Origin: Mercurialis annua
Lineage: Eukaryota; Streptophyta; Magnoliopsida; Malpighiales; Euphorbiaceae
Direction: 5' to 3'
NCBI RefSeq assembly: GCF_937616625.2
Contig: NC_065573.1
Coordinates: forward strand, 4,727,001 to 4,791,000
Length of the DNA: 64,000 nucleotides
Position numbers and translations under genes: made by a program. A model generated the notes under the pieces. The model was not told where the DNA came from. It ran no database searches and was given only the letters and a program-made list of their open reading frames with translations. Below, in pieces: positions 1-64,000 of this stretch (position 1 is its first letter; each line of letters opens with the position of its first letter).

Positions 1-412
1 GTTGAAAGTTCTAATAAAATAAATGAAACCTCCGAAGAAAAGTAAAAGCGGAGATCACCAGAATCTCTCAGATCATAACCCTGGGAAAAATTGGGAAAAC
101 AACGGGGTCAGATATACTGAGATGAGTTTATACCACTATCTACATTTATTAAGTGGAAAACCATTAAAACCGTTTAAACCATTTAATAACAATATTACGA
201 ATAATAGTTGGAACCATAATCCACAATTCTAAATAAATAACATAATCCAATAGGTCTGGTCCCGAGAGCTGAACTACACCGAGTTACCACTGACCACACT
301 TATAACAGAGTCCCGAGAGCTGAGCTACACCGAGTTACTCTACTTGGTCCCGAGAGCTATGCTCACACCGAGTTACAACATTACCATAATTATCTTTCCC
401 AGATCATTACCG

Positions 413-444
413 GTGCGCACGCAGTCCTAATGATGCCCATTAGG
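413..444 (-). promoter_or_regulatory. Conserved LTR stem-loop plus palindrome (A 3' LTR)
   Basis: On the minus strand CCTAATG and CATTAGG (426-444) form a 7-bp stem around a 5-nt loop, followed after 5 nt by the palindrome GTGCGCAC (413-420). The same module occurs in every LTR family of the window with compensated stem changes. Its function is unknown; a folded RNA signal is inferred. Confidence 0.7.
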
Positions 445-2183
445 TAGCATGTTCCAACTAAAAGCCATAATATAAAAACAGTTCGAAATATAACGTACAG
501 TATATATATTTAATATTAAAATAACAATTTACTTAATAAAGCGGTAAATAGTAAGTACAAACTCACTGCTTGCTAATTCACGTGATAACCGGCAAGCAAC
601 TAATCCTGGTTCGCCTCTGGAGCACGAACAATAGACGGGTCTAGACAAATAAAATAATTATTAAAAAACAGACCCTAACTCTAGAGAGTACTAGACAACA
701 CATAGGACTAGCACAAATTACACGTCGGAATTAAATAATCCAAAGCAACACAAAAATACCCAAAAGGTAATAAAGTCCAATTAATATAAGTCTATTGAGT
801 TCTCGCTTTAAAATCCAATTTATAAATATTATTTAATAAACTTTAAATAATAATTAATTTTCAAATATTGGGTTAGCCGAGTTATCATTAACTACCAAGC
901 TAACCTCACTTGTCGGGTGACCCAAGTCTAACCCGACTCAAAACATTTATCAATATAAACCCGAGTTTATATTTAGAAAACAATTCAATAAAATAATAAT
1001 CAATTTTAAAAGCGGAACTTAATAACTTCAATTCCAAGTAACCCAAGTTACATCCCAAAAATCTAACCATTTTAAGTTTATAAAATTTTAGGGGTTAAAC
1101 TGTACTTTAACCAATTAGGGCTAAACTGTACTTTAGCCAATTGGGGACTAAACTGTACTTTAGCCAATTTGATATCCAAAATCAAATTAATTACCTTTGT
1201 TTATAATTTAAAACAAAGTATTAAGTAATCAACCAAAAATCGATTTAATTAAGATATAAAATAAGTTCAGGGGCTAAATTGTAATTTAGCCGATTACATG
1301 CCAAATTGGTATACTTATTTAAATAGGATTACCCGAGATGGTGATGACCTACACGAAGTTTAACCTTAAGGATTAATTTGGTTTAAGTAAAAGACTTTGG
1401 TGATCAATATGGTTATTTGACCATCCCTTCCATTTAAACCAAACATCAATCCCCGCCAACATGAACAATCCAGTAATCAAATTCTCAAACCCGATCTTAA
1501 TGTTTCATTACCAAAATCAATCAACCTATTCCTAAAGACAATAAATCACCAATGTAATCAACTAGTAAAGCCATGAACCTTAGAAACTTAGAACTAAAAC
1601 AACACAGTAATTGATTATCAACGAAACAGAGAATCGTTAAAATGATGGGTACGAAACGATGGATTCAATCCACAACCGAAAGCTTAAATACCAATAACTA
1701 ACATCCCATGATTCATAGTCATGATTATAGCAAAATAAAGCCAAAGGAAAGATGGAAATATTCGGCAGAATCATTCATCTTGGCATGAAACAGTATATAT
1801 AACATTAAAGCGATAACCGTACGGCGATTGAAACGAAATCGATAGCGTACCGTTCAACGAAATCAAGGTTGGGAATCGTAGGTATGTGATTCTAGAACGT
1901 CTGAGATCAAACGGTATTGATTTCGATCTAGAAACGAATTAGAACGATCAAAATTACGTAATGCCGTTCAATCGTAAAAACTGGATTCAAATGAAATAAG
2001 AAGCTTACCGGATCAGCAAGGTTTGAGGGGAGAGTTCAGCAACAATTCTCAGTGAAAATGAATGTTAAAGGTGGCTAGGGTTTGCTTGTAGTGTGGAGAA
2101 TAGATTAGGTTTAAAAGTTACGTATTTAAGGGGTCAAAATATAGAGAGAACAATGTCTGAAATGCCCTACTCGCAAGGGTCCT

Positions 2184-2378
2184 GCTGGTCTCGAACGAGA
2201 CCAGCAAAACTGTTGCATTCTTGTTCGAGAATGCTGATTCTCGAACGAGACTTAGCTTAAAATGCTGAGGTCTCGTTCGAGAATCACAATTCTCGAACGA
2301 GAATTCCCATTTTTGGGTCAGGTCTCTTTCGAGACCTGATTCACATGTGGTGGTTCAACCATTTTGGTTGAACCACCA
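2184..2378. repeat. Array of CG-cored hairpins (A 3' LTR)
   Basis: Successive short palindromes share a core like CTCGAACGAG but have different, self-matching arms. Examples are GCTGGTCTCG/CGAGACCAGC at 2184-2205 and CAGGTCTC/GAGACCTG at 2319-2338. A 13-bp arm pair, TGGTGGTTCAACC/GGTTGAACCACCA, closes the array. On the minus strand the array lies 55-250 bp upstream of the TATA-like sequence, so it may act in the promoter. Confidence 0.85.
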
Positions 2379-2516
2379 AAATAAAAAGGACTACACCAAT
2401 TTCTGAAATTTTAACCGGACCAAAAATTTACTACGAATCGAACCGCCCCCCCGAAAAATTTAATTTATTACCGAAAACACATTTAGAAAATTTAAAAAAA
2501 ATTCCGGGATATTACA

Positions 2517-2552
2517 TTCTCCCCAACTAATTATAAATTCGTCCTCGAATTC
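2517..2552 (-). promoter_or_regulatory. Element A polypurine tract and adjoining dyad
   Basis: The minus strand reads TAGTTGGGGAGAA directly before the 3' LTR, a plus-strand primer of the kind used in reverse transcription. Just upstream (2535-2552) lies the dyad AATTCG-AGGA-CGAATTT, which recurs at the same place in elements B, C, E and H. Confidence 0.85.
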
Positions 2553-2632
2553 AACACGATAACAATTAACACCGGAATGACACGTACCCAAGTAAAAATC
2601 ATAAAAATTACAGAAAATCAAGATATCGTACC

Positions 2633-3760
2633 TCACGGAAAAAGAAAAGAATTGCGATTCCGCATATCCGACTCGGTTTCCCAAGTTCACTCCTCTACAG
2701 AATGATTGCGCCAGAGAACTTTGACCATCGAAATCTCCTTGTTCCGCAACTTACGCACTTGCGTATCCACAATCTCAACTGGCTGTTCCTCATAGGAGAG
2801 CTCCTGGTCAATCTCAACACTCTGAGGCACAATCACGTGCAAAGGATCAGAAATACAATTTCTCAACATAGAAACATGAAACACAGGATGTACTAAAGAC
2901 ATGTGTGGCGGCAGAACCAGACGATAAGCCACAGCTCCAATCATCTCTGAAATCTCATAAGGACCAATATACCTCGGTGCCAACTTTCCCTTGACACCAA
3001 AACGAACCACGCCTTTCATTGGCGAAACCCGAAGAAACACGAAATCACCAACATGAAACTCAATGTCTTTCCTCTTCGGATCAGCATAACTCTTATGCCG
3101 ACTAAAAGCAGTCTCTAACCTCCGTTTGATCAATGGTACCTTCTCTGAGGTAATCTGAATAATCTCCGCTCCCGAGAGTTTACGCTCTCTAACCTCCTCC
3201 CAACAGATAGGAGATCTACACTTGCGCCCGTACAAAGCCTCATACGGCGCCATCTCGATACTCGCGTGGTAACTGTTGTTGTAAGAAAACTCAATCAACA
3301 GCAGATGAGTATCCCAGCTATCCTGAAAATCGAGAACACACATCCTGAGCATATCCTCCAACGTCTGAATAGTCCTCTCAGACTGACCGTCAGTCTGAGG
3401 ATGAAAAGCTGTACTGAAATCCAACCGAGAACCCAAGGATTCCTGTAACGCTTTCCAGAACCTCGAAGTAAACACAGAACCTCTGTCTGAAATAATAGAA
3501 ACCGGAACACCATGCAAACTGACAATTATGTTGATGTACAACTGAGCCAACCTCGAAGCAGTATACGAAACCTTAATCGGAAGGAAAGGAGCTGACTTGG
3601 TCATACGGTCAACTATCACCCAGATGGAATCGTACGCCTGTCGAGTATGTGGTAAACCAACCACAAAATCCATAGCAATCCGCTCCCACTTCCACTCTGG
3701 AATAGGTAGTGGCTGCAGATAGCCAAAAGGTCTCTGATGCTACAACTTCACCTGCTGCAA
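2633..3760 (-). pseudogene. Element A integrase core and chromodomain, broken
   Basis: Integrase joins retroelement cDNA to chromosomal DNA. The core shows the catalytic triad in context: Asp in MDFVVGLP at the start of the open frame (3673), Asp in [11 protein letters not shown], and Glu in [16 protein letters not shown] motif (YIGPYEI) follows, and then a chromodomain ([15 protein letters not shown]...[12 protein letters not shown]) that in chromoviruses steers integration to marked chromatin. The frame differs from the upstream RT frame because one base is missing near 3755, in CLTC followed by a C-poor stretch. A TAG lies at 3742-3740. A TGA at 2689-2687 replaces the codon before TWETES; without it the frame would run on to the TGA at 2635-2633. 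Confidence 0.93.
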
Positions 3761-5619
3761 GTCAGACACTTAAAAACATACTCAGCGACATCCTTCTTCA
3801 TCCCGCTCCACCAGTAGGTACCCTTAAGATCATGGTACATCTTAGTAGAACCCGGATGAACACTATAAGCAGACTTGTGCGCTGCCTCCAGAATCTGGTC
3901 CCTCAAACCATCTGAATCCGGAACACACAATCTCGAACCATGTCTCAGAACACCATCCACAAAAATTAACTCAGAATTACCGTCCTGCCGAACCTCCTCA
4001 ATAATTCGTTTCAACTGTGGATCCTTAGCTTGTAAAGCTTTGATCCGATCAATCAAAACGGGTTGCACTTGTAACTGTGCTGACAAACAACCATCCTGAG
4101 AAACCTGAAAACCATAGCCTGAAGCTATCAAACTGTGCCACTCTCTAACCATGGGTCTACGCCCAATCTCAGAAATATGAGCCAGACTGCCCGAAGACTT
4201 GCGACTCAACGCATCGACTACCACATTAGCCTTACCAGGATGGTACTGAATAGTACAGTCGTAGTCTTTCAGCAATTCTAGCCACCTCCTCTGTCTCAAG
4301 TTCAATTCTATCTGATCAAAGATATACTTCAGACTCTTATGATTAGTGAAAATCTCACAAGTAGCACCATACAAATAAATTCTCCAGATTTTCAGAGCAA
4401 AAACCACAGCTGCCAACTCTAAATCATGAGTAGGGTAATTCACCTCATGCTTCTTCAACTGTCTGGAAGCATAGGCAATCACCTGTCCATGTTGCATCAG
4501 AACGCAACCCAAACCAATCCGAGACACATCACAATACACTGTGAAACCATCAATTCCAGAAGGCAATGCCAAAACCGGAGTTGTAGTCAAAATCTCCTTG
4601 AGCTTCTCAAAGCTCGACTCGCACTTGTCAGTCCACTCAAACTTAACACCCTTCTGTGTCAGTTTAGTCAACGGTGCAGATATTCTGGAGAAATCTTTCA
4701 CGAACCGACAATAATAGCCAGCTAAACCAAGAAAACTTCTGATCTCGGTAACTGACCTCGGCCTCTGCCAATCCATAACCGCCTCAATCTTCTTCGCATC
4801 AACCTTGATCCCATCTTTCGACACCACGTGTCCTAGAAAGGTAACCTGATCCAACCAGAACTCACATTTTGAGAACTTAGCATACAACTGATGCTCACGC
4901 AACGTCTGAAGTATAGTCCTCAAATGGTAAGCATGCTCCTCCTCGCTCCGAGAATAGATCAAAATGTCATCAATGAAAATGATAACGAATTGATCTAAAA
5001 ACGGCTTAAACACTCTGTTCATCATATCCATAAACCCTACTGGTGCGTTTGTCAGACCAAAGGACATAACCAGAAACTCAAAATGTCCATAACGAGTCCG
5101 AAAAGCAGTCTTAGGCACATCTTCATCACGGATCCGAAGCTGATGATACCCAGACCTCAAATCAATATTGGAAAAGCACTTCGCACCCTGCAACTGGTCA
5201 AACAAATCATCGATGCGAGGAAGAGGATATTTGTTCTTGACAGTAGCCTTGTTCAACTGTCTGTAGTCGATACACAATCGAAAGGAACCGTCTTTCTTTT
5301 TCACAAACAGAACTCGAGCACCCCACGGAGAAGTACTCGGTCTGATAAACCCGCTATCCAACAACTCTTGTAACTGGTCCTTCAACTCCTTCAGCTCTGC
5401 AGGAGCCATCCGATACGGCGGTATCGAAATCGGAGTTGTACCAGAAACCACATCAATGCAAAACTCGATATCACGATCATGTGGTAATCCAGACAATTCC
5501 TCTGGAAACATATCAGTGAACTCATTCACTATCGGAACACTATGCATATCACCACTATCAGCCTCCAAATCACGAACCACAGCAAGAAAACCCTGGCAAC
5601 CCTTGCCTAACATCCGCTT
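3748..5619 (-). pseudogene. Element A reverse transcriptase, RNase H and integrase zinc finger
   Basis: A long open frame of about 620 codons. The reverse transcriptase shows IDYRQLN and the metal-binding FIDD box ([10 protein letters not shown]). RNase H follows ([13 protein letters not shown] ... [13 protein letters not shown] ... [11 protein letters not shown]). In related elements the last motif is FTDHKSL, so a catalytic Asp appears as Asn here; this rests on my knowledge of the family. The frame ends in the integrase HHCC finger (CLTC), where a one-base loss moves the rest to another frame. Upstream a TAG at 5622-5620 separates it from protease in the same frame, so the first Met at 5613 is not the true start. 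Confidence 0.94.
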
Positions 5620-6186
5620 CTACTTGATGGCGGAAATTAGATTCTTAGGTGTCTCCGCCTTCTCTCCCTGATAGGAAAAAGGTAGATCACCTGGAATCCT
5701 GAACTCGACTGACTTCCCTCGACAGTCAATAGAAGCATAATGGCGCGACAGCCAATCTATTCCCAAGATAACATCAAAAGAAAGAACGTCAAGCACAATA
5801 AAATCTGCACATAACTCTCTACCCTGAATAACCACTGGACAAGAAGGATAAACGACGTCCACTACTACACCTTCAGACATAGGTGTAGACACAGCTAGAG
5901 ATTCACTCCAAACATATGGTGCCATACCCAATTTCCCCGCAAAACATGTAGACACAAACGAATGGGTTGCACCCGCATCAAATAATACCAAAGCATCAGT
6001 AAAAGAAATCGGAATGGTACCTTGCACCATAGCGTTTGATGCACGCGCATCCTGAGGAGTAAGTGCGAACACTCTGGCCTGACCCTGCGGCTGCTGCTGC
6101 GAACTCTGCCCAGTACTATAACTGTTGGAACCTCTGCCGCCGTTACCACGGCCTCCAAAACCTGTACCACTAGAACCACGGCCACG
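5620..6186 (-). pseudogene. Element A aspartic protease
   Basis: Retroviral-type aspartic protease that cleaves the polyprotein. The active-site box reads LFDAGATHSFVS, with DAG where most relatives have DSG. The second half shows the expected VILGIDWLSRH. The frame is shared with the gag zinc knuckles upstream, after an in-frame TAG at 6189-6187, and with RT downstream, after a TAG at 5622-5620. An ancestral gag-pol polyprotein in one frame is therefore likely. Confidence 0.9.
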
Positions 6187-7592
6187 CTAGCCACCAAAAG
6201 ATGCTGCAGGTTGGGAATACCCTACAGACTGTGTAAACGCAGGTCTCTGCTGCTGATAAGATGACTGCGCCGCACTGGAGTTAGACATCTGCTGCCCAGA
6301 TGTCGGACACTCCCTGGAAAAATGACCCGGATGGCCACAAGAGAAACAACCTCCAGGAGCTAACTGACACTGACCATAGTGCCTGCGTTTGCAATTCTGG
6401 CAGAACGGAATGTTCGATCCACCATTGTACCCGCGTCCTGAACCACGGTTACTCCCACTGCTACTAGAACTGTACGGAGCACTCCTAGCACTATGCCTCC
6501 CTTTGTTGTGAGTACAGCGACTCCCCTTATTGGCCTGAGAAGAGCCACTATAGTAGTTCCCACTACCGTGTTGCGCTGAGGCCTGTTGCCCCCACTAGGA
6601 AGATCACTCTTTCCCTTCTGATTCTGGAAAGGGTCAGAGATCGTCCCAAACTGAATCAACGAATTCTCCATCCGTCGAGCACTATCCACTACCCGAGCAA
6701 ACTCCATGTCTGCCCCTATCAGCAAAGGAAGAAATTCCGAGCCTAAACCCCTTATATAGCGGTCGTTCACTCGCCCACGATCACCCTGTAGATCTGTAGC
6801 AAACCTCCCCAAACGGACAAATTTTGTAGTGTAGTCTGTCACTGATCTATCCCCTTTCTTCAAACTTAGCAGCTTCTCTCTGAAATTCTCAGTAACGGAG
6901 AAAGGTAGATAGTAACCTCTGAACCTGGTCACAAAATCAGCCTAAGACAATGTATCCATCTCTGGCATGATGTTATCGCGGAACCAGTCCTTAGCTGGAC
7001 CCTTCACCGACATCTCCACAAGCATCACTGATTGACGATCAGTAGCTTGAATCCTCTGACTGTTGTACTCAAACTCTTCCAAAAAGTCAAGAGCATCCCC
7101 AGTACCATCAAAAGAAGTCGGATTCAACTTCGTGCAGGTCATCACCATCTCTCTATCTGCCGGTATGTGACCGACACCAGCAAGTCCACCCATACCAGCT
7201 ACAGCACCAGCCTGAGATTGTTGTTGCTGTGCTAACTGACCCAGTACAGTACACTGATTCTGCAGAAGAGCCTGGTTGTTCTGCATTTCGACAATCCCAG
7301 CTAAGAAAGTAGTGAAGTCGAACGCCTGCATATTCGGTGCCTGTTGCACCCCCGGTGCCTGCTGCACATTCGGTGCCTGAACACCTGCTGCACCACGTCC
7401 TCTAGCTCCACCTCTACAACCACCAGCTCCTCTGCCTCTACCTCTACCTCTGCCAGCACCTCTACCTCTACCACGTCCAGCATTGGCCGGAACTGGTGGT
7501 ACGTTCTGATCGACTTTCATGGAAATCGCATCATCAGCCACAGCTTCTTGCTCTGCCGCAGCACGAGCACGAGTACGAACAACGTTGTCCAT
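6187..7592 (-). pseudogene. Element A gag (capsid and zinc knuckles), broken
   Basis: The structural protein starts at an ATG at 7592. It has a low-complexity Arg/Gly and Gln-rich N terminus, then a capsid region with FLEEFEYNSQRIQATD, MSVKGPAKDWF and the retrotransposon-gag stretch TRFRGYYLPFSVTENF. Two zinc motifs follow, CQNCKRRHYGQC and CFSCGHPGHFSREC (CX2CX4HX4C). Damage: a TAG at 6944-6942 between SLTD-like DTLS and ADFV, where relatives have Trp; a frameshift near 6575 in the linker before the knuckles; and a TAG at 6189-6187 in the Gly-rich linker. Confidence 0.92.
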
Positions 7593-7920
7593 ATCCTAAG
7601 GATTGAACAAAAGCAATTTAAATAACACATAATTCATACCCAAGTATGAAACAAAACAAGTAACAATTAGGATTTCCCGAGAAATCAACAGCAACAAAAT
7701 ATTCACCCAAGTGAAATAGAATTAACAATTAACAGCATCAAATCAACATATAATGACTGACTTGACGCAATCCTATTGGTGTAGGCAGAATATTTCAAAA
7801 ACCAAAAGATGACGTTTTTAAAGACATGACAGAAACCTATATCCGCAGTAGTTCCTAAGACACAACCTTACTTAACAGAGTAAACACATAGCAAGCAAAT
7901 GGCCTTGGTTTGAAACCAAA
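7593..7920 (-). other. Element A untranslated leader
   Basis: Untranslated stretch between primer site and gag. Landmarks shared with element B at matching positions are TTTCACTTGGGTGA, TGATTTCTCGGGAAATC and CATACTTGGGTATGA. These may include packaging signals, which is an inference from their conservation in a non-coding relative. Confidence 0.75.
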
Positions 7921-7932
7921 GCTCTGATACCA
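7921..7932 (-). promoter_or_regulatory. Primer binding site, initiator tRNA-Met type
   Basis: The minus strand reads TGGTATCAGAGC, complementary to the 3' end of plant initiator tRNA-Met, four bases after the LTR end at 7937. It fixes element orientation and the 5' LTR boundary. Confidence 0.93.
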
Positions 7933-8684
7933 AGTTTGTCACGACTCATTTTCATGAATCAAGACCGGCGCTAGGGTATGGGTCATGTAGTACCAAAACC
8001 CGTAGCTAGCCTTTCGATTAACATACAAACACATAAACCTGCAGAAAACCAATGCTCGGGGCAACCGACACTTCAGCCTAGATCTAGCAGTTATAATATT
8101 CAGCTATTAAAATAACATGATTTCCAATAATAATATTAATTCAGTTTAACATAAATAATTCTGAATAGTAATATAACATGCCCAAGCAATAATAATCCCG
8201 TCGGACCAATCCGACAACAACTAAAATAAAATAAAGACGTCTAGTCAACTAATGCGGTCTAAGAATAAAATAGTTGATAGTTCAAATAAAATAAATGGAA
8301 CCTCCGAAGAAAAGTAAAAGCGGAGATCACCAGACTCTCTCAGATCTTAACCCTAGGAAAAATTGGGAAAATAACGGGGTCAGATATACTGAGATGGGTT
8401 TATACCACTATCTACATTTATTAAGTGGAAAACCTTTAAAACCGTTTAAAATATTTAATAACGATATTACGAATAATAGTTGGAACCCTAATCCACAATT
8501 CTAAATAAATAACATAATCCAATAGGTCTGGTCCCGAGAGCTGAGCTACACCGAGTTACCACTGACCACACTTATACCAGAGTTCCGAGAGCTGAGCTAC
8601 ACCGAGTTACTCTACTTGGTCCCGAGAGCTATGCTCACACCGAGTTACCACATTACCATAATTACCTTTCCCAGATCATTATTG

Positions 8685-8716
8685 GTGCGCACGCAGTCCT
8701 AATGATGCCCATTAGG
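8685..8716 (-). promoter_or_regulatory. Conserved LTR stem-loop plus palindrome (A 5' LTR)
   Basis: Stem CCTAATG/CATTAGG at 8698-8716 and palindrome GTGCGCAC at 8685-8692, 5 nt apart. It lies about 760 nt from the LTR's 3' end, downstream of the TATA-like sequence and so inside the likely transcript. Confidence 0.7.
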
Positions 8717-10453
8717 TAGCATGTTCCAACTAAGAGCCATAATATAAAAACAGTTCGAAATATACGTACAGTATATATATTTAATATTAAAATAACAATT
8801 TACTTAATAAAGCGGTAAATAGTAAGTACAAACTCATTGCTTGCTAATCCACGTGATAACCGGCAAGCAACTAATCCTGGTTCGCCTCTGGAGCACGAAC
8901 AATAGACGGGTCTAGACAAATAAAATAATTATTAAAAACAGACCCTAACTCTAGAGAGTACTAGACAACACATAGGACTAGCACAAATTACACGTCGGAA
9001 TTAAATAATCCAAAGCAACACAAAAATACCCAAAAGGTAATAAAGTCCAATTAATTTAAGTCTATTGAGTTCTCGCTTTAAAATCCAATTTATAAATATT
9101 ATTTAATAAACTTTAAATAATAATTAATTTTCAAATAGTGGGTTAGCCGAGTTATCATTAACTACCAAGCTAACCTCACTTGTCGGGTGACCCAAGTCTA
9201 ACCCGACTCAAAACATTTATCAATATAAACCCGAGTTTATATTTAGAAAACAATTCAATAAAATAATAATCCATTTTAAAAGCGGAACTTAATAACTTCA
9301 ATTCCAAGTAACCCAAGTTACATCCCAAAAATCTAACAATTTTAAGTTTATAAAATTTTAGGGGTTAAACTGTACTTTAACCAATTAGGGGCTAAACTGT
9401 ACTTTAGCCAATTAGGGACTAAACTGTACTTTAGCCAATTTGATATCCAAAATCAAATTAATTACCTTTGTTTATAATTTAAAACAAAGTATTAAGTAAT
9501 CAACCAAAAATCGATTTAATTAAGATATAAAATAAGTTCAGGGGCTAAATTGTAATTTAGCCGATTACATGCCAAATTGGTATACTTATTTGAATAGGAT
9601 TACCCGAGCTGGTGATGACCTACACGAAGTTTAACCTTAAAGATTAATTTGGTTTAAGTAAAAGACTTTGGTGATCAATATGGTTATTTGACCATCCCTT
9701 CCATTTAAACCAAACATCAATCCCCGCCAACATGAACAATCCAGTAATCAAATTCTCAAACCCGATCTTAATGTTTCATTACCAAAATCAACCAACCTAT
9801 TCCTAAAGACAATAAATCACTAATGTAATCAACAAGTAAAGCCATGACCTTAGAAACTTAGAACTAAAACAACACAGTAATTGATTATCAACGAAACCGA
9901 GAATCGTTAAAATGATGGGTACGAAACAATGGATTCAATCCACAGCCGAAAGGTTAAATACCAATAACTAACATCCCATGATTCATAGTCATGATTATAG
10001 CAAAATAAAGCCAAAGGAAAGATGGAAATATTCGGCAGAATAATTCATCTTGGCATGAAACAGTATATATAACGTTAAAGCGATAACTGTACGGCGATTG
10101 AAACAAAATCGATAGCGTACCGTTCCACGAAATCAAGGTTGGGAATCGTAGGTATGTGAGTCTAGAACGTCTGAGATCAAACGGTATTGATTTCGATCTA
10201 GAAACGAATTAGAACGATCAAAATTACGTAATGCCGTTCAATCTTAAAAACTGGATTCAAATGAAATAAGAAGCTTACCGGATCAGCAAGGTTTGAGGGG
10301 AGAGTTCAGCAACAATTCTTAGTGAAAATGAATGTTAAAGGTGACTAGGGTTTGCTTGTAGTGTGGAGAATAGATTAGGTTTAAAAGTTACGTATTTAAG
10401 GGGTCGGAATATAGAGAGAACAATGTCCGAAATCCCCTCCTAGCAAGGGTCCT

Positions 10454-10648
10454 GCTGGTCTCGAACGAGACCAGCAAAACTGTTGCATTCTTGTTCGAGA
10501 ATGCTGATTCTCGAACGAGACTCAGCTTAAAATGCTGAGGTCTCGTTCGAGAATCACAATTCTCGAACGAGAATTCCCATTTTTGGGTCAGGTTTTCTTT
10601 CAAGACCTGATTCACATGTGGTGGTTCAACCATTTTGGTTGAACCACC
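10454..10648. repeat. Array of CG-cored hairpins (A 5' LTR)
   Basis: The counterpart of 2184-2378, with the same arms in the same order and a few substitutions. For example, the arms CAGGTCTC/GAGACCTG of the left copy are imperfect here. The array is therefore inherited with the LTR and now decaying. Confidence 0.85.
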
Positions 10649-11767
10649 AAAATAAAAAGGACTACACCAATATCTGAAATTTTAATCGGTTTAAAAATTT
10701 ACTACGAATCGAACTGCCCACTGAAAAATTTAATTTATTATCGAAAACACATTTAGAAAATTTAAAAAAAAAATCGGGATATTACAGAAACGTAATGAAA
10801 GTATGGAAAAAAGAAAATTAAATTACAACAAAATAAATATTTTAATATTGTCACGACCCGATTTCCGCCTAGAAACTCGTGCCGAGACCGGCGTTAGGGA
10901 ATGGGAATGATTGTTCCGAAACCCGTAGCAAGCCTAGAAAAAACAGTAAAAACTTTTCGCGTTTTGAAAACATAAAAGGTCTCAATCTCTTTTTGCAAGT
11001 ATTTGAAAACCTTCAGACAAACGTGTAATCAAAACCATGCAATTGCATTTCTGGACTCAGGGTAATACGTGTACACTGCACACACATCTTGACACAACCC
11101 TGTCCAGAAACAATGCCAGCGGTGCAAACCAGTTATCTCATTAGATAACCGGTTTAAGCATGCCAAATAATTAATCACAAAGCTTTTGTCAAAACCAGGT
11201 TTCTTATAAACAACTGGCAAAAGCCCTTTTTATAAAAACATGCTTTTGTCCCAAAATGATACTGACAGTAGTTTCATATCAGAGTTTAAACGTTTACAAT
11301 TGAACTATTGTTCGGAGCTAGAACTACTCTGCAGCTCTAGAATGACCTTTATTTAGTTACAACTTCCGGAGAAAGAATTGGAAGTCTTGTCACGTCAAAA
11401 TATCATTTACCTGTGAAAAGGGAAATCAACGGGGGTCAAATATGAGTGAATTCACATAGTTACTCAGGCATATTAATAAAAGCAGAAATCGCATGTAAAC
11501 GCACTTTGTGCAGCCAAATAACCGATCCAAATGAAACCCTAAGACAAACCCCATTTGGTTAACTAGGTACCACAGTTAATGCTCTCTTGTTTAACACATG
11601 ATGAAATGTGAACTCATGTCACACAATCATCTTATCTCTGTGTAAGGTTTGTTGGGCCGTAAATTGAATTACTGGCTTCCCTGCATAACATGTTAGGTCT
11701 AGGCCGCTTTGCAAGCATCTGGCCAAAGAACCCAACTAGTATGCAATGCAATGGTTTATTAATACCG

Positions 11768-11799
11768 GTGATCACACTGTCCTATTGTTTCCCAATAGA
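11768..11799 (-). promoter_or_regulatory. Conserved LTR stem-loop plus palindrome (element C)
   Basis: Six of seven stem pairs are kept (CCTATTG with CAATAGA in plus-strand writing, 11781-11799), with the palindrome GTGATCAC at 11768-11775, five bases away. Confidence 0.65.
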
Positions 11800-12332
11800 T
11801 AGCACGTTCCAGTGGATATATATATTGGTTTCAAATCGACTCTATGCAATGCAATCTCAAATACATTTTTAGTTGTAAATGTTTTGACATCAATATTCAA
11901 AAGTAAATATGCGAACTCACAAAACCGTTATCCACAAACAGTTCTCGATCACCCTCTACTCTCCTGGTCCGGTATCTTGCTTGCTCGTCGGATCTAGTTA
12001 GAAAACAATTGTTAAACACAATCGAAATATGATTTCAAACTCTAAAGAATAAACTATATTGACATTACTAGATATATAACATATCTAGTCTATACTCATT
12101 CTTGATCTTAACTCATAGTCCTCTAACTATTAATCATTTTGATTAATAGAGAACCTAATTAAAACGTTTCTAAGTTTTAATTAATCAAACTCCCTTAATT
12201 GTCCAAGTTCTTTTAATCCTTTAAACGTCCAGGTTTAAGGTTTAAAGTCCATTTAAATCATCCATAGTTCGACAATTACTTGCGTCGAAAGTTAGGGCAA
12301 AAAGCCCCAAAACACTCCCCCATTCGAGCCAT

Positions 12333-12462
12333 GGCAGCACGATCGTGCAACCTTGTGCACGGTCGTGCTGCCTGGTGCACGTTCGTGCACCTTGGGTGCA
12401 TGTTCGTGCACCCAGGCTAGTGCACGTTCGTGCACAGCCCCGGGAAACGCGATTTCCCGGGC
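12333..12462. repeat. Palindrome array GTGCACGNNCGTGCAC (element C)
   Basis: Five or so near-palindromes built on GTGCACG/CGTGCAC with central TT, GT or AT and partly matching flanks, ended by a CCCGGG-armed hairpin (CCCCGGGAAA/TTTCCCGGG). It lies about 350-480 bp downstream of the TATA-like sequence on the transcribed strand, so hairpins would appear in the RNA leader. Confidence 0.85.
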
Positions 12463-13354
12463 TTTCCGACGTGCTTAAACGTCCAAATTTTGATCCTAAC
12501 ACATATACAAACACCAATCTATCCATTTTTCTTATCGGAACGTAAAATCATTACGTAGACGTTCGATTCGATACGGTAACCGTTATATATTCGAATATAA
12601 TCCATTTTTTTTATATAACCAAATTCAAAATAACGGTTATTACTTCGATTAATAACGGATTACCGAAGAAATTTGAGTTAGAAACGAGAAATCGGATCGA
12701 AATTGTCGAACCTACCGTCGCGTGCCGTCGTCGCCGTTTCTCTTTATTCAAAAACCTAAGTTTTTGATTTTCTGCAGCTTATGAACATTTCAAATGAAAT
12801 GTTTATATATATAGTTTGGTTAAATTCCAAACTAGACCCTAGGTATTCACGCGTTACTTTAACCCAAATTCTTAAATATTCGTCTATAACTAAAACGGAC
12901 AACGAACTCTAAATTTTATGAAATTTTAACCATGAATTCCATAATTCGTAATTAGAGTAAAAACGTAATTTTTACTCTCACGGGACTTATATTTTATCTT
13001 TAATAAATTATTAAAGATTTATTAGGGCTAAATTAGACCCACTTAATAAAATTTCTATCTCCAAATTCTATAAAATTTTAGGGGTAACTTTCTAAAAATA
13101 TTTCGTGAAGATTGACTCCAAAAATATTCACACGGGACTTATAAATTATCCTATTTTAATTTATAAGCATTTCTTAATTCCTGTTAGTTAAAATATAAAT
13201 ATCCAAATTTTATATTTTAACTTATATAATTATTTTATATTTCCGGAGATACTATAAATTAAATTTATCCTTAAATTTAATCTACGTTCTCCCGGTCCTA
13301 TAAATTATTCCTTACGTGGAATAATTTAATCCTTAAATTATACGGGGTATTACA

Positions 13355-13389
13355 TTCTCCCCACCTTATTAAAATTCGTCCTCGAATTT
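13355..13389 (-). promoter_or_regulatory. Element C polypurine tract and adjoining dyad
   Basis: The minus strand reads AAGGTGGGGAGAA before the LTR. The dyad AAATTCG-AGGA-CGAATTT is at 13372-13389, as in elements A, B, E and H. Confidence 0.85.
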
Positions 13390-13398
13390 CAATAAGAA

Positions 13399-14044
13399 CT
13401 ACGTACCTTGTAGAAACAGGTAAGGATATCGCTGACGCATATCCGCCTCCGTCTCCCACGTACATTCCTCCACAGAGTGATTTCTCCACAGCACTTTCAC
13501 CATAGGAATCTCCTTAGTACGAAGTTTCCGCAGTTGAGTATCTACTATCTCAACAGGCTGCTCCTCGTAAGAAAGTTCCCCGTTAACCTCCACAGCTTGT
13601 GGTTGAATCACATGAGAAGGATCTGCGATATACTTTCGCAGCATCGATATGTGAAACACCGGATGAACTTGTGACATATCTAGCGGTAGATCTAATTTAT
13701 ATGCTACCGCTCCGATGCGCTCTATAATCTCGTATGGTCCCACATACTTTGGAGATAACTTGCCCCTCTTTCCAAAACGAATAACACTCTTCATTGGTGA
13801 TACTTTCAGAAAGACATAGTCACCAACTTGAAACTCTATCTCTTTTTTTTTTGGATCCGCATAACTTTTCTGGCGACTGAAAGTAGTTTCCAATCGCTGC
13901 TTAATTAATGGTACCTTCTCTGAGATAATTTGAATAATATCTACTCCTGTTAATTTTCTTTCTCTAACTTCCTCCCAACAGATAGGAGATCGACACATAC
14001 GACCGTATAGTGCCTCATATGGAGCCATTTCGATATTGGTGTAA
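13399..14044 (-). pseudogene. Element C integrase C-terminus and chromodomain, 5' truncated
   Basis: An uninterrupted frame beginning at [12 protein letters not shown], which aligns with the later third of integrase in element A. It keeps the GPY motif (YVGPYEI) and an intact chromodomain ending [20 protein letters not shown], including the Cys codon that is a stop in element A. It closes with its own stop at 13399. Homology to element A stops at about 14044; the catalytic core, RT and gag are absent. The apparent Met at 14064 lies in unrelated flanking DNA. Confidence 0.9.
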
Positions 14045-16498
14045 TTTCCTGAGGTGGATGTCATTTTACATCAATGAATGAGTGCACCTCAGAACCGTGT
14101 ATGAATTTGAGAAAAAGTGGTAATTCGTGCATAAAAATTAGAAAATTTAAACTGCGTGATTTAAAATGAGAAAACGTGTAAAGTTTACGGTTTTTTTTAC
14201 ATTAACCCATAAAACAATCATTTCTATAATATAAGAATATATATTTATTTTATTTTATCTTTATTTTACTTGTAAATCATAATTTATTTTATATTTATTG
14301 CATAAATTTTTTAATAACATATATTTTTTAAAATTGAAAGTTAATTTAATTTCGCGCAGATGCGCGGGTTTACGAATTGTAATTAATGAATATTCTCCTA
14401 ATGACTTAAACTAAGCCGATGAACTTGCAAATAAGAAATCCCAATGGGTTAGGAATATACTGAACTAAAAGATTAACCTAATTTTTCATACCCATACTCT
14501 GCTCTTTCTCACGCTGCAAGCCTCCTTTTCCATTTTCTTTTGATTTTCTTTTCCTTTCTATTGCATGTTTCACATACTCTAGTCAACCAAATAAACATCA
14601 ACCTGAGTTCCTCTACTACTGAATCAACGGTTTTTAAGTGAGTTTTGTGCGAGTTAATTGATTTTACTAAAATTAGAGTTCTTGAATATTTTGGGGGCTT
14701 TTGATTCTGACTTTGATGCAATCGTAGGTGGGTTTACTATTGTTTTATACAAACCGAAGAGAGCTCTAGGAAGCAGTTAAGGTTTCAGGGTATCTACCAT
14801 GATCTTTCTTTTCATTTATTATCCCTTTTAATTTCTGTTTTTTTTCTACTACTTATTTGAACCTTTTTTTTATTTGTTATACAAGGTTATGGGTTCTAAT
14901 GACTAATGAAGTTAGTTAATCCAACGGATGACGACAGACTCGACCATAAGGGATCTGAATACTCGGGCGGATTTCTCCGAATTCAATCGAGCCGAATATA
15001 GTGAAGGAGGTAAAGCTTTCTTTTATTTGTTGTTGGTTATGAATGTTTTGGATTGAAATTTTTTATTTCTCCAGGTTGAAAAAGGAATAAAATAAGTTGC
15101 CGAGAAATATAACGGGGAAAGCTAAAAGAAGAGAGCAAAATGAATCATTGATCTGTGTTTTTTTGTTTCCATTTTTATGTGTTCCTGATTGTGGTTTGTG
15201 TTTTTTGCTGATTATCAATTATGGGTTTCGAGGTTTGCACCGATTAAACGAACCAGAACTATGATTGCGGCTTAACTTAGCAATTTCAGTATATTTCGGG
15301 TTTCATAGTTAAGTCACTAATAAAAGGAAATCATATACATGTTAAATAATGAACTGATGAGAGAAAAATAAGGTGAGATATGTTAAATATGTTTGTTTGC
15401 TAATATGATATGTTAACTTAGAGATGTGTATCCACTCATCTGTTTTGTTACCTTAGAATGGATTAATAGAACATAAATACAGTATTAAAGTGCAACTGAA
15501 CATAAACATTAAAATGTAACTAAACATAATAGGGAAATAAACAAGGCCACATAGTATGAACAGAAAAGTAAAACATAAACACGACTCGAACAAAAATTGC
15601 AGATATGAAGTGAGAATGTACCCTTGCCGTTTAATTTTTCCTCTATCTTTGGTATTATATGGGTGATTTAATCCTTCTTAAGGTGTGTATGTATTTTGAT
15701 ATTCTCTTTTCTTTTGTATATCCTCACAACAGTTTTCTCAACTCTCTTTTTGTGTCTCTCCGTCGTCTGTTTTCTGCTATTTGTAGTGTAACTACTCTCT
15801 TTATTTTTCTACACTTTTTGATTGTAACTTCCACTATTCTCATATGCATTTGTCTATATTTTCCCTTCTTTTCTCCTCTCTTCTTTTCTGATCCTTTTTG
15901 CTATTGGGTGGCCTACTTTTATAGAGAAAATGCTGGATTTTGATTGGTTGATGTTGGGGTTACTATGGTTAGTTTCTGATTCTAGTTTGTTTCTTGGTTT
16001 TTAGGTTTATGCACCTGATTTCTCACTTGCAATAGGAATGGAGAAGGGCCATGAGAGAAAAGTTAGAGCTCCTGAGCAAGGGAAGCAGGCCCATCCAGGC
16101 CTTATCTATTAAAAAAAGGCTGAAGAAAACTGGCTCATCCGGACCAGAAAAAAGTTATATTTATACAAATGAGTTTATTGTATAGATAATTAATTATTTT
16201 ATTTTATTTATTTTGTAAAATATTAATTTAATGTGTAATGTGTTCTCATTATGGTAAATTTATCAATGTGTTTTCATTTAATTTTTACCTCTAAATTCAC
16301 CTTTAAATTTTGTTAAGTGGATGAATTATTTTTAAAAGAAATTTAGATTTACTACGTTATAAAGTGAAGTTGATCAATCGAATGATAAATGGATTGCGAA
16401 AATGATAGATGATAAAAAAATCATTCTCTGTATCTGATATTGGTAATATTAAGCGTATAAACACTTGAATGCTTCTTATTATTATTTAATTTTTTTAT
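14045..16498. other. Non-coding stretch, no gene recognised
   Basis: No convincing coding region. A perfect short hairpin CGCGCA-GA-TGCGCG lies at about 14354-14367, followed by GGG, resembling Helitron-end hairpins, but no CTAG follows at the right place. Between 14500 and 16100 the sequence has transcript-like features: pyrimidine-rich tracts, possible GT/AG sites and a stop-rich 94-codon frame at 15659-15943. I cannot support an exon model. It could be a decayed element or a captured untranslated region. Confidence 0.4.
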
Positions 16499-16728
16499 GT
16501 TTGTCCGAACGAAATTGGGTACCGACAGCTGCCCCTTTTTCACACTTTTCTTGGAAATGTGTGCAAAATAAAAGTTAGTAATTTCGGATGGGCATTTGAG
16601 ATAGTATTGATTCGAAGCGGATGACCCTGTTCGAGGTAGTCGAACATAATGTGAATTTGTTATGATTTTATTATAAATGGTCGGATTCGATGAATGAGTT
16701 TGATATGACAACAAGAAAAATAAATGAG

Positions 16729-17069
16729 CTGGCTCGACCCACAAATGGGTTCGATTTAACACTAAGAAAAGGAAATGACCTGGCTCGACCAGGCTCGACC
16801 CAAAAGGGTTCGATTTAACAGCAAGGAAAGTAAATAACCTGGCTTGACCAGGCTCGACCCACAATGGGTTCGATTTAACAGCAAGAAAAGTGAATGACCT
16901 GCCTCAACAAGGCTCGACCCAGAATAGGTCGATTTAATAGTAACAAAGGAAATGACCTGACTAGACCAGGCTTGAACCAAAAGGGTTCGATTTAACATCA
17001 AGGAAAGTAAATTACCTGGCTCGACCAGGCTCGACCAAAAATGGGTTCGATTTAACAGCCAGGAAAGTT
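16729..17069 (+). repeat. Tandem repeat, about 60-bp unit, six copies
   Basis: Six diverged copies of a unit starting CTGGCTCGACCAGGCTCGAC and containing GGGTTCGATTTAACAGC. Each carries the internal inverted pair GGCTCGACC with GGGTTCGA-type arms. Such repeats are common in LTRs and 3' untranslated regions of large plant gypsy elements. Confidence 0.9.
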
Positions 17070-17271
17070 TATAGCTCCATTCCACGAGGCACGCCCTTAG
17101 GCAGCCCGGGCTCAACGGCACATGAGAAAGTTACTCCAGGCCAGATGCGTAGTAGACCAGAACCAAAGGTGTGTGAGGCCAGAGTCATGCACCACAACAG
17201 GTAATGCTCAGGATAAGGAACTGAAGCGTATTCTAGAAGATTCTAGGAAACCCTAGGTCACCCGTAACCAC

Positions 17272-17279
17272 TATAAATA
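17272..17279 (+). promoter_or_regulatory. TATA box candidate
   Basis: TATAAATA in the context CCACTATAAATACAGCC, a good plant core promoter match, about 200 bp after the tandem repeat. Confidence 0.5.
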
Positions 17280-17480
17280 CAGCCTTATGCCAGCCTGGCT
17301 AAAGGTGGCACACAAACCCTAGAAATCGGACAGTAGAATTCGGCCACCACACACAAAAACACTAAAATCCAGTCCTGAAAACACTAAATACGTGTTAATT
17401 CTCCAAGAACACAACATCCGCACGGATTCGAAGCTGGATTCCGCATCTACTGCGCCAGCAAATGAACCAAAGACTCAGAC

Positions 17481-18861
17481 CGGTAATTCTGAGGACCCTC
17501 TATAATTATTCCTTTGATTTTCCATGCCATGAATATCATAATTGCTGTAATTGTGTATTTTTGGATGTATTGTTAGCTTATGTGTTAATTTTAGCCATAA
17601 AATTGCCATAATTAGCTTAATCATTGCCAAATCGCCATAAAGTTCAATGATAAGCATGTTAATCACTGCAATTAGCTGTTTTTCAAACCCCAAAAACACT
17701 CAATTAGGTGCCTTAGAATGCATGTTTCTAGGTGTTTTTAAGCGTTATTTGCCATGAAAAATCTTATTTTGAGTTGCTGTCCAGAAAAATAAATTTTTTT
17801 AAATGAGCTTTAAACACTTCGATTATCCTATATTTGGATTCCTTGTTCGATTTTATACGGTTTCGACTACTTTTGCATGAGAAACGGAGTTGAAACGAGT
17901 GAGAACGAAGAAAACCAGACTCAGAAGCCCAAATATGTAACATAGTGTATAAATCGGGCCCACGAGCCCGAGGCCCAGCAAACCAGCAACTTTCAGAGCC
18001 GATTCTGGGCTAACCCAAATTCGGAATCGACTCCGGATAACACCAGTAAAACCGGATCGACGAGACGCACAACTCCCGTGATCTGACCGAGAGCCCATTC
18101 TGACCAGACCAATGGTCAAAACCCGCGTGATTGCCAGAGACTCAAAGTCAATGAGGTTTAAAAGTATCTATAACCTTGTATGTATATCCAACTGCCCCTG
18201 AGCATGCCATCGATGTTTACCGCTTTCCAAAAGCATTCAAAATCAAATAATATCCGGTTAAAGGACTAATCACCTAAAATTGGCCCATTAATGCAATTCA
18301 AGCCCATCACTTAGACATCGTAGGACTAATACAAAAATGTAGTAATGGTTGTATAGGTTTTTCAAGACTCACCTAATAAAATCAATTAATCACACGTATA
18401 CATCCGGTTTTAGGCTTTGTGCATGTAAAATATCCAGACCAGCCGGACTTATGCTATTTGCTAGAAACCTCTAAGGTTAGATGTATGTTTATGAGTACCT
18501 GCTACTTACCTCAAATGTCAATCCAGATCGAGTCATATGCGGGTCAAACCTGTTTACTTCTTTCATCCCTGTTTATTTTCAGCTTTTATATCCTGTGAAC
18601 TGCACATACTGTTGAGATGGGATAAAAACGAATATGTCCAGTAAATAAATCTGGTAACAGATAAGCCAAGCACAAGAGTCTAGGGGAGGTCCTTGAACCC
18701 TACTCTTTGGTCTGATGCACGATAGTCTTACCGGAGGCGAGTAAGGCTATCTAGTCAGTTAAAAGGCATTTCCTAGTTGAACTAGGTGGAGACTTCATTT
18801 TTCAAACCATTTCAAGATCGAAAAGTCAGCCATAAACCTTGGGCGAGCGACCCCCAAACCC
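17481..18861. other. Non-coding stretch, no gene recognised
   Basis: No open frame of note and no hallmark of reverse transcriptase or transposase. The stretch may be the leader or an LTR part of the block before it. From about 18862 the sequence becomes similar to 59255 onward (element F LTR). Confidence 0.4.
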
Positions 18862-19018
18862 GCTCCACTCATAGAGAGCGAAAAGTTTCGGACAAAACCC
18901 CAAATTTAAAACGTCGAAATACAGAATTTTTGACGTAAAATATAAAAGGATATAACAGATTACGAATAAGGATAAGTGGCGACGTGTGAGTGGAGACAAG
19001 TGGCGATGCGTGAGCGGA

Positions 19019-19260
19019 TACACGTGGTGGGCATGCACGGCGGCACGTGGCGCGCATGCACGGCGGCACGTGGCGCGCATGCACGGCGGCACGTGGCGCG
19101 CATGCACGGTGGCACGTGGCGCGCATGCACTGCGACACGTGGCGAGCATGCACTCCGACACGTGGCACGCATGCACTGCGATGCGTGGCGCGCTTGCACG
19201 GCAACGCGTGTTGTACATGCACACCGACATGTGGCAAGCATGCACACTGACACGTGGTAA
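19019..19260 (+). repeat. 23-bp GC-rich minisatellite in element H LTR
   Basis: About ten to eleven copies of a 23-bp unit such as GCATGCACGGCGGCACGTGG plus CGC, containing the palindromes GCATGC and CACGTG. The first four copies are nearly identical and later ones diverge. It sits immediately upstream of the TATA candidate, as the hairpin arrays do in A, B and D. Several long open frames here are artefacts of the repeat. Confidence 0.93.
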
Positions 19261-19855
19261 GGTTTATGTCTATATATATGTAGGAGCGTTTATAGTTCGT
19301 TCTTCTCTGATCGACATATTCTCTGAAAAAGCGGTTAAGATATGTCAAGATTGTTTGATCGATATCTATCTACTTTGATATCGGAATTCGATGTTCTTTA
19401 TGTCAAATCAAAGATATCGACGTGCTCTTTGACTCTACCGATTCTATTTAGCAAAATTCGGCCGAAAAATATATTGAATACATAACTTAGAGTTCGGCCC
19501 AAAATGACATATTCGGTTCGTCGTGTTTCGATCAATTTTTGCGCCGTTCAAATCTCGGAAAATCCTTGGTTAAAGATTTTGGAACTCGGAGGATTGGATT
19601 CTAAGAAAGCGACGTGTTATCCAGCTATTGAAAAGGAACTTGACGGTTTTGATACGTGGTTAACTGGAAATAGCGGTGTTTGTGAGTTTGCTATTTACTA
19701 TGCGTATTATTTTTATAAATTGTTTTTTTAATTTGGATGATTGCATATTCTGTGATTTTGCAATATGTTTGATATGGTTTTTATACGATATTTGGTGTAT
19801 AGTAGTTTTTTTGTAAAGTTTGATGTTTGGTTTCACGATCTGAAGAAACGAGCTA

Positions 19856-19886
19856 CCTATTGTGTGTCAATAGGCAGTGTGATCAC
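19856..19886 (+). promoter_or_regulatory. Conserved LTR stem-loop plus palindrome (element H)
   Basis: Perfect stem CCTATTG/CAATAGG at 19856-19874, palindrome GTGATCAC at 19879-19886, 4 nt apart, preceded by GAAACGAGCTA. Confidence 0.7.
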
Positions 19887-20642
19887 CAGTTTCAGGTAAG
19901 TCTTAGCAAATAGAATTAGACTAACTGCTTTGTGTGAGATACAAGGGTCAGATTGGTGGAACTATCCCGCGACCTGTATCTAATGAGTCACCTTGGTTGA
20001 GCTATCCCGGGACTCATATCAATCGTTGGATTTGAGTGATGGTACGAGTCACCTTGGTTAAACTATGTCGGGAATGTACTAGATGGTATTGATTGACTTT
20101 GTTGAACTATCCCGTAACCTACCATCAAGATTAATAAATCTTTATTTCTTGTGAATACTAGAAAATACCTAGTTTAGTATTGTTTGAAGATTAGGGTTCC
20201 GATCAAATCGGATGTTTGTTTTGTTTTGTTATATGTTTTGATATATGTTTATGTGATTTGTATTTATAATACCTTGTGTAAATACGAACTCTTTCAGTGT
20301 TGACTGACATCCCTACACTGTTTCCTTTTCAAGCTTTGAGTAATTGAGGAGGTCGAGCTTCCATTCTTTGATCTAGAAGTCTCAATTTGAAAGCTTTGAG
20401 TATTCTTAGCGTTGCAGTAGTCCGTAGATGTCAAAAATACTACGATGTTTATGTATCAAATAGATGTTTGTATTGTACTCTGATATTATGTTTATATATA
20501 CATAATTCTGCTTCCGCTTTTGATCGATGTATGTTTGATCGTATTGAGTAAACTTTGTTTGATCTTAGGCTTGCTACGGGTTTCGGAGCTACCACTCCCA
20601 TTCCCTAGCGCCTGTCTCGACCCTCAAATTTGAGTCGTGACA

Positions 20643-21558
20643 GTTATCATGATAAGTTCACGTTTTATTTTGAATGAAGTATGAGTTTTTGTGTTTTACG
20701 ATCCGAGGAGTTGATGGTATTATCAAATTTTGGTGTTAAACATTGGACTGGATGATTCTTGTAGTTTGGTTTTTGGCCAAAATATCATTTTTTTTTTGTA
20801 TTATTATCGATTATTTTGGTGTCTGGATTGTTATAAATGAACAAGGGAGTAAGTGTTGCAGAACACAAGATTATATCAGTTTGTGTTTTTCTATGTTCAT
20901 GGTTGAAACGATAAAGTTGATATTATAAGAACTACAGTTTGAGCTTCGGGCTTGATCTTTCTCTTTGATAATATGGAGTTGGTAGTCATTAAGACTTTAG
21001 CTAGTTTTGTAAGTCATCCTTGTAGAGAGTTATTGTGATTCTCAGTTGGAAAATATTTATTGTTCACATTTGTGTTGATTTATCTCCGAGTTGAATTTCT
21101 GTTTAGAGGTATCTTTTGAGAGAGATTTGAGGTTTCGTTCTTGATTTATTATAAGGATTTCAGTCGAATTTTATGTAGGAGATTTTGTTTTCCTTCGTTT
21201 GATTTCACCTAAAAAGGGTGTTATCGTTTTATGTTGAATGGAAGTTAGTATTGTTACTTCTGTGACCATTTGAGATTGTTGATTTACATGAATGGTAGTT
21301 TTGAGTCATCATTCAAGGAACATCCCTATGGTTTCAGTTAATTTGGGTTGGTCACTCGGTGGAGGAGTATACCTAGGAGACGGAGTCCGTTATGCGGTAT
21401 TGTTAAATTACTTTCCTTTATTACTTCGGGTGTCATGTTTACGTATTTGTACGTTGGCTATGTGCTTTTTGTTTGGACAACAGATAGTTTTATAATATGC
21501 TTTACGTGAGTTGTGTTGTGTTAAATTCGAGTACGAATTTTATTTAAGGTGTGGAGAA
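20643..21558 (+). pseudogene. Element H internal region, reduced to a 916-bp remnant
   Basis: Only the far 3' part of a gypsy interior survives. There is no primer site after the LTR. The sequence aligns with the 3' interior of element B (33600-34396). At 21321-21397 a chromodomain tail can be traced across one frameshift: IPM, then WVGHSVEEYT, a TAG where relatives have Trp, then ETESVMR. A dyad AAATTCG-AGTA-CGAATTT (21523-21540) and the purine-rich AAGGTGTGGAGAA precede the next LTR. Confidence 0.8.
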
Positions 21559-21739
21559 TGTAATACCCCGTATTTTCTTTTTCTTTTTATTGTAAATTCC
21601 ACCGTTAGATTGATTGTTTTTGTGCTTCGGTGGTCTCATTTGACTTGTTGAATAAACTTTAGGTTTGGTCCGTCATCACTTGTAGGCCTTATAAAAAAAT
21701 CAGCATTTTTGTGTAACTCTGAAAAAGTCGTGCGTTGTT
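21559..21739 (+). repeat. Element H 3' LTR, first part only
   Basis: TGTAATACCCCG starts immediately after the polypurine tract. The LTR breaks off within about 180 bp where ITS2/26S rDNA begins; the exact junction is uncertain. Confidence 0.75.
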
Positions 21740-21822
21740 CTTAGCTGTCGGAACATTCCTTGACCCTAGGACGTCCTCAGGACGCACTTCGACCGCGATC
21801 CCAGGTCAGGCGGGACTACCCA

Positions 21823-21863
<41 letters not shown>

Positions 21864-22607
21864 TCAGGATTCTCTTAATAACGGCGAGCGAACCAGGAAT
21901 AGCCCAGCTTGAGAATGAGGCGCCTTCGGCGACCGAATTATAGTCTGGACAAGCGTCCTCAGAGGCAGACCGGGCCCAAGTCCCCTGGAAGGAGGGCGCT
22001 GCAGAGGGTGAGAACCCCGTCGTGCCCGGACCCTATCGCACCACGAGGTGTTGTCTACGAGTCGGGTTGTTTGGGAATGCAGCTCATATCGGGCGATATA
22101 TTCCGTCTAAGGCTAAATACGGGCAAGAGACCGATAGCAAACAAGTACCACGAGGGAAAGATGAAAAGGACTCTGAAAAGAGAGTCAAAGAGTGCTTGAA
22201 ATTATCGTGAGGGAAGCAGAAAGAGGCCGGCGATGTGCCCTAGTCGGATACGGAACAGCCAAAAGTCGTTCCGCAGATCGGCTAGGGGTGCGGACCGATG
22301 CGGATTGCAGCGGCAGCCCAACCCCGGGCTCTTGATATGCCCACAGAGATGATGTCGCTGCGATTTTGGTATGCAGCGCGTGCCATTACGGCGTGCCTCA
22401 GCACCAGAACGCTCAGTGCATCGGCCAGCGGGCTCCCCACTCAGCCCGTCTTGAAACACGGACCAAGGAGTCTGACTTGTGTGCAAGTCAACGGGCGAGT
22501 AAACCCGTAAGGCGCAAGGAAGATGACTGGAGGGATCCCCTAGTGCGTTGCACTGCCGACCGACCTTGATCTTCTGATAAGAGTTCGAGTGAGAGCATGC
22601 CTGTCGG
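21740..22607 (+). pseudogene. Fragment of ITS2 and 26S ribosomal RNA gene, decayed
   Basis: From about 21794 the sequence follows the 5' end of plant 26S rRNA (CAGGTCAGGCGGGACTACC, AGTTTAAGCATATCAATAAG, through GAGCATGCCTGTCGG at 22607), and then homology stops abruptly. About 814 bp of the roughly 3.4-kb gene are present. The 50 bp before it (CTTGACCCTAGGAC...CTTCGACCG) look like the end of ITS2. There are many changes, often C to T or G to A, such as CCACTGAG where 26S has CCGCTGAG, which fits decay of methylated CpG. Not a working rRNA gene. Confidence 0.95.
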
Positions 22608-24681
22608 ATTAAAAATATTGAATTGTTTTTGTAAAAAGTACAAAAAGGTCCTTTATATTTTTAGTTAATATAAATTTAATATTTAAAGTCTTAAGAAATA
22701 AAATATTTTTTTCAACTATTATGGATTAATTTGAAAAATTTAAAAAAGGACCATTTTAACTCTTTTTCCATTGAAAACCACCTTGGAAGAAAAGACCACT
22801 ATCAATACCGGAGAGTGTATCTCACTCTCTTGGGTGAGAGTGGGGAGAGAGGTTTTTGTACCAAATTTGATAAATTCAGGATAAAAGTGATCTTTTTTTG
22901 CTAATTTGAACGTTTTTGATACTTTGTGCCAAGTTGAGGGGGGTAAAGTGATTCTTTGTTCATTAAAAAAAAGTATAGGAAATTTCTAAGAATATCCTTT
23001 TTTTCCTATTATATTTACCACGTTATATTGTTTTTTAACTCTTACTTTCCTTATCTTTTTTAATTTCGAGAGTTACACATTTTTAGATTTTTAATATCAA
23101 AAATAATTTATTCGCCCTTAACTAAATTTCCATTAGACGTCGTTAATTTTTATTTACAGATTACTGTAACTGTTGAAAAAGAAAAGAGACGGCGGAGGAA
23201 GTATTTGATTTTATTTCTGGTAAGTCGGGGTTGGCGGAGGCAGCAGTAATAGAGGCGGCAGAGTAGGAGAGTAGAGTCGACTGCTCGTAACCTGTGTAAC
23301 TCTCGAAATTGAAAAGGTAACAGAGGGGGTAATAAAGGCAGCAACGGTAATACAAACTTGTGTAACCCGAAATAGGGTGTAATTGAAATTTTTTCTAAGT
23401 CGGGTATAAACATAAATGAAATTTAAGATGAGCTTTTTTAAAAATAATTAGGCGTATGAAAAATTATGATGACTATTTGCTATATCCTATTTGATTAAAA
23501 AAAAAATTACACCAGTTTGACTGTCGTGGGTTTTTTAAATAGTAGTGAATACGGGCAGAAAAACTGGTGAAGACACTAGTGCTAGAGAGGGGGGAAGTGC
23601 TCAGAAGAAGTGTGTTTGCAGACAAAACAGAAAAGACATACCTCAAGATTTGACGTTTTGACAAAATTAAACATTGCACCATTAACTAATAATAATTAAA
23701 TATTTAATATATTTTTTATCAGAAAATATTCTTGGACTATCTTCACCTTTTTATAAATTTCTAGTAATTAATACGCGCGGGTAAAATTAACTTATACTAA
23801 CGTTTTTTGGACACGTTTTATTTAATTTGGACAATAATATCTATGAATTATATTGAAATAATTCAATATATGTTAAAAAAAATCAATATAGTATAAAATG
23901 TCATTTGTTTTGATATCATAATTTTATATAGTTGCAATAGAAGAAATTGAAAATAGCTAAATAATACTACATGATATAATCAGAACAAATTGCACTCTTT
24001 CTAAAACGATATTTGTGAAAAATATTATTGAAATATCCTTCAAGTTTATATTATCATATTGCGGAAAAGAAATAATTTGATTTCTATTTAATTTTTAATT
24101 ATATCTTAAATAAATATACCTAGATAAAAATATATAGTCATAATTAATATTTAGTTTATATAAGAAATTAAAATCGAATTCTTTATAGAGATATAAATTA
24201 ATAAAATAAAATAAATATTTTTCTTACAAGAGTAGCCAATCAAAATTTAATATTGCATACAAATAGAAAATACTTCTCTATTTAGAGTGAAATAAAATAG
24301 TAAAATATGTTAAATCAAATGAATAATAATAAAAAGAACTCCAGAAACTAAATTAAGGTAATATTCACTTTATATGTTTTTGGATAGCAGTGCTAAATCT
24401 CCTCCGTATCGACTACAAATAAATTAATAAAAGCTATATATCATATTTATACATTTCATCACATTGTCATCATATTTATACAATTCATCATATAATTGTA
24501 AAATTTGCCGATGATATTCTAATATATATATATATATATATCGGATTCAAATATCTTAAGAGTTAATAAATTATCCAAATAACCACATATAGAAAATGTA
24601 TCAATAATCATAATGAAAAAAAGATCATACAATAAATAAAATACTCAAAAAAAATTACAGTAAAAAAAAATAAGATACTCA
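22608..24681. other. AT-rich intergenic DNA, with one terminus of a Mutator-type MITE
   Basis: No gene. At about 23345-23455 the sequence (GGGTGTAATTGAAA...AATAATTAGGC) matches the right arm of the MITE at 24691-25583; no matching left arm was found, so this is probably a broken copy. A short (AT)n run lies near 24523-24541. Confidence 0.5.
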
Positions 24682-24690
24682 AACAATTTA

Positions 24691-25583
24691 GGCTTAATTA
24701 CTTAAAAAAAACCCCACCTTATAATATTTTTTTGTTTATACCATGACCTAGGAAAAAGTTCATTTGTACCCTTTTTTTGATTTTTCATTTTCATCTCTAC
24801 CCCAAAAAGGGTACAATTGACTATATAAAATTTTTAAGGATAAAAATATTAATAACAACTAAATAGAAGGATTCCACCATATTTTTCCTTATTTTAAAAA
24901 ATACAAATAAATCTTTCAACTTTAAAAATGTTCAAATTAATCTTCTAATTTATTATTTTTAAATATTTTAAAAACAAATTAAATTATTTAAAAAAATATT
25001 TTCGGTGTACCATCGTACTCCCCCGATTTATCAAACCCGCTATTTTTTTAAATTTTTTTTTATCGCCGGAGGAGCTCTCCTTCCTCCATGGGAGGAAGGA
25101 GGAGCAGCTCCTTCCCCCATGGGAGGAAGGAGGAGCTGCTCCTTCCCCCATAGGAGGAAGGAGCACGTTGCTCCTCTCCCCCATGGAGGAAGGAGCAGAT
25201 CTGCTCCTTCCTCCATGGGAGGAGGAGCTGAGCTGCTCCTCCTTCCATGGAGGAAGGAGCAGCTCGTGCTCCTCCTTCGAGGAAGAGTCCGGAATTTTTT
25301 TTTTTAAAAAAATAAATTATATAAATTAAATATTTATTATTAATTTTTTTTTTTTTGGAAAAGAAGGTATTTTTGAACGATTAATATGATTAATGTCTTA
25401 TTAGAATAATAGTTAAATTTAAAGAATTTTTTAGCCTTTTTGTATATGAAAAGAGATCAATTTAGTACTTCGGGTTACAGTTGAAAATGAAAAATCAAAA
25501 ATAGGGTACAAATGAACTTTTTTCTAAATCATGGTATAAACGAAAAATTATTACAAGGTGGGGTTTTTTTAAATAATTAGGCC
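24691..25583. mobile_element. Mutator-type MITE / foldback element, 893 bp
   Basis: Long inverted termini of more than 100 bp start GGCTTAATTACTTAAAAAAA on the left and GGCCTAATTATTTAAAAAAA on the inverted right. The flanks are a perfect 9-bp direct repeat, AACAATTTA, at 24682-24690 and 25584-25592, the length expected of Mutator-like insertions. There is no coding capacity; the centre holds a GC-rich palindromic array. Confidence 0.92.
25072..25290. repeat. GC-rich palindromic array inside the MITE
   Basis: About six tandem units of roughly 35-40 bp alternate the palindromes CCATGG and GAGCAGCTC with GGAGGAAGGAG/CTCCTTCCTCC arms. It contrasts sharply with the AT-rich arms around it. Open frames on both strands here are repeat artefacts. 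Confidence 0.9.
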
Positions 25584-25592
25584 AACAATTTA

Positions 25593-26433
25593 CATAGTAA
25601 AGTTTACAACTTCTATAAGAACAAATTAAAGAAAGAGAAATTCTATTGGGCCCGAAGTGTCTTGGATATAAAATGGCAGAAAATAACTTTTTGTAAATAT
25701 TTATTCACAATTAGCCATTTAAAGCAGCAGTGATTGTTAAAATTTGGTCACCAATACATTTTTAATCCTCACCACCATTAACTACTTAAAAAAGCCGTCA
25801 GTTTTACATCCGAAAGGATAGCTACTTGACATTTCAAATTTAATTAAATTATCATTCAATATTAACAATTCATTTAAATATTTATTTTTTATACTATTTT
25901 AAATTTCAAAGACATGTTATATTTAATAACTTGTTTTTTTTAAATAAGATAATTCATTTATAAAAAAATTGATTTAATTGAAATAACTAAATTCATGTAT
26001 TAAAATTAAATTCTTTTATTATACTTCATATACATATTTAATATTAAAATTTATGTATAATAACTTTTTAATTAATAGATAGGCTATATTATTCTTGTTT
26101 ACCTCAAATTTTATACTTACTTTAAAAAAATTATAAGATAAAATTATTTTTGAGGAAATTTTGTATAAACTGTTTAATTTTATATTATTTAAAATTTTCA
26201 ATCTATTTGAAGTAATATTGTTTTTAGTATGAAGTTAAAATTTAAAGAGATAGCGTTTGATTCAACATTAGTATAGAATATACATATTTTATGCAACAGT
26301 CTTATACTTAATTAGCTCATCTACAAAATTAAACCAACCAACTTTTCTTAATTAAATTTGGATGTAATTAAACAGTCTTATGAGTCAAGCACGGGATACA
26401 CAAAATCGCATTTGAATAACAAAAAAATTATAT
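25593..26433. other. AT-rich intergenic DNA
   Basis: No coding region, RNA gene or repeat recognised. The 60-codon frame at 26019-26201 is Lys/Asn/Ile-rich and typical of chance in AT-rich DNA. Confidence 0.6.
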
Positions 26434-27473
26434 TTTATTATCACGACCCGAATTCCACCCTAATCCAAGTCACGACCGGCGCTAGGAAATGGGAATGCTT
26501 GTTCCGAAACCCGTAGCAAGCCTAGAACCTCTAGAAATTTTTCGCAAATATTATTAAAAGATCGCCCCTCGCGTGCGATCCATTTTCAGAAAACACCGTT
26601 AAAACCTTTCTCGTTTAACGCAAACACATTTCTGAAATTATACATATAAGCGAAATCTGGTTTTCAGAAGCACTGGTTGGATAACCTTGTTATCTCAACC
26701 CTCGCTTCCTTCTGAAAACCTGGCGTGGTGATAGGGACTTATCTTTCGCTTGCCTTAACACACAGGCAGCCCTGTTCCCAACCACACACCACCGTTAATA
26801 TGTTTAATAAAATATAGCGGACACCTCTGCGTCTCGCAACGGTGGTATTAAACATATTAAAATACACAGCGGACCGGTTACACATAGCCGGCGTATAAAA
26901 ACATACTGTTTTTGACCCTCACAAATACACACGAGGCCGACTCGGTAACTAGATACAATATGCCACTAAGCAGACATCCAGAAAGTATACACATGCACTA
27001 GATCCTATCAGAGTATCTAACAAAGGACTAGTGGCACGGCTGCTGGCACATTACACTTATACTATTGCAGCATACTTGTAATATCCCGTGTTTTCAAACT
27101 TGTTTTGATGGTTTGGTTGTTCGTTTAAATTTGGTTATTGATGGACTTTGGTTGTGTTTTCGCTTCGACATGTTCTCGTTGTGATTCCAACTTATTTTCG
27201 GATTGATATATGTTCGTATTAGCATATGTGGTGCCTTGGTTGTGTTATGTTGAGTGACTTTTATGTACCCCTTGAGCCTCTAAATATTTGATGTTAAATT
27301 GATTTATTTCCGGCTTGTTATCAAAATAATATTTGCATGTTTTTCAAATCTTCCATGTTGTAGTAAAACGTACATATCTCCCAATTGAACCGTCGGATCG
27401 GGCTGCCCTTTGGATATGTTGTACATAAGAGGATTATCGTTCATTCGACCGTTCGGATCGTCGTTTCGACCCG

Positions 27474-27622
27474 TTTTCGGGTTAACCGGACCTGTGAACC
27501 GGACCTGCTGGGTAGATCAAGCCGTAAGTCCGGTCCACTTCGTTTTTGGTTAGAACAGTGGGTCAACCGGCCCTAGAACCGGACCTGCTGGGTAGAATCG
27601 GCCGAAGGTCCGGTCAGCTTCG
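27474..27622 (+). repeat. Duplicated palindrome-rich block upstream of TATA (B 5' LTR)
   Basis: Two copies of a roughly 75-bp block with GGGTNAACCGG, GAACCGGACCTGCTGGGTAG and GGTCCGGTC, so that ACCGGACC faces GGTCCGGT. It occupies the position of the hairpin arrays in A and D. The copy at 34793-34915 in the 3' LTR has lost part of the second unit. Confidence 0.8.
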
Positions 27623-29299
27623 TTTTTGCATATTTAAACTCCGTTTCTACGATCTAATCAGCCCTCTTTCAATTTTAGAAACCCTAAACTCATTCTAAAC
27701 TCTTTCTAAACGTTTCTTACTTGATCTTTGGTGCCTCAATCAATTGGTAAGTGATTAATCCATCTCTTTTCATTCCGAAACTTTGAATCATCTTTTGATT
27801 AGATTAGTGATTCATCTTGTTTTTTGATTTCATTCTTGTAGCGTTGGATCTACCTTATTTCTGAGATTTTCTTACACTTTGGATTGACAAGGTATCTAAT
27901 CCTTTTACTCAATTTGTGATGTTGTTTGTTGTGACAATGGTTTGGATGAATAGTGGTTGTTCTTACATGTTCTAGGGTTGATTTACTATGTTGATATTAT
28001 TGTTATCATCCATTGCATGTTTATTGAATCAAATCAAGAATCGGTTACCTTAGACTCACAATTTCATATTGCGTTATGTATAAACTGTTTTGAATTGATT
28101 AAGGCTGACCATAACTAAATTATCATGTTATAAATAATTGGATTTTATTATTGTTGATTCATATTAGGAGGATTATGTATAACGCCAATTGATGCATTAA
28201 TTTGTCATTCATTGTAATAATTGACTCGTATGTTCTTGGTTGGTTAATTTGAATCGGAATTGAGTTATCCAATTGTTAGTTCATGTGTGGTTTAGAATTA
28301 TGGATTCATTTGGATATTATAAATTGTTTGGTTGCCTAGATTTGTCCAAGCATGATTATAGGGCTGATTTTCTTGTATTAGCGATTCATAATTGTTGGGC
28401 TATCTATTGTTGTTTCGAATCCAAGTTTGGTGATTGTTAAATGAGTTGGTATGTTGATGAATACCTGTAAACTGTTTTGACTTAATTTAAATGTTTAGGG
28501 CTGTTTTGTATAATGTTTTTAGGATAATGTTATACTTGGATTATGGTGGTTAGTTTGGTTATTGACATTGCTTGGGCATGAGGAATACACTTATTATTAA
28601 TTTGTTTGCTAAGACATGTTTTGACTTGTGTTGTCTATTTAAGCGTGTTGGTTCATTATGGATTTTATCAAACACTTTGTTACGTGTTGATTAATTGGTT
28701 AGTTAAGCGATATTGAGTTCCTTGCTTTTCAAACTCGGGTTTTGGATTATTAATTGATTCTGGATTTTTAAACATTGGTTTACAACTTGGTTATGTTGGA
28801 TCGGGTTAGACTTGGGTCGCCCGACATGTGAGTTAAGCTTGGAAGTCTTGATTGACTCGGCTAAGTACAATTTTGGCTTTTGAAATGTTTTACCAAATAG
28901 TTTGAAAAGGTTTCCGGATTATGTTTTCAAATGGAACTCAATAGGGCTTAACCTGTTTTGCGGTTTTGGCATATGGTTGGTGTTTGTGTAATCAATCTGT
29001 TTTAGTTTATGCTTTGGCTTTGTTGTGTTGTGCTAGTACTATGTGGTGTTTAGTACTCTTTAGAGTTAGGGTCCGTTTTTAATTTATTATTTACACATTG
29101 TTAGACTTGTCGACTGTTCGTGCTACGGAGACGAACCAGGTTTAGTTGCTTGCCAGGTTATCACGTGGATTAGCAAGCTGTGAGTTTGTACTTACTATTT
29201 ACCGCTTTATTAAGTAAATTTTTATTTTAATATATAAATATATACTGTATGTATATTTCGAATTGTTTTTCCATTATGGCTTTTAGTTGGAACATGCTA

Positions 29300-29331
29300 C
29301 CTAATGGGCATCATTAGGACTGCGTGCGCAC
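29300..29331 (+). promoter_or_regulatory. Conserved LTR stem-loop plus palindrome (B 5' LTR)
   Basis: Stem CCTAATG/CATTAGG (29300-29318) and palindrome GTGCGCAC (29324-29331), preceded by GGAACATGCTA. Confidence 0.7.
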
Positions 29332-30094
29332 CGATATTGATCTAGACAAGGTATGTAATATTTGGGGGTAACTCGGTGGTAGCCTAGCTCTCGGAACCCA
29401 GTAGAGTAACTCGGTGTACCTCAGCTCTCGGGACTCTGGTTATGTATTAAGTGTGGTCGGTGGTAACTCGGTGTAGCTCAGCTCTCGGGACCAGGCCTTT
29501 GAATTAAAGTATACAAGTTAGAATATTATGGTTTAGGGTTCCAACTATTATACGTAATGTTTATATTAAATGTTTTAAAAGGGGTTTAAAGGTTTTCCAC
29601 TTGATAAATGTAAATAGTGGTATGAACTCATCTCAGTATATCTGACCCCGTTGTTTTCCAAATTTTTCCAGGGTTATGATATGAGCGAGTCAGCTGCTCT
29701 CCGATTCTTTATTTCCTCGGAGGTTTTATTATATTTAATAAGGTTATTAAACTGATTTTATTCTTAGACCGCAATAGTAAATTGAAGTCTTATGTCTAAT
29801 ACTTGTTATAAATTTATTCAATGAGTTATTGCTATTTTGGCATTCTTTTATTAACTTGGGTTAATATATACTTCTGCCATGTTTAAGACTCAGAGTTGGC
29901 TGAGCACTTTATAATAAATGTTGTATATTATGAACTGCTAGAACTAGGCTGAAGTCTCAGTTGCCCCCGAGCATTGGTTTTCTTGCAGGCTTATGTATTT
30001 GTTGGTTATCCGCAAGGCTAGCTACGGGTTTTGGTACAACCATACCTATACCCTAGCGCCGGTCGCGATTCATGAAAATGGATCGTGACAAACT

Positions 30095-30106
30095 TGGTAT
30101 CAGAGC
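30095..30106 (+). promoter_or_regulatory. Element B primer binding site
   Basis: TGGTATCAGAGC, initiator tRNA-Met type, four bases after the LTR. The 37 bases following the LTR are identical to those of element A. Confidence 0.93.
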
Positions 30107-33100
30107 TTTGGTTTCAAACCAAGGCCTTATGCATGTTATGTGTTATGTGTTTTGGCATGATAAGTTGATGTCGTGTCATAGGAACTACTGCGGAATTAGG
30201 ATTCATGTCTTGTCTTTTAAAACGTCAGCTTTTGTTTTCAAACTTTCAGCCTACATCCTATAGGTGATGTCTGTCAATATTTATTTGGTGTTTATTCTAT
30301 GATTGGCAATTTATTTAACTTGGATGTTGCTTGTTTTTTTTTATCATGTTGAGGTTATTTCACTTGGGTGATTATAATTGCTTTTGATTTCTCGGGAAAT
30401 CTTAGACTGGTAAATTTTTCTAAACTCATACTTGGGTATGATGTTGTTTGATAAATTTTGGCATTTATGCCTGATACGATTTAGAATATATGGTATGGTT
30501 ACGGTTATTTTACATGATGCGTTGAACTGCTTTTGCTTTATTAATAAAGTACATCTTGGCTTTGGGCTCGATTGTTGATTTTAAATGTGATCGTATGTTG
30601 GGCGTTAGCCTTGTCTTTCTATTAAAGAGATTTTGGGTTAAACCTTAAAACGTGTTTTGATGGTCATGCACTGTTTGACCACATGTTGATTTAAAAAATT
30701 TCATTGAGAATATTGTTTTATCCGATTTGTGCTTAGACACAAAATCATAAGAGAAGTTTGATTTTAAATTCTTAAAAAGTTTGATTTTGGTTGAGCTACC
30801 AGTAAAAAGAAATTCTTGTATTTTGAAATATTATGTTTGGTTTGGTGTTAACAGGCGATGATTTCAAAATGATATTTTATGAGATGAGCCATTGTTTTAA
30901 GAATTTAACGTTGAAGTTATTTTATCATGTTGTAATATGTCAGCATTTTAAATTTTTGGGATTTACGGAATAGATGTTGGAGATTAAGGATTTCTCACTT
31001 GAGTTTTTAAATTACTATTTAGCGGTTGGGTTAAGTTGAGCTCCCAAATTTGAAAAGGTGGAAATTTGATTAAAATATTTTTCTGAATTTACAAATATTT
31101 TGAATACGTTTTATAAACGGTTGTTTTGGGTTCGACCTGGGTCACCCAAATTTAGGAGTTGAGCTTGATAGTTGTAATAACTCGGCTAGCTCGATCATTT
31201 TATGGTTTGAGATACTTGGGTATCCGTTTTAAAGAAATTGATAAATAAGAAGAGACTTTTACAAATTGTGATTTTGTTTTAACCGTGGGGTTCAACAAAA
31301 TTTGGAAGTTTTTGTATTTGACTTTAAGATTTCAAAATAAGTTTTGAAGCGTTTTCTTGAAAGATTAAATGTTACAGAATGATTTGTTACGAAAATTCAA
31401 GCTTGTTTTAGCATATCTTGATTTTGTCTCAGTATATTTGGGTTAATTTTGTTCAATGGCATGCTTACGTGATTTATGGGTTGTAAAAATCGTAATAGTT
31501 TTTATTTTAATTTTCGTTGTATAATTCGCTTCTGTTGGACTAAGTTAATTGTTTTGTCTCATCTATTCGTGCGAAGTAGCACGCGAGATAATTTATTTCA
31601 TGCGGTTATGGTAATTACCTGATTTTTGGTTTGATTGTGAGTCGAACTTTTGTTTAGACCCTATTTTGATATAGTATCAATTGGGGATAAGCTGGGTTTG
31701 CTATATTGTTGTTGGATCGAAATCTTTGGGTTTCAATATCGAGGAAGATGAGGGAAATATTCCTTTGGATTGGTTGATGATTTTTGATTATCCTAGGACG
31801 GATATTAGAAACTCTGAACCGAGAAGATAGATCGGTGTATTCATATACTGGTGTTTCCATCAAGTCTGATGATGCGATGCGGAAGCTGGCGGTAAGTTTT
31901 GTAGGATCATATTGATGTGTTATTTCTTTGGGAATAAGCTCAATATAAATTGAGGTTAGTGGCATATCGTATATGATAGAGTTGTAATGAAGTTATTAGG
32001 ATGAGTTGTCTTATAGCATCAAGTGTTGCTAGGTTGCAAGTAAGAAATTTAAGAAATATTTTGAGGTTATCGAGTGCACATCTCACAGAGTGTAACGTCT
32101 AGCAAATATTTTATTGAGAAGTTGATTTCAAAGGTTGAATTATTAAAATATTTGAAATATTCTCAACACGTAATTGTGCCCTGACATATCATAAACATGC
32201 ATTTTGAATGTCACGAATAGGTTTGCATTGAACACTGAGTATGTTCACTAAATAAAAGATAAATTAATAATTGATACACGCATAATAATACATGCATCAC
32301 GTGCATAGAAATGATTAGGGTTGTATGGAACTCTTTGGGGATGAGAGCTGTCATCACCCTGGTGCACAATTATATAAAATGGATTTTTCGATAAAGTGTT
32401 TTGAGAAAGATGTTTTGCAGTGAGCTCGTGAGTCACATTGTGATATATTTATAAAGTTGTCAGATTTGAAATGATTTGAAACTGTTATCGAAAGGTAGCT
32501 AGACAAATACTCTGTGATGATGGTGGTAAATTTTGGACGATTACGTTGAAATGGATCAGTCTGTATTGTCAGAATCATTTGTTTCATAGGAAGTGAAAAC
32601 GAATTTGAGGTTGCGCTCGAGATATAGTTGTGCCAAGTGCGGTGTATGGTTAGATTCAAATTAGGAAGTGTTTTGATAATTTTCGATTTGTGATTTAAGA
32701 ATTTGTGGATTGAGGATGTTGGTTATACTCCATGTGTGTGTATACACTATATTTTTGTTTTAACGAAACTTTATCTTTTTCAGATTTGAAATTGTCTAAG
32801 TATCTTATTGTATTGATATAAAGGTATTTCCATAAACAAGAGATTTACATTGCTAATTTTACCTTTCTGAAGAAAGGGAGAAATTTTGTCAAAATTGATT
32901 CAAAAGGGATAATAAATTTTTTGCTTGAGCGATTTCTTCAATTGTGTTTTTTTTGCCACTGTTTCATAAATTTGCAATTTTTTTTAAAGTAAAGCGAAAT
33001 TGTGAATTTCAAGTGCGAGTAATTTGAAAATTTTCAAGGGTTTGCAAAACCGATAGTTTTTCAACAGTAAAGGTATTTCGATTTTGAATGAAAAAAGGAG

Positions 33101-34086
33101 GTGTAAGACATAGAGTCTTTTAAACAGGATGAAAAATTTTGTATATAAAATATTTTGTACTAAAATATTTTATACCCACAGGCGTTCGTTTTGAGCATAG
33201 CTGACAATCCGGTCGTAGTAAACTGGTTGTATTGATCTTTCGTTGTATACGAGGTTATAGTCAATTGATTTAATAATTTTGAGAATTTGAGTTCGATTTG
33301 GTTATCTGAGATAGTTGATTCAGAATCGGGAATTGGGGTTAATAGGTTTCGACAACCATGATTGGTTGATCGATTTTGTTAATTAATGGTATTATTGTAA
33401 TGTTTGTATATCGTTTTGAGCATGGTTGAACACTTGTATGAGACAAAAAAAATTTAAGTTGTCTGATGCAGTCAATGTTCAGTGTAGTCACGGCGTTATG
33501 TTTCTGAGTGATTGGGAGAATCATTTTGATGGATATTGTTTATCACTGATATAGAAATTTTTGTTATCATAAGAGAGGTCCACTTTTCTTTGAATTGCGA
33601 TATGATTTTTTGTGTTTTATGATTCACAAGTTAATTGTATTATCGAGTTGGTACTAAATCGTTAGGATTAAATGATTATTATAATGTTGATTGTGGAACC
33701 GAAATATTATCAGAAGTTTATTGGGTTTTGTTATCGATAATTTTGATGTAGAGATGCTATAAGTGGAAGTAAGTAAGTGTTTTAGAACGATAGATTTTAT
33801 CAGCTATGTTTGCAGTGTTATTGTTTTGTCTGAGGCAAAAGATTCTGGAATTATAGAATTATAGTTGAGCTTAGCGCTTAATCTTGTATTTGACATTGAG
33901 GATTTTATAATAGATGAGTTTCGAGCTGGTTCTGGAAGCCACTTCGGTATAGAGTAATTGTGACTCTCAGTTGAATAATTGTTGATTATTCACATTGTGT
34001 TGATCGAGTGATTGTTGGAGCACCGAGTTGATAGAATAGAAATTTGTGCATATGTGTGTTGTGACCATTTGAGTTTGTTGATTTAT
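30107..34086 (+). other. Element B non-coding interior
   Basis: The first 350 bp share leader landmarks with element A (TAGGAACTACTGCGGA, TTTCACTTGGGTGA, TGATTTCTCGGGAAATC, CATACTTGGGTATGA). The rest has no open frame above about 100 codons and no recognisable gag or pol. A block at 32330-32373 (TTGGGGATGAGAGCTGTCAT, then CACC and GCACAATT) recurs in element F at 63802-63834. The part from about 33600 aligns with the remnant interior of element H. Confidence 0.75.
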
Positions 34087-34257
34087 ATGAGTGGTGGTTT
34101 TGAGTTATCATTCGAGGAGCAACCTGCTAAGTTTGTGGTTACGCAAGTGCGTAGGTTGATGAATGACAGAATTCCTATGATTACAGATTCAATTGGTTAC
34201 TTGAGGAATGTTCTTAAGAGACAGAGTTTGTTATGCAAATTTGTTTGCTTTCCTTAA
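34087..34257 (+). pseudogene. Element B chromodomain remnant
   Basis: A short frame reads ELSFEEQPAKFVVTQVRRLM followed by NDRIPM. This aligns with [24 protein letters not shown] of element A, the N-terminal half of the chromodomain. The remaining half is beyond recognition. It shows that B descends from a coding chromovirus. No catalytic domain is left. Confidence 0.8.
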
Positions 34258-34360
34258 TTCCTTTGGGTAACATATTTATGTGTTTTCACGTTTGTTACGT
34301 GTATTTTTGTTCAGACGACGAATAGTTTTATGATATATTTTACGTGTATTGTTTTGTTTT

Positions 34361-34396
34361 AAATTCGAAGACGAATTTTTATTAAGTTAGGGAGAA
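34361..34396 (+). promoter_or_regulatory. Element B polypurine tract and adjoining dyad
   Basis: Dyad AAATTCG-AAGA-CGAATTT at 34361-34378, then AAGTTAGGGAGAA immediately before the 3' LTR. Confidence 0.88.
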
Positions 34397-37395
34397 TGTA
34401 ATATCCCGTGTTTTCAAACTTGTTTTGATGGTTTGGTTGTTCGTTTAAATTTGGTTTGTGATGGACTTGGTTGTGTTTTCGCTTCGACATGTTCTCGTTG
34501 TAATTCCAACTTATTTTAGGATTGATATATGTTCGTATTAGCATATGTGGTGCCTTGGTTGTGTTATGTTGAGTGACATTTGTGTACCCCTTGAGCCTCT
34601 AAGTATTTGATGTTAAATTGATTTATTTCCGGGTTGTTATCGTGCATGTTTTTCAAATCTGCCACGCTGTAGTAAAACGTACATATCTCCCAATTGAACC
34701 GTCGGATCGGGCTGCCCTTTGGATATGTTGTACATAAGAGGATTATCTTTCATTCGACCGTTCGGATCGTCGTTTCGACCCGTTTTCGGGTCAACCGGAC
34801 CTTTGAACCGGACCAGCTGGGTAGATCAAGCCGTAGGTCCGGTCCACTTCGTTTTTGGTTAGAACAGTGGGTCAACCGGCCCTAGAACCGGACCTGCTGG
34901 GTAGAACCGGCCAGCTTCGTTTTTGCATATTTAAACTAATCAGCCCCCTTTCGATTTTAGAAACCCTAAACTCATTCTAAACGTTTCTCGCTCAATCTTT
35001 GGTGCCTCAATCAATTGGTAAGTGATTAATCCATCTCTTTTCATTCCAAAAGTTTGAATCATCTTTTGATTTGATTAGTGGTCCATCTTGTCTTTTGATT
35101 TCTTTCTTGTAGCATTGGATCTACCTTGTTTTTGAGATTTTCTTACTCTTTGGATTGACAAGGTATCTAATCCTTTTACTCAATTTGATTCTTGTGTTGT
35201 AGTGTTGTTGTTCATATTTTGTGATGTTGTTTGTTGTGACAATGGTTTGGATGAATAGTGGTTGTTCTTACATGTTCTAGGGTTGATTTATCATGTTGAT
35301 ATTATTGTTATCATCCATTGCATGTTTATTGAATCAAATCAAGAATCGGTTACCATAGATTCACAATTTCATATTGCGTTATGTATAAACTGTTTTGAAT
35401 TGATTAGGGCTGCCCATAACTAAATTATCATGTTATAAATAATTGGATTTTATTATTGTTGATTCATATTAGGAGGATTATGTATAACGCCAATTGATGC
35501 ATTAATTTGTCATTCATTGTAATAATTGACTCGTATGTTCTTGGTTGGTTAATTTGAATCGGAATTGAGTTATCCAATTGTTAGTTCATGTGTGGTTTAG
35601 AATTATGGATTCATTTGGATATTATAAATTGTTTGGTTGCCTAGATTTGTCCAAGCATGATTAGAGGGCTAATTTGCATGTATTTGCGATTCATAATTGT
35701 TGGGCTATCTATTGTTGTTTCGAATCAAAGTTTGGTGATTGTTAAATGAGTTGGTATGTTGATGAATGCCTGTAAACTGTTTTGACTTAATTTAAATGTT
35801 TAGGGCTGTTTTGTATAATGTTTTTAGGATAATGTTATACTTGGATTATGGTGGTTAGTTTGGTTATTGACATTGCTTGGGCATGAGGAATACGCTTATT
35901 ATTAATTTGTTTGCTAAGACATGTTTTGACTTGTGTTGTCTATTAAAGCGTGTTGGTTCATTATGGATTTTATCAAACACTTTGTTACGTGTTGATTAAT
36001 TGGTTAGTTAAGCGATATTGAGTTCCTTGCTTTTCAAACTCGGGTTTTGGATTATTAATTGATTCTGGATTTTTAAACATTGGTTTACAACTTGGTTATG
36101 TTGGATCGGGTTAGACTTGGGTCGCTCGACATGAGAGTTAAGCTTGGAAGTCTTGGTTGACTCGGCTAAGTACAATTTTGGCTTTTGAAATGTTTTACCA
36201 AATAGTTTGAAAAGGTTTCCGGATTATGTTTTCAAATGGAACTCAATAGGGCTTAACCTGTTTTGCAATTTTGGCATATGGTTGGTGTTTATGTAATCAA
36301 TCTGTTTTAGTTTGTGCTTTGGCTTTGTTGTGTTGTGCTAGTACTATGTGGTGTTTAGTACTCTTTAGAGTTAGGGTCCATTTTTAATTTATTATTTACA
36401 CATTGTTAGACTTGTCGACTGTTCGTGCTACGGAGACGAACCGGGATTAGTTACTTGCCAGGTTATCACGTGGATTAGCATGCTGTGAGTTTGTACTTAC
36501 TATTTACTGCTGTATTAAGTAAATTGTTATTTTAATATATAAATATATACTGTATGTATATTTCGAATTATTTTTCCATTATGCCTTTTAGTTGGAACAT
36601 GCTACCTAATGGGCATCATTAAGACTGCGTGCGCACCGGTATTGATCTAGATAAGGTATGTGATATTTGGGGGTAACTCGGTGGTAGCCTAGCTCTCGGG
36701 ACCCAGTAGAGTAACTCGGTGTAGCTCAGCTCTCGGGACTCTGGTTATGTATTAAGTGTGGTCGGTGGTAACTCGGTTTAGCTCAGCTCTCGGGACCAGG
36801 CCTTTGAATTAAAGTATACAAGTTAGAATATTGTGGTTTAGGGTTCCAACTATTATACGTAATGTTTATATTAAATGTTTTAAAAGGGGTTTAAAGGTTT
36901 TCCACTTGATAAATGTAAATAGTGGTATGAACTCATCTTAGTATATCTGACCCCGTTGTTTTCCAAAATTTTCCAGGGTTATGATATGAGCGAGTCAGCT
37001 GCTCTCCGATTCTTTATTTCCTCGGAGGTTTTATTATATTTAATAAGGTTATTAAACTGATTTTATTCTTAGACCGCAGTAGTAAATTGAAGTCTTATGT
37101 CTAATACTTGTTATAAATTTATTCAATGAGTTATTGCTATTTTGGCATTGTTTTATTAACTTGGGTTAATATATACTTCTGCCATGTTTAAGACTCAGAG
37201 TTGGCTGAGCACTTTATAATAAATGTTGTATATTATGAACTGCTAGAACTAGGCTGAAGTCTCGGTTGCCCCCGAGCATTGGTTTTCTTGCAGGCTTATG
37301 TATTTTTTGGTTATCCGCAAGGCTAGCTACAGGTTTTGGTACAACCATACCCATACCCTAGCGCCGGTCGCGATTCATGAAAATGGGTCGTGACA
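34397..37395 (+). repeat. Element B 3' LTR
   Basis: Colinear with the 5' LTR. Differences include a roughly 33-bp segment near 35186-35220 not present in the 5' copy, loss of part of the ACCGGACC block, and scattered substitutions. It ends GGGTCGTGACA. Confidence 0.95.
36605..36636 (+). promoter_or_regulatory. LTR stem-loop with one broken pair (B 3' LTR)
   Basis: CCTAATG faces CATTAAG (36605-36623): one G to A change breaks a pair that is intact in the 5' LTR. The palindrome GTGCGCAC (36629-36636) is intact. Confidence 0.65.
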
Positions 37396-37886
37396 ATACT
37401 AAGAGTACAAAATCCTATGTACATTGCCAAAGTAGGGCTTTCATGAAGATGGGATGTGGAACCTCGACTGACCTCAAATCGCATTTCCTGAAAAATGGGG
37501 AAACAACAACGGAGTCAGAAATATAAATATTTCTGAGTGAGTAAACAGTTTACAGATAAATACCAAAATCGCATCATATATATAAAATATTACCAATTTA
37601 TCGATCCATCTGAAACCCTAGTCCACAATTGTCCTAACAGACACTCATCTCACGAGCCTATAGACAACAGAATAAAGACCATGAACTGAATCACTGCCGT
37701 CCAATTCTGTATCTCTGGTACCTGGACCGTAATCAGAAACTGCCTTCGCGGTTTATTCCACGACCGTAACTATATTACTTCCGTCTCAGGGTTTACCCGT
37801 GAAGTCAGGGCATCTACTTTCCCAATGACTTACATGACATGCATACCTCTATACCTCGACAAAAGTACATCTAAAAATCGGTGCTG

Positions 37887-37918
37887 GTGATCACGCAACC
37901 CTATTACTGCCCAATAGG
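37887..37918 (-). promoter_or_regulatory. Conserved LTR stem-loop plus palindrome (LTR X)
   Basis: Six of seven pairs (CCTATTA with CAATAGG, 37900-37918) and palindrome GTGATCAC at 37887-37894. Confidence 0.65.
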
Positions 37919-38607
37919 TAGCTCGTTCCAATGGACCTCTCTTGGCTAGTTTATACTACTGTGATTTATGAATTTAAAATAATTGAATACTGATATTCAA
38001 AAGTAAACACGTAAACTCACAGTACTGCTAAGTTACTACTTAGCACCGCTGTATGTGTGACAGACTCCCTGGAGTCCTTGTCTGACTGTTGGACAGCTAG
38101 TCAGATCAAACATACAAAACACACAAGGAAACACATCAATACCTATTTCTGATATAAACATTTAGGTCCCGAAACCTAGGTTTAGCCTAACAAGTAACAG
38201 ATAACACGTATGGTCTTTTTCTTATTAAAAACCATTTAAACTGTTTTCATCTCAAGAAAACATTTAGACTTCACTCTAGAAGTCCTTTTAGGTATAGCAA
38301 TACCTAATTAAAATTATTTAATAGTATAGACTTGATTGCCAAAACAATTCACAGTCGTATACTATTTATTTAGCAACATCGTTTGCTAAATATTTTAAAC
38401 CGGTTAAACGTCGACTTTAACTCTTTTAAAGTCCTTTTTAAATGTTTAACTTTACTTTTAAAATCTCATTTTAAAAGTCTTTAGCTTGGGTTTAAAGACA
38501 CGTTTCACTTTCTTTTAAAAGAAGTTATCGTTTTTAAACGTTTTAGTTCGATAAAACTACGTTAAACGGATAGGGCAAAAAGCCCCAAAAGAATCCCCCT
38601 ACTTCGG

Positions 38608-38807
38608 TGTCGGCCTGGTGCACGTCCGTGCGCCTTGGGTGCACGTTCGTGCACCCCTGGCTAGTGCAAGATCGTGCACCATCGTGCACGGTCGTGCACC
38701 CTGGATGGTGCACGTTTGTGCACCTCCAGATTGGTGCACGTTCGTGCACCATATGTGCACGTCCGTGCACCAACGTGCACAGCCCCGGGGAAATTCGATT
38801 CCCGGGG
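38608..38807. repeat. Palindrome array GTGCACGNNCGTGCAC (LTR X)
   Basis: About seven palindromes on the GTGCACG/CGTGCAC core, many with matching flanks (GGGTGCACG/CGTGCACCC, TTGGTGCACG/CGTGCACCA), then a CCCCGGGGAA/TTCCCGGGG hairpin. The array type and position, about 350-550 bp downstream of the TATA-like site on the transcribed strand, match element C. Confidence 0.88.
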
Positions 38808-39713
38808 CATTTCGACGTATTCCAACCCAATTTTTCCGCTCCTAACACATATACACAATCCAATCTATCCATATTCACATTCGGAACGTAAAAATAATAG
38901 GAATACGTTCGATTCGATTCGATAACCGTTTATAAACGAAATATATCGAAATATATTAAAATAAACGTTTAATACGGGATTAATACCTCGATTACTCAAG
39001 TAATCGTCGAAGAAACGGAGTTAGAATCGAGAAACGGACGAAACCACATGAAACCTAAGTCTCCCCAGAGAAGCAGAGAGCAAGCAGCTCTCACATTTCT
39101 TTCATTTGAAAGAAATGGGCGTTGATTCCCTATTTTGGTTATGAAATGTTATATATATAGAAATGGTTAAAGTGCAGTTTAGTACTAGCTCAATCATGCA
39201 CTTTAAACCAACTTCTAAACTAGTCATCTGTAGCGCAAACGGAAACGACTTCAGAATTTCGTGAAAATTTACCCACAAATCTTATAAACCATAAAAAGAA
39301 TAAAAATATAATTTTTATTCTCATCCGACTTATATTTTATTTTTAATAAATCATTTTCGATTTATTAGGTCCGCATTGACCGCACTTGATAAAATTTCTA
39401 CTTCCAAATTTTATCAAATTTTCACGATAACCTTTTTAAATTATTCTGCGAATATTGACAACAAAAATATTCGCATGGGACTTATGAATTATTCTACACC
39501 CAATTCATAAGTCTATATTATTTCCGTTAAGTATATAAATATTCAAATTTAAACTTCTAAAATTTATATTTGAATTCCTATTGCCACAATATACTTTTAG
39601 GTACATTTGTAAATTAAATTTATTTTTAAATTTAATTTACTTACTCCCGTCTAATAAAATATTAGACACGTGGCAATATTTTATCCTTTAATTTTCCGGG
39701 TTATTACATTTAT

Positions 39714-40229
39714 AAAGTGAAATTTTAAGTAATATGAAATTGGCTTATACATTTTTTATTGTTATTTTTAAATTATTTCAAGATTCACAACTAATTCTAA
39801 TTGACATTATAGGAGCTAATATATAATTGGAGTCATTGTTGAAGTAGGGTTTGGAGGGTCAATTTTTTTTTATATAAATTTATGTACCTCTAAAAGATTC
39901 GACAATTTTTTACCAGTCCAGCATGATATATTTTTTGATAATTAAGGAGTGAGTGCTTATATGAGGATTTAAATTCACGATCTAATAGTTTGCTGTCTAA
40001 AATTTATATTGTTTGAGTTATAGCTCATTCAACATGATAGTTAAACTAACTCATAATTAGTGTATGTATAATTTGTTATCACTACATTATGTTTAATTAA
40101 CATGTTTATATTTTTAGCATAATAGACTAATTTGACAACCATTTTAATATGAATAATATTATGATATTTTATAATCAAGAAATATATAGAATTAAAATAA
40201 AATTGTAGGCGTAATTTATAATATTTGAA
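39714..40229. other. AT-rich intergenic DNA
   Basis: Nothing recognised between solo LTR X and the MITE. Confidence 0.6.
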
Positions 40230-40238
40230 TTATTTAAA

Positions 40239-40555
40239 GGGTTAATTACATATAAAATCACCACCTTACACGAAATTGCAAAAATAACACGACTTTTAAA
40301 ACGTGGCAATTCAGGGCACCACCTTTCATTTCTTTTTAAAAACAACATGAACACATTTTTAGTGGCGTTTTTGCTGACGTGGCATGACACGTGGCACTTC
40401 TATTGGGTGTCCAAGTCAGCAAAATTTTATCTAAAAACGTGCCCATGTTGTTTTTGAAAAGAAATGAAAGGTGATGCCCTGAATTGACACGTTTTAAAGG
40501 TCGTGTTATTTTTGAGAATTCGTGTAAAGGTGGTGATTTTATATGTAATTAACCC
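40239..40555. mobile_element. Mutator-type MITE, 317 bp (family 1, copy 1)
   Basis: Ends GGGTTAATTACATATAAA on both strands; arms of about 140 bp flank a short centre containing CACGTG. The 9-bp duplication TTATTTAAA is perfect (40230-40238 and 40556-40564). It has no coding capacity. The second copy, at 55321-55639, is inserted in the opposite orientation. Confidence 0.95.
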
Positions 40556-42357
40556 TTATTTAAATACATGTTCACAATTTTTATACAAAATGTTTACTAT
40601 TGAATTCTTTGGTCAAATAATTTAATACTAGTTGATTAGATCATTTTTTTGCTAACTCAAATTTTAAATTATACTCAATTTTAAAAAATATTAAAAGTAT
40701 TTCATCTTTTCTTTGGTCCATAATATTTATCATACTAGCTTTATGTCACGACCCATTTTCATGAATCGTGACCGGCGCTAGGGTATGGGTATGGTTGTAC
40801 CAAAACCCGTAGCAAGTCTTGCGGATAACAGATAAATATCATAATCAACTATGTACCTGCATAAACCACATGCTCGGGGGCAACCGAAACTCCAACCTAG
40901 TCTAGCAGTACATTTAAATAACAAACAATAGCATGAAAACTAATATATAATACCAAAATCGTTGTAATCATGCCAAAATTGATAAAATAATAGTTGGACC
41001 AATCCAACAAACAATAGTCTAAAATATAAACGTAAGACTATGACATGAATAATCTGATACTACTACTGCGGTCTAAGAGTTTTAAAATAGTTCAACACTT
41101 TATTCTGAAATAAATAAAGAACCTCCGAGAGTGAAGAAACGGAGATCGACCAATGCTCAAATCATAAACCTGGAAAATTTGGGAAAACAACGGGGTAAGA
41201 TTTACTGAGTAGAGTTTATATAACCATTTACATTTATTAAGTTGAAAACCTTTTATGGATTATCAATGAAACCCTAAACCACAATTCTAAATCCATTGCC
41301 ATGAACCGATCCCCGACTATCACTTAATAAATGGTGAGTCTGTCACGACCCAAAATCGAGGTCCGCGACCGGCGCTAGGAAATGGGAATTGTAGTTCCGA
41401 AACCCGTAGCAAGCCTGAAATTCACTAAAACGTTTTTGCAAATAAACAATCATACAATGACTTTACAAACGCAGCATTTAAATAAAGATACATTTATATA
41501 CACTGGTAAAACCATACAACGTGCTCAGACTTATCGTTTTTGTATCATGTACGTACTAGCCCGGCATAAACCACTATGTCGAAATTACATCACGGGAATT
41601 TACCTCCGTGGTACAATACATAATTATCGTAGCCAGACCAACATGTACACAACAGACAACAACTATAAACCATATAAAATTTCACTGCTGTAATAGGCCA
41701 CGACACTGGTCAGACATCACACTACTGCAGCATCTACGGAAGTCGGGAATGTACAGAGCCAAAGGAACTTCCGGTTAAAGACGGACTTCTAGCCACATCT
41801 AGAATCTAGATACCTGAAAAACACACTATTGGGGGGTCATCTATTAAGCTGAGTGAGTTATACTTTACTTACCATATTATCAAAATAAGCATCGCATTTA
41901 AAACATTTTTTTAACATACATATACAATCATATTTTCAAACAATTCCAACATATACAATCACAGCGACTGCAAACAATTCACTTAAGACTAGTATTTGAT
42001 CCGAACGAAACCTTAATCTTAAACTCCTTAACCTCTCCTAATCTGTATCGTACTCGAATCAAATCATTTTAATCCAAGTGGTACGGTTCCGAGATAGTTC
42101 GACCAAGTTACCGCTACCACGTGGCATAGTCCCGAGATAGTTCGACCGAGTTACTCTTAATCCCAAGTTGTGAGTTCCGAGATAGTTCAACCGAGTTACT
42201 CACTAGATACAGGTCCCGAGATTCCAGATCCACCGAGTTACCTCGTATCTACAAAACATAATCCTCTTTCCATTTCATGATCACAAACATGATCAACATT
42301 TAATGAGCTCATATCAAACGTTTCTATGTACGAATATCTAGACTCTTATAAACACCG

Positions 42358-42388
42358 GTGATCACACGGCCTATTGACGCCCAATAGG
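42358..42388 (-). promoter_or_regulatory. Conserved LTR stem-loop plus palindrome (LTR G)
   Basis: Perfect stem CCTATTG/CAATAGG (42370-42388) and palindrome GTGATCAC (42358-42365), four bases apart. Confidence 0.7.
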
Positions 42389-43167
42389 TAGCTCGTTTCT
42401 TCGGATCGTATACTAATTCACATTGGCAAATAATCGACAAATCATAAACAAAGTAATACAATTCATATGTCAAACAAGTCAATCCAATACAATGTAGTTC
42501 CATCCATAAACAAACAATTCAAATATAATTCAATCCAATAGCAACAACTCAATAAAACCAAACTATATAATTTATGCGATGCATTTAATAATAATAATAA
42601 TAAATATAGTATATATAAAATAGTTTTTAATACGATAATAAGAGTGAGTAAAATATACTCACCGCCTTCTATCCATAATCTTTGATAATAGCTAAGTGAT
42701 GTCGCGTTTTGTAAGTTCAGGGTTCCATTGGTAGTCGCCTCGTCAAGTCTACACAAATTCCATAATAACTCGAATTAATTACAATCGAACTATAATTAAT
42801 ATATCCAAAACTAGGTTTCTAGCCAACTTCGGCTATTGAAACCGTTTACTTAAAACAGTCCGACCCCAAAATAAAATTGACATTCTTAATATTTATAATG
42901 TCGCCTAAAACTTTCGTTTAGGTCTCGGACTGAGATTAGCACCCGAAGGTGCCGGAATTGGGCTCTGAAGTTAATAACTTGGGGCTGTCCTAAATTTCAG
43001 AGCTGCTATGCGCGACATAATGTTCTGATTTATTTGAGCTACTTAGAGGCCAAACTAGCAGAAACTTATACTTATAATTTTATAGACAACATCCTTAAGT
43101 TTCCGTAACAACAAACGGAACTTAATTTGGAGCTATATAACTCGAGATATTATCCTTGCAATATGAC

Positions 43168-43198
43168 TGTTTTGCACAACAATTTTGTGCAAAACGAC
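43168..43198. repeat. Single long palindrome in LTR G
   Basis: GTTTTGCAC and GTGCAAAAC face each other across about 10 bases. It lies at the same distance from the LTR start (about 1.44 kb) as the palindrome array of the related E LTR, as if an array of one. Confidence 0.75.
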
Positions 43199-44714
43199 AA
43201 CCTAATTTGCATCAAGACTTATCTCCTATTGAAACCTAATTTAATTTCATAGAATCCAGCCCCTTATACACAATTATAGATCCTTACAATACATAACTCA
43301 ACCCGCATCAAACTCACTTGGACACGAATTCCATATTTTAGCCGAATCATTCATCTATCTCCATACCAAAATTTAACAATCAATTTCAATTATAACTCAG
43401 CCCTAATCATTCAAAATCAAGCTTTTAATCCTTGATTGAACATCAAACCTTAAGTTTACATGATTGCTGAACAATCATCACCTCTCTATTTCAAAATTTC
43501 AATCAATAAAATACACAATTTCGGTTTGCAAACTCACTTTGTATGATGATAACATATGATTTTCAGCTCAAAAACTCAACTAACATCATCATCATCAGAA
43601 ACAACCCATAGCCTTTAAAACCCTAACTTAAATTCAAGTTCTCACCTTGATTGACAGCCATTAGGTGTTAGAGATTAATTTCCCCGATCTCACACAACAA
43701 AATCGCTCCAAACCGTAATCTACACATCAAAACAATTATGATTTTAATCAAACCATACACCTCACCACGAACAGATTATAAACCCTCAATTTCAGAGACT
43801 AAAATTTCATCCTTACCTTGAATTGATTCCATATATTGATAGATAATCCTCTCCTCTTTCCGTTGCCGCAAAAATCAAGCGAATCGGACGAGAAACGAAG
43901 AACCGGCAAGCAAAAGAAGATCATGGAGCTTTGAGAGGAGATGAAGATCTTCTAAACCCTTCCTTGCTGGAAATCAGACTTTGAAGGCTTCATATGCCTA
44001 TGGAGTTGGTATATATAGCTTGGTAAAATATTCTATTTGGTCCTTTAAGTTGCCACATCCATTAGTTTCAATTTCTAACTTTTCTTTCGTCCAATTTAAC
44101 CCATTAATCGCTTAATCGTTCGATCTCGATAAATTTCATATTATTTATATCCAAATAAATAATACTCTTCCTCTTTCTTATTATTTTATAATCCAATAAT
44201 TAATTTCACTAATTTTAGGCAAAAACGCTTAATTTTCCAATTCGAGCGAAAATGACTATTTTCGTCACTTTTTCGTCCTTATTTTGATTTCACAAATATC
44301 GATATCCAATTATTCGATATTATTTTTATAAGTACTAATTCCCATCGATAATCTATTAAATTTCCATTTTCTGGGAATTAAATCCTCATTTTCCAATTTT
44401 CGAGCCTAAGTGCACTTTATCCACTTTTCCATATTTTCCCTTTTAAGTCTAATCCCATTTCCTTTATGAAATTCTTGATATTGAAATTTTCTTATTAAAA
44501 TCTCAATATCGACCTACTCGGGTTCTGTTTTGTTTATTTATTTTCCGATAATTCCTTTTTTTGGCCGCTTAACTGTTTAAATTTAGACACGTAGCCTACT
44601 TTGACAACGTCCGACACACGGGGTATTACAGAGCCCAAGAGACGTATCTTACACCGGTGCCCTTAATAAGGTGAGGCGTATCTCAAACCTACCTCAATAC
44701 CATAATCAATACCG

Positions 44715-44746
44715 GTGCGCACACATTCCCGATGATGCCCATCGAG
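44715..44746 (-). promoter_or_regulatory. LTR stem-loop plus palindrome with compensated stem (LTR D)
   Basis: CCCGATG faces CATCGAG (44728-44746), six of seven pairs. Relative to A and B two stem pairs are replaced on both sides. Palindrome GTGCGCAC at 44715-44722. Confidence 0.7.
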
Positions 44747-44805
44747 TAGCACGTTCCAAATAAAATCCACAATGCCGAAAAACAGTTCAAAAGCTTCTTA
44801 TACAT

Positions 44806-44923
<118 letters not shown>

Positions 44924-46550
44924 ATAATTGCTTAATAAAGAGGTAAATAGAGATATAAACTCACTGCTTGCTATTCCACGTGAAACTGACAAGCAATCTA
45001 ACTCTGGTTCGCCTCTGAAGTACGAACAGTCGACGGATTTAGACAATGTATAAAATCATAATTAAAATCAGACCCTAACTGTAGAGAGTACTAGACACCA
45101 CATAGGACTAGCACAACACAATACCAAGCCACATTTAATAAACACTTATATTAAATGCATTCCAAATAAAACCCAAGTTATAGAGTACAAATCATATAAA
45201 CATATTTAGAATGAAATGTAAAAATAATTTAAATTAACCCAAGTTAAAATCCATCTCAGTGAGTCAGCCGAGTTATTAAAAACTACCAAACTTTCCCACT
45301 TGTTGGGCGACCACAGTCTAACCCAAACCAAAATTTTATTAAATTTATAAACCCGAGTTTATAAATTAAAATAATTGATAAAATAATTATCTAATTTAAA
45401 ATAGAATTCAATGTCTTGCAATTCAAGTAACCTAAGTTGCAACCAAAACTTAACCATTTTAAGTTTATAAACGTTTAGGGACTAAACTGTAATTTAGCCA
45501 ATTTGCTATTCGAAATAAAATTAATTATTCGTTCTCAATTTACTAATTTATAATTCAAATAAAAGTTCAAAAGTTATCCAATAGATAAAACTTAACTTGA
45601 ATAAGCTTTTAGAAACTTTAGGGGCTAAATTGTAAATTAGCCAAAATAAAATATCAATCAAAATTAAATATAATTACCCGAGTAATTAGATTAATTTAGA
45701 TTATAAAACAATTATCGTTTTCAAGTTGACAATTGAAACAAATACCAAAGTCATTAATAAATAATATCATAGCTAGAAACAACTTAAGAGATTTAAATGA
45801 TTCAAAGTAAAACATTTAGTGACCATATTTGCCATTTGGCCATCTTCCTCATTGAAACAAAAATTCATCCCCACCATAAAGAATACCATGAACCCCAAGT
45901 TATCAACTCACCATGGATCACCACTAAGGTATAACATATGATTTAAGCTACCCTAATCATGAAAACAAAGCCAACCAATTTGTAATCAATTATTAGAATT
46001 TAAAGACTTGAGCTTCTGCTCAAACATGGCATCCATGGCATCCAGAAACTTTACTCAACAAACGGCGAGCTCGGCACGGCAACAACAAAAAGGACATAAT
46101 ATTACAAGCAATTCCAACTATCACGACTAGGTTACGGAAAGCAAGATTAATGGCAGCAACAATTTAATCACATCGGCAGCAAAGAACAAATAAGAGCGAT
46201 GAAGCGTAGCGGCTATTAGACGAGTTAGTCCCACGTACCGTTTTCGATTCAAACATGTAACGATGATAGAGAACAAACGGAATAGATGAACGAACGATTC
46301 CCAACTCAGAATATAAGCTATCATGGAGAACAAAGTAAATTACTAACGACGAAAACGATATCGAATAAAGAAACAATAAAAAGAACCAAGCATGAACACT
46401 TACCAGATTGGAATGAACGGAATGAATGATGATTAAGAATTTTTAAGATTGCTTATAAATATGGTGGCTGATGTTGTTTAGAAGGGAATGAAAATATTAG
46501 GTTTAGGAAAATAGAAACATAACAGGATACGTTTTATAAGGGAAGGAATG

Positions 46551-46701
46551 GCTGAGGCACGTTCGTGCCTCAGCAAAGTGTAAGGGGTCTCGTTTGAGAC
46601 CCCTGGTGGTCTCGAACGAGGCCACCAACATAACAGGGTCTCGTTCGAGACCCTGTGTGGTCTCGAACGAGACCAGGTGATTTTCAGAATGAAAATCACC
46701 G
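46551..46701. repeat. Array of six adjacent CG-cored hairpins (LTR D)
   Basis: Back-to-back hairpins, each with private self-matching arms: GCTGAGGCACG/CGTGCCTCAGC, GGGGTCTC/GAGACCCC, TGGTGG..CTCG/CGAG..CCACCA, CAGGGTCTCG/CGAGACCCTG, TGGTCTCG/CGAGACCA and GGTGATTTTCA/TGAAAATCACC. It lies about 100-250 bp upstream of the TATA-like sequence on the minus strand. Confidence 0.9.
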
Positions 46702-46824
46702 GTCCGTTACCAAATGGTCGAACCATTTCCACCCAACCAAGACCCGAATCACAAAACCTCAAAAATTGAAATAAAACACTACCGGAAGCTCGTCGGAAAG
46801 CACAAATATGTACAGGGTATTACA

Positions 46825-46850
46825 CTTTAGTCCCGTGCGTTGCACGATTT
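46825..46850 (-). mobile_element. Possible Helitron 3' end, interrupted by LTR D
   Basis: If LTR D and one CTTTA are removed, the minus strand reads a CGTGC-AAC-GCACG hairpin, then GGACTAAAG, then CTAG (40735-40738) followed by T. This matches the Helitron 3' rule of a hairpin about 10 nt before CTRR with a following T. No 5' end or Rep/helicase was found, so a non-autonomous or partial element is inferred. Confidence 0.45.
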
Positions 46851-47222
46851 TATTAAAAAAGTATTTTGTCAATGTATATTACATGTATCTTTTATTTTTA
46901 ATAAAAACATTATTTGCTAATTTGTTAATTAGTGAATATTAATAGGTCTTAAATCGAATATTCACTAAAAAGAAATACTATTGTCAATTTTTAAAATCTA
47001 AAATATAAGAATGTTAAATATTTTTTTAGATTAATTTTAAAAAATATAAATAATGATTAATTTTCATGTAAATAGATATAAGGGTTATCAAATATGGTTT
47101 ATCAACCATCACAAGTATTAATAAATTAGATGTTAGTTTTTTGTTTAAAAAAATTAAACTATTAATTATATTATAAAATAAAGGTTGACAATTAATTATT
47201 TCCATTTTAGGTTTTTGTTTAA

Positions 47223-47449
47223 GTGAGAAATTCTTAGGTAGACCGAGTCTAACACGTCATCCGTAGACTAAGTCACTCATAATACAACACTTCATTAAAA
47301 TCATGGCAATATCGTAATAATTATACAATAAATGCATTCATATCTTAATGGTGATATCACGATGCTGCCATCATTTTAATGAGGTGTTGTATTATGAGTG
47401 GCTTAGTCTACAGATGACGTGGTAGACTCGGTCTATTTAAGAATTTCAC
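47223..47449. mobile_element. MITE, 227 bp
   Basis: Arms of about 85 bp begin GTGAGAAATTCTTAGGTAGA on the left and GTGAAATTCTTAAATAGACC on the inverted right. The flanks repeat TTGTTTAA (8 bp), or TTGTTTAAG (9 bp) if the next base is counted. The superfamily is therefore hAT-like or Mutator-like and not decided. Confidence 0.88.
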
Positions 47450-47457
47450 TTGTTTAA

Positions 47458-48303
47458 GGTGTTTCCATGTGACCTTAGTGGATTAATTTAGGAAATTTAT
47501 AGAAAGATAATTAATATATAGTTATATTGATACAAAGAAAGATTATCAAATATAAAATTATTCATCAATCGTCAACAATGTTAACAAATTAAACATTAAT
47601 TTTGTAAAAAAAACGTTGGTGATGAATTATATCCATAATAAATTATATGTTAGCTATTAATTTTTTTAAAAATTTATATTTATATATGAATTAATAATAT
47701 ATACAACATGATACATAAAGATCAGTAGTGTACAACATGATATATACATATATCTAATATACATGATCACAATCTAGTAATTTATTTGGCATGCTTTCTC
47801 AATAACATTGCAAAATCATTTAACAATGCATTGATATTGTTTTCAATTGCCATGGAAATTATCGCAATCTCACTCTAAATCTCAATGAAATATATTTCAC
47901 ACTATTAATAACACTTATTCCCAAATGTGTTTCTACAATTATTTTAATTCCACTAATCAATGAAATAATTTTATCATGAGAAAAAATTTATGTCAAGACT
48001 TACGACTACAACAACCTAGTAACTAAGCTTTTTTCTTTCTTTCATTAATTATAAATTAACCTAAACATATGCTTAGAATACACCAAACCGTAAAAAATAC
48101 TAAACTATAAAATCCTAATGAAGAAAAACAAAGAGAATTTTTTCTTTAATTAGATTTTTTTTAAATAGGAAGAAAGATAATTCTCATAAAAAAAAGTAAG
48201 ACAAATTGAAAATTACAAATAGCATTTCAAATAAAACCCATAATCAGATCCTCGTCGCTTTTTCAAGAACGAAAATTTCCACAAAATTTTATCCAACTCT
48301 TTT
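47458..48303. other. AT-rich intergenic DNA
   Basis: No gene or repeat recognised up to the left end of the Mutator-like element. Confidence 0.6.
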
Positions 48304-48434
48304 GGGATTAATATAAATTTGGTGTCTGAACTTTTTTAAAAATGACAATTTGGTGTTTGAACAAAATTTTATATCGATCTGATAGGTGAACTTGTTTATA
48401 AATTACAAGTTGATGTGTCCAGCAGGTTTCTTTC
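48304..48434 (+). repeat. MULE left terminal inverted repeat
   Basis: 131 bp, inverted at 53760-53890. Its first bases GGGATTAAT resemble the ends of the MITEs in this window (GGGTTAATT, GGCTTAATT). Confidence 0.93.
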
Positions 48435-48765
48435 GAAAATGGTGACATGGATTGTGATATGGCTGAAAGATACAGGGTGGTATTAATGACATGGAATTAA
48501 GTTTTTAAGGGAAATTAAAATGGAACATGTGATATTCATGTGACAAGCAAAATGACATTCTTTGCCCCTGTATCTATCAAAACAGGACTAAGTTACTGAT
48601 TTTAGAAAATTAGGTTAAATTTAGGAAAATAATTACTGCAATTTGTGCGAAGTAGAAGACAGAAATCAACTACAACGCCTAATCAAGACTGGAAAAGGGA
48701 ATTGAAGAACTCGATTTTGCTTAATTTGCGTACATGAGAGAAATTTTGTGAAGCATTTGCATAAA

Positions 48766-51700
48766 ATGACAAGGTAAGTAACTTTTATAAATCCCTAAAA
48801 TTTACCTTCTTTGACCTAATTTTTTCCTTTAATCTTTGAATATTCTTCAAACCCAATTTGTAATATTTTTTAAAGTATTTGTTTATGATTAACAGTGGCA
48901 GACTTGTTATTGATTTGTATTGGGGGTGCTTTTTTGGAGATTTACGAGGGAGCCAAAAGGTTTATAATGGGGGAATGTTGTGGCATGTGGAGGTTGATAT
49001 TGATAATTTTACTTTGTCGGATTTTACCAATATCACACGGAATTTGCTAGGAAACAAACAAATTAGCAAGATTCACTTTAGATATCCAGGTAAGTCTTTA
49101 GCACATGGGTTGAGGCTGCTGACTGAGTGGTCAATTTTAGACTTAGTAAAGTTATTACTAGAGCATAAATTGATAGAAGTGTACACTGAGCACCATGTGG
49201 TTTCTGCTGAGGGCAATTTTGGTAATGTCCCTATAAGTGAGGGTATAACTGACATTAACATTGAGTCAATAGATGAAGCTGAGATAAGGCTTATAGATGT
49301 GGGGGTTGGACCTATTAATGACAGTTTTAGTGAGCAAATACAAGGTAGTGGAGTGGGTGAAGAAATTGCAGCTAGTGAAGATGTAATTGTAGCACAAGGA
49401 GTTGCAGCTAATGAAGGTACTCAGTTGAATGTTGACCATGGTCAGGCTGGTGAAGATGAAGAGCCTTCTGATGAAGAAATTGTGGACTGTCCTTATATGT
49501 CATCTGATGAAGAATTGGTACAATCTAGATCTAGTTTGAGGGATTTCAAGGAGAAAAAGAAACAGCTAGCAGATAAAATTAGATCATACAAAAATGCAGA
49601 CAATGAAGAGGTAGAACCTTCAGTTCAAGCAACTGAGCAACAACAAACTGACAAAGGTGTAGAGCAAGAGGGAAGTGGCACTGATTATTGGGATTCAGAT
49701 GAAGAGAATGAATGCTATAGCCCTGTGACAACAGATGATGAGGATGATGGTGATCCTGCCCAGAGGAGAAGGTCTCCTTTGTTCAAAAGCAAGGCAGAGA
49801 AGCTGTCTTTTGCTCTTGGTATGAAGGTGACTGGAGCACATCATTTTAAAGAAGCGCTTATTAGATTTTCTATTCAAGAAAGAAGGGAGATTAAACTGGT
49901 TAGAAACACACATAAAGAAGTAAGAGCTAGGTGTGTTAAGGCTTCATTCCCATTTCATATTTATGCCTCAGAGGAAACAGAAAGCAAGGGTTTTCTGATA
50001 AAGACTTACAATCCAGAGCATACTTGCCTGGTTACATTCAAGAATAGAAGAGTGACTACAAAGTGGTTGGCTAAGAACTACTTGTACAAATACAAGTCTC
50101 TCTCTCGAATGAGGTTGGTTGATTTGAAGTCTTTAATAAAGACTGATTTAAGGCTGGACATGAGTTTAACAAAGGTGAAAAGGGCTGTGTATGAAGCAAA
50201 TTTGATTCTTGAAGGTGAGGTTAAGGTAGAGTTTGCTTTATTATGGGATTACCTTGAGGAGATTAGGAGATCCAATGTTGGCAGCAGAGCTATTATGAAA
50301 GTGGAAAGGCCTTTGCCACAGTCTATGCCTATTTTTCAGAGATTGTACATTAACTTTTACTGCTTAAAGAAAGGACTACTGAATGGTTGTAGAAGGGTAA
50401 TTGGGCTAGACGGTTGCTTTTTAAAAGGAAATGTCAAAGGAGAAATATTAGCAGTTGTTGGGAGGGATGGAAACAATCAAATATTTCCTATGGCCTGGGC
50501 TTTAGTTGACACAGAAAGGAGGGAAACATGGGATTGGTTCATCCAACTGCTTGCAGAGGATCTTGAAATGGGGCAAGGGGCAGGATGGTGCATTATAACT
50601 GACCAACAAAAGGTATATCTCAACTCTGTATTTATATGGTAGTTATGAATTATTAGTTAGGTTGTTAGTTAGGTTGTTAGTTAGCAAATGTTAGTTAGGT
50701 TGTTAGTTAGCAAATGTTAGTTAGGTCGTTAGTTAGTGTTGTTTTTTGGGTGAATTGTTGTTTATATGCATTATAATTTGCAGGGCTTGTTGGATTCAGT
50801 AGCTGATTTGCTACCTAGAGCTGAACAGAGGTGTTGCGCAAGGCACCTTTATGCTAATTGGAGGAAAAAATGGAAGGAGAGAGGATTTGCAGAAGCAATG
50901 GTGGAAATGTGCTAAGTCTTCGAATATGCCCGATTTTGAGATAAATATGGAGGCAATGAGACAACTCACACAAAAAGGCTTGATGACATGTTGGTTACCC
51001 ATCCTAGACACTGGTGCAGAGCATACTTTACAACTGAGGTAAAGTGTGATATAGTTGATAATAATTTAATTGAGGCTTTTAATGGGAAAATTATAGAAGC
51101 TAGAACTAAGAATGTTATTTCCATGTTAGAAGACATAAGGTGTTTAGTTATGAATAGGCTGCGTACTAATAGGGACCTTGCATCTAACTGGATAGGTGAT
51201 TTTGGTAATAGAATAAGAAAAAAACTCCATGAGAGTAAGGTAAAAAGTGGTAACTGTGAAGTGTTATGGAATGGGGATGATGGCTTTGAAATAGGGCAGT
51301 GTGGAGATAGCTATGTAGTCGGTCTGAAAAACAGAACTTGCCTTTGTAGACAATTTGACTTAACAGGTATTCCTTGCCCCCATGCATTTTGTGCTATCTC
51401 ATACTTAGATGAAGATCCAGAAAATTACATTTCCCATTGGTTTAGGAAAGAAACCTGTTTACAGGCATACATGCACATGATGCAACCAATGAATGGGAGG
51501 AAATTTTGGGAAAAAAACCCCATATACCCACCTCAGCCCCCTCCATTCAAAAGGATTCCTGGCAGACCTGCAAAAAACAGAAGAAAAGAAGAAGGAGAAG
51601 CTTCTAGTGGGTATAAGTTATCTAGAAAGGGCAGAGTCATGACTTGCCAAGTCTGTTTTGAGAAGGGTCACAATAGAAAAAAGTGCCCCAACGCTCCACC

Positions 51701-52613
51701 AAAAGATGGTAATAGGACTGGGAATCAACAAGTGACAAGGGAGAAAACACAGAATCAACAAGTCACAAGGGAGCAACCTGCTAGGATATCAAAATTGCAT
51801 GTAAGTTATGTTAGTCAGTTAGTATAAAAGTTTTTGTAACAACTTCTATAATGCAAGTGTCTGTTTCAACTTGTTTTCAGTTCGTGAGAGCAGCACATGA
51901 CACACAAAAAGGAAATGAGAGTGAAACATCACACTCAAATGCAGCAACTAGTGGAGTCACCAATCCAGTAATCATTTCAAGAAATTTTGGGAGCAATGTG
52001 AAAACTTTTGAGAGAAACATTCCAGCTGCAAAAAGTAATCCAACTTATATTCCAGGATTGCATAGCCAGCCTGTTAGAGGATATGGTGTATACAATGATT
52101 ATATGACAAACACTTACGTGACAAATGTAAGATTTTTTAGTTTTTATTTTGATTATTTGGCTGTTAGTTGTGTTTTTTTATATGTAGTAGCTAGTGCATC
52201 ATAATTAAGTGGTTTTTTATTCGTAGCCAAAAACCACAAGTCAAAGGGTCATACACAGTGAAGGTGTTAGAAGAGTTGGTAATGAACCTGAACCATTATT
52301 TATGACTGGAAGAGGAGTGGGTTTAAAGAGACGGGGAAAACAATGTGTGACTACATTTCAACCACAAGTATTTGCCTTGTATTTTTATTATTTGTCTACA
52401 AATGGTTATTTTCTTTGAGTTTTTGTATATATATGTGACTTATAAGAGTTGCATTTTATATATTTTTTCTCATAGACGAAAGCAACAACTAGAGCCAGCA
52501 AGAAGGTTAAAAAGACTACAACAGCTGAGACTTCAGAGCCAATTATCACTACCCAAGACTCTGTCAGATCAAAACCAGCTCCAGACACTTTGCCCGAGCA
52601 CTCTACGGCATAA
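48766..52613 (+). pseudogene. MULE transposase (MuDR family), six exons, frameshifted
   Basis: Proposed exons: 48766-48773, 48896-50612, 50784-51800, 51881-52126, 52227-52367 and 52476-52613. All introns have GT-AG ends; those after exon 2 are phase 0, supporting the model of about 1,088 codons. Order: PB1-like N terminus (SGRLVIDLYWGCF), acidic Glu/Asp-rich linker, MULE core with Asp in GLDGCFLKG (about residue 508), Asp in ITDQQKG (572) and Glu in NNLIEAFNG (about 672), SWIM finger CLCRQFDLTGIPCPH (about 760), and zinc knuckle CQVCFEKGHNRKKC (about 862). Exon 3 carries two compensating frameshifts bracketing LQKQWWKCAKSSN (about 50875-50980); in the main frame TAA falls at 50913-50915. An unspliced start at ATG 48885 is the alternative. 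Confidence 0.88.
50649..50745 (+). repeat. Short tandem repeat in transposase intron 2
   Basis: Three to four copies of GTTAGTTAGGTTGTTAGTTA with GCAAAT spacers, about 25-bp period, in the intron between exons 2 and 3. Confidence 0.85.
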
Positions 52614-53261
52614 TTGAAGGAGCTTATGTAAAGATTTTGTGTTTCGGACAGCTTAGGTTGTTACCAAGCTTTTTGCTTTACTTAGGTGGTGATCGAACTC
52701 AAGTCAATCTAGTTTCTGTATTAGATTTTTGTAGCAATGATTGAACTGAAGTCGATCTATATCCTAGGTGCTTTTGTTTGTGTTGAGACTGATTAAAACC
52801 AACACAGTGATGTCATATTTTGTATCAAACATGTTGGCTATTTGAAATTGTGATATGATACTACCCAATTTGAATTTATATGTGATTTTGTATTTGAACT
52901 TTTTTTCTTAGTTTATGATCAAAAAATTTGAAATTGCAGCTAAATTTGTATCACATATGTATTGCCTCTAAATTATGTAGCTTCTTTCAGGCATTTCATT
53001 GAACACATTCAGTGACTAGTTATGTAGCTTAATTCACTTAGCCATTTCATCAAACACATTCTTTCAGACAATTCATCAAACACCTTCCCATCATTTAATT
53101 CACACATTCACCCAAACAATAATAATACAGCAAATTCAATTCAAAGTTTCAATTTTCATTAATATTTATAAACTTAACAAACAACACAATACTTTTAGTT
53201 TTACAAACATCACAAACTACAAAACAACATACAGATCGTACATCAGATTGTAACATACATT

Positions 53262-53508
53262 TCACTTAAATATAAGAACTAAAACAGAAAATATTGCCCA
53301 TGCCCATAAGAACTTTTCCCTTCGCCAGCTTCTTGCTGCTTCAGCTTCTAATCTTCCAATCTTTCTTAGTAAACCAGGTATAATTCGAGTGGCTCTCTCG
53401 CACATTTCGTCACCTGCCCATTTGAAATAGCTGCAATCTCCCATCTCGCATGTCATGAACTTTCGCCCAGGATTTCAGTTTGTCCATGAAGTTTTCTCTA
53501 CGCATCTC
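53262..53508 (-). pseudogene. GRF-type zinc-finger protein remnant, antisense in the MULE
   Basis: The frame reads RCVEKTSWTN, a TGA (53477-53475), then NPGRKFMTCEMGDCSYFKWAG and a helical tail rich in Arg and Glu that ends in a hydrophobic segment (FLWAWAIFSVLVLIF). TSWT...NPGRKF...C....C..FKW is the GRF zinc-finger signature, and a C-terminal hydrophobic anchor is common in the small plant proteins of this type. A splice acceptor (TGACAG) precedes the exon on the minus strand; no upstream exon with the first Cys pair was found. It may be a captured host fragment or a second MULE gene. Confidence 0.75.
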
Positions 53509-53759
53509 CTGTCACAATAACAAAATTTCATTTCAATGTTAAAGAAAGAGTTGAAGAATAATCAGAAATACACAGTATAGAAGAGAAAGAAGAAGGCTTT
53601 AGTTGTGCTTTTAGGGGATTCTTTTTTACCGTTGCAAAGGGCTCTTTTGTCCATTTGAAATAAGCCAACCCCTAAATTCCACATCATTTACGTTTTAATA
53701 AGTATCTGTCTATGTGGAAATTGATCCCTTCCATAAAAACTGCATTTTATGGGCTATCG

Positions 53760-53890
53760 GAAAGAAACCTGCTGGACACGTCAACTTGTGATTTATAAAC
53801 AAGTTCACCTATCGAATCAATATAAAATTTTGTTCAAACACCAAATTGTCATTTTTTAAAAAGTTCAGACACCAAATTTATATTAATCCC
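53760..53890 (-). repeat. MULE right terminal inverted repeat
   Basis: Inverted copy of 48304-48434, 131 bp, with a handful of differences. Confidence 0.93.
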
Positions 53891-54642
53891 TTTTCTTTTA
53901 GCCAGTTTGGGAGCTTAAGTGCTTTTTCCACCTCCAAGCCACCTAAATCGATCATGTACACATAATGATAGTTCTAATATTCATACACTAAAAATATTAT
54001 AATATAGTTCGAATCACTAAATAACAGTAAATAGAAGCTCCAATATAACTTTGCATGAATAATTCTTGACTTTCAGGAAATAAAACACTATTAGAACTCT
54101 AAAATTCTATATTTATAATTGTGTTTCTATATATTAATAAAAATAAACTGAAACAAAATTAATCAAAATTATACCTCTTTGTTTGATTAAGAGATGAACC
54201 TGCAAAATCAAAAACATAATATTTATACAAATCTAAAGACATTTTGTAGTAAAGAATTAAATCTTAAAAATCTGTATTTTAACCTTTTAATTTTTTTTAA
54301 TTGCTTCAACATCAAATCCAAAAATAAGGCAAGCATAATAAAACTGTTACCAGATAAATTAGTCCATTATATATTGTTTATCAATTATTTTAGCTTTAAA
54401 AGCTATTAATTTGAATTAGTAAATCATAATTAAAGCTACCAATTGAATTGAGGAGGTTTCTAAATTAATTTTTTTATATATTATTTTGAAAATATTCTCA
54501 TTAATTTTCAGGAATTGATTATTTTTGAAAATAACTTATTTTAGAAAGATATATAGTATATATGCATTTTAATTATATTTTAAATTATTTTCTTTCTGAT
54601 AAAAGGATCGAGCAATGAAAAAATATATTTTTATATTTAATA
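53891..54642. other. AT-rich intergenic DNA
   Basis: No gene recognised. The 71-codon frame at 54194-54409 is Asn/Lys/Phe-rich and looks like chance. Confidence 0.6.
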
Positions 54643-54651
54643 TTATATATA

Positions 54652-55021
54652 GGGTTAATTCCTAAAAAAATCACGAACTTTACACGAAGTTTCATTTTAA
54701 TCATGACCTTTAAAAGTTGTCATTTAAAGGCACGAACTTTCATTTTATTTCAAATCTATCACCAAAGTAAAATTCGGTGTATTTTATCTGACTAAAAATT
54801 TCTAATCCTAGATACTCTAACCGAAAGATAATAAGATTTGATGTTGATTAATAACTTGGGTCTTTTATTAATGATTTCGTGAAGAATTTAGTCAATAAAA
54901 ATACACTGAAATGATGAATTTGAAACAATATGAAAGTCCGTGTCTTTAAATGGCAACTTTTAAAGGTCATGATTAAAATAAAACTTAGTGTAAAATTCGT
55001 CATTTTTTTATGAATTAACCC
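54652..55021. mobile_element. Mutator-type MITE, 370 bp (family 2)
   Basis: Ends GGGTTAATTCCTAAAAAAAT (left) and GGGTTAATTCATAAAAAAAT (inverted right), arms of about 130 bp, perfect 9-bp duplication TTATATATA (54643-54651 and 55022-55030). The arms differ from family 1 after the first nine bases, though TTTACACGAA and the ACCTTTAAAA motif are shared. Confidence 0.94.
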
Positions 55022-55320
55022 TTATATATAATGACCGCTTTATAATCTATTTTTGTTACTCTTTTGTTCATTTTCTATAGAATACAACTCATTTCAAATT
55101 ATATGCTGTTTATTCTTATTTTTAATATTTTCTTTTTTATTTATACAACTTGATTCATCATTTTATGTATCAAACTAATTTCGTAATGAAATAAAAGGAA
55201 AAAAATTATAAACTACAACTTTTAATTTTTAATTATCACCAAAATTTATTATATTAATTTTATTTGCTAGCTATTAAAAAATTAAAGGAACACTATATAA
55301 TACATCAATAATTAATTTTA

Positions 55321-55639
55321 GGGTTAATTACATATAAAGTCACCACCTTTACACGAATTCTCAAAAATAACACGACCTTTAAAACGTGTCAATTCATGGC
55401 ATCACCTTTCATTTTTTTTTTAAAAACAACATGAGCACGTTTTTAGATAAAATGTTGCTGACTTGAACACTCAATGGGAGTGCCACGTGTCATGCCACGT
55501 CAGCAAAAACGCCACTAAAAATGTGCTCATGTTGTTTTTGAAAAGAAATGAAAGGTGGTGCCCTGAATTGCCACGTTTTAAAGGTCGTGTTATTTTTGCA
55601 ATTTCGTGTAAAGGTGGTGATTTTATATGTAATTAACCC
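55321..55639. mobile_element. Mutator-type MITE, 319 bp (family 1, copy 2)
   Basis: Same family as 40239-40555, inverted relative to it. The duplication TTAATTTTA is perfect (55312-55320 and 55640-55648). It lies 300 bp from the family 2 MITE. Confidence 0.95.
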
Positions 55640-56512
55640 TTAATTTTATTTTAAATGGCAACTGATACCAAATGCTTGAATAAAATATTGTCAAAAGTCA
55701 TGTTTTTCAAAACTTTATATGTATACTTTTTATTTTAAGTTTCACAATATCACGACCCAAATTATTGAGCCGAGACCGGCGCTAGGGAATGGGAGTGGTA
55801 GCTCCAAAACCCGTAGCAAGCCTAAAACCACTAATAATTTTTCGCATTTAAAAACATATTATCATATATATAGAATATTTTCAGAAAACTCTTTTAGATA
55901 ACATACTTATAGATATCAAAGTATTATATTAGAGTTTACATTCAAAATAAACTATTTGAAATTAAATCGCTATCCTTATACTGACTACTGCAGCTCTAGG
56001 AACTCATACTGGTGCAAGTCCAATGACTTTTGGCACAATGGAGATGGCTTGTCTGATCCGACTTCTAATACCTGCAAACATCAGAGTGAGGGGTAAGTAT
56101 TTGGAAAAATGCTGAGTGAGTATGCAACTTATTATCGGTATTATCAAAATACACATCGCATACTCAAACATATATATATATTTATCTCGATATAATATGA
56201 AAATAACATAATATTCATAAATAGCAGATCCGACCGAAACCCTAATCTTAAACTCTGAACTTATCTCACTCCGAATACTCGAATCAAACTGATCCAAGTG
56301 ATCCGACCCGGGAGTGTTCACACTCAACCACGTCAGCCGCGACCAATCTCTTAATCTCAAAGTGTGAGTTCAACTCACTGGTGGGTCCAACCCACTAGAT
56401 ACGGGGCTCAGGTTACACCGTAACCGAGTTCTCACTCGTATCGCATTCATATCGTATGCGCATTTCATAATCTCATAGACAATCTAGACACGCTAGACTG
56501 ACTCAAATACTG

Positions 56513-56543
56513 GTGATCACACAGCCTATTGACACCCAATAGG
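56513..56543 (-). promoter_or_regulatory. Conserved LTR stem-loop plus palindrome (element E)
   Basis: Perfect stem CCTATTG/CAATAGG (56525-56543) and palindrome GTGATCAC (56513-56520), four bases apart. Confidence 0.7.
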
Positions 56544-57133
56544 TAGTTGGTTTCTTCGGATCGCATGCTAGATACTCATATTCAAACAATGAATATAATG
56601 GCATTCATATAATCACATTCATCAAACATGCCATCTTATATAAGCAAATCATATAACTGCGACGTATTGATAATCATATTCATAATATATGAAAATAACT
56701 TTAATAATAATAATACGCGAAAGTAAATTGCCACTCACTGTGACCGCTATTCCTTATATCCGAACGTAAGCTCCAGGAGACTGGTCCGTCAATCCTCATC
56801 GAGCTTCTTGGTTCGTCATACTCGTAGCTCGATAGTCTGTCACATCTATCATAGGATTCTATTGTTAAAATATATATTTAGAGAATCCTATTCTTAAAAA
56901 CTGCACTAGATACCTATCACGATAAAAGAACGAAACATAATTGTCGTTCTCTAAACGTATCTTTCTTTGAAGATCTCTATTCATTTCTTGATTACTCATC
57001 ATGCTAATGTTCATTGCTATAATGTCTTATTAATATTCATTTTAAGACATTTGTCAGAGTTCTACACCCGTATCATGCCATCGGAAGCCAGTTTTCGCTC
57101 CCGGAAGTCCCAGGGAGGTCACAATCGAAGTAG

Positions 57134-57262
57134 GGCACGTCGTGCCAGCTTGGCACATCGTGCCCTTCACTGGTGCACGTCGTGCACCCTTGTGTGCACG
57201 TCGTGCACCCTTGTGGTGCACGTCGCGCACCAGCACGACGTGCTGAAGTGCAGCACGTCGTG
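57134..57262. repeat. Palindrome array GCACGTCGTGC (element E LTR)
   Basis: Seven or so palindromes on GCACG-T-CGTGC with varying flanks (GGGCACG/CGTGCC, TGGTGCACG/CGTGCACC). A smaller group with GTCGCACGTCGTGCGAC lies at 57607-57652. Both are downstream of the TATA candidate on the minus strand, by about 390-430 and 780-910 bp. Confidence 0.88.
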
Positions 57263-58659
57263 CGCACTTTGAAAGCAGCGTTTTTGAGGCTCCTAGACCT
57301 TTTTCAACGCCCCAAATTACTCCACATTCATTCCAACACATACCTAGATCATTTAAACACATTATAAACACTTTTATCACTTCGAAATCAACCGTAAACG
57401 TCTCAATTCCGACGTACGCGATTCGAGCGTAACATTTTCGTTGAGACAGCCTATAACCTCAAATTTTAACATCCAAATCAGCAATATTACCTTGATATGA
57501 TGCTTAGGATTGATATACAATCCTTTCCTCTTTCCAACGCAACGAGAATCGCTGAATTCCGAGTCCGAACGAAGAAATTATGCCAATCGCAAGTCCGCTC
57601 GTGTCGCGAGGTTATGTCGCACGTCGTGAGACCTTGTCGCACGTCGTGCGACACCTTAAAACAGCCCCAAATATCATCTCGACATGCTCCCGACATCCCT
57701 AACTCATTCCGACATATTTCTACATCAATATAACACAATATTCAACTCAATAATCATCAAAAACGTCAAAAACAACGTGATTACGGTTGATACGATTCGA
57801 TCTCGACATGGCAGCCCTATATTCTTCAGTTTCAGCACTCAAAACGACAAAGTTACCTTGGTTTGAAGCTTGAGGAGGATAGAGAATCGAATTCCGAACA
57901 AATCGATATAAAGAACTTGCGATTTGGACGAGAAACGGCGAAACGGCGACGGATCGAAGTCGATCGCCAAATTTCTCTCGTCTGTTCTTTCTTTCCTCTT
58001 CTTATCTTAACCTTTCCTTATTATTAAGGAATTCATATATATATGTTGGCTAATTAACCACTTTCGTCCTTAATTTCTTTAACTTAAACCAATTCTCTTT
58101 TAAACTTTCTAATTTAACCAAATAGTTAATTATTCACTTTAACTCAATTACTTACGTATTATTTATATTCCAATAAATAATACTAACACAAGATTATTAC
58201 TTTCCGTCAATAATCTTTCAATTACTATTCTCGAGGCTTAATTGGCTAATTTACAATTAGATCCTTGAACTTTTCAAAATTGCAATTTAGCCCAAAACGC
58301 ATCCGCGTCCAAATTTTAATAGGTGTCCGATTAACTCGAGACTTTTACCACATATACTATAAAACATTTCACGGACCTTGGCGAAATAATTTTCCTTTTT
58401 GGGACTTAACTGGTTAAAGTACCACTTTAGTCCCTGAACTCTAGTTTGGGACTTTTCTTGACATTTTTCCTTTTAATTTAAACTCCAACTTTAGAATTGG
58501 AATATGATATTAAATTCCGCATAATTACTTTCCCAAGACCGACCTACTAAATGCTTATTTACTTTAATTTCTTGGAAATTATTTCCGATATCGCCACCCT
58601 GGCGAATCAGAACTGGACACATGGTCCAATTAAATACTTAAATATTTTGGGGTATTACA

Positions 58660-59000
58660 TTATTCCCCCCTTATAAAAATTCGTCTTCGAATTTTCATAT
58701 ACTTTTCATACTTACTTTAATTCCCTTTTGCATCTAGAATTTTATTCATAGTAGGGACTCCGTGTTCGCTTTTACGTTACTTGTCGGTGCATGAAATCGT
58801 TATTCCAATTTCTATACTTCTTGCACTTTGACGTCAGTTATCATTGACAGCCTGATCTTTGATCTCTTCTCTTTATTCTGTAACACAATCTTTGCGTTTG
58901 TCCTTTGTCTGACATTCAATACTATGAACTCTTAGTTTAATACTGATATCCCATGATAATTCGTTCTAGCGATACTTTATCACTAAGGACGATAATCCTT
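58660..59000 (-). other. Element E interior tail, cut by element F
   Basis: The minus strand ends AAATTCG-AAGA-CGAATTT (58677-58694) and AAGGGGGGAATAA directly before the LTR. The remaining 300 bp show no coding homology. Element F begins at 59001, so the rest of E may lie beyond the window. Confidence 0.75.
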
Positions 59001-60228
59001 TGTAATACCCCGTATTTTATAAGCCACGTGTAAAGGTTTTATTAGCCGGGAATACGTAAATTAAATTTAAACGTAAATTTAATTTATAAGTATCCCTAAA
59101 AGTATATCGTAATAATAGGAGTTTCAAAAAGTTAAATCGAGGTTTTAAATTTTAATAAAGGAATATGACGGGACTAATAGAACATAAAATACGACTGGAA
59201 TCGTAAGATAAATATATATTGATAATTAATATATCAATATACCACTCTAAGTGGAGAGTTTAATATTTCGGACAAAATCCCGAAATTAAAATGTCGAAAC
59301 TCGGAAGTCTCGACGTGTAATTAAAGAATATAAGTTTAGATATATATATATATATAAATATATATATTAAAAGAAAAAGAAAAAGGAAGTGATAAGAAGA
59401 GAATAAGAAGGAGAGGCGGTGTGAAGTGGTAGGCAAGTTGTGGAAAAAGAATCATTTGGTCCTTGGATTCTTTACTTTAATTAGTTTTAGTTATAAACTA
59501 ATTAAGTATTATTCGTTAGTCCAAATTAAAATAAAATAATATATAAGTCCCGAGCGAATAATTTTGGTGTCATTATTCGCGAAATAATTTGACGAAGCTA
59601 TCGTCAAAGTTTCATAGAATTTGGACGTAGAAAGTTTAATCAAGTGAGACTGAGTTGGACCTAATAAATCTTCAGAGATTTATTAAGAATAAAATATAAG
59701 TCGGATAAGAATAAAAATTATATTTTTATTCTTATTATATTTTATTAGATTTTTGGGTAAAATTTTACGAAATTCGGAAGTCGTTTTCGTTTAAATTACG
59801 AACGACTATTTAAGATTTTGAGTTAAAGTGGTAAATTAACCAAAACATATATATATAATGTTATTGGAATGAATTGTGCAACACAATTCATTTGCTTCAT
59901 CTCAGAAGCAAATTGAGAGCTGCTTTCTCTCAAAGCAGTGCGTGAAATTAGGGCTCGATTCCGATCCGTCCGTTTCTCGATTCTAAATCCGTTTCTTCGA
60001 CGATTACTCGAGTAATCGAGGTATTAAATCCATATTAAACGTTTATTTTAATATATTTCGATATATTTCGAATATATATTCGTTTATAAACGGTTACCGT
60101 ATCGAACGATCGATTTAAACGTCCAAATTGTAATTGAATGGTGTATATGTGAAATAGGACATGAGAATAGCGTTTTTGGATGTTTTAAGCAGGACGGAAA
60201 GTCCCGGAATTTCAATTCCGGGGCTGTG

Positions 60229-60374
60229 CGACCGTACAGCACAGTGTGCGGGCGCACACTGTGCTGTGCGAGCGCACAGTGTGCGGGCGCACACTGTGCT
60301 GTGCGGCCGCACAGCATAGTGTGCGGGCGCACACTAAGCTGTGCGGGCGCACAGCAACCCCGACGGGTTGTCGG
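60229..60374. repeat. Palindrome array GTGCGGGCGCAC (element F LTR)
   Basis: Alternating palindromes: AGTGTGCG-GG-CGCACACT, GCTGTGCG-GC-CGCACAGC and GCTGTGCG-GG-CGCACAGC types, ended by CAACCCCGAC/GTCGGGGTT. It follows the same CCCGGAATTT/AATTCCGGGG-type leader hairpin as in X and C, but the array itself is unrelated in sequence. Confidence 0.9.
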
Positions 60375-61097
60375 GGTTCGTTTCTTTCGGGCTTCTAGGG
60401 GGACTTTCCGGGGGCGATTCCGACGTGCTTTCGCCTAATAACCCGAGGTGTTTTTAATCAAAATTAGATATTTTAAAACAATAACTTGTGTTAAAAGAAA
60501 GTGAAATATTTTAAAGCCTAAGCCAAAGACTTTTAAAATGAGATTTTAAAAGTAAAGTTAAACGTTTAAAAAGGACTTTAAAAGAGTTAAAGTCGACGTT
60601 TAACCGGTTTAAAAGATTTAGCAAATGATGTTGCTAAATAATTAGTATATGGCTGTGAATTGTTTTGGCAATCAAGTCTATACTATTAAATGATTTTAAT
60701 TAGGTATAGTTATACCTAAAAGAACTTCTAGATTGAAGTCTAAACGTTTTCTCGAGGTGAAAACGGTTTAAATGGTTTTTAAAGAGAAAGAGACCATACG
60801 TGCTATGTGTTATGTGAATTGATTGATTTGATTAAACCTAGGTTTCAAGACCTAGATGTTTATACCAGAAATGAGTATTGATGTTTGGCTTGTGTGTTTT
60901 GTATGTTTGATCCGACTAGCTGTCCAGCAGTCAGACCAGGACTCAGGGGAGTCTGTCACACCTACGACGGTGCTAAGTAGTAACTTAGCAGTACTGTGAG
61001 TTTACGTGTTTACTTTTGAATATCAGTATTCAATTATTTTTAAATCCATAAATCGTAGTAGTATAACTTAGCCAGAAAGGTCCATTGGAACAAGCTA

Positions 61098-61129
61098 CCT
61101 ATTGGGCAGCAATAGGGTTGTGTGATCAC
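61098..61129 (+). promoter_or_regulatory. Conserved LTR stem-loop plus palindrome (element F)
   Basis: Perfect stem CCTATTG/CAATAGG (61098-61116) and palindrome GTGATCAC (61122-61129), preceded by GGAACAAGCTA; about 1.25 kb downstream of the TATA candidate. Confidence 0.7.
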
Positions 61130-62291
61130 CAACACCGATTACTAGATGTACTTCTGTCGAGGTATAGAGGTATGTCTGTCGTGTAAGTCATTGGGAAAGT
61201 AGATGCCCTGACTTCACGGGTAAACCCTGAGACGACAGTAATACAGTTACGGTCGCGGGTAAAACCGCGATGGCAGTTTCATGATTACGGTCCAGGTACC
61301 AGAGATACAGAATTGGACGGCAGTGACTCGGGTCACGGTCTTTATTCTGTTGTCTATAAGCTCGTGATAAGAGTGTGTCTGTAAGGAAAATTGTGGACTA
61401 GGGTTTCATATGGATCAACGTATTGGTAATATTTTATATATATATAACTGTTTTATATATATTATGCGATTTTGGTATTTATTTGTAAACTGTTTACTCA
61501 CTCAGAAATATTTATATTTCTGACCCGTTGTTGTTATCCCATTTTTCAGGAAACGAGATTTGAGGTCAGTCGAGCTTCCACATCCCTTCTTCAGGAAAGC
61601 TCTTCTTTGGTAATATACATAGAATTTTGTACTCTTAGTATGCTGCAATAGTATAAGTGTAATATGTCAACAGCCGTGCCACTAGTCCTCTGTTTGCAGA
61701 TACTCTGATAGGATCTAGTGCACGTGTGTACCTTTAGGGTGGCTTCTTAGTGACATATTGTGTCTAGTTACCGAGTCGGCCTCATGGGTTTTTGTGAGGG
61801 TCAAAAACAGTATGTTTTATATTCGCCGGCTATGTGTAACCGGTCCGCTGTGTATTTTAATATGTTTAATACCACCGTTGTGAGACGCAAAGGTGTCCGC
61901 ATTATTTTATTAAACATATTAACGGTGGCGTGTGGTCTGGAACAGGGATGCCTATGTGTTAAGGCAAGCGAAAGATAAGTCCCTGGTTTCCAGTAATCAC
62001 CACGCCAGGTTTTCAGAAGGAAGCGAGGGTTGAGATAACGAGGTTATCCAACTAGTACTTCTAAAACCAGATTTTGCCTATATGTGTGTTTTCAGAAATG
62101 TGTTTGGTTAAAAGAGAAAAGTTTTAACGGTATTTTCTGAAAACGGATCGTACGCGAGGTGCGATCTTTTAATAATATTTGCGAAAAATTTCTAGAGGTT
62201 CTAGGCTTGCTACGGGTTTCGGAACAACCATTCCCATTCCCTAGCGCCGGTCGTGACTTGGATTAGGGTGGAATTCGGGTCGTGACAAACG

Positions 62292-62303
62292 TGGTATCAG
62301 AGC
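62292..62303 (+). promoter_or_regulatory. Element F primer binding site
   Basis: TGGTATCAGAGC four bases after the LTR end, initiator tRNA-Met type. Confidence 0.93.
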
Positions 62304-64000
62304 AACATTTTAAGTACTCGACCATCTGAAGTACTGTTGCTGATACTTTTAAGTAAGATGTGTTAAGAATTATGGGGATTCTTAGTAGACTATTGCAGCA
62401 ACATAGGATTCGAGTCATGTCTTGATCAGTTTTCAGTTGTTGAAAACATTCAGCTATAAGTAGCAGCCTATATACCTGTGTAGTATATGTTGATGTTTGA
62501 TCAGGAACATATGATATGTTCTTGTGTTTGAAATGCGACGCTAACGAGGGAACATGTGAGATGTTCCTGTGTTCGAGACGCTCTATTAGAGTAGTACGCA
62601 ATGGTCAGATCAATTGACCAGTATTCAAGGAAGTCTATTATGTTCAAATACAGAACGAGGCGAAGATTTCAGAAGAATCGTTTGTTCGAGAAAATAGTTA
62701 GATTTTTTCTGAACTATACGTGTGATTGCTATGTGTTTTATTTTATATGTGTTTATAAGGTGTTATCTGTTATATGAAAACGTGTTTTTCTATAACTGTT
62801 ATATCGGCTACTTGCATTATGGCCACATGTTTCAGCATGTCTGGGCCTAGTCGAGCTCAGCCGCATGTCGTGCCTGATTGACATGGTTTGCCCAGTCAAC
62901 CAATTATGCCTGATAATCCATTAGAGGCTGAAGATTTTGCTTCAGTTGATAAGATGGATACTGACGATGATGCTATTGAATTAGAGGATCTGGAAAGATT
63001 AATGGGAAACATAGATGTTATTGACGACAGTATTGATTCAGTGTCTGAATCTACTGTTATATCAGCCTATATAAGGTTTAGGCTGGGGGAGGATTTAGAA
63101 AAGATAAACTATCTAAGGATAGTTCAACAAAGGATGAGTCATTCCCCAGGTCAAAGGTGGGAGAATGTGTATGCTAATGAGGAGCAAGAGGAATAAAGTT
63201 TGAATAGATTGAGACGCTATGTGAGAATGTTCATGAGGAAGGGAAAGGAAAACTTGCGCGTAGATGCGGACGAGGAAGAAAAAGGTTTGATGATTCGAGA
63301 GGCACTACCGCCTCAACAATCATCCTCAGGTAACATTTAGATATGTGTCTTGTGTTTAAGTAAGTACATTTATGTGTTTTAGTACGAAATACTAAAACTA
63401 GAAAACATAAAGTACAGAGATAAAGCATATCCTTAAACAAAACACACATACTAATGAACAATAACTGTTAATAAACAGCATAACGATGAATAATAACATA
63501 AAAGGTAAATGTTGAATACAGAACAATAAATCCTAATGGGAGGATTAGGAAAACCTTGAAATGGCACAGAGAAGTAGTTTGAAAAAAAAAAAACTTATTG
63601 AAGTTTTGTTTTACAGTTGAACATAAAATTGTGCTCAGATGCATTAAAGGTGCATGTTGCAAAAAAATCACTATAGAAGAAGCATACCTGAATTTTATAT
63701 ATATCATATATATACATAAAATGATTTTAATTAGGGCATGCATCATATATATTGATATATCAGTATATCAATAAAAAGTGAATTGAAATAGCAACTCCTT
63801 GGGGATGAGAGATGTCATCACCCTGAAGCACAATTGTATGAAAAAGGTTTTGAACCGTGAATTTGAGAATTCACAATTTGTTTTTAAAGTGAGATTTAAA
63901 AAAAGGCTTGCAAGCAAAACAAATTGATTTGTATTTGTTAAGCGTCAGTGTACGCGAGACAAAACTGTATTTGCTCAAACGAAAACTCTGTGATAGTGAC
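62304..64000 (+). mobile_element. Element F interior, running off the window
   Basis: Plus-strand interior with an untranslated leader of about 530 bp, an unrecognised acidic open frame (62888-63340) and then non-coding sequence. At 63802-63834 it shares the TTGGGGATGAGAGNTGTCAT block with the interior of element B. No gag, protease or RT is seen within 1.7 kb, so F may be non-autonomous. Confidence 0.8.
62888..63340 (+). pseudogene. Unrecognised acidic protein in element F
   Basis: I do not recognise it. A frame of about 150 codons is open except for one TAA at 63194-63196. The first in-frame ATG is at 62906 (MPDNPLEAEDF). The N-terminal half is very acidic (DKMDTDDDAIELEDLERLM), followed by a basic stretch after the TAA (RYVRMFMRKGKENL) and an acidic tail ending at TAG 63338-63340. 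Upstream, a separate short frame starts MSGPSRAQPH at 62838 and stops at once. The position after the primer site is where gag normally starts, but there is no capsid or zinc-knuckle motif. It could be a diverged gag N terminus or a private leader protein. Confidence 0.45.

Follow-up and report, generated by a model that had tools for sequence, protein, structure and literature searches.

A conserved hairpin and palindrome module in the LTRs of probable Tekay-like chromoviruses of Mercurialis annua, a possible RNA dimerisation signal

A short stem-loop beside a palindrome had been predicted at 11 LTR sites in the window, the 64-kb stretch of Mercurialis annua DNA analysed here. We find the arrangement as described at all 11: in LTR orientation, a lead is followed by a 7-bp stem with a 5-nt loop (HP1), 4-5 nt and an 8-base palindrome, with one module for each LTR having a 3' end. 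All were located by pattern and by a covariance model (R1) built from the 11 modules; the coordinates include a second hairpin (HP2) described below. Minus-strand modules occupy 409-444 (family A, A3; HP1 426-444, HP2 409-425), 8681-8716 (family A, A5; HP1 8698-8716, HP2 8681-8697), 11764-11799 (family C; HP1 11781-11799, HP2 11764-11780), 37883-37918 (family X, X1, in an LTR interrupted by element B), 42355-42388 (family F; HP1 42370-42388, HP2 42355-42369), 44711-44746 (family D, in an LTR interrupted by the F LTR) and 56510-56543 (family G; HP1 56525-56543, HP2 56510-56524). Those on the plus strand are at 19856-19889 (family E; HP1 19856-19874, HP2 19875-19889), 29300-29335 (family B, B5; HP1 29300-29318, HP2 29319-29335), 36605-36640 (family B, B3, with one A-C mismatch in HP1) and 61098-61133 (family X, X2; HP1 61098-61116, HP2 61117-61133). 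The nine LTR families counted originally reduce to eight (A, B, C, D, E, F, G and X), the modules at 37887 and 61098 belonging to one family whose members are 87.6% identical. The eight can be sorted into three or four groups (A/B/D, E/F/G, C and X), and C and X have some additional upstream sequence in common.

R1 scores the 11 modules at 65.8-85.1 bits and the best other match in the window at 13.1. In an out-of-sample test, a second model (R2), trained on A5, B5, D, X1 and X2 only, recovers the unseen modules of C (E 1.7e-12), F (4e-9), G (2.9e-7) and E (1.1e-4), and its window matches at E ≤ 1 are the 11 modules and nothing else. Between groups, identity averages 74% over model columns 10-57 but 34% and 44% over the columns outside them, and the module is often the sole LTR block that can be aligned between groups. 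Its fold energy is ordinary (z -1.75 to +0.27 in the 10 modules tested), and sliding-window fold z-scores were not specific. The module ends about 0.68-1.16 kb (computed) from the LTR end, a correction of the 0.7-1.2 kb proposed before. Its supposed position downstream of a likely TATA box was not confirmed: TATA-like strings occur at inconsistent places, and R and U5 are consequently not delimited.

Searched with the stem, the host genome (451 Mb) gives 17,035 near-matches, whereas a reversed control gives 154, and many copies carry single changes that look like decay. We also considered 33 covariance-model matches to the genome, which lie at 32 places because L133 and L137 overlap. Among 29 distinct copies from the genome, HP1 pairs in 97% of cells, and double changes that preserve pairing are seen at six of the seven base pairs, a result equalled by none of 500 shuffles; two of the six switched pairs are supported by single sample copies (L168 and L175). 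Under a tree-conditioned null, HP1 has 7 broken cells where means of 20-40 are expected (P at most 0.016; 40 distinct copies); the switched-pair count alone, with columns kept, is less striking (P 0.009-0.112). Copies with an altered third 5' base of HP1 number 1,159 in the genome and 0 in the control, and a compensated C-G pair is present in 87 of the 100 such matches listed (21 of 31 distinct) from this total. In the window itself the two arms do switch together, as had been claimed, but few of these changes are independent: parsimony on the window's own tree places one switched pair in the A/B/D ancestor and two in D. Of the stem mispairs, those in C, X1 and D become G-U pairs when the sense RNA is read, and the stem's only A-C mismatch is that of B3. 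The module has no strand bias (P 0.185-0.36; 40 copies). Judged by compensatory change among aligned copies, HP1 is kept paired, probably as RNA.

The 4-5 nt that had been taken for a gap are best read as an arm of HP2, which accounts for their variable length. HP2 would be a hairpin of 3-4 bp with a 9-nt loop, composed of one pyrimidine and the palindrome GUGAUCAC or GUGCGCAC. Its cells are paired in 95.2% of cases in the genome copies, only weakly in excess of plain shuffles, 78 of 500 of which do as well; broken cells number 10 where the tree-conditioned null gives 19-40 (P ≤ 0.025 when event columns are permuted and ≤ 0.104 when columns are kept), and the switched-pair count with columns kept gives P 0.19-0.42. 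The HP2 arms switch too, one base out of register with the palindrome. HP2 was chosen after cofold output had been seen. These counts support a candidate second hairpin that presents the palindrome in its loop, less strongly than they support HP1.

The palindrome is retained in 11 of 11 window copies and in 28 of the 33 genome matches, in two forms that are each self-complementary. Both are concentrated in the modules: GTGATCAC occurs six times in the window, always within a module (0.68 expected), and five of six occurrences of GTGCGCAC are in modules (0.13 expected). The palindrome had been said to change symmetrically; it does, but in the window this amounts to a single two-base step (permuted P 0.11-0.24). 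Among genome copies with G or T at palindrome base four (n = 59), 4 are strict palindromes, 15 are neither, and 40 read GTGTGCAC, palindromic only if G-U is counted; copy L175 has lost the palindrome and retained the HP1 and HP2 arms. When two copies are cofolded, all eight palindrome bases are intermolecular in 7 of 11 modules, the best dimer using fewer in the other four. Four modules (E, B3, G and X2) exceed all 30 scrambles, and the dimer gain of B5 and D lies below the scrambled mean.

The 3' end of the LTR has two further conserved hairpins, T1 and T2, which immediately precede the primer-binding site. On the minus strand they lie at 7937-8012 (A5), 10849-10935 (C, with a fold z of only -0.83), 26439-26523 (X1), 40744-40819 (D), 41341-41416 (F) and 55748-55823 (G), and on the plus strand at 20567-20642 (E), 30015-30090 (B5), 37320-37395 (B3) and 62203-62287 (X2). 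The primer-binding site TGGTATCAGAGC is located at 7921-7932 (minus strand) in element A, and on the plus strand at 30095-30106 in element B and 62292-62303 in X2. Three inner pairs of T1 switch with compensation among 36 distinct copies, and T2 is kept paired with a sense-strand bias (P 0.0003-0.003). In 29 of the 33 genome matches (28 of 32 places), T1 follows the module on the same strand about 630-1115 nt downstream, counting only pattern matches that coincide with covariance-model matches.

The chromovirus (Ty3/gypsy) features, RT, RNase H and integrase arranged as in Ty3 and followed by a C-terminal chromodomain, were recovered from A and C, the only families with coding matches, and placement at the protein level rests on these two. 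Element A contains RVT_1, RNase H, H2C2 and SH3_Tf2-1 domains. A Pfam search of its ORF returned no Chromo match up to E 1, and by tblastn the protein P0059, whose Chromo domain spans residues 1029-1078, is covered from 705 to 1077 in A and from 869 to 1077 in C. The LTRs are about 2.5-3.3 kb long (computed for A5, B, C, F, G and X2; the starts of E and D were not located). A length around 2.6-3 kb marks the elements as probably Tekay-like, a clade assignment read from LTR length. As here, the Tekay chromoviruses of sugar beet, Bongo, have LTRs that measure about 2.6-3.0 kb and a primer-binding site for tRNA-Met; LTRs of the other beet chromoviruses listed are about 0.4-1.3 kb, and the available text of that study describes no RNA structure in the LTRs (PMC3605345).

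Several other readings of the module were examined. RNAalifold and single folds suggested a longer rod, with the lead paired to the palindrome's first half, and its window counts together with HP1 were good, but its basal helix does not exceed the null (P 0.09-0.46) and pairs in the genome sample as it does in shuffles (81.1% and 81.0%). Coding sequence is not indicated: open frames across the window modules span only 23-80 codons, and a homologue search with one module-spanning frame found none. Rfam 15 covariance models gave 30 matches at E ≤ 1, all of them outside the modules. The module also differs from the palindromic repeated motifs of Sireviruses, being present once per LTR, with palindromes GTGATCAC and GTGCGCAC and not a CGG-CCG core. 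Scans of viral contigs gave nothing useful (the T1 pattern had at least 120 matching stretches, and the sole primer-binding-site pattern match had neither an RT match nor an LTR-like repeat). In a collection of genome contigs, the module pattern had no match, a protein scan returned seven loci, none with a module, and a generic hairpin-plus-palindrome search found none in two LTR ends of those loci. Our literature searches listed no paper describing this LTR motif.

What, then, might the module do? As a whole, the explanation that we favour, with a probability of about 0.45, is that it forms dimerisation-type RNA hairpins in the leader of Tekay-like chromovirus RNA. That it is structured as RNA at all is quite probable; given such structure, a role in dimerisation or packaging has slightly better than even odds. 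We infer that this part of the LTR is transcribed, the module then being a cis-acting element in a long 5' leader (R-U5) of the genomic RNA. There it would fold as two adjoining hairpins, HP1 and then HP2, with HP1 as a scaffold stacked beneath HP2. HP2 would expose the palindrome in its loop, so that two genomic RNAs could kiss loop to loop and proceed to a longer duplex; T1 and T2, before the primer-binding site, may belong to the same leader architecture. A palindrome enclosed by HP2 would suit a dimerisation site better than the original prediction could know, with the weaker support that HP2 itself has. Retroviral dimerisation signals lie nearer the primer site than the module of the window, and its distance from the LTR end was counted against the dimerisation reading. 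An extension of this scheme, in our view a long shot, would place the module in R and thus at both ends of each genomic RNA. Besides contacts between two RNAs, kissing of the 5' copy with the 3' copy would then circularise the RNA and bring its two R regions into register for first strand transfer. Dimerisation, cyclisation and template switching would all depend on a single module, set in a fixed HP1-HP2-T1-T2-primer-binding-site leader common to a large plant retrotransposon lineage.

The covariation requires only that the RNA fold, not that it dimerise, and HP1 and HP2 might form in a leader whose palindrome joins no RNAs and whose task is nuclear export, gag translation past a long leader, 3'-end formation or first strand transfer. 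The mouse LTR element MusD provides a precedent: the available text of a review describes its export element as structured and as including a kissing-loop motif (PMC12786077). We consider this somewhat unlikely; it leaves unexplained an 8-base palindrome kept throughout the window and in most genome matches. Alternatively, a homodimeric host protein could read the palindrome and the adjacent inverted repeat in DNA, as an enhancer or silencer within the LTR. This has a parallel in the palindromic Sirevirus motifs, likened in the available text to transcription activators (PMC2829016), and palindromic tandem repeats occur in U3 of several window LTRs too. A DNA-binding protein would preserve sequence, not pairing, but the HP1 arms change sequence at six of seven pairs and stay complementary; the HP2 arms switch out of register with the palindrome, and the module accompanies other RNA-like hairpins, one of them sense-biased. 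We judge a DNA site unlikely. The structured RNA originally proposed has gained from HP1 covariation and from T1 and T2, whereas the DNA-binding alternative keeps some probability, because sense-strand pairing of the module is no better than chance and the symmetry of the palindrome rests on very few changes.

Finally, the module could have no present function, its families being related, its LTRs old and slow to change, and many copies showing decay-like changes. The covariation tests speak against this: pairing exceeds the tree-conditioned null, and between groups the flanks are mostly unalignable around a module of high identity. Common descent alone is therefore highly improbable, and dimerisation-type hairpins remain our preferred reading.

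Ty3/gypsy elements make up large parts of many plant genomes, and as far as our literature searches showed, their dimerisation and packaging RNA signals are little described. Having about 17,000 near-matches in one genome, the covarying module is a defined candidate some 36 nt long which, together with the two leader hairpins, is directly testable in vitro. Should it prove to be a dimerisation site, chromoviruses would retain retroviral logic, but within the LTR. In the dimer initiation hairpin SL1 of HIV-1, which follows the primer-binding site, a 9-nt loop holds a 6-nt palindrome; HP2 would resemble it in form, as a stem with the palindrome in a 9-nt loop, but has a palindrome of 8 nt and lies upstream of that site. 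T2 is similar in form to the U5-IR hairpin at the U5 end of avian retroviruses, as a stem directly before the primer-binding site.

Sirevirus (Ty1/copia) LTRs resemble those studied here in two ways: palindromic motifs are conserved among otherwise diverged plant elements, and so is a signal close to the 3' end of the LTR. In the available text, their motifs occur in many copies per LTR, nearly all with a CGG-CCG core, upstream of the TATA box, and are read as DNA motifs, whereas here we find a single copy per LTR with compensatory hairpins (PMC2829016). A close known system is DS/PAL6 of yeast Ty3, also Ty3/gypsy, a 6-nt palindrome (nt 391-396, listed with others in the gag frame) that in the available text is apical in a short 5'-proximal hairpin of the genomic RNA, is a proposed kissing-loop start and supports dimerisation in vitro; the palindrome described here has 8 nt, lies inside the LTR, where it follows another hairpin and precedes the primer-binding site, and may act in dimerisation as we infer from sequence (PMC11381356).

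In LTR orientation, the module consists of a lead, the hairpin HP1 (a 7-bp stem with a 5-nt loop), 4-5 nt and the palindrome GTGATCAC or GTGCGCAC. The original prediction placed it in every LTR, and we indeed find eleven modules for eleven LTRs and nothing comparable elsewhere in the window; ten LTR 3' ends were identified by their terminal block, and LTR A3 is truncated by the window edge. A covariance model built from the 11 modules (R1) detected no other sequence approaching the module in the whole window. When built only from LTRs A5, B5, D, X1 and X2 (letters denote families), the model recovered C, F, G and E with E-values of 1.7e-12 to 1.1e-4, again with no window match besides the eleven modules. 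Apart from these modules and the terminal block, LTRs of different groups can mostly not be aligned, the exception being C and X, which align over some 390 bp upstream at 73%.

The stem arms had been proposed to change together. In the window, 76 of 77 HP1 cells are paired (the sole break is A-C in B3), but independent changes are few: double changes of this kind affect one pair in the A/B/D stem and two in D. Using a null that retains parsimony events on a hand-set tree, we obtained P values of 0.000-0.002 with permuted event columns and of 0.01-0.15 with kept columns, varying with transition bias. Because double changes are few and P reaches 0.15 with kept columns, HP1 covariation is suggestive but not conclusive from the window alone.

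We then analyzed a single host genome (451 Mb). Scanned with the pattern TACCTATTG-N5-CAATAGG (≤2 mismatches), it gave 8,601 hits on one strand and 8,434 on the other, compared with 82 and 72 for a reversed control. R1 identified 33 modules at 32 places (L133 and L137 overlap) in 48 loci, comprising 8 pattern-search loci, 20 chosen stretches, ten of them picked for a changed middle 5' base of the stem, and 20 evenly spaced 10-kb stretches, four of which contain five modules. The original prediction had called for a covariation test in a larger sample, and the genome sample supports HP1: in 29 distinct copies, aligned by fitting to R1, whose structure already includes HP1, 97% of cells are paired with double changes at six of seven pairs, a pairing matched by 0 of 500 shuffles (slid partners, 23-50%). 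New switches occur in two evenly spaced stretches, in one copy each (first pair A-T in L168; CTCGATA/TATCGAG in L175). In a tree-conditioned test of 40 distinct copies (FastTree), HP1 has 7 broken cells compared with null means of 20-40 (P 0.000-0.016), with the tree calculated from all columns or only from untested columns. The count of switched pairs alone yields P 0.000 permuted and 0.009-0.112 with kept columns. Forcing the third 5' stem base away from T returned 1,159 genome copies and none in the control; among the 100 matches listed, 87 have a compensated C-G and 13 are unpaired at this position, 70 have T-G as the second pair, 24 T-A and 6 C-G, and the 31 distinct rows divide into 21 compensated and 10 not. 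Requiring C or G as the middle base yielded only 18 genome copies, none with a double change (11 G-U, 6 C-A, 1 G-A).

Cofolding pointed to complementary arms flanking the palindrome (ACTG/CGGT, GTTG/CAAC, CCG/CGG, CTG/CAG). The data support a second hairpin, HP2, directly 3' of HP1, with the palindrome in a 9-nt loop; its arms explain why 4 nt separate HP1 from the palindrome in some modules and 5 nt in others. HP2 was chosen post hoc, after data inspection. HP1 and HP2 together show double changes at 6 of 11 pairs in the window (94.9% of cells paired), and the five broken HP2 cells locate to A5, B5, C, D and E. For HP2 alone, P is 0.02-0.18 permuted and 0.04-0.46 with kept columns. In the genome set 95.2% of HP2 cells are paired, with 78 of 500 shuffles equally good; tree-conditioned P values are 0.000-0.025 permuted and 0.000-0.104 with kept columns, and 0.005-0.019 and 0.19-0.42, respectively, for the count of switched pairs. 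A rival fold, pairing the lead with GYGTG, at best equals shuffles in the genome sample and was discarded.

The palindrome, said to change symmetrically, is intact in all 11 window copies. Its change from AT to CG there represents one step. Of the 33 modules identified in the genome sample, 28 keep the palindrome, and three of the five that do not were selected for a changed stem. A fourth base of G or T occurs in 59 genome copies with a gap of 5 (40 GTGTGCAC, 7 GTGGGCAC, 6 GTGGTCAC, 4 GTGTACAC, 2 GTGTTCAC); of these forms, GTGTACAC alone is strictly palindromic. Among the 100 matches listed of the 1,159 third-base copies, GTGTGCAC (8) is about as frequent as GTGCACAC (6). The variants, many of them changed at the central CpG, are compatible with decaying dead copies and do not decide for or against constraint.

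The final 76-87 bases of the LTR fold into two further hairpins, T1 and T2 (fold z -4.15 in A5, -4.54 in E, -2.34 in X2 and -0.83 in C, the four tested). The T1 inner pairs AU/UA and AU/GC switch jointly (window P 0.002-0.037 permuted, 0.02-0.18 with kept columns). A loose search of the window and genome loci returned 58 T1-like blocks, which a filter on the 3' arm, biased to the outer pairs, reduced to 36 distinct ones: pair 17-34 is TA in 27 and CG in 7, pair 21-30 AT in 23 and TA in 11, and pair 22-29 AT in 19 and GC in 13. Pairing fails in 47 of the 540 cells, and G-U (20) is about as common as A-C (18). T2 pairing is retained (kept columns, P 0.0007-0.004), its G-U pairs fall on the sense strand (asymmetry P 0.0003-0.003), and the minimum-energy fold is a hairpin in all 29 distinct T2 segments printed, a count without shuffle control. 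For the module, the sense-antisense difference in the genome sample is within chance (P 0.185-0.36). Strand evidence comes from T2 only and points to genomic RNA; neither T1 nor the module provides any. Taken together, the module is conserved, HP1 and T1 are under folding constraint, and T2 pairs with a sense bias. We favor an RNA-level reading of the module, as its arms change sequence but remain complementary and as other hairpins accompany it.

Element A encodes RT, RNase H and integrase domains; its RT shares 92% identity over 84% of its length with a Mercurialis annua protein, and its 3' coding part can be aligned with a sunflower homologue up to and including the chromodomain. The LTR starts located read TGTAATA, and the LTR ends GTGACA (GTGATA in X1 and G). 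In three, the 3' end is followed within a few bases by TGGTATCAGAGC, which we take to match initiator tRNA-Met. Element B (27077-37395) is inserted in LTR X1, with the target-site duplication ATACT on both sides, and the F LTR (41341-44630) interrupts LTR D, where the flanks GAGTC/GAGCC match imperfectly. Element B (30096-34396) carries two 3-kb LTRs with 94.5% identity as well as a primer-binding site and a polypurine tract; three pol or gag-pol proteins used as tblastn queries gave no match in it, and it is probably non-autonomous or decayed, with leader hairpins retained. An LTR start at 21559 (+), for which the window search found no 3' end and no module, has a polypurine tract and, downstream, a 25S rRNA-like fragment (21819-22607, Rfam RF02543). 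The window also contains a MULE transposase in two reading frames (48879-51827 (+); MULE and DBD_Tnp_Mut, SWIM marginally below cut-off) and a palindromic MITE-like element present twice (40228-40566, 55310-55650), the first copy resembling Rfam MIR2619 below cut-off.

A second conserved block, GTGAGTTT, precedes the module by about 100-220 nt (e.g. 11900-11920 (-), 38000-38020 (-), 44944-44964 (-), 60996-61016 (+)). It resembles a 5' splice site but lacks the preceding G in the nine copies seen, and could be U1-related or a leader component. In A, D, C and X the block directly follows a hairpin whose arms are specific to each family. Tandem GC-rich, mostly palindromic U3 repeats (e.g. GTGCACGTTCGTGCAC, ACACGTGGCGCGCATGCAC) in LTRs C (12337-12412), E (19020-19257), X1 (38616-38780), G (57171-57231) and X2 (60223-60356) appear enhancer-like.

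Contigs in seven bacterial assemblies contain a Ty3/gypsy RT 50-66% identical to that of element A and probably represent eukaryotic contamination; the module is absent from these seven short contigs. One with a related RT, filed as Solirubrobacter, has a branched fold at 645-715 (z -3.94; -1.69 for 630-760), some 0.74-0.81 kb upstream of the LTR end and adjoining a 12-base palindrome, and, by eye, a hairpin in its LTR end before the primer-binding site, a possible analogue in another plant.

The module would sit in the leader of the element RNA, where HP2 loops may kiss and the RNA may dimerise and be packaged. In cofolded dimers all 8 palindrome bases are predicted to pair intermolecularly in 7 of 11 copies; the dimer gain exceeds the scrambled-8-mer mean in nine (not B5 and D) and all 30 scrambles in only four. 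The beet chromoviruses described in PMC3605345 have a tRNA-Met primer-binding site, and our LTR lengths of 2.5-3.3 kb fit its Tekay clade, a tentative assignment by LTR length. For yeast Ty3, PMC11381356 proposes that a palindrome of 6 nt, located in an apical hairpin, has the dimerisation role, whereas the module presents an 8-base palindrome in the predicted HP2 loop.
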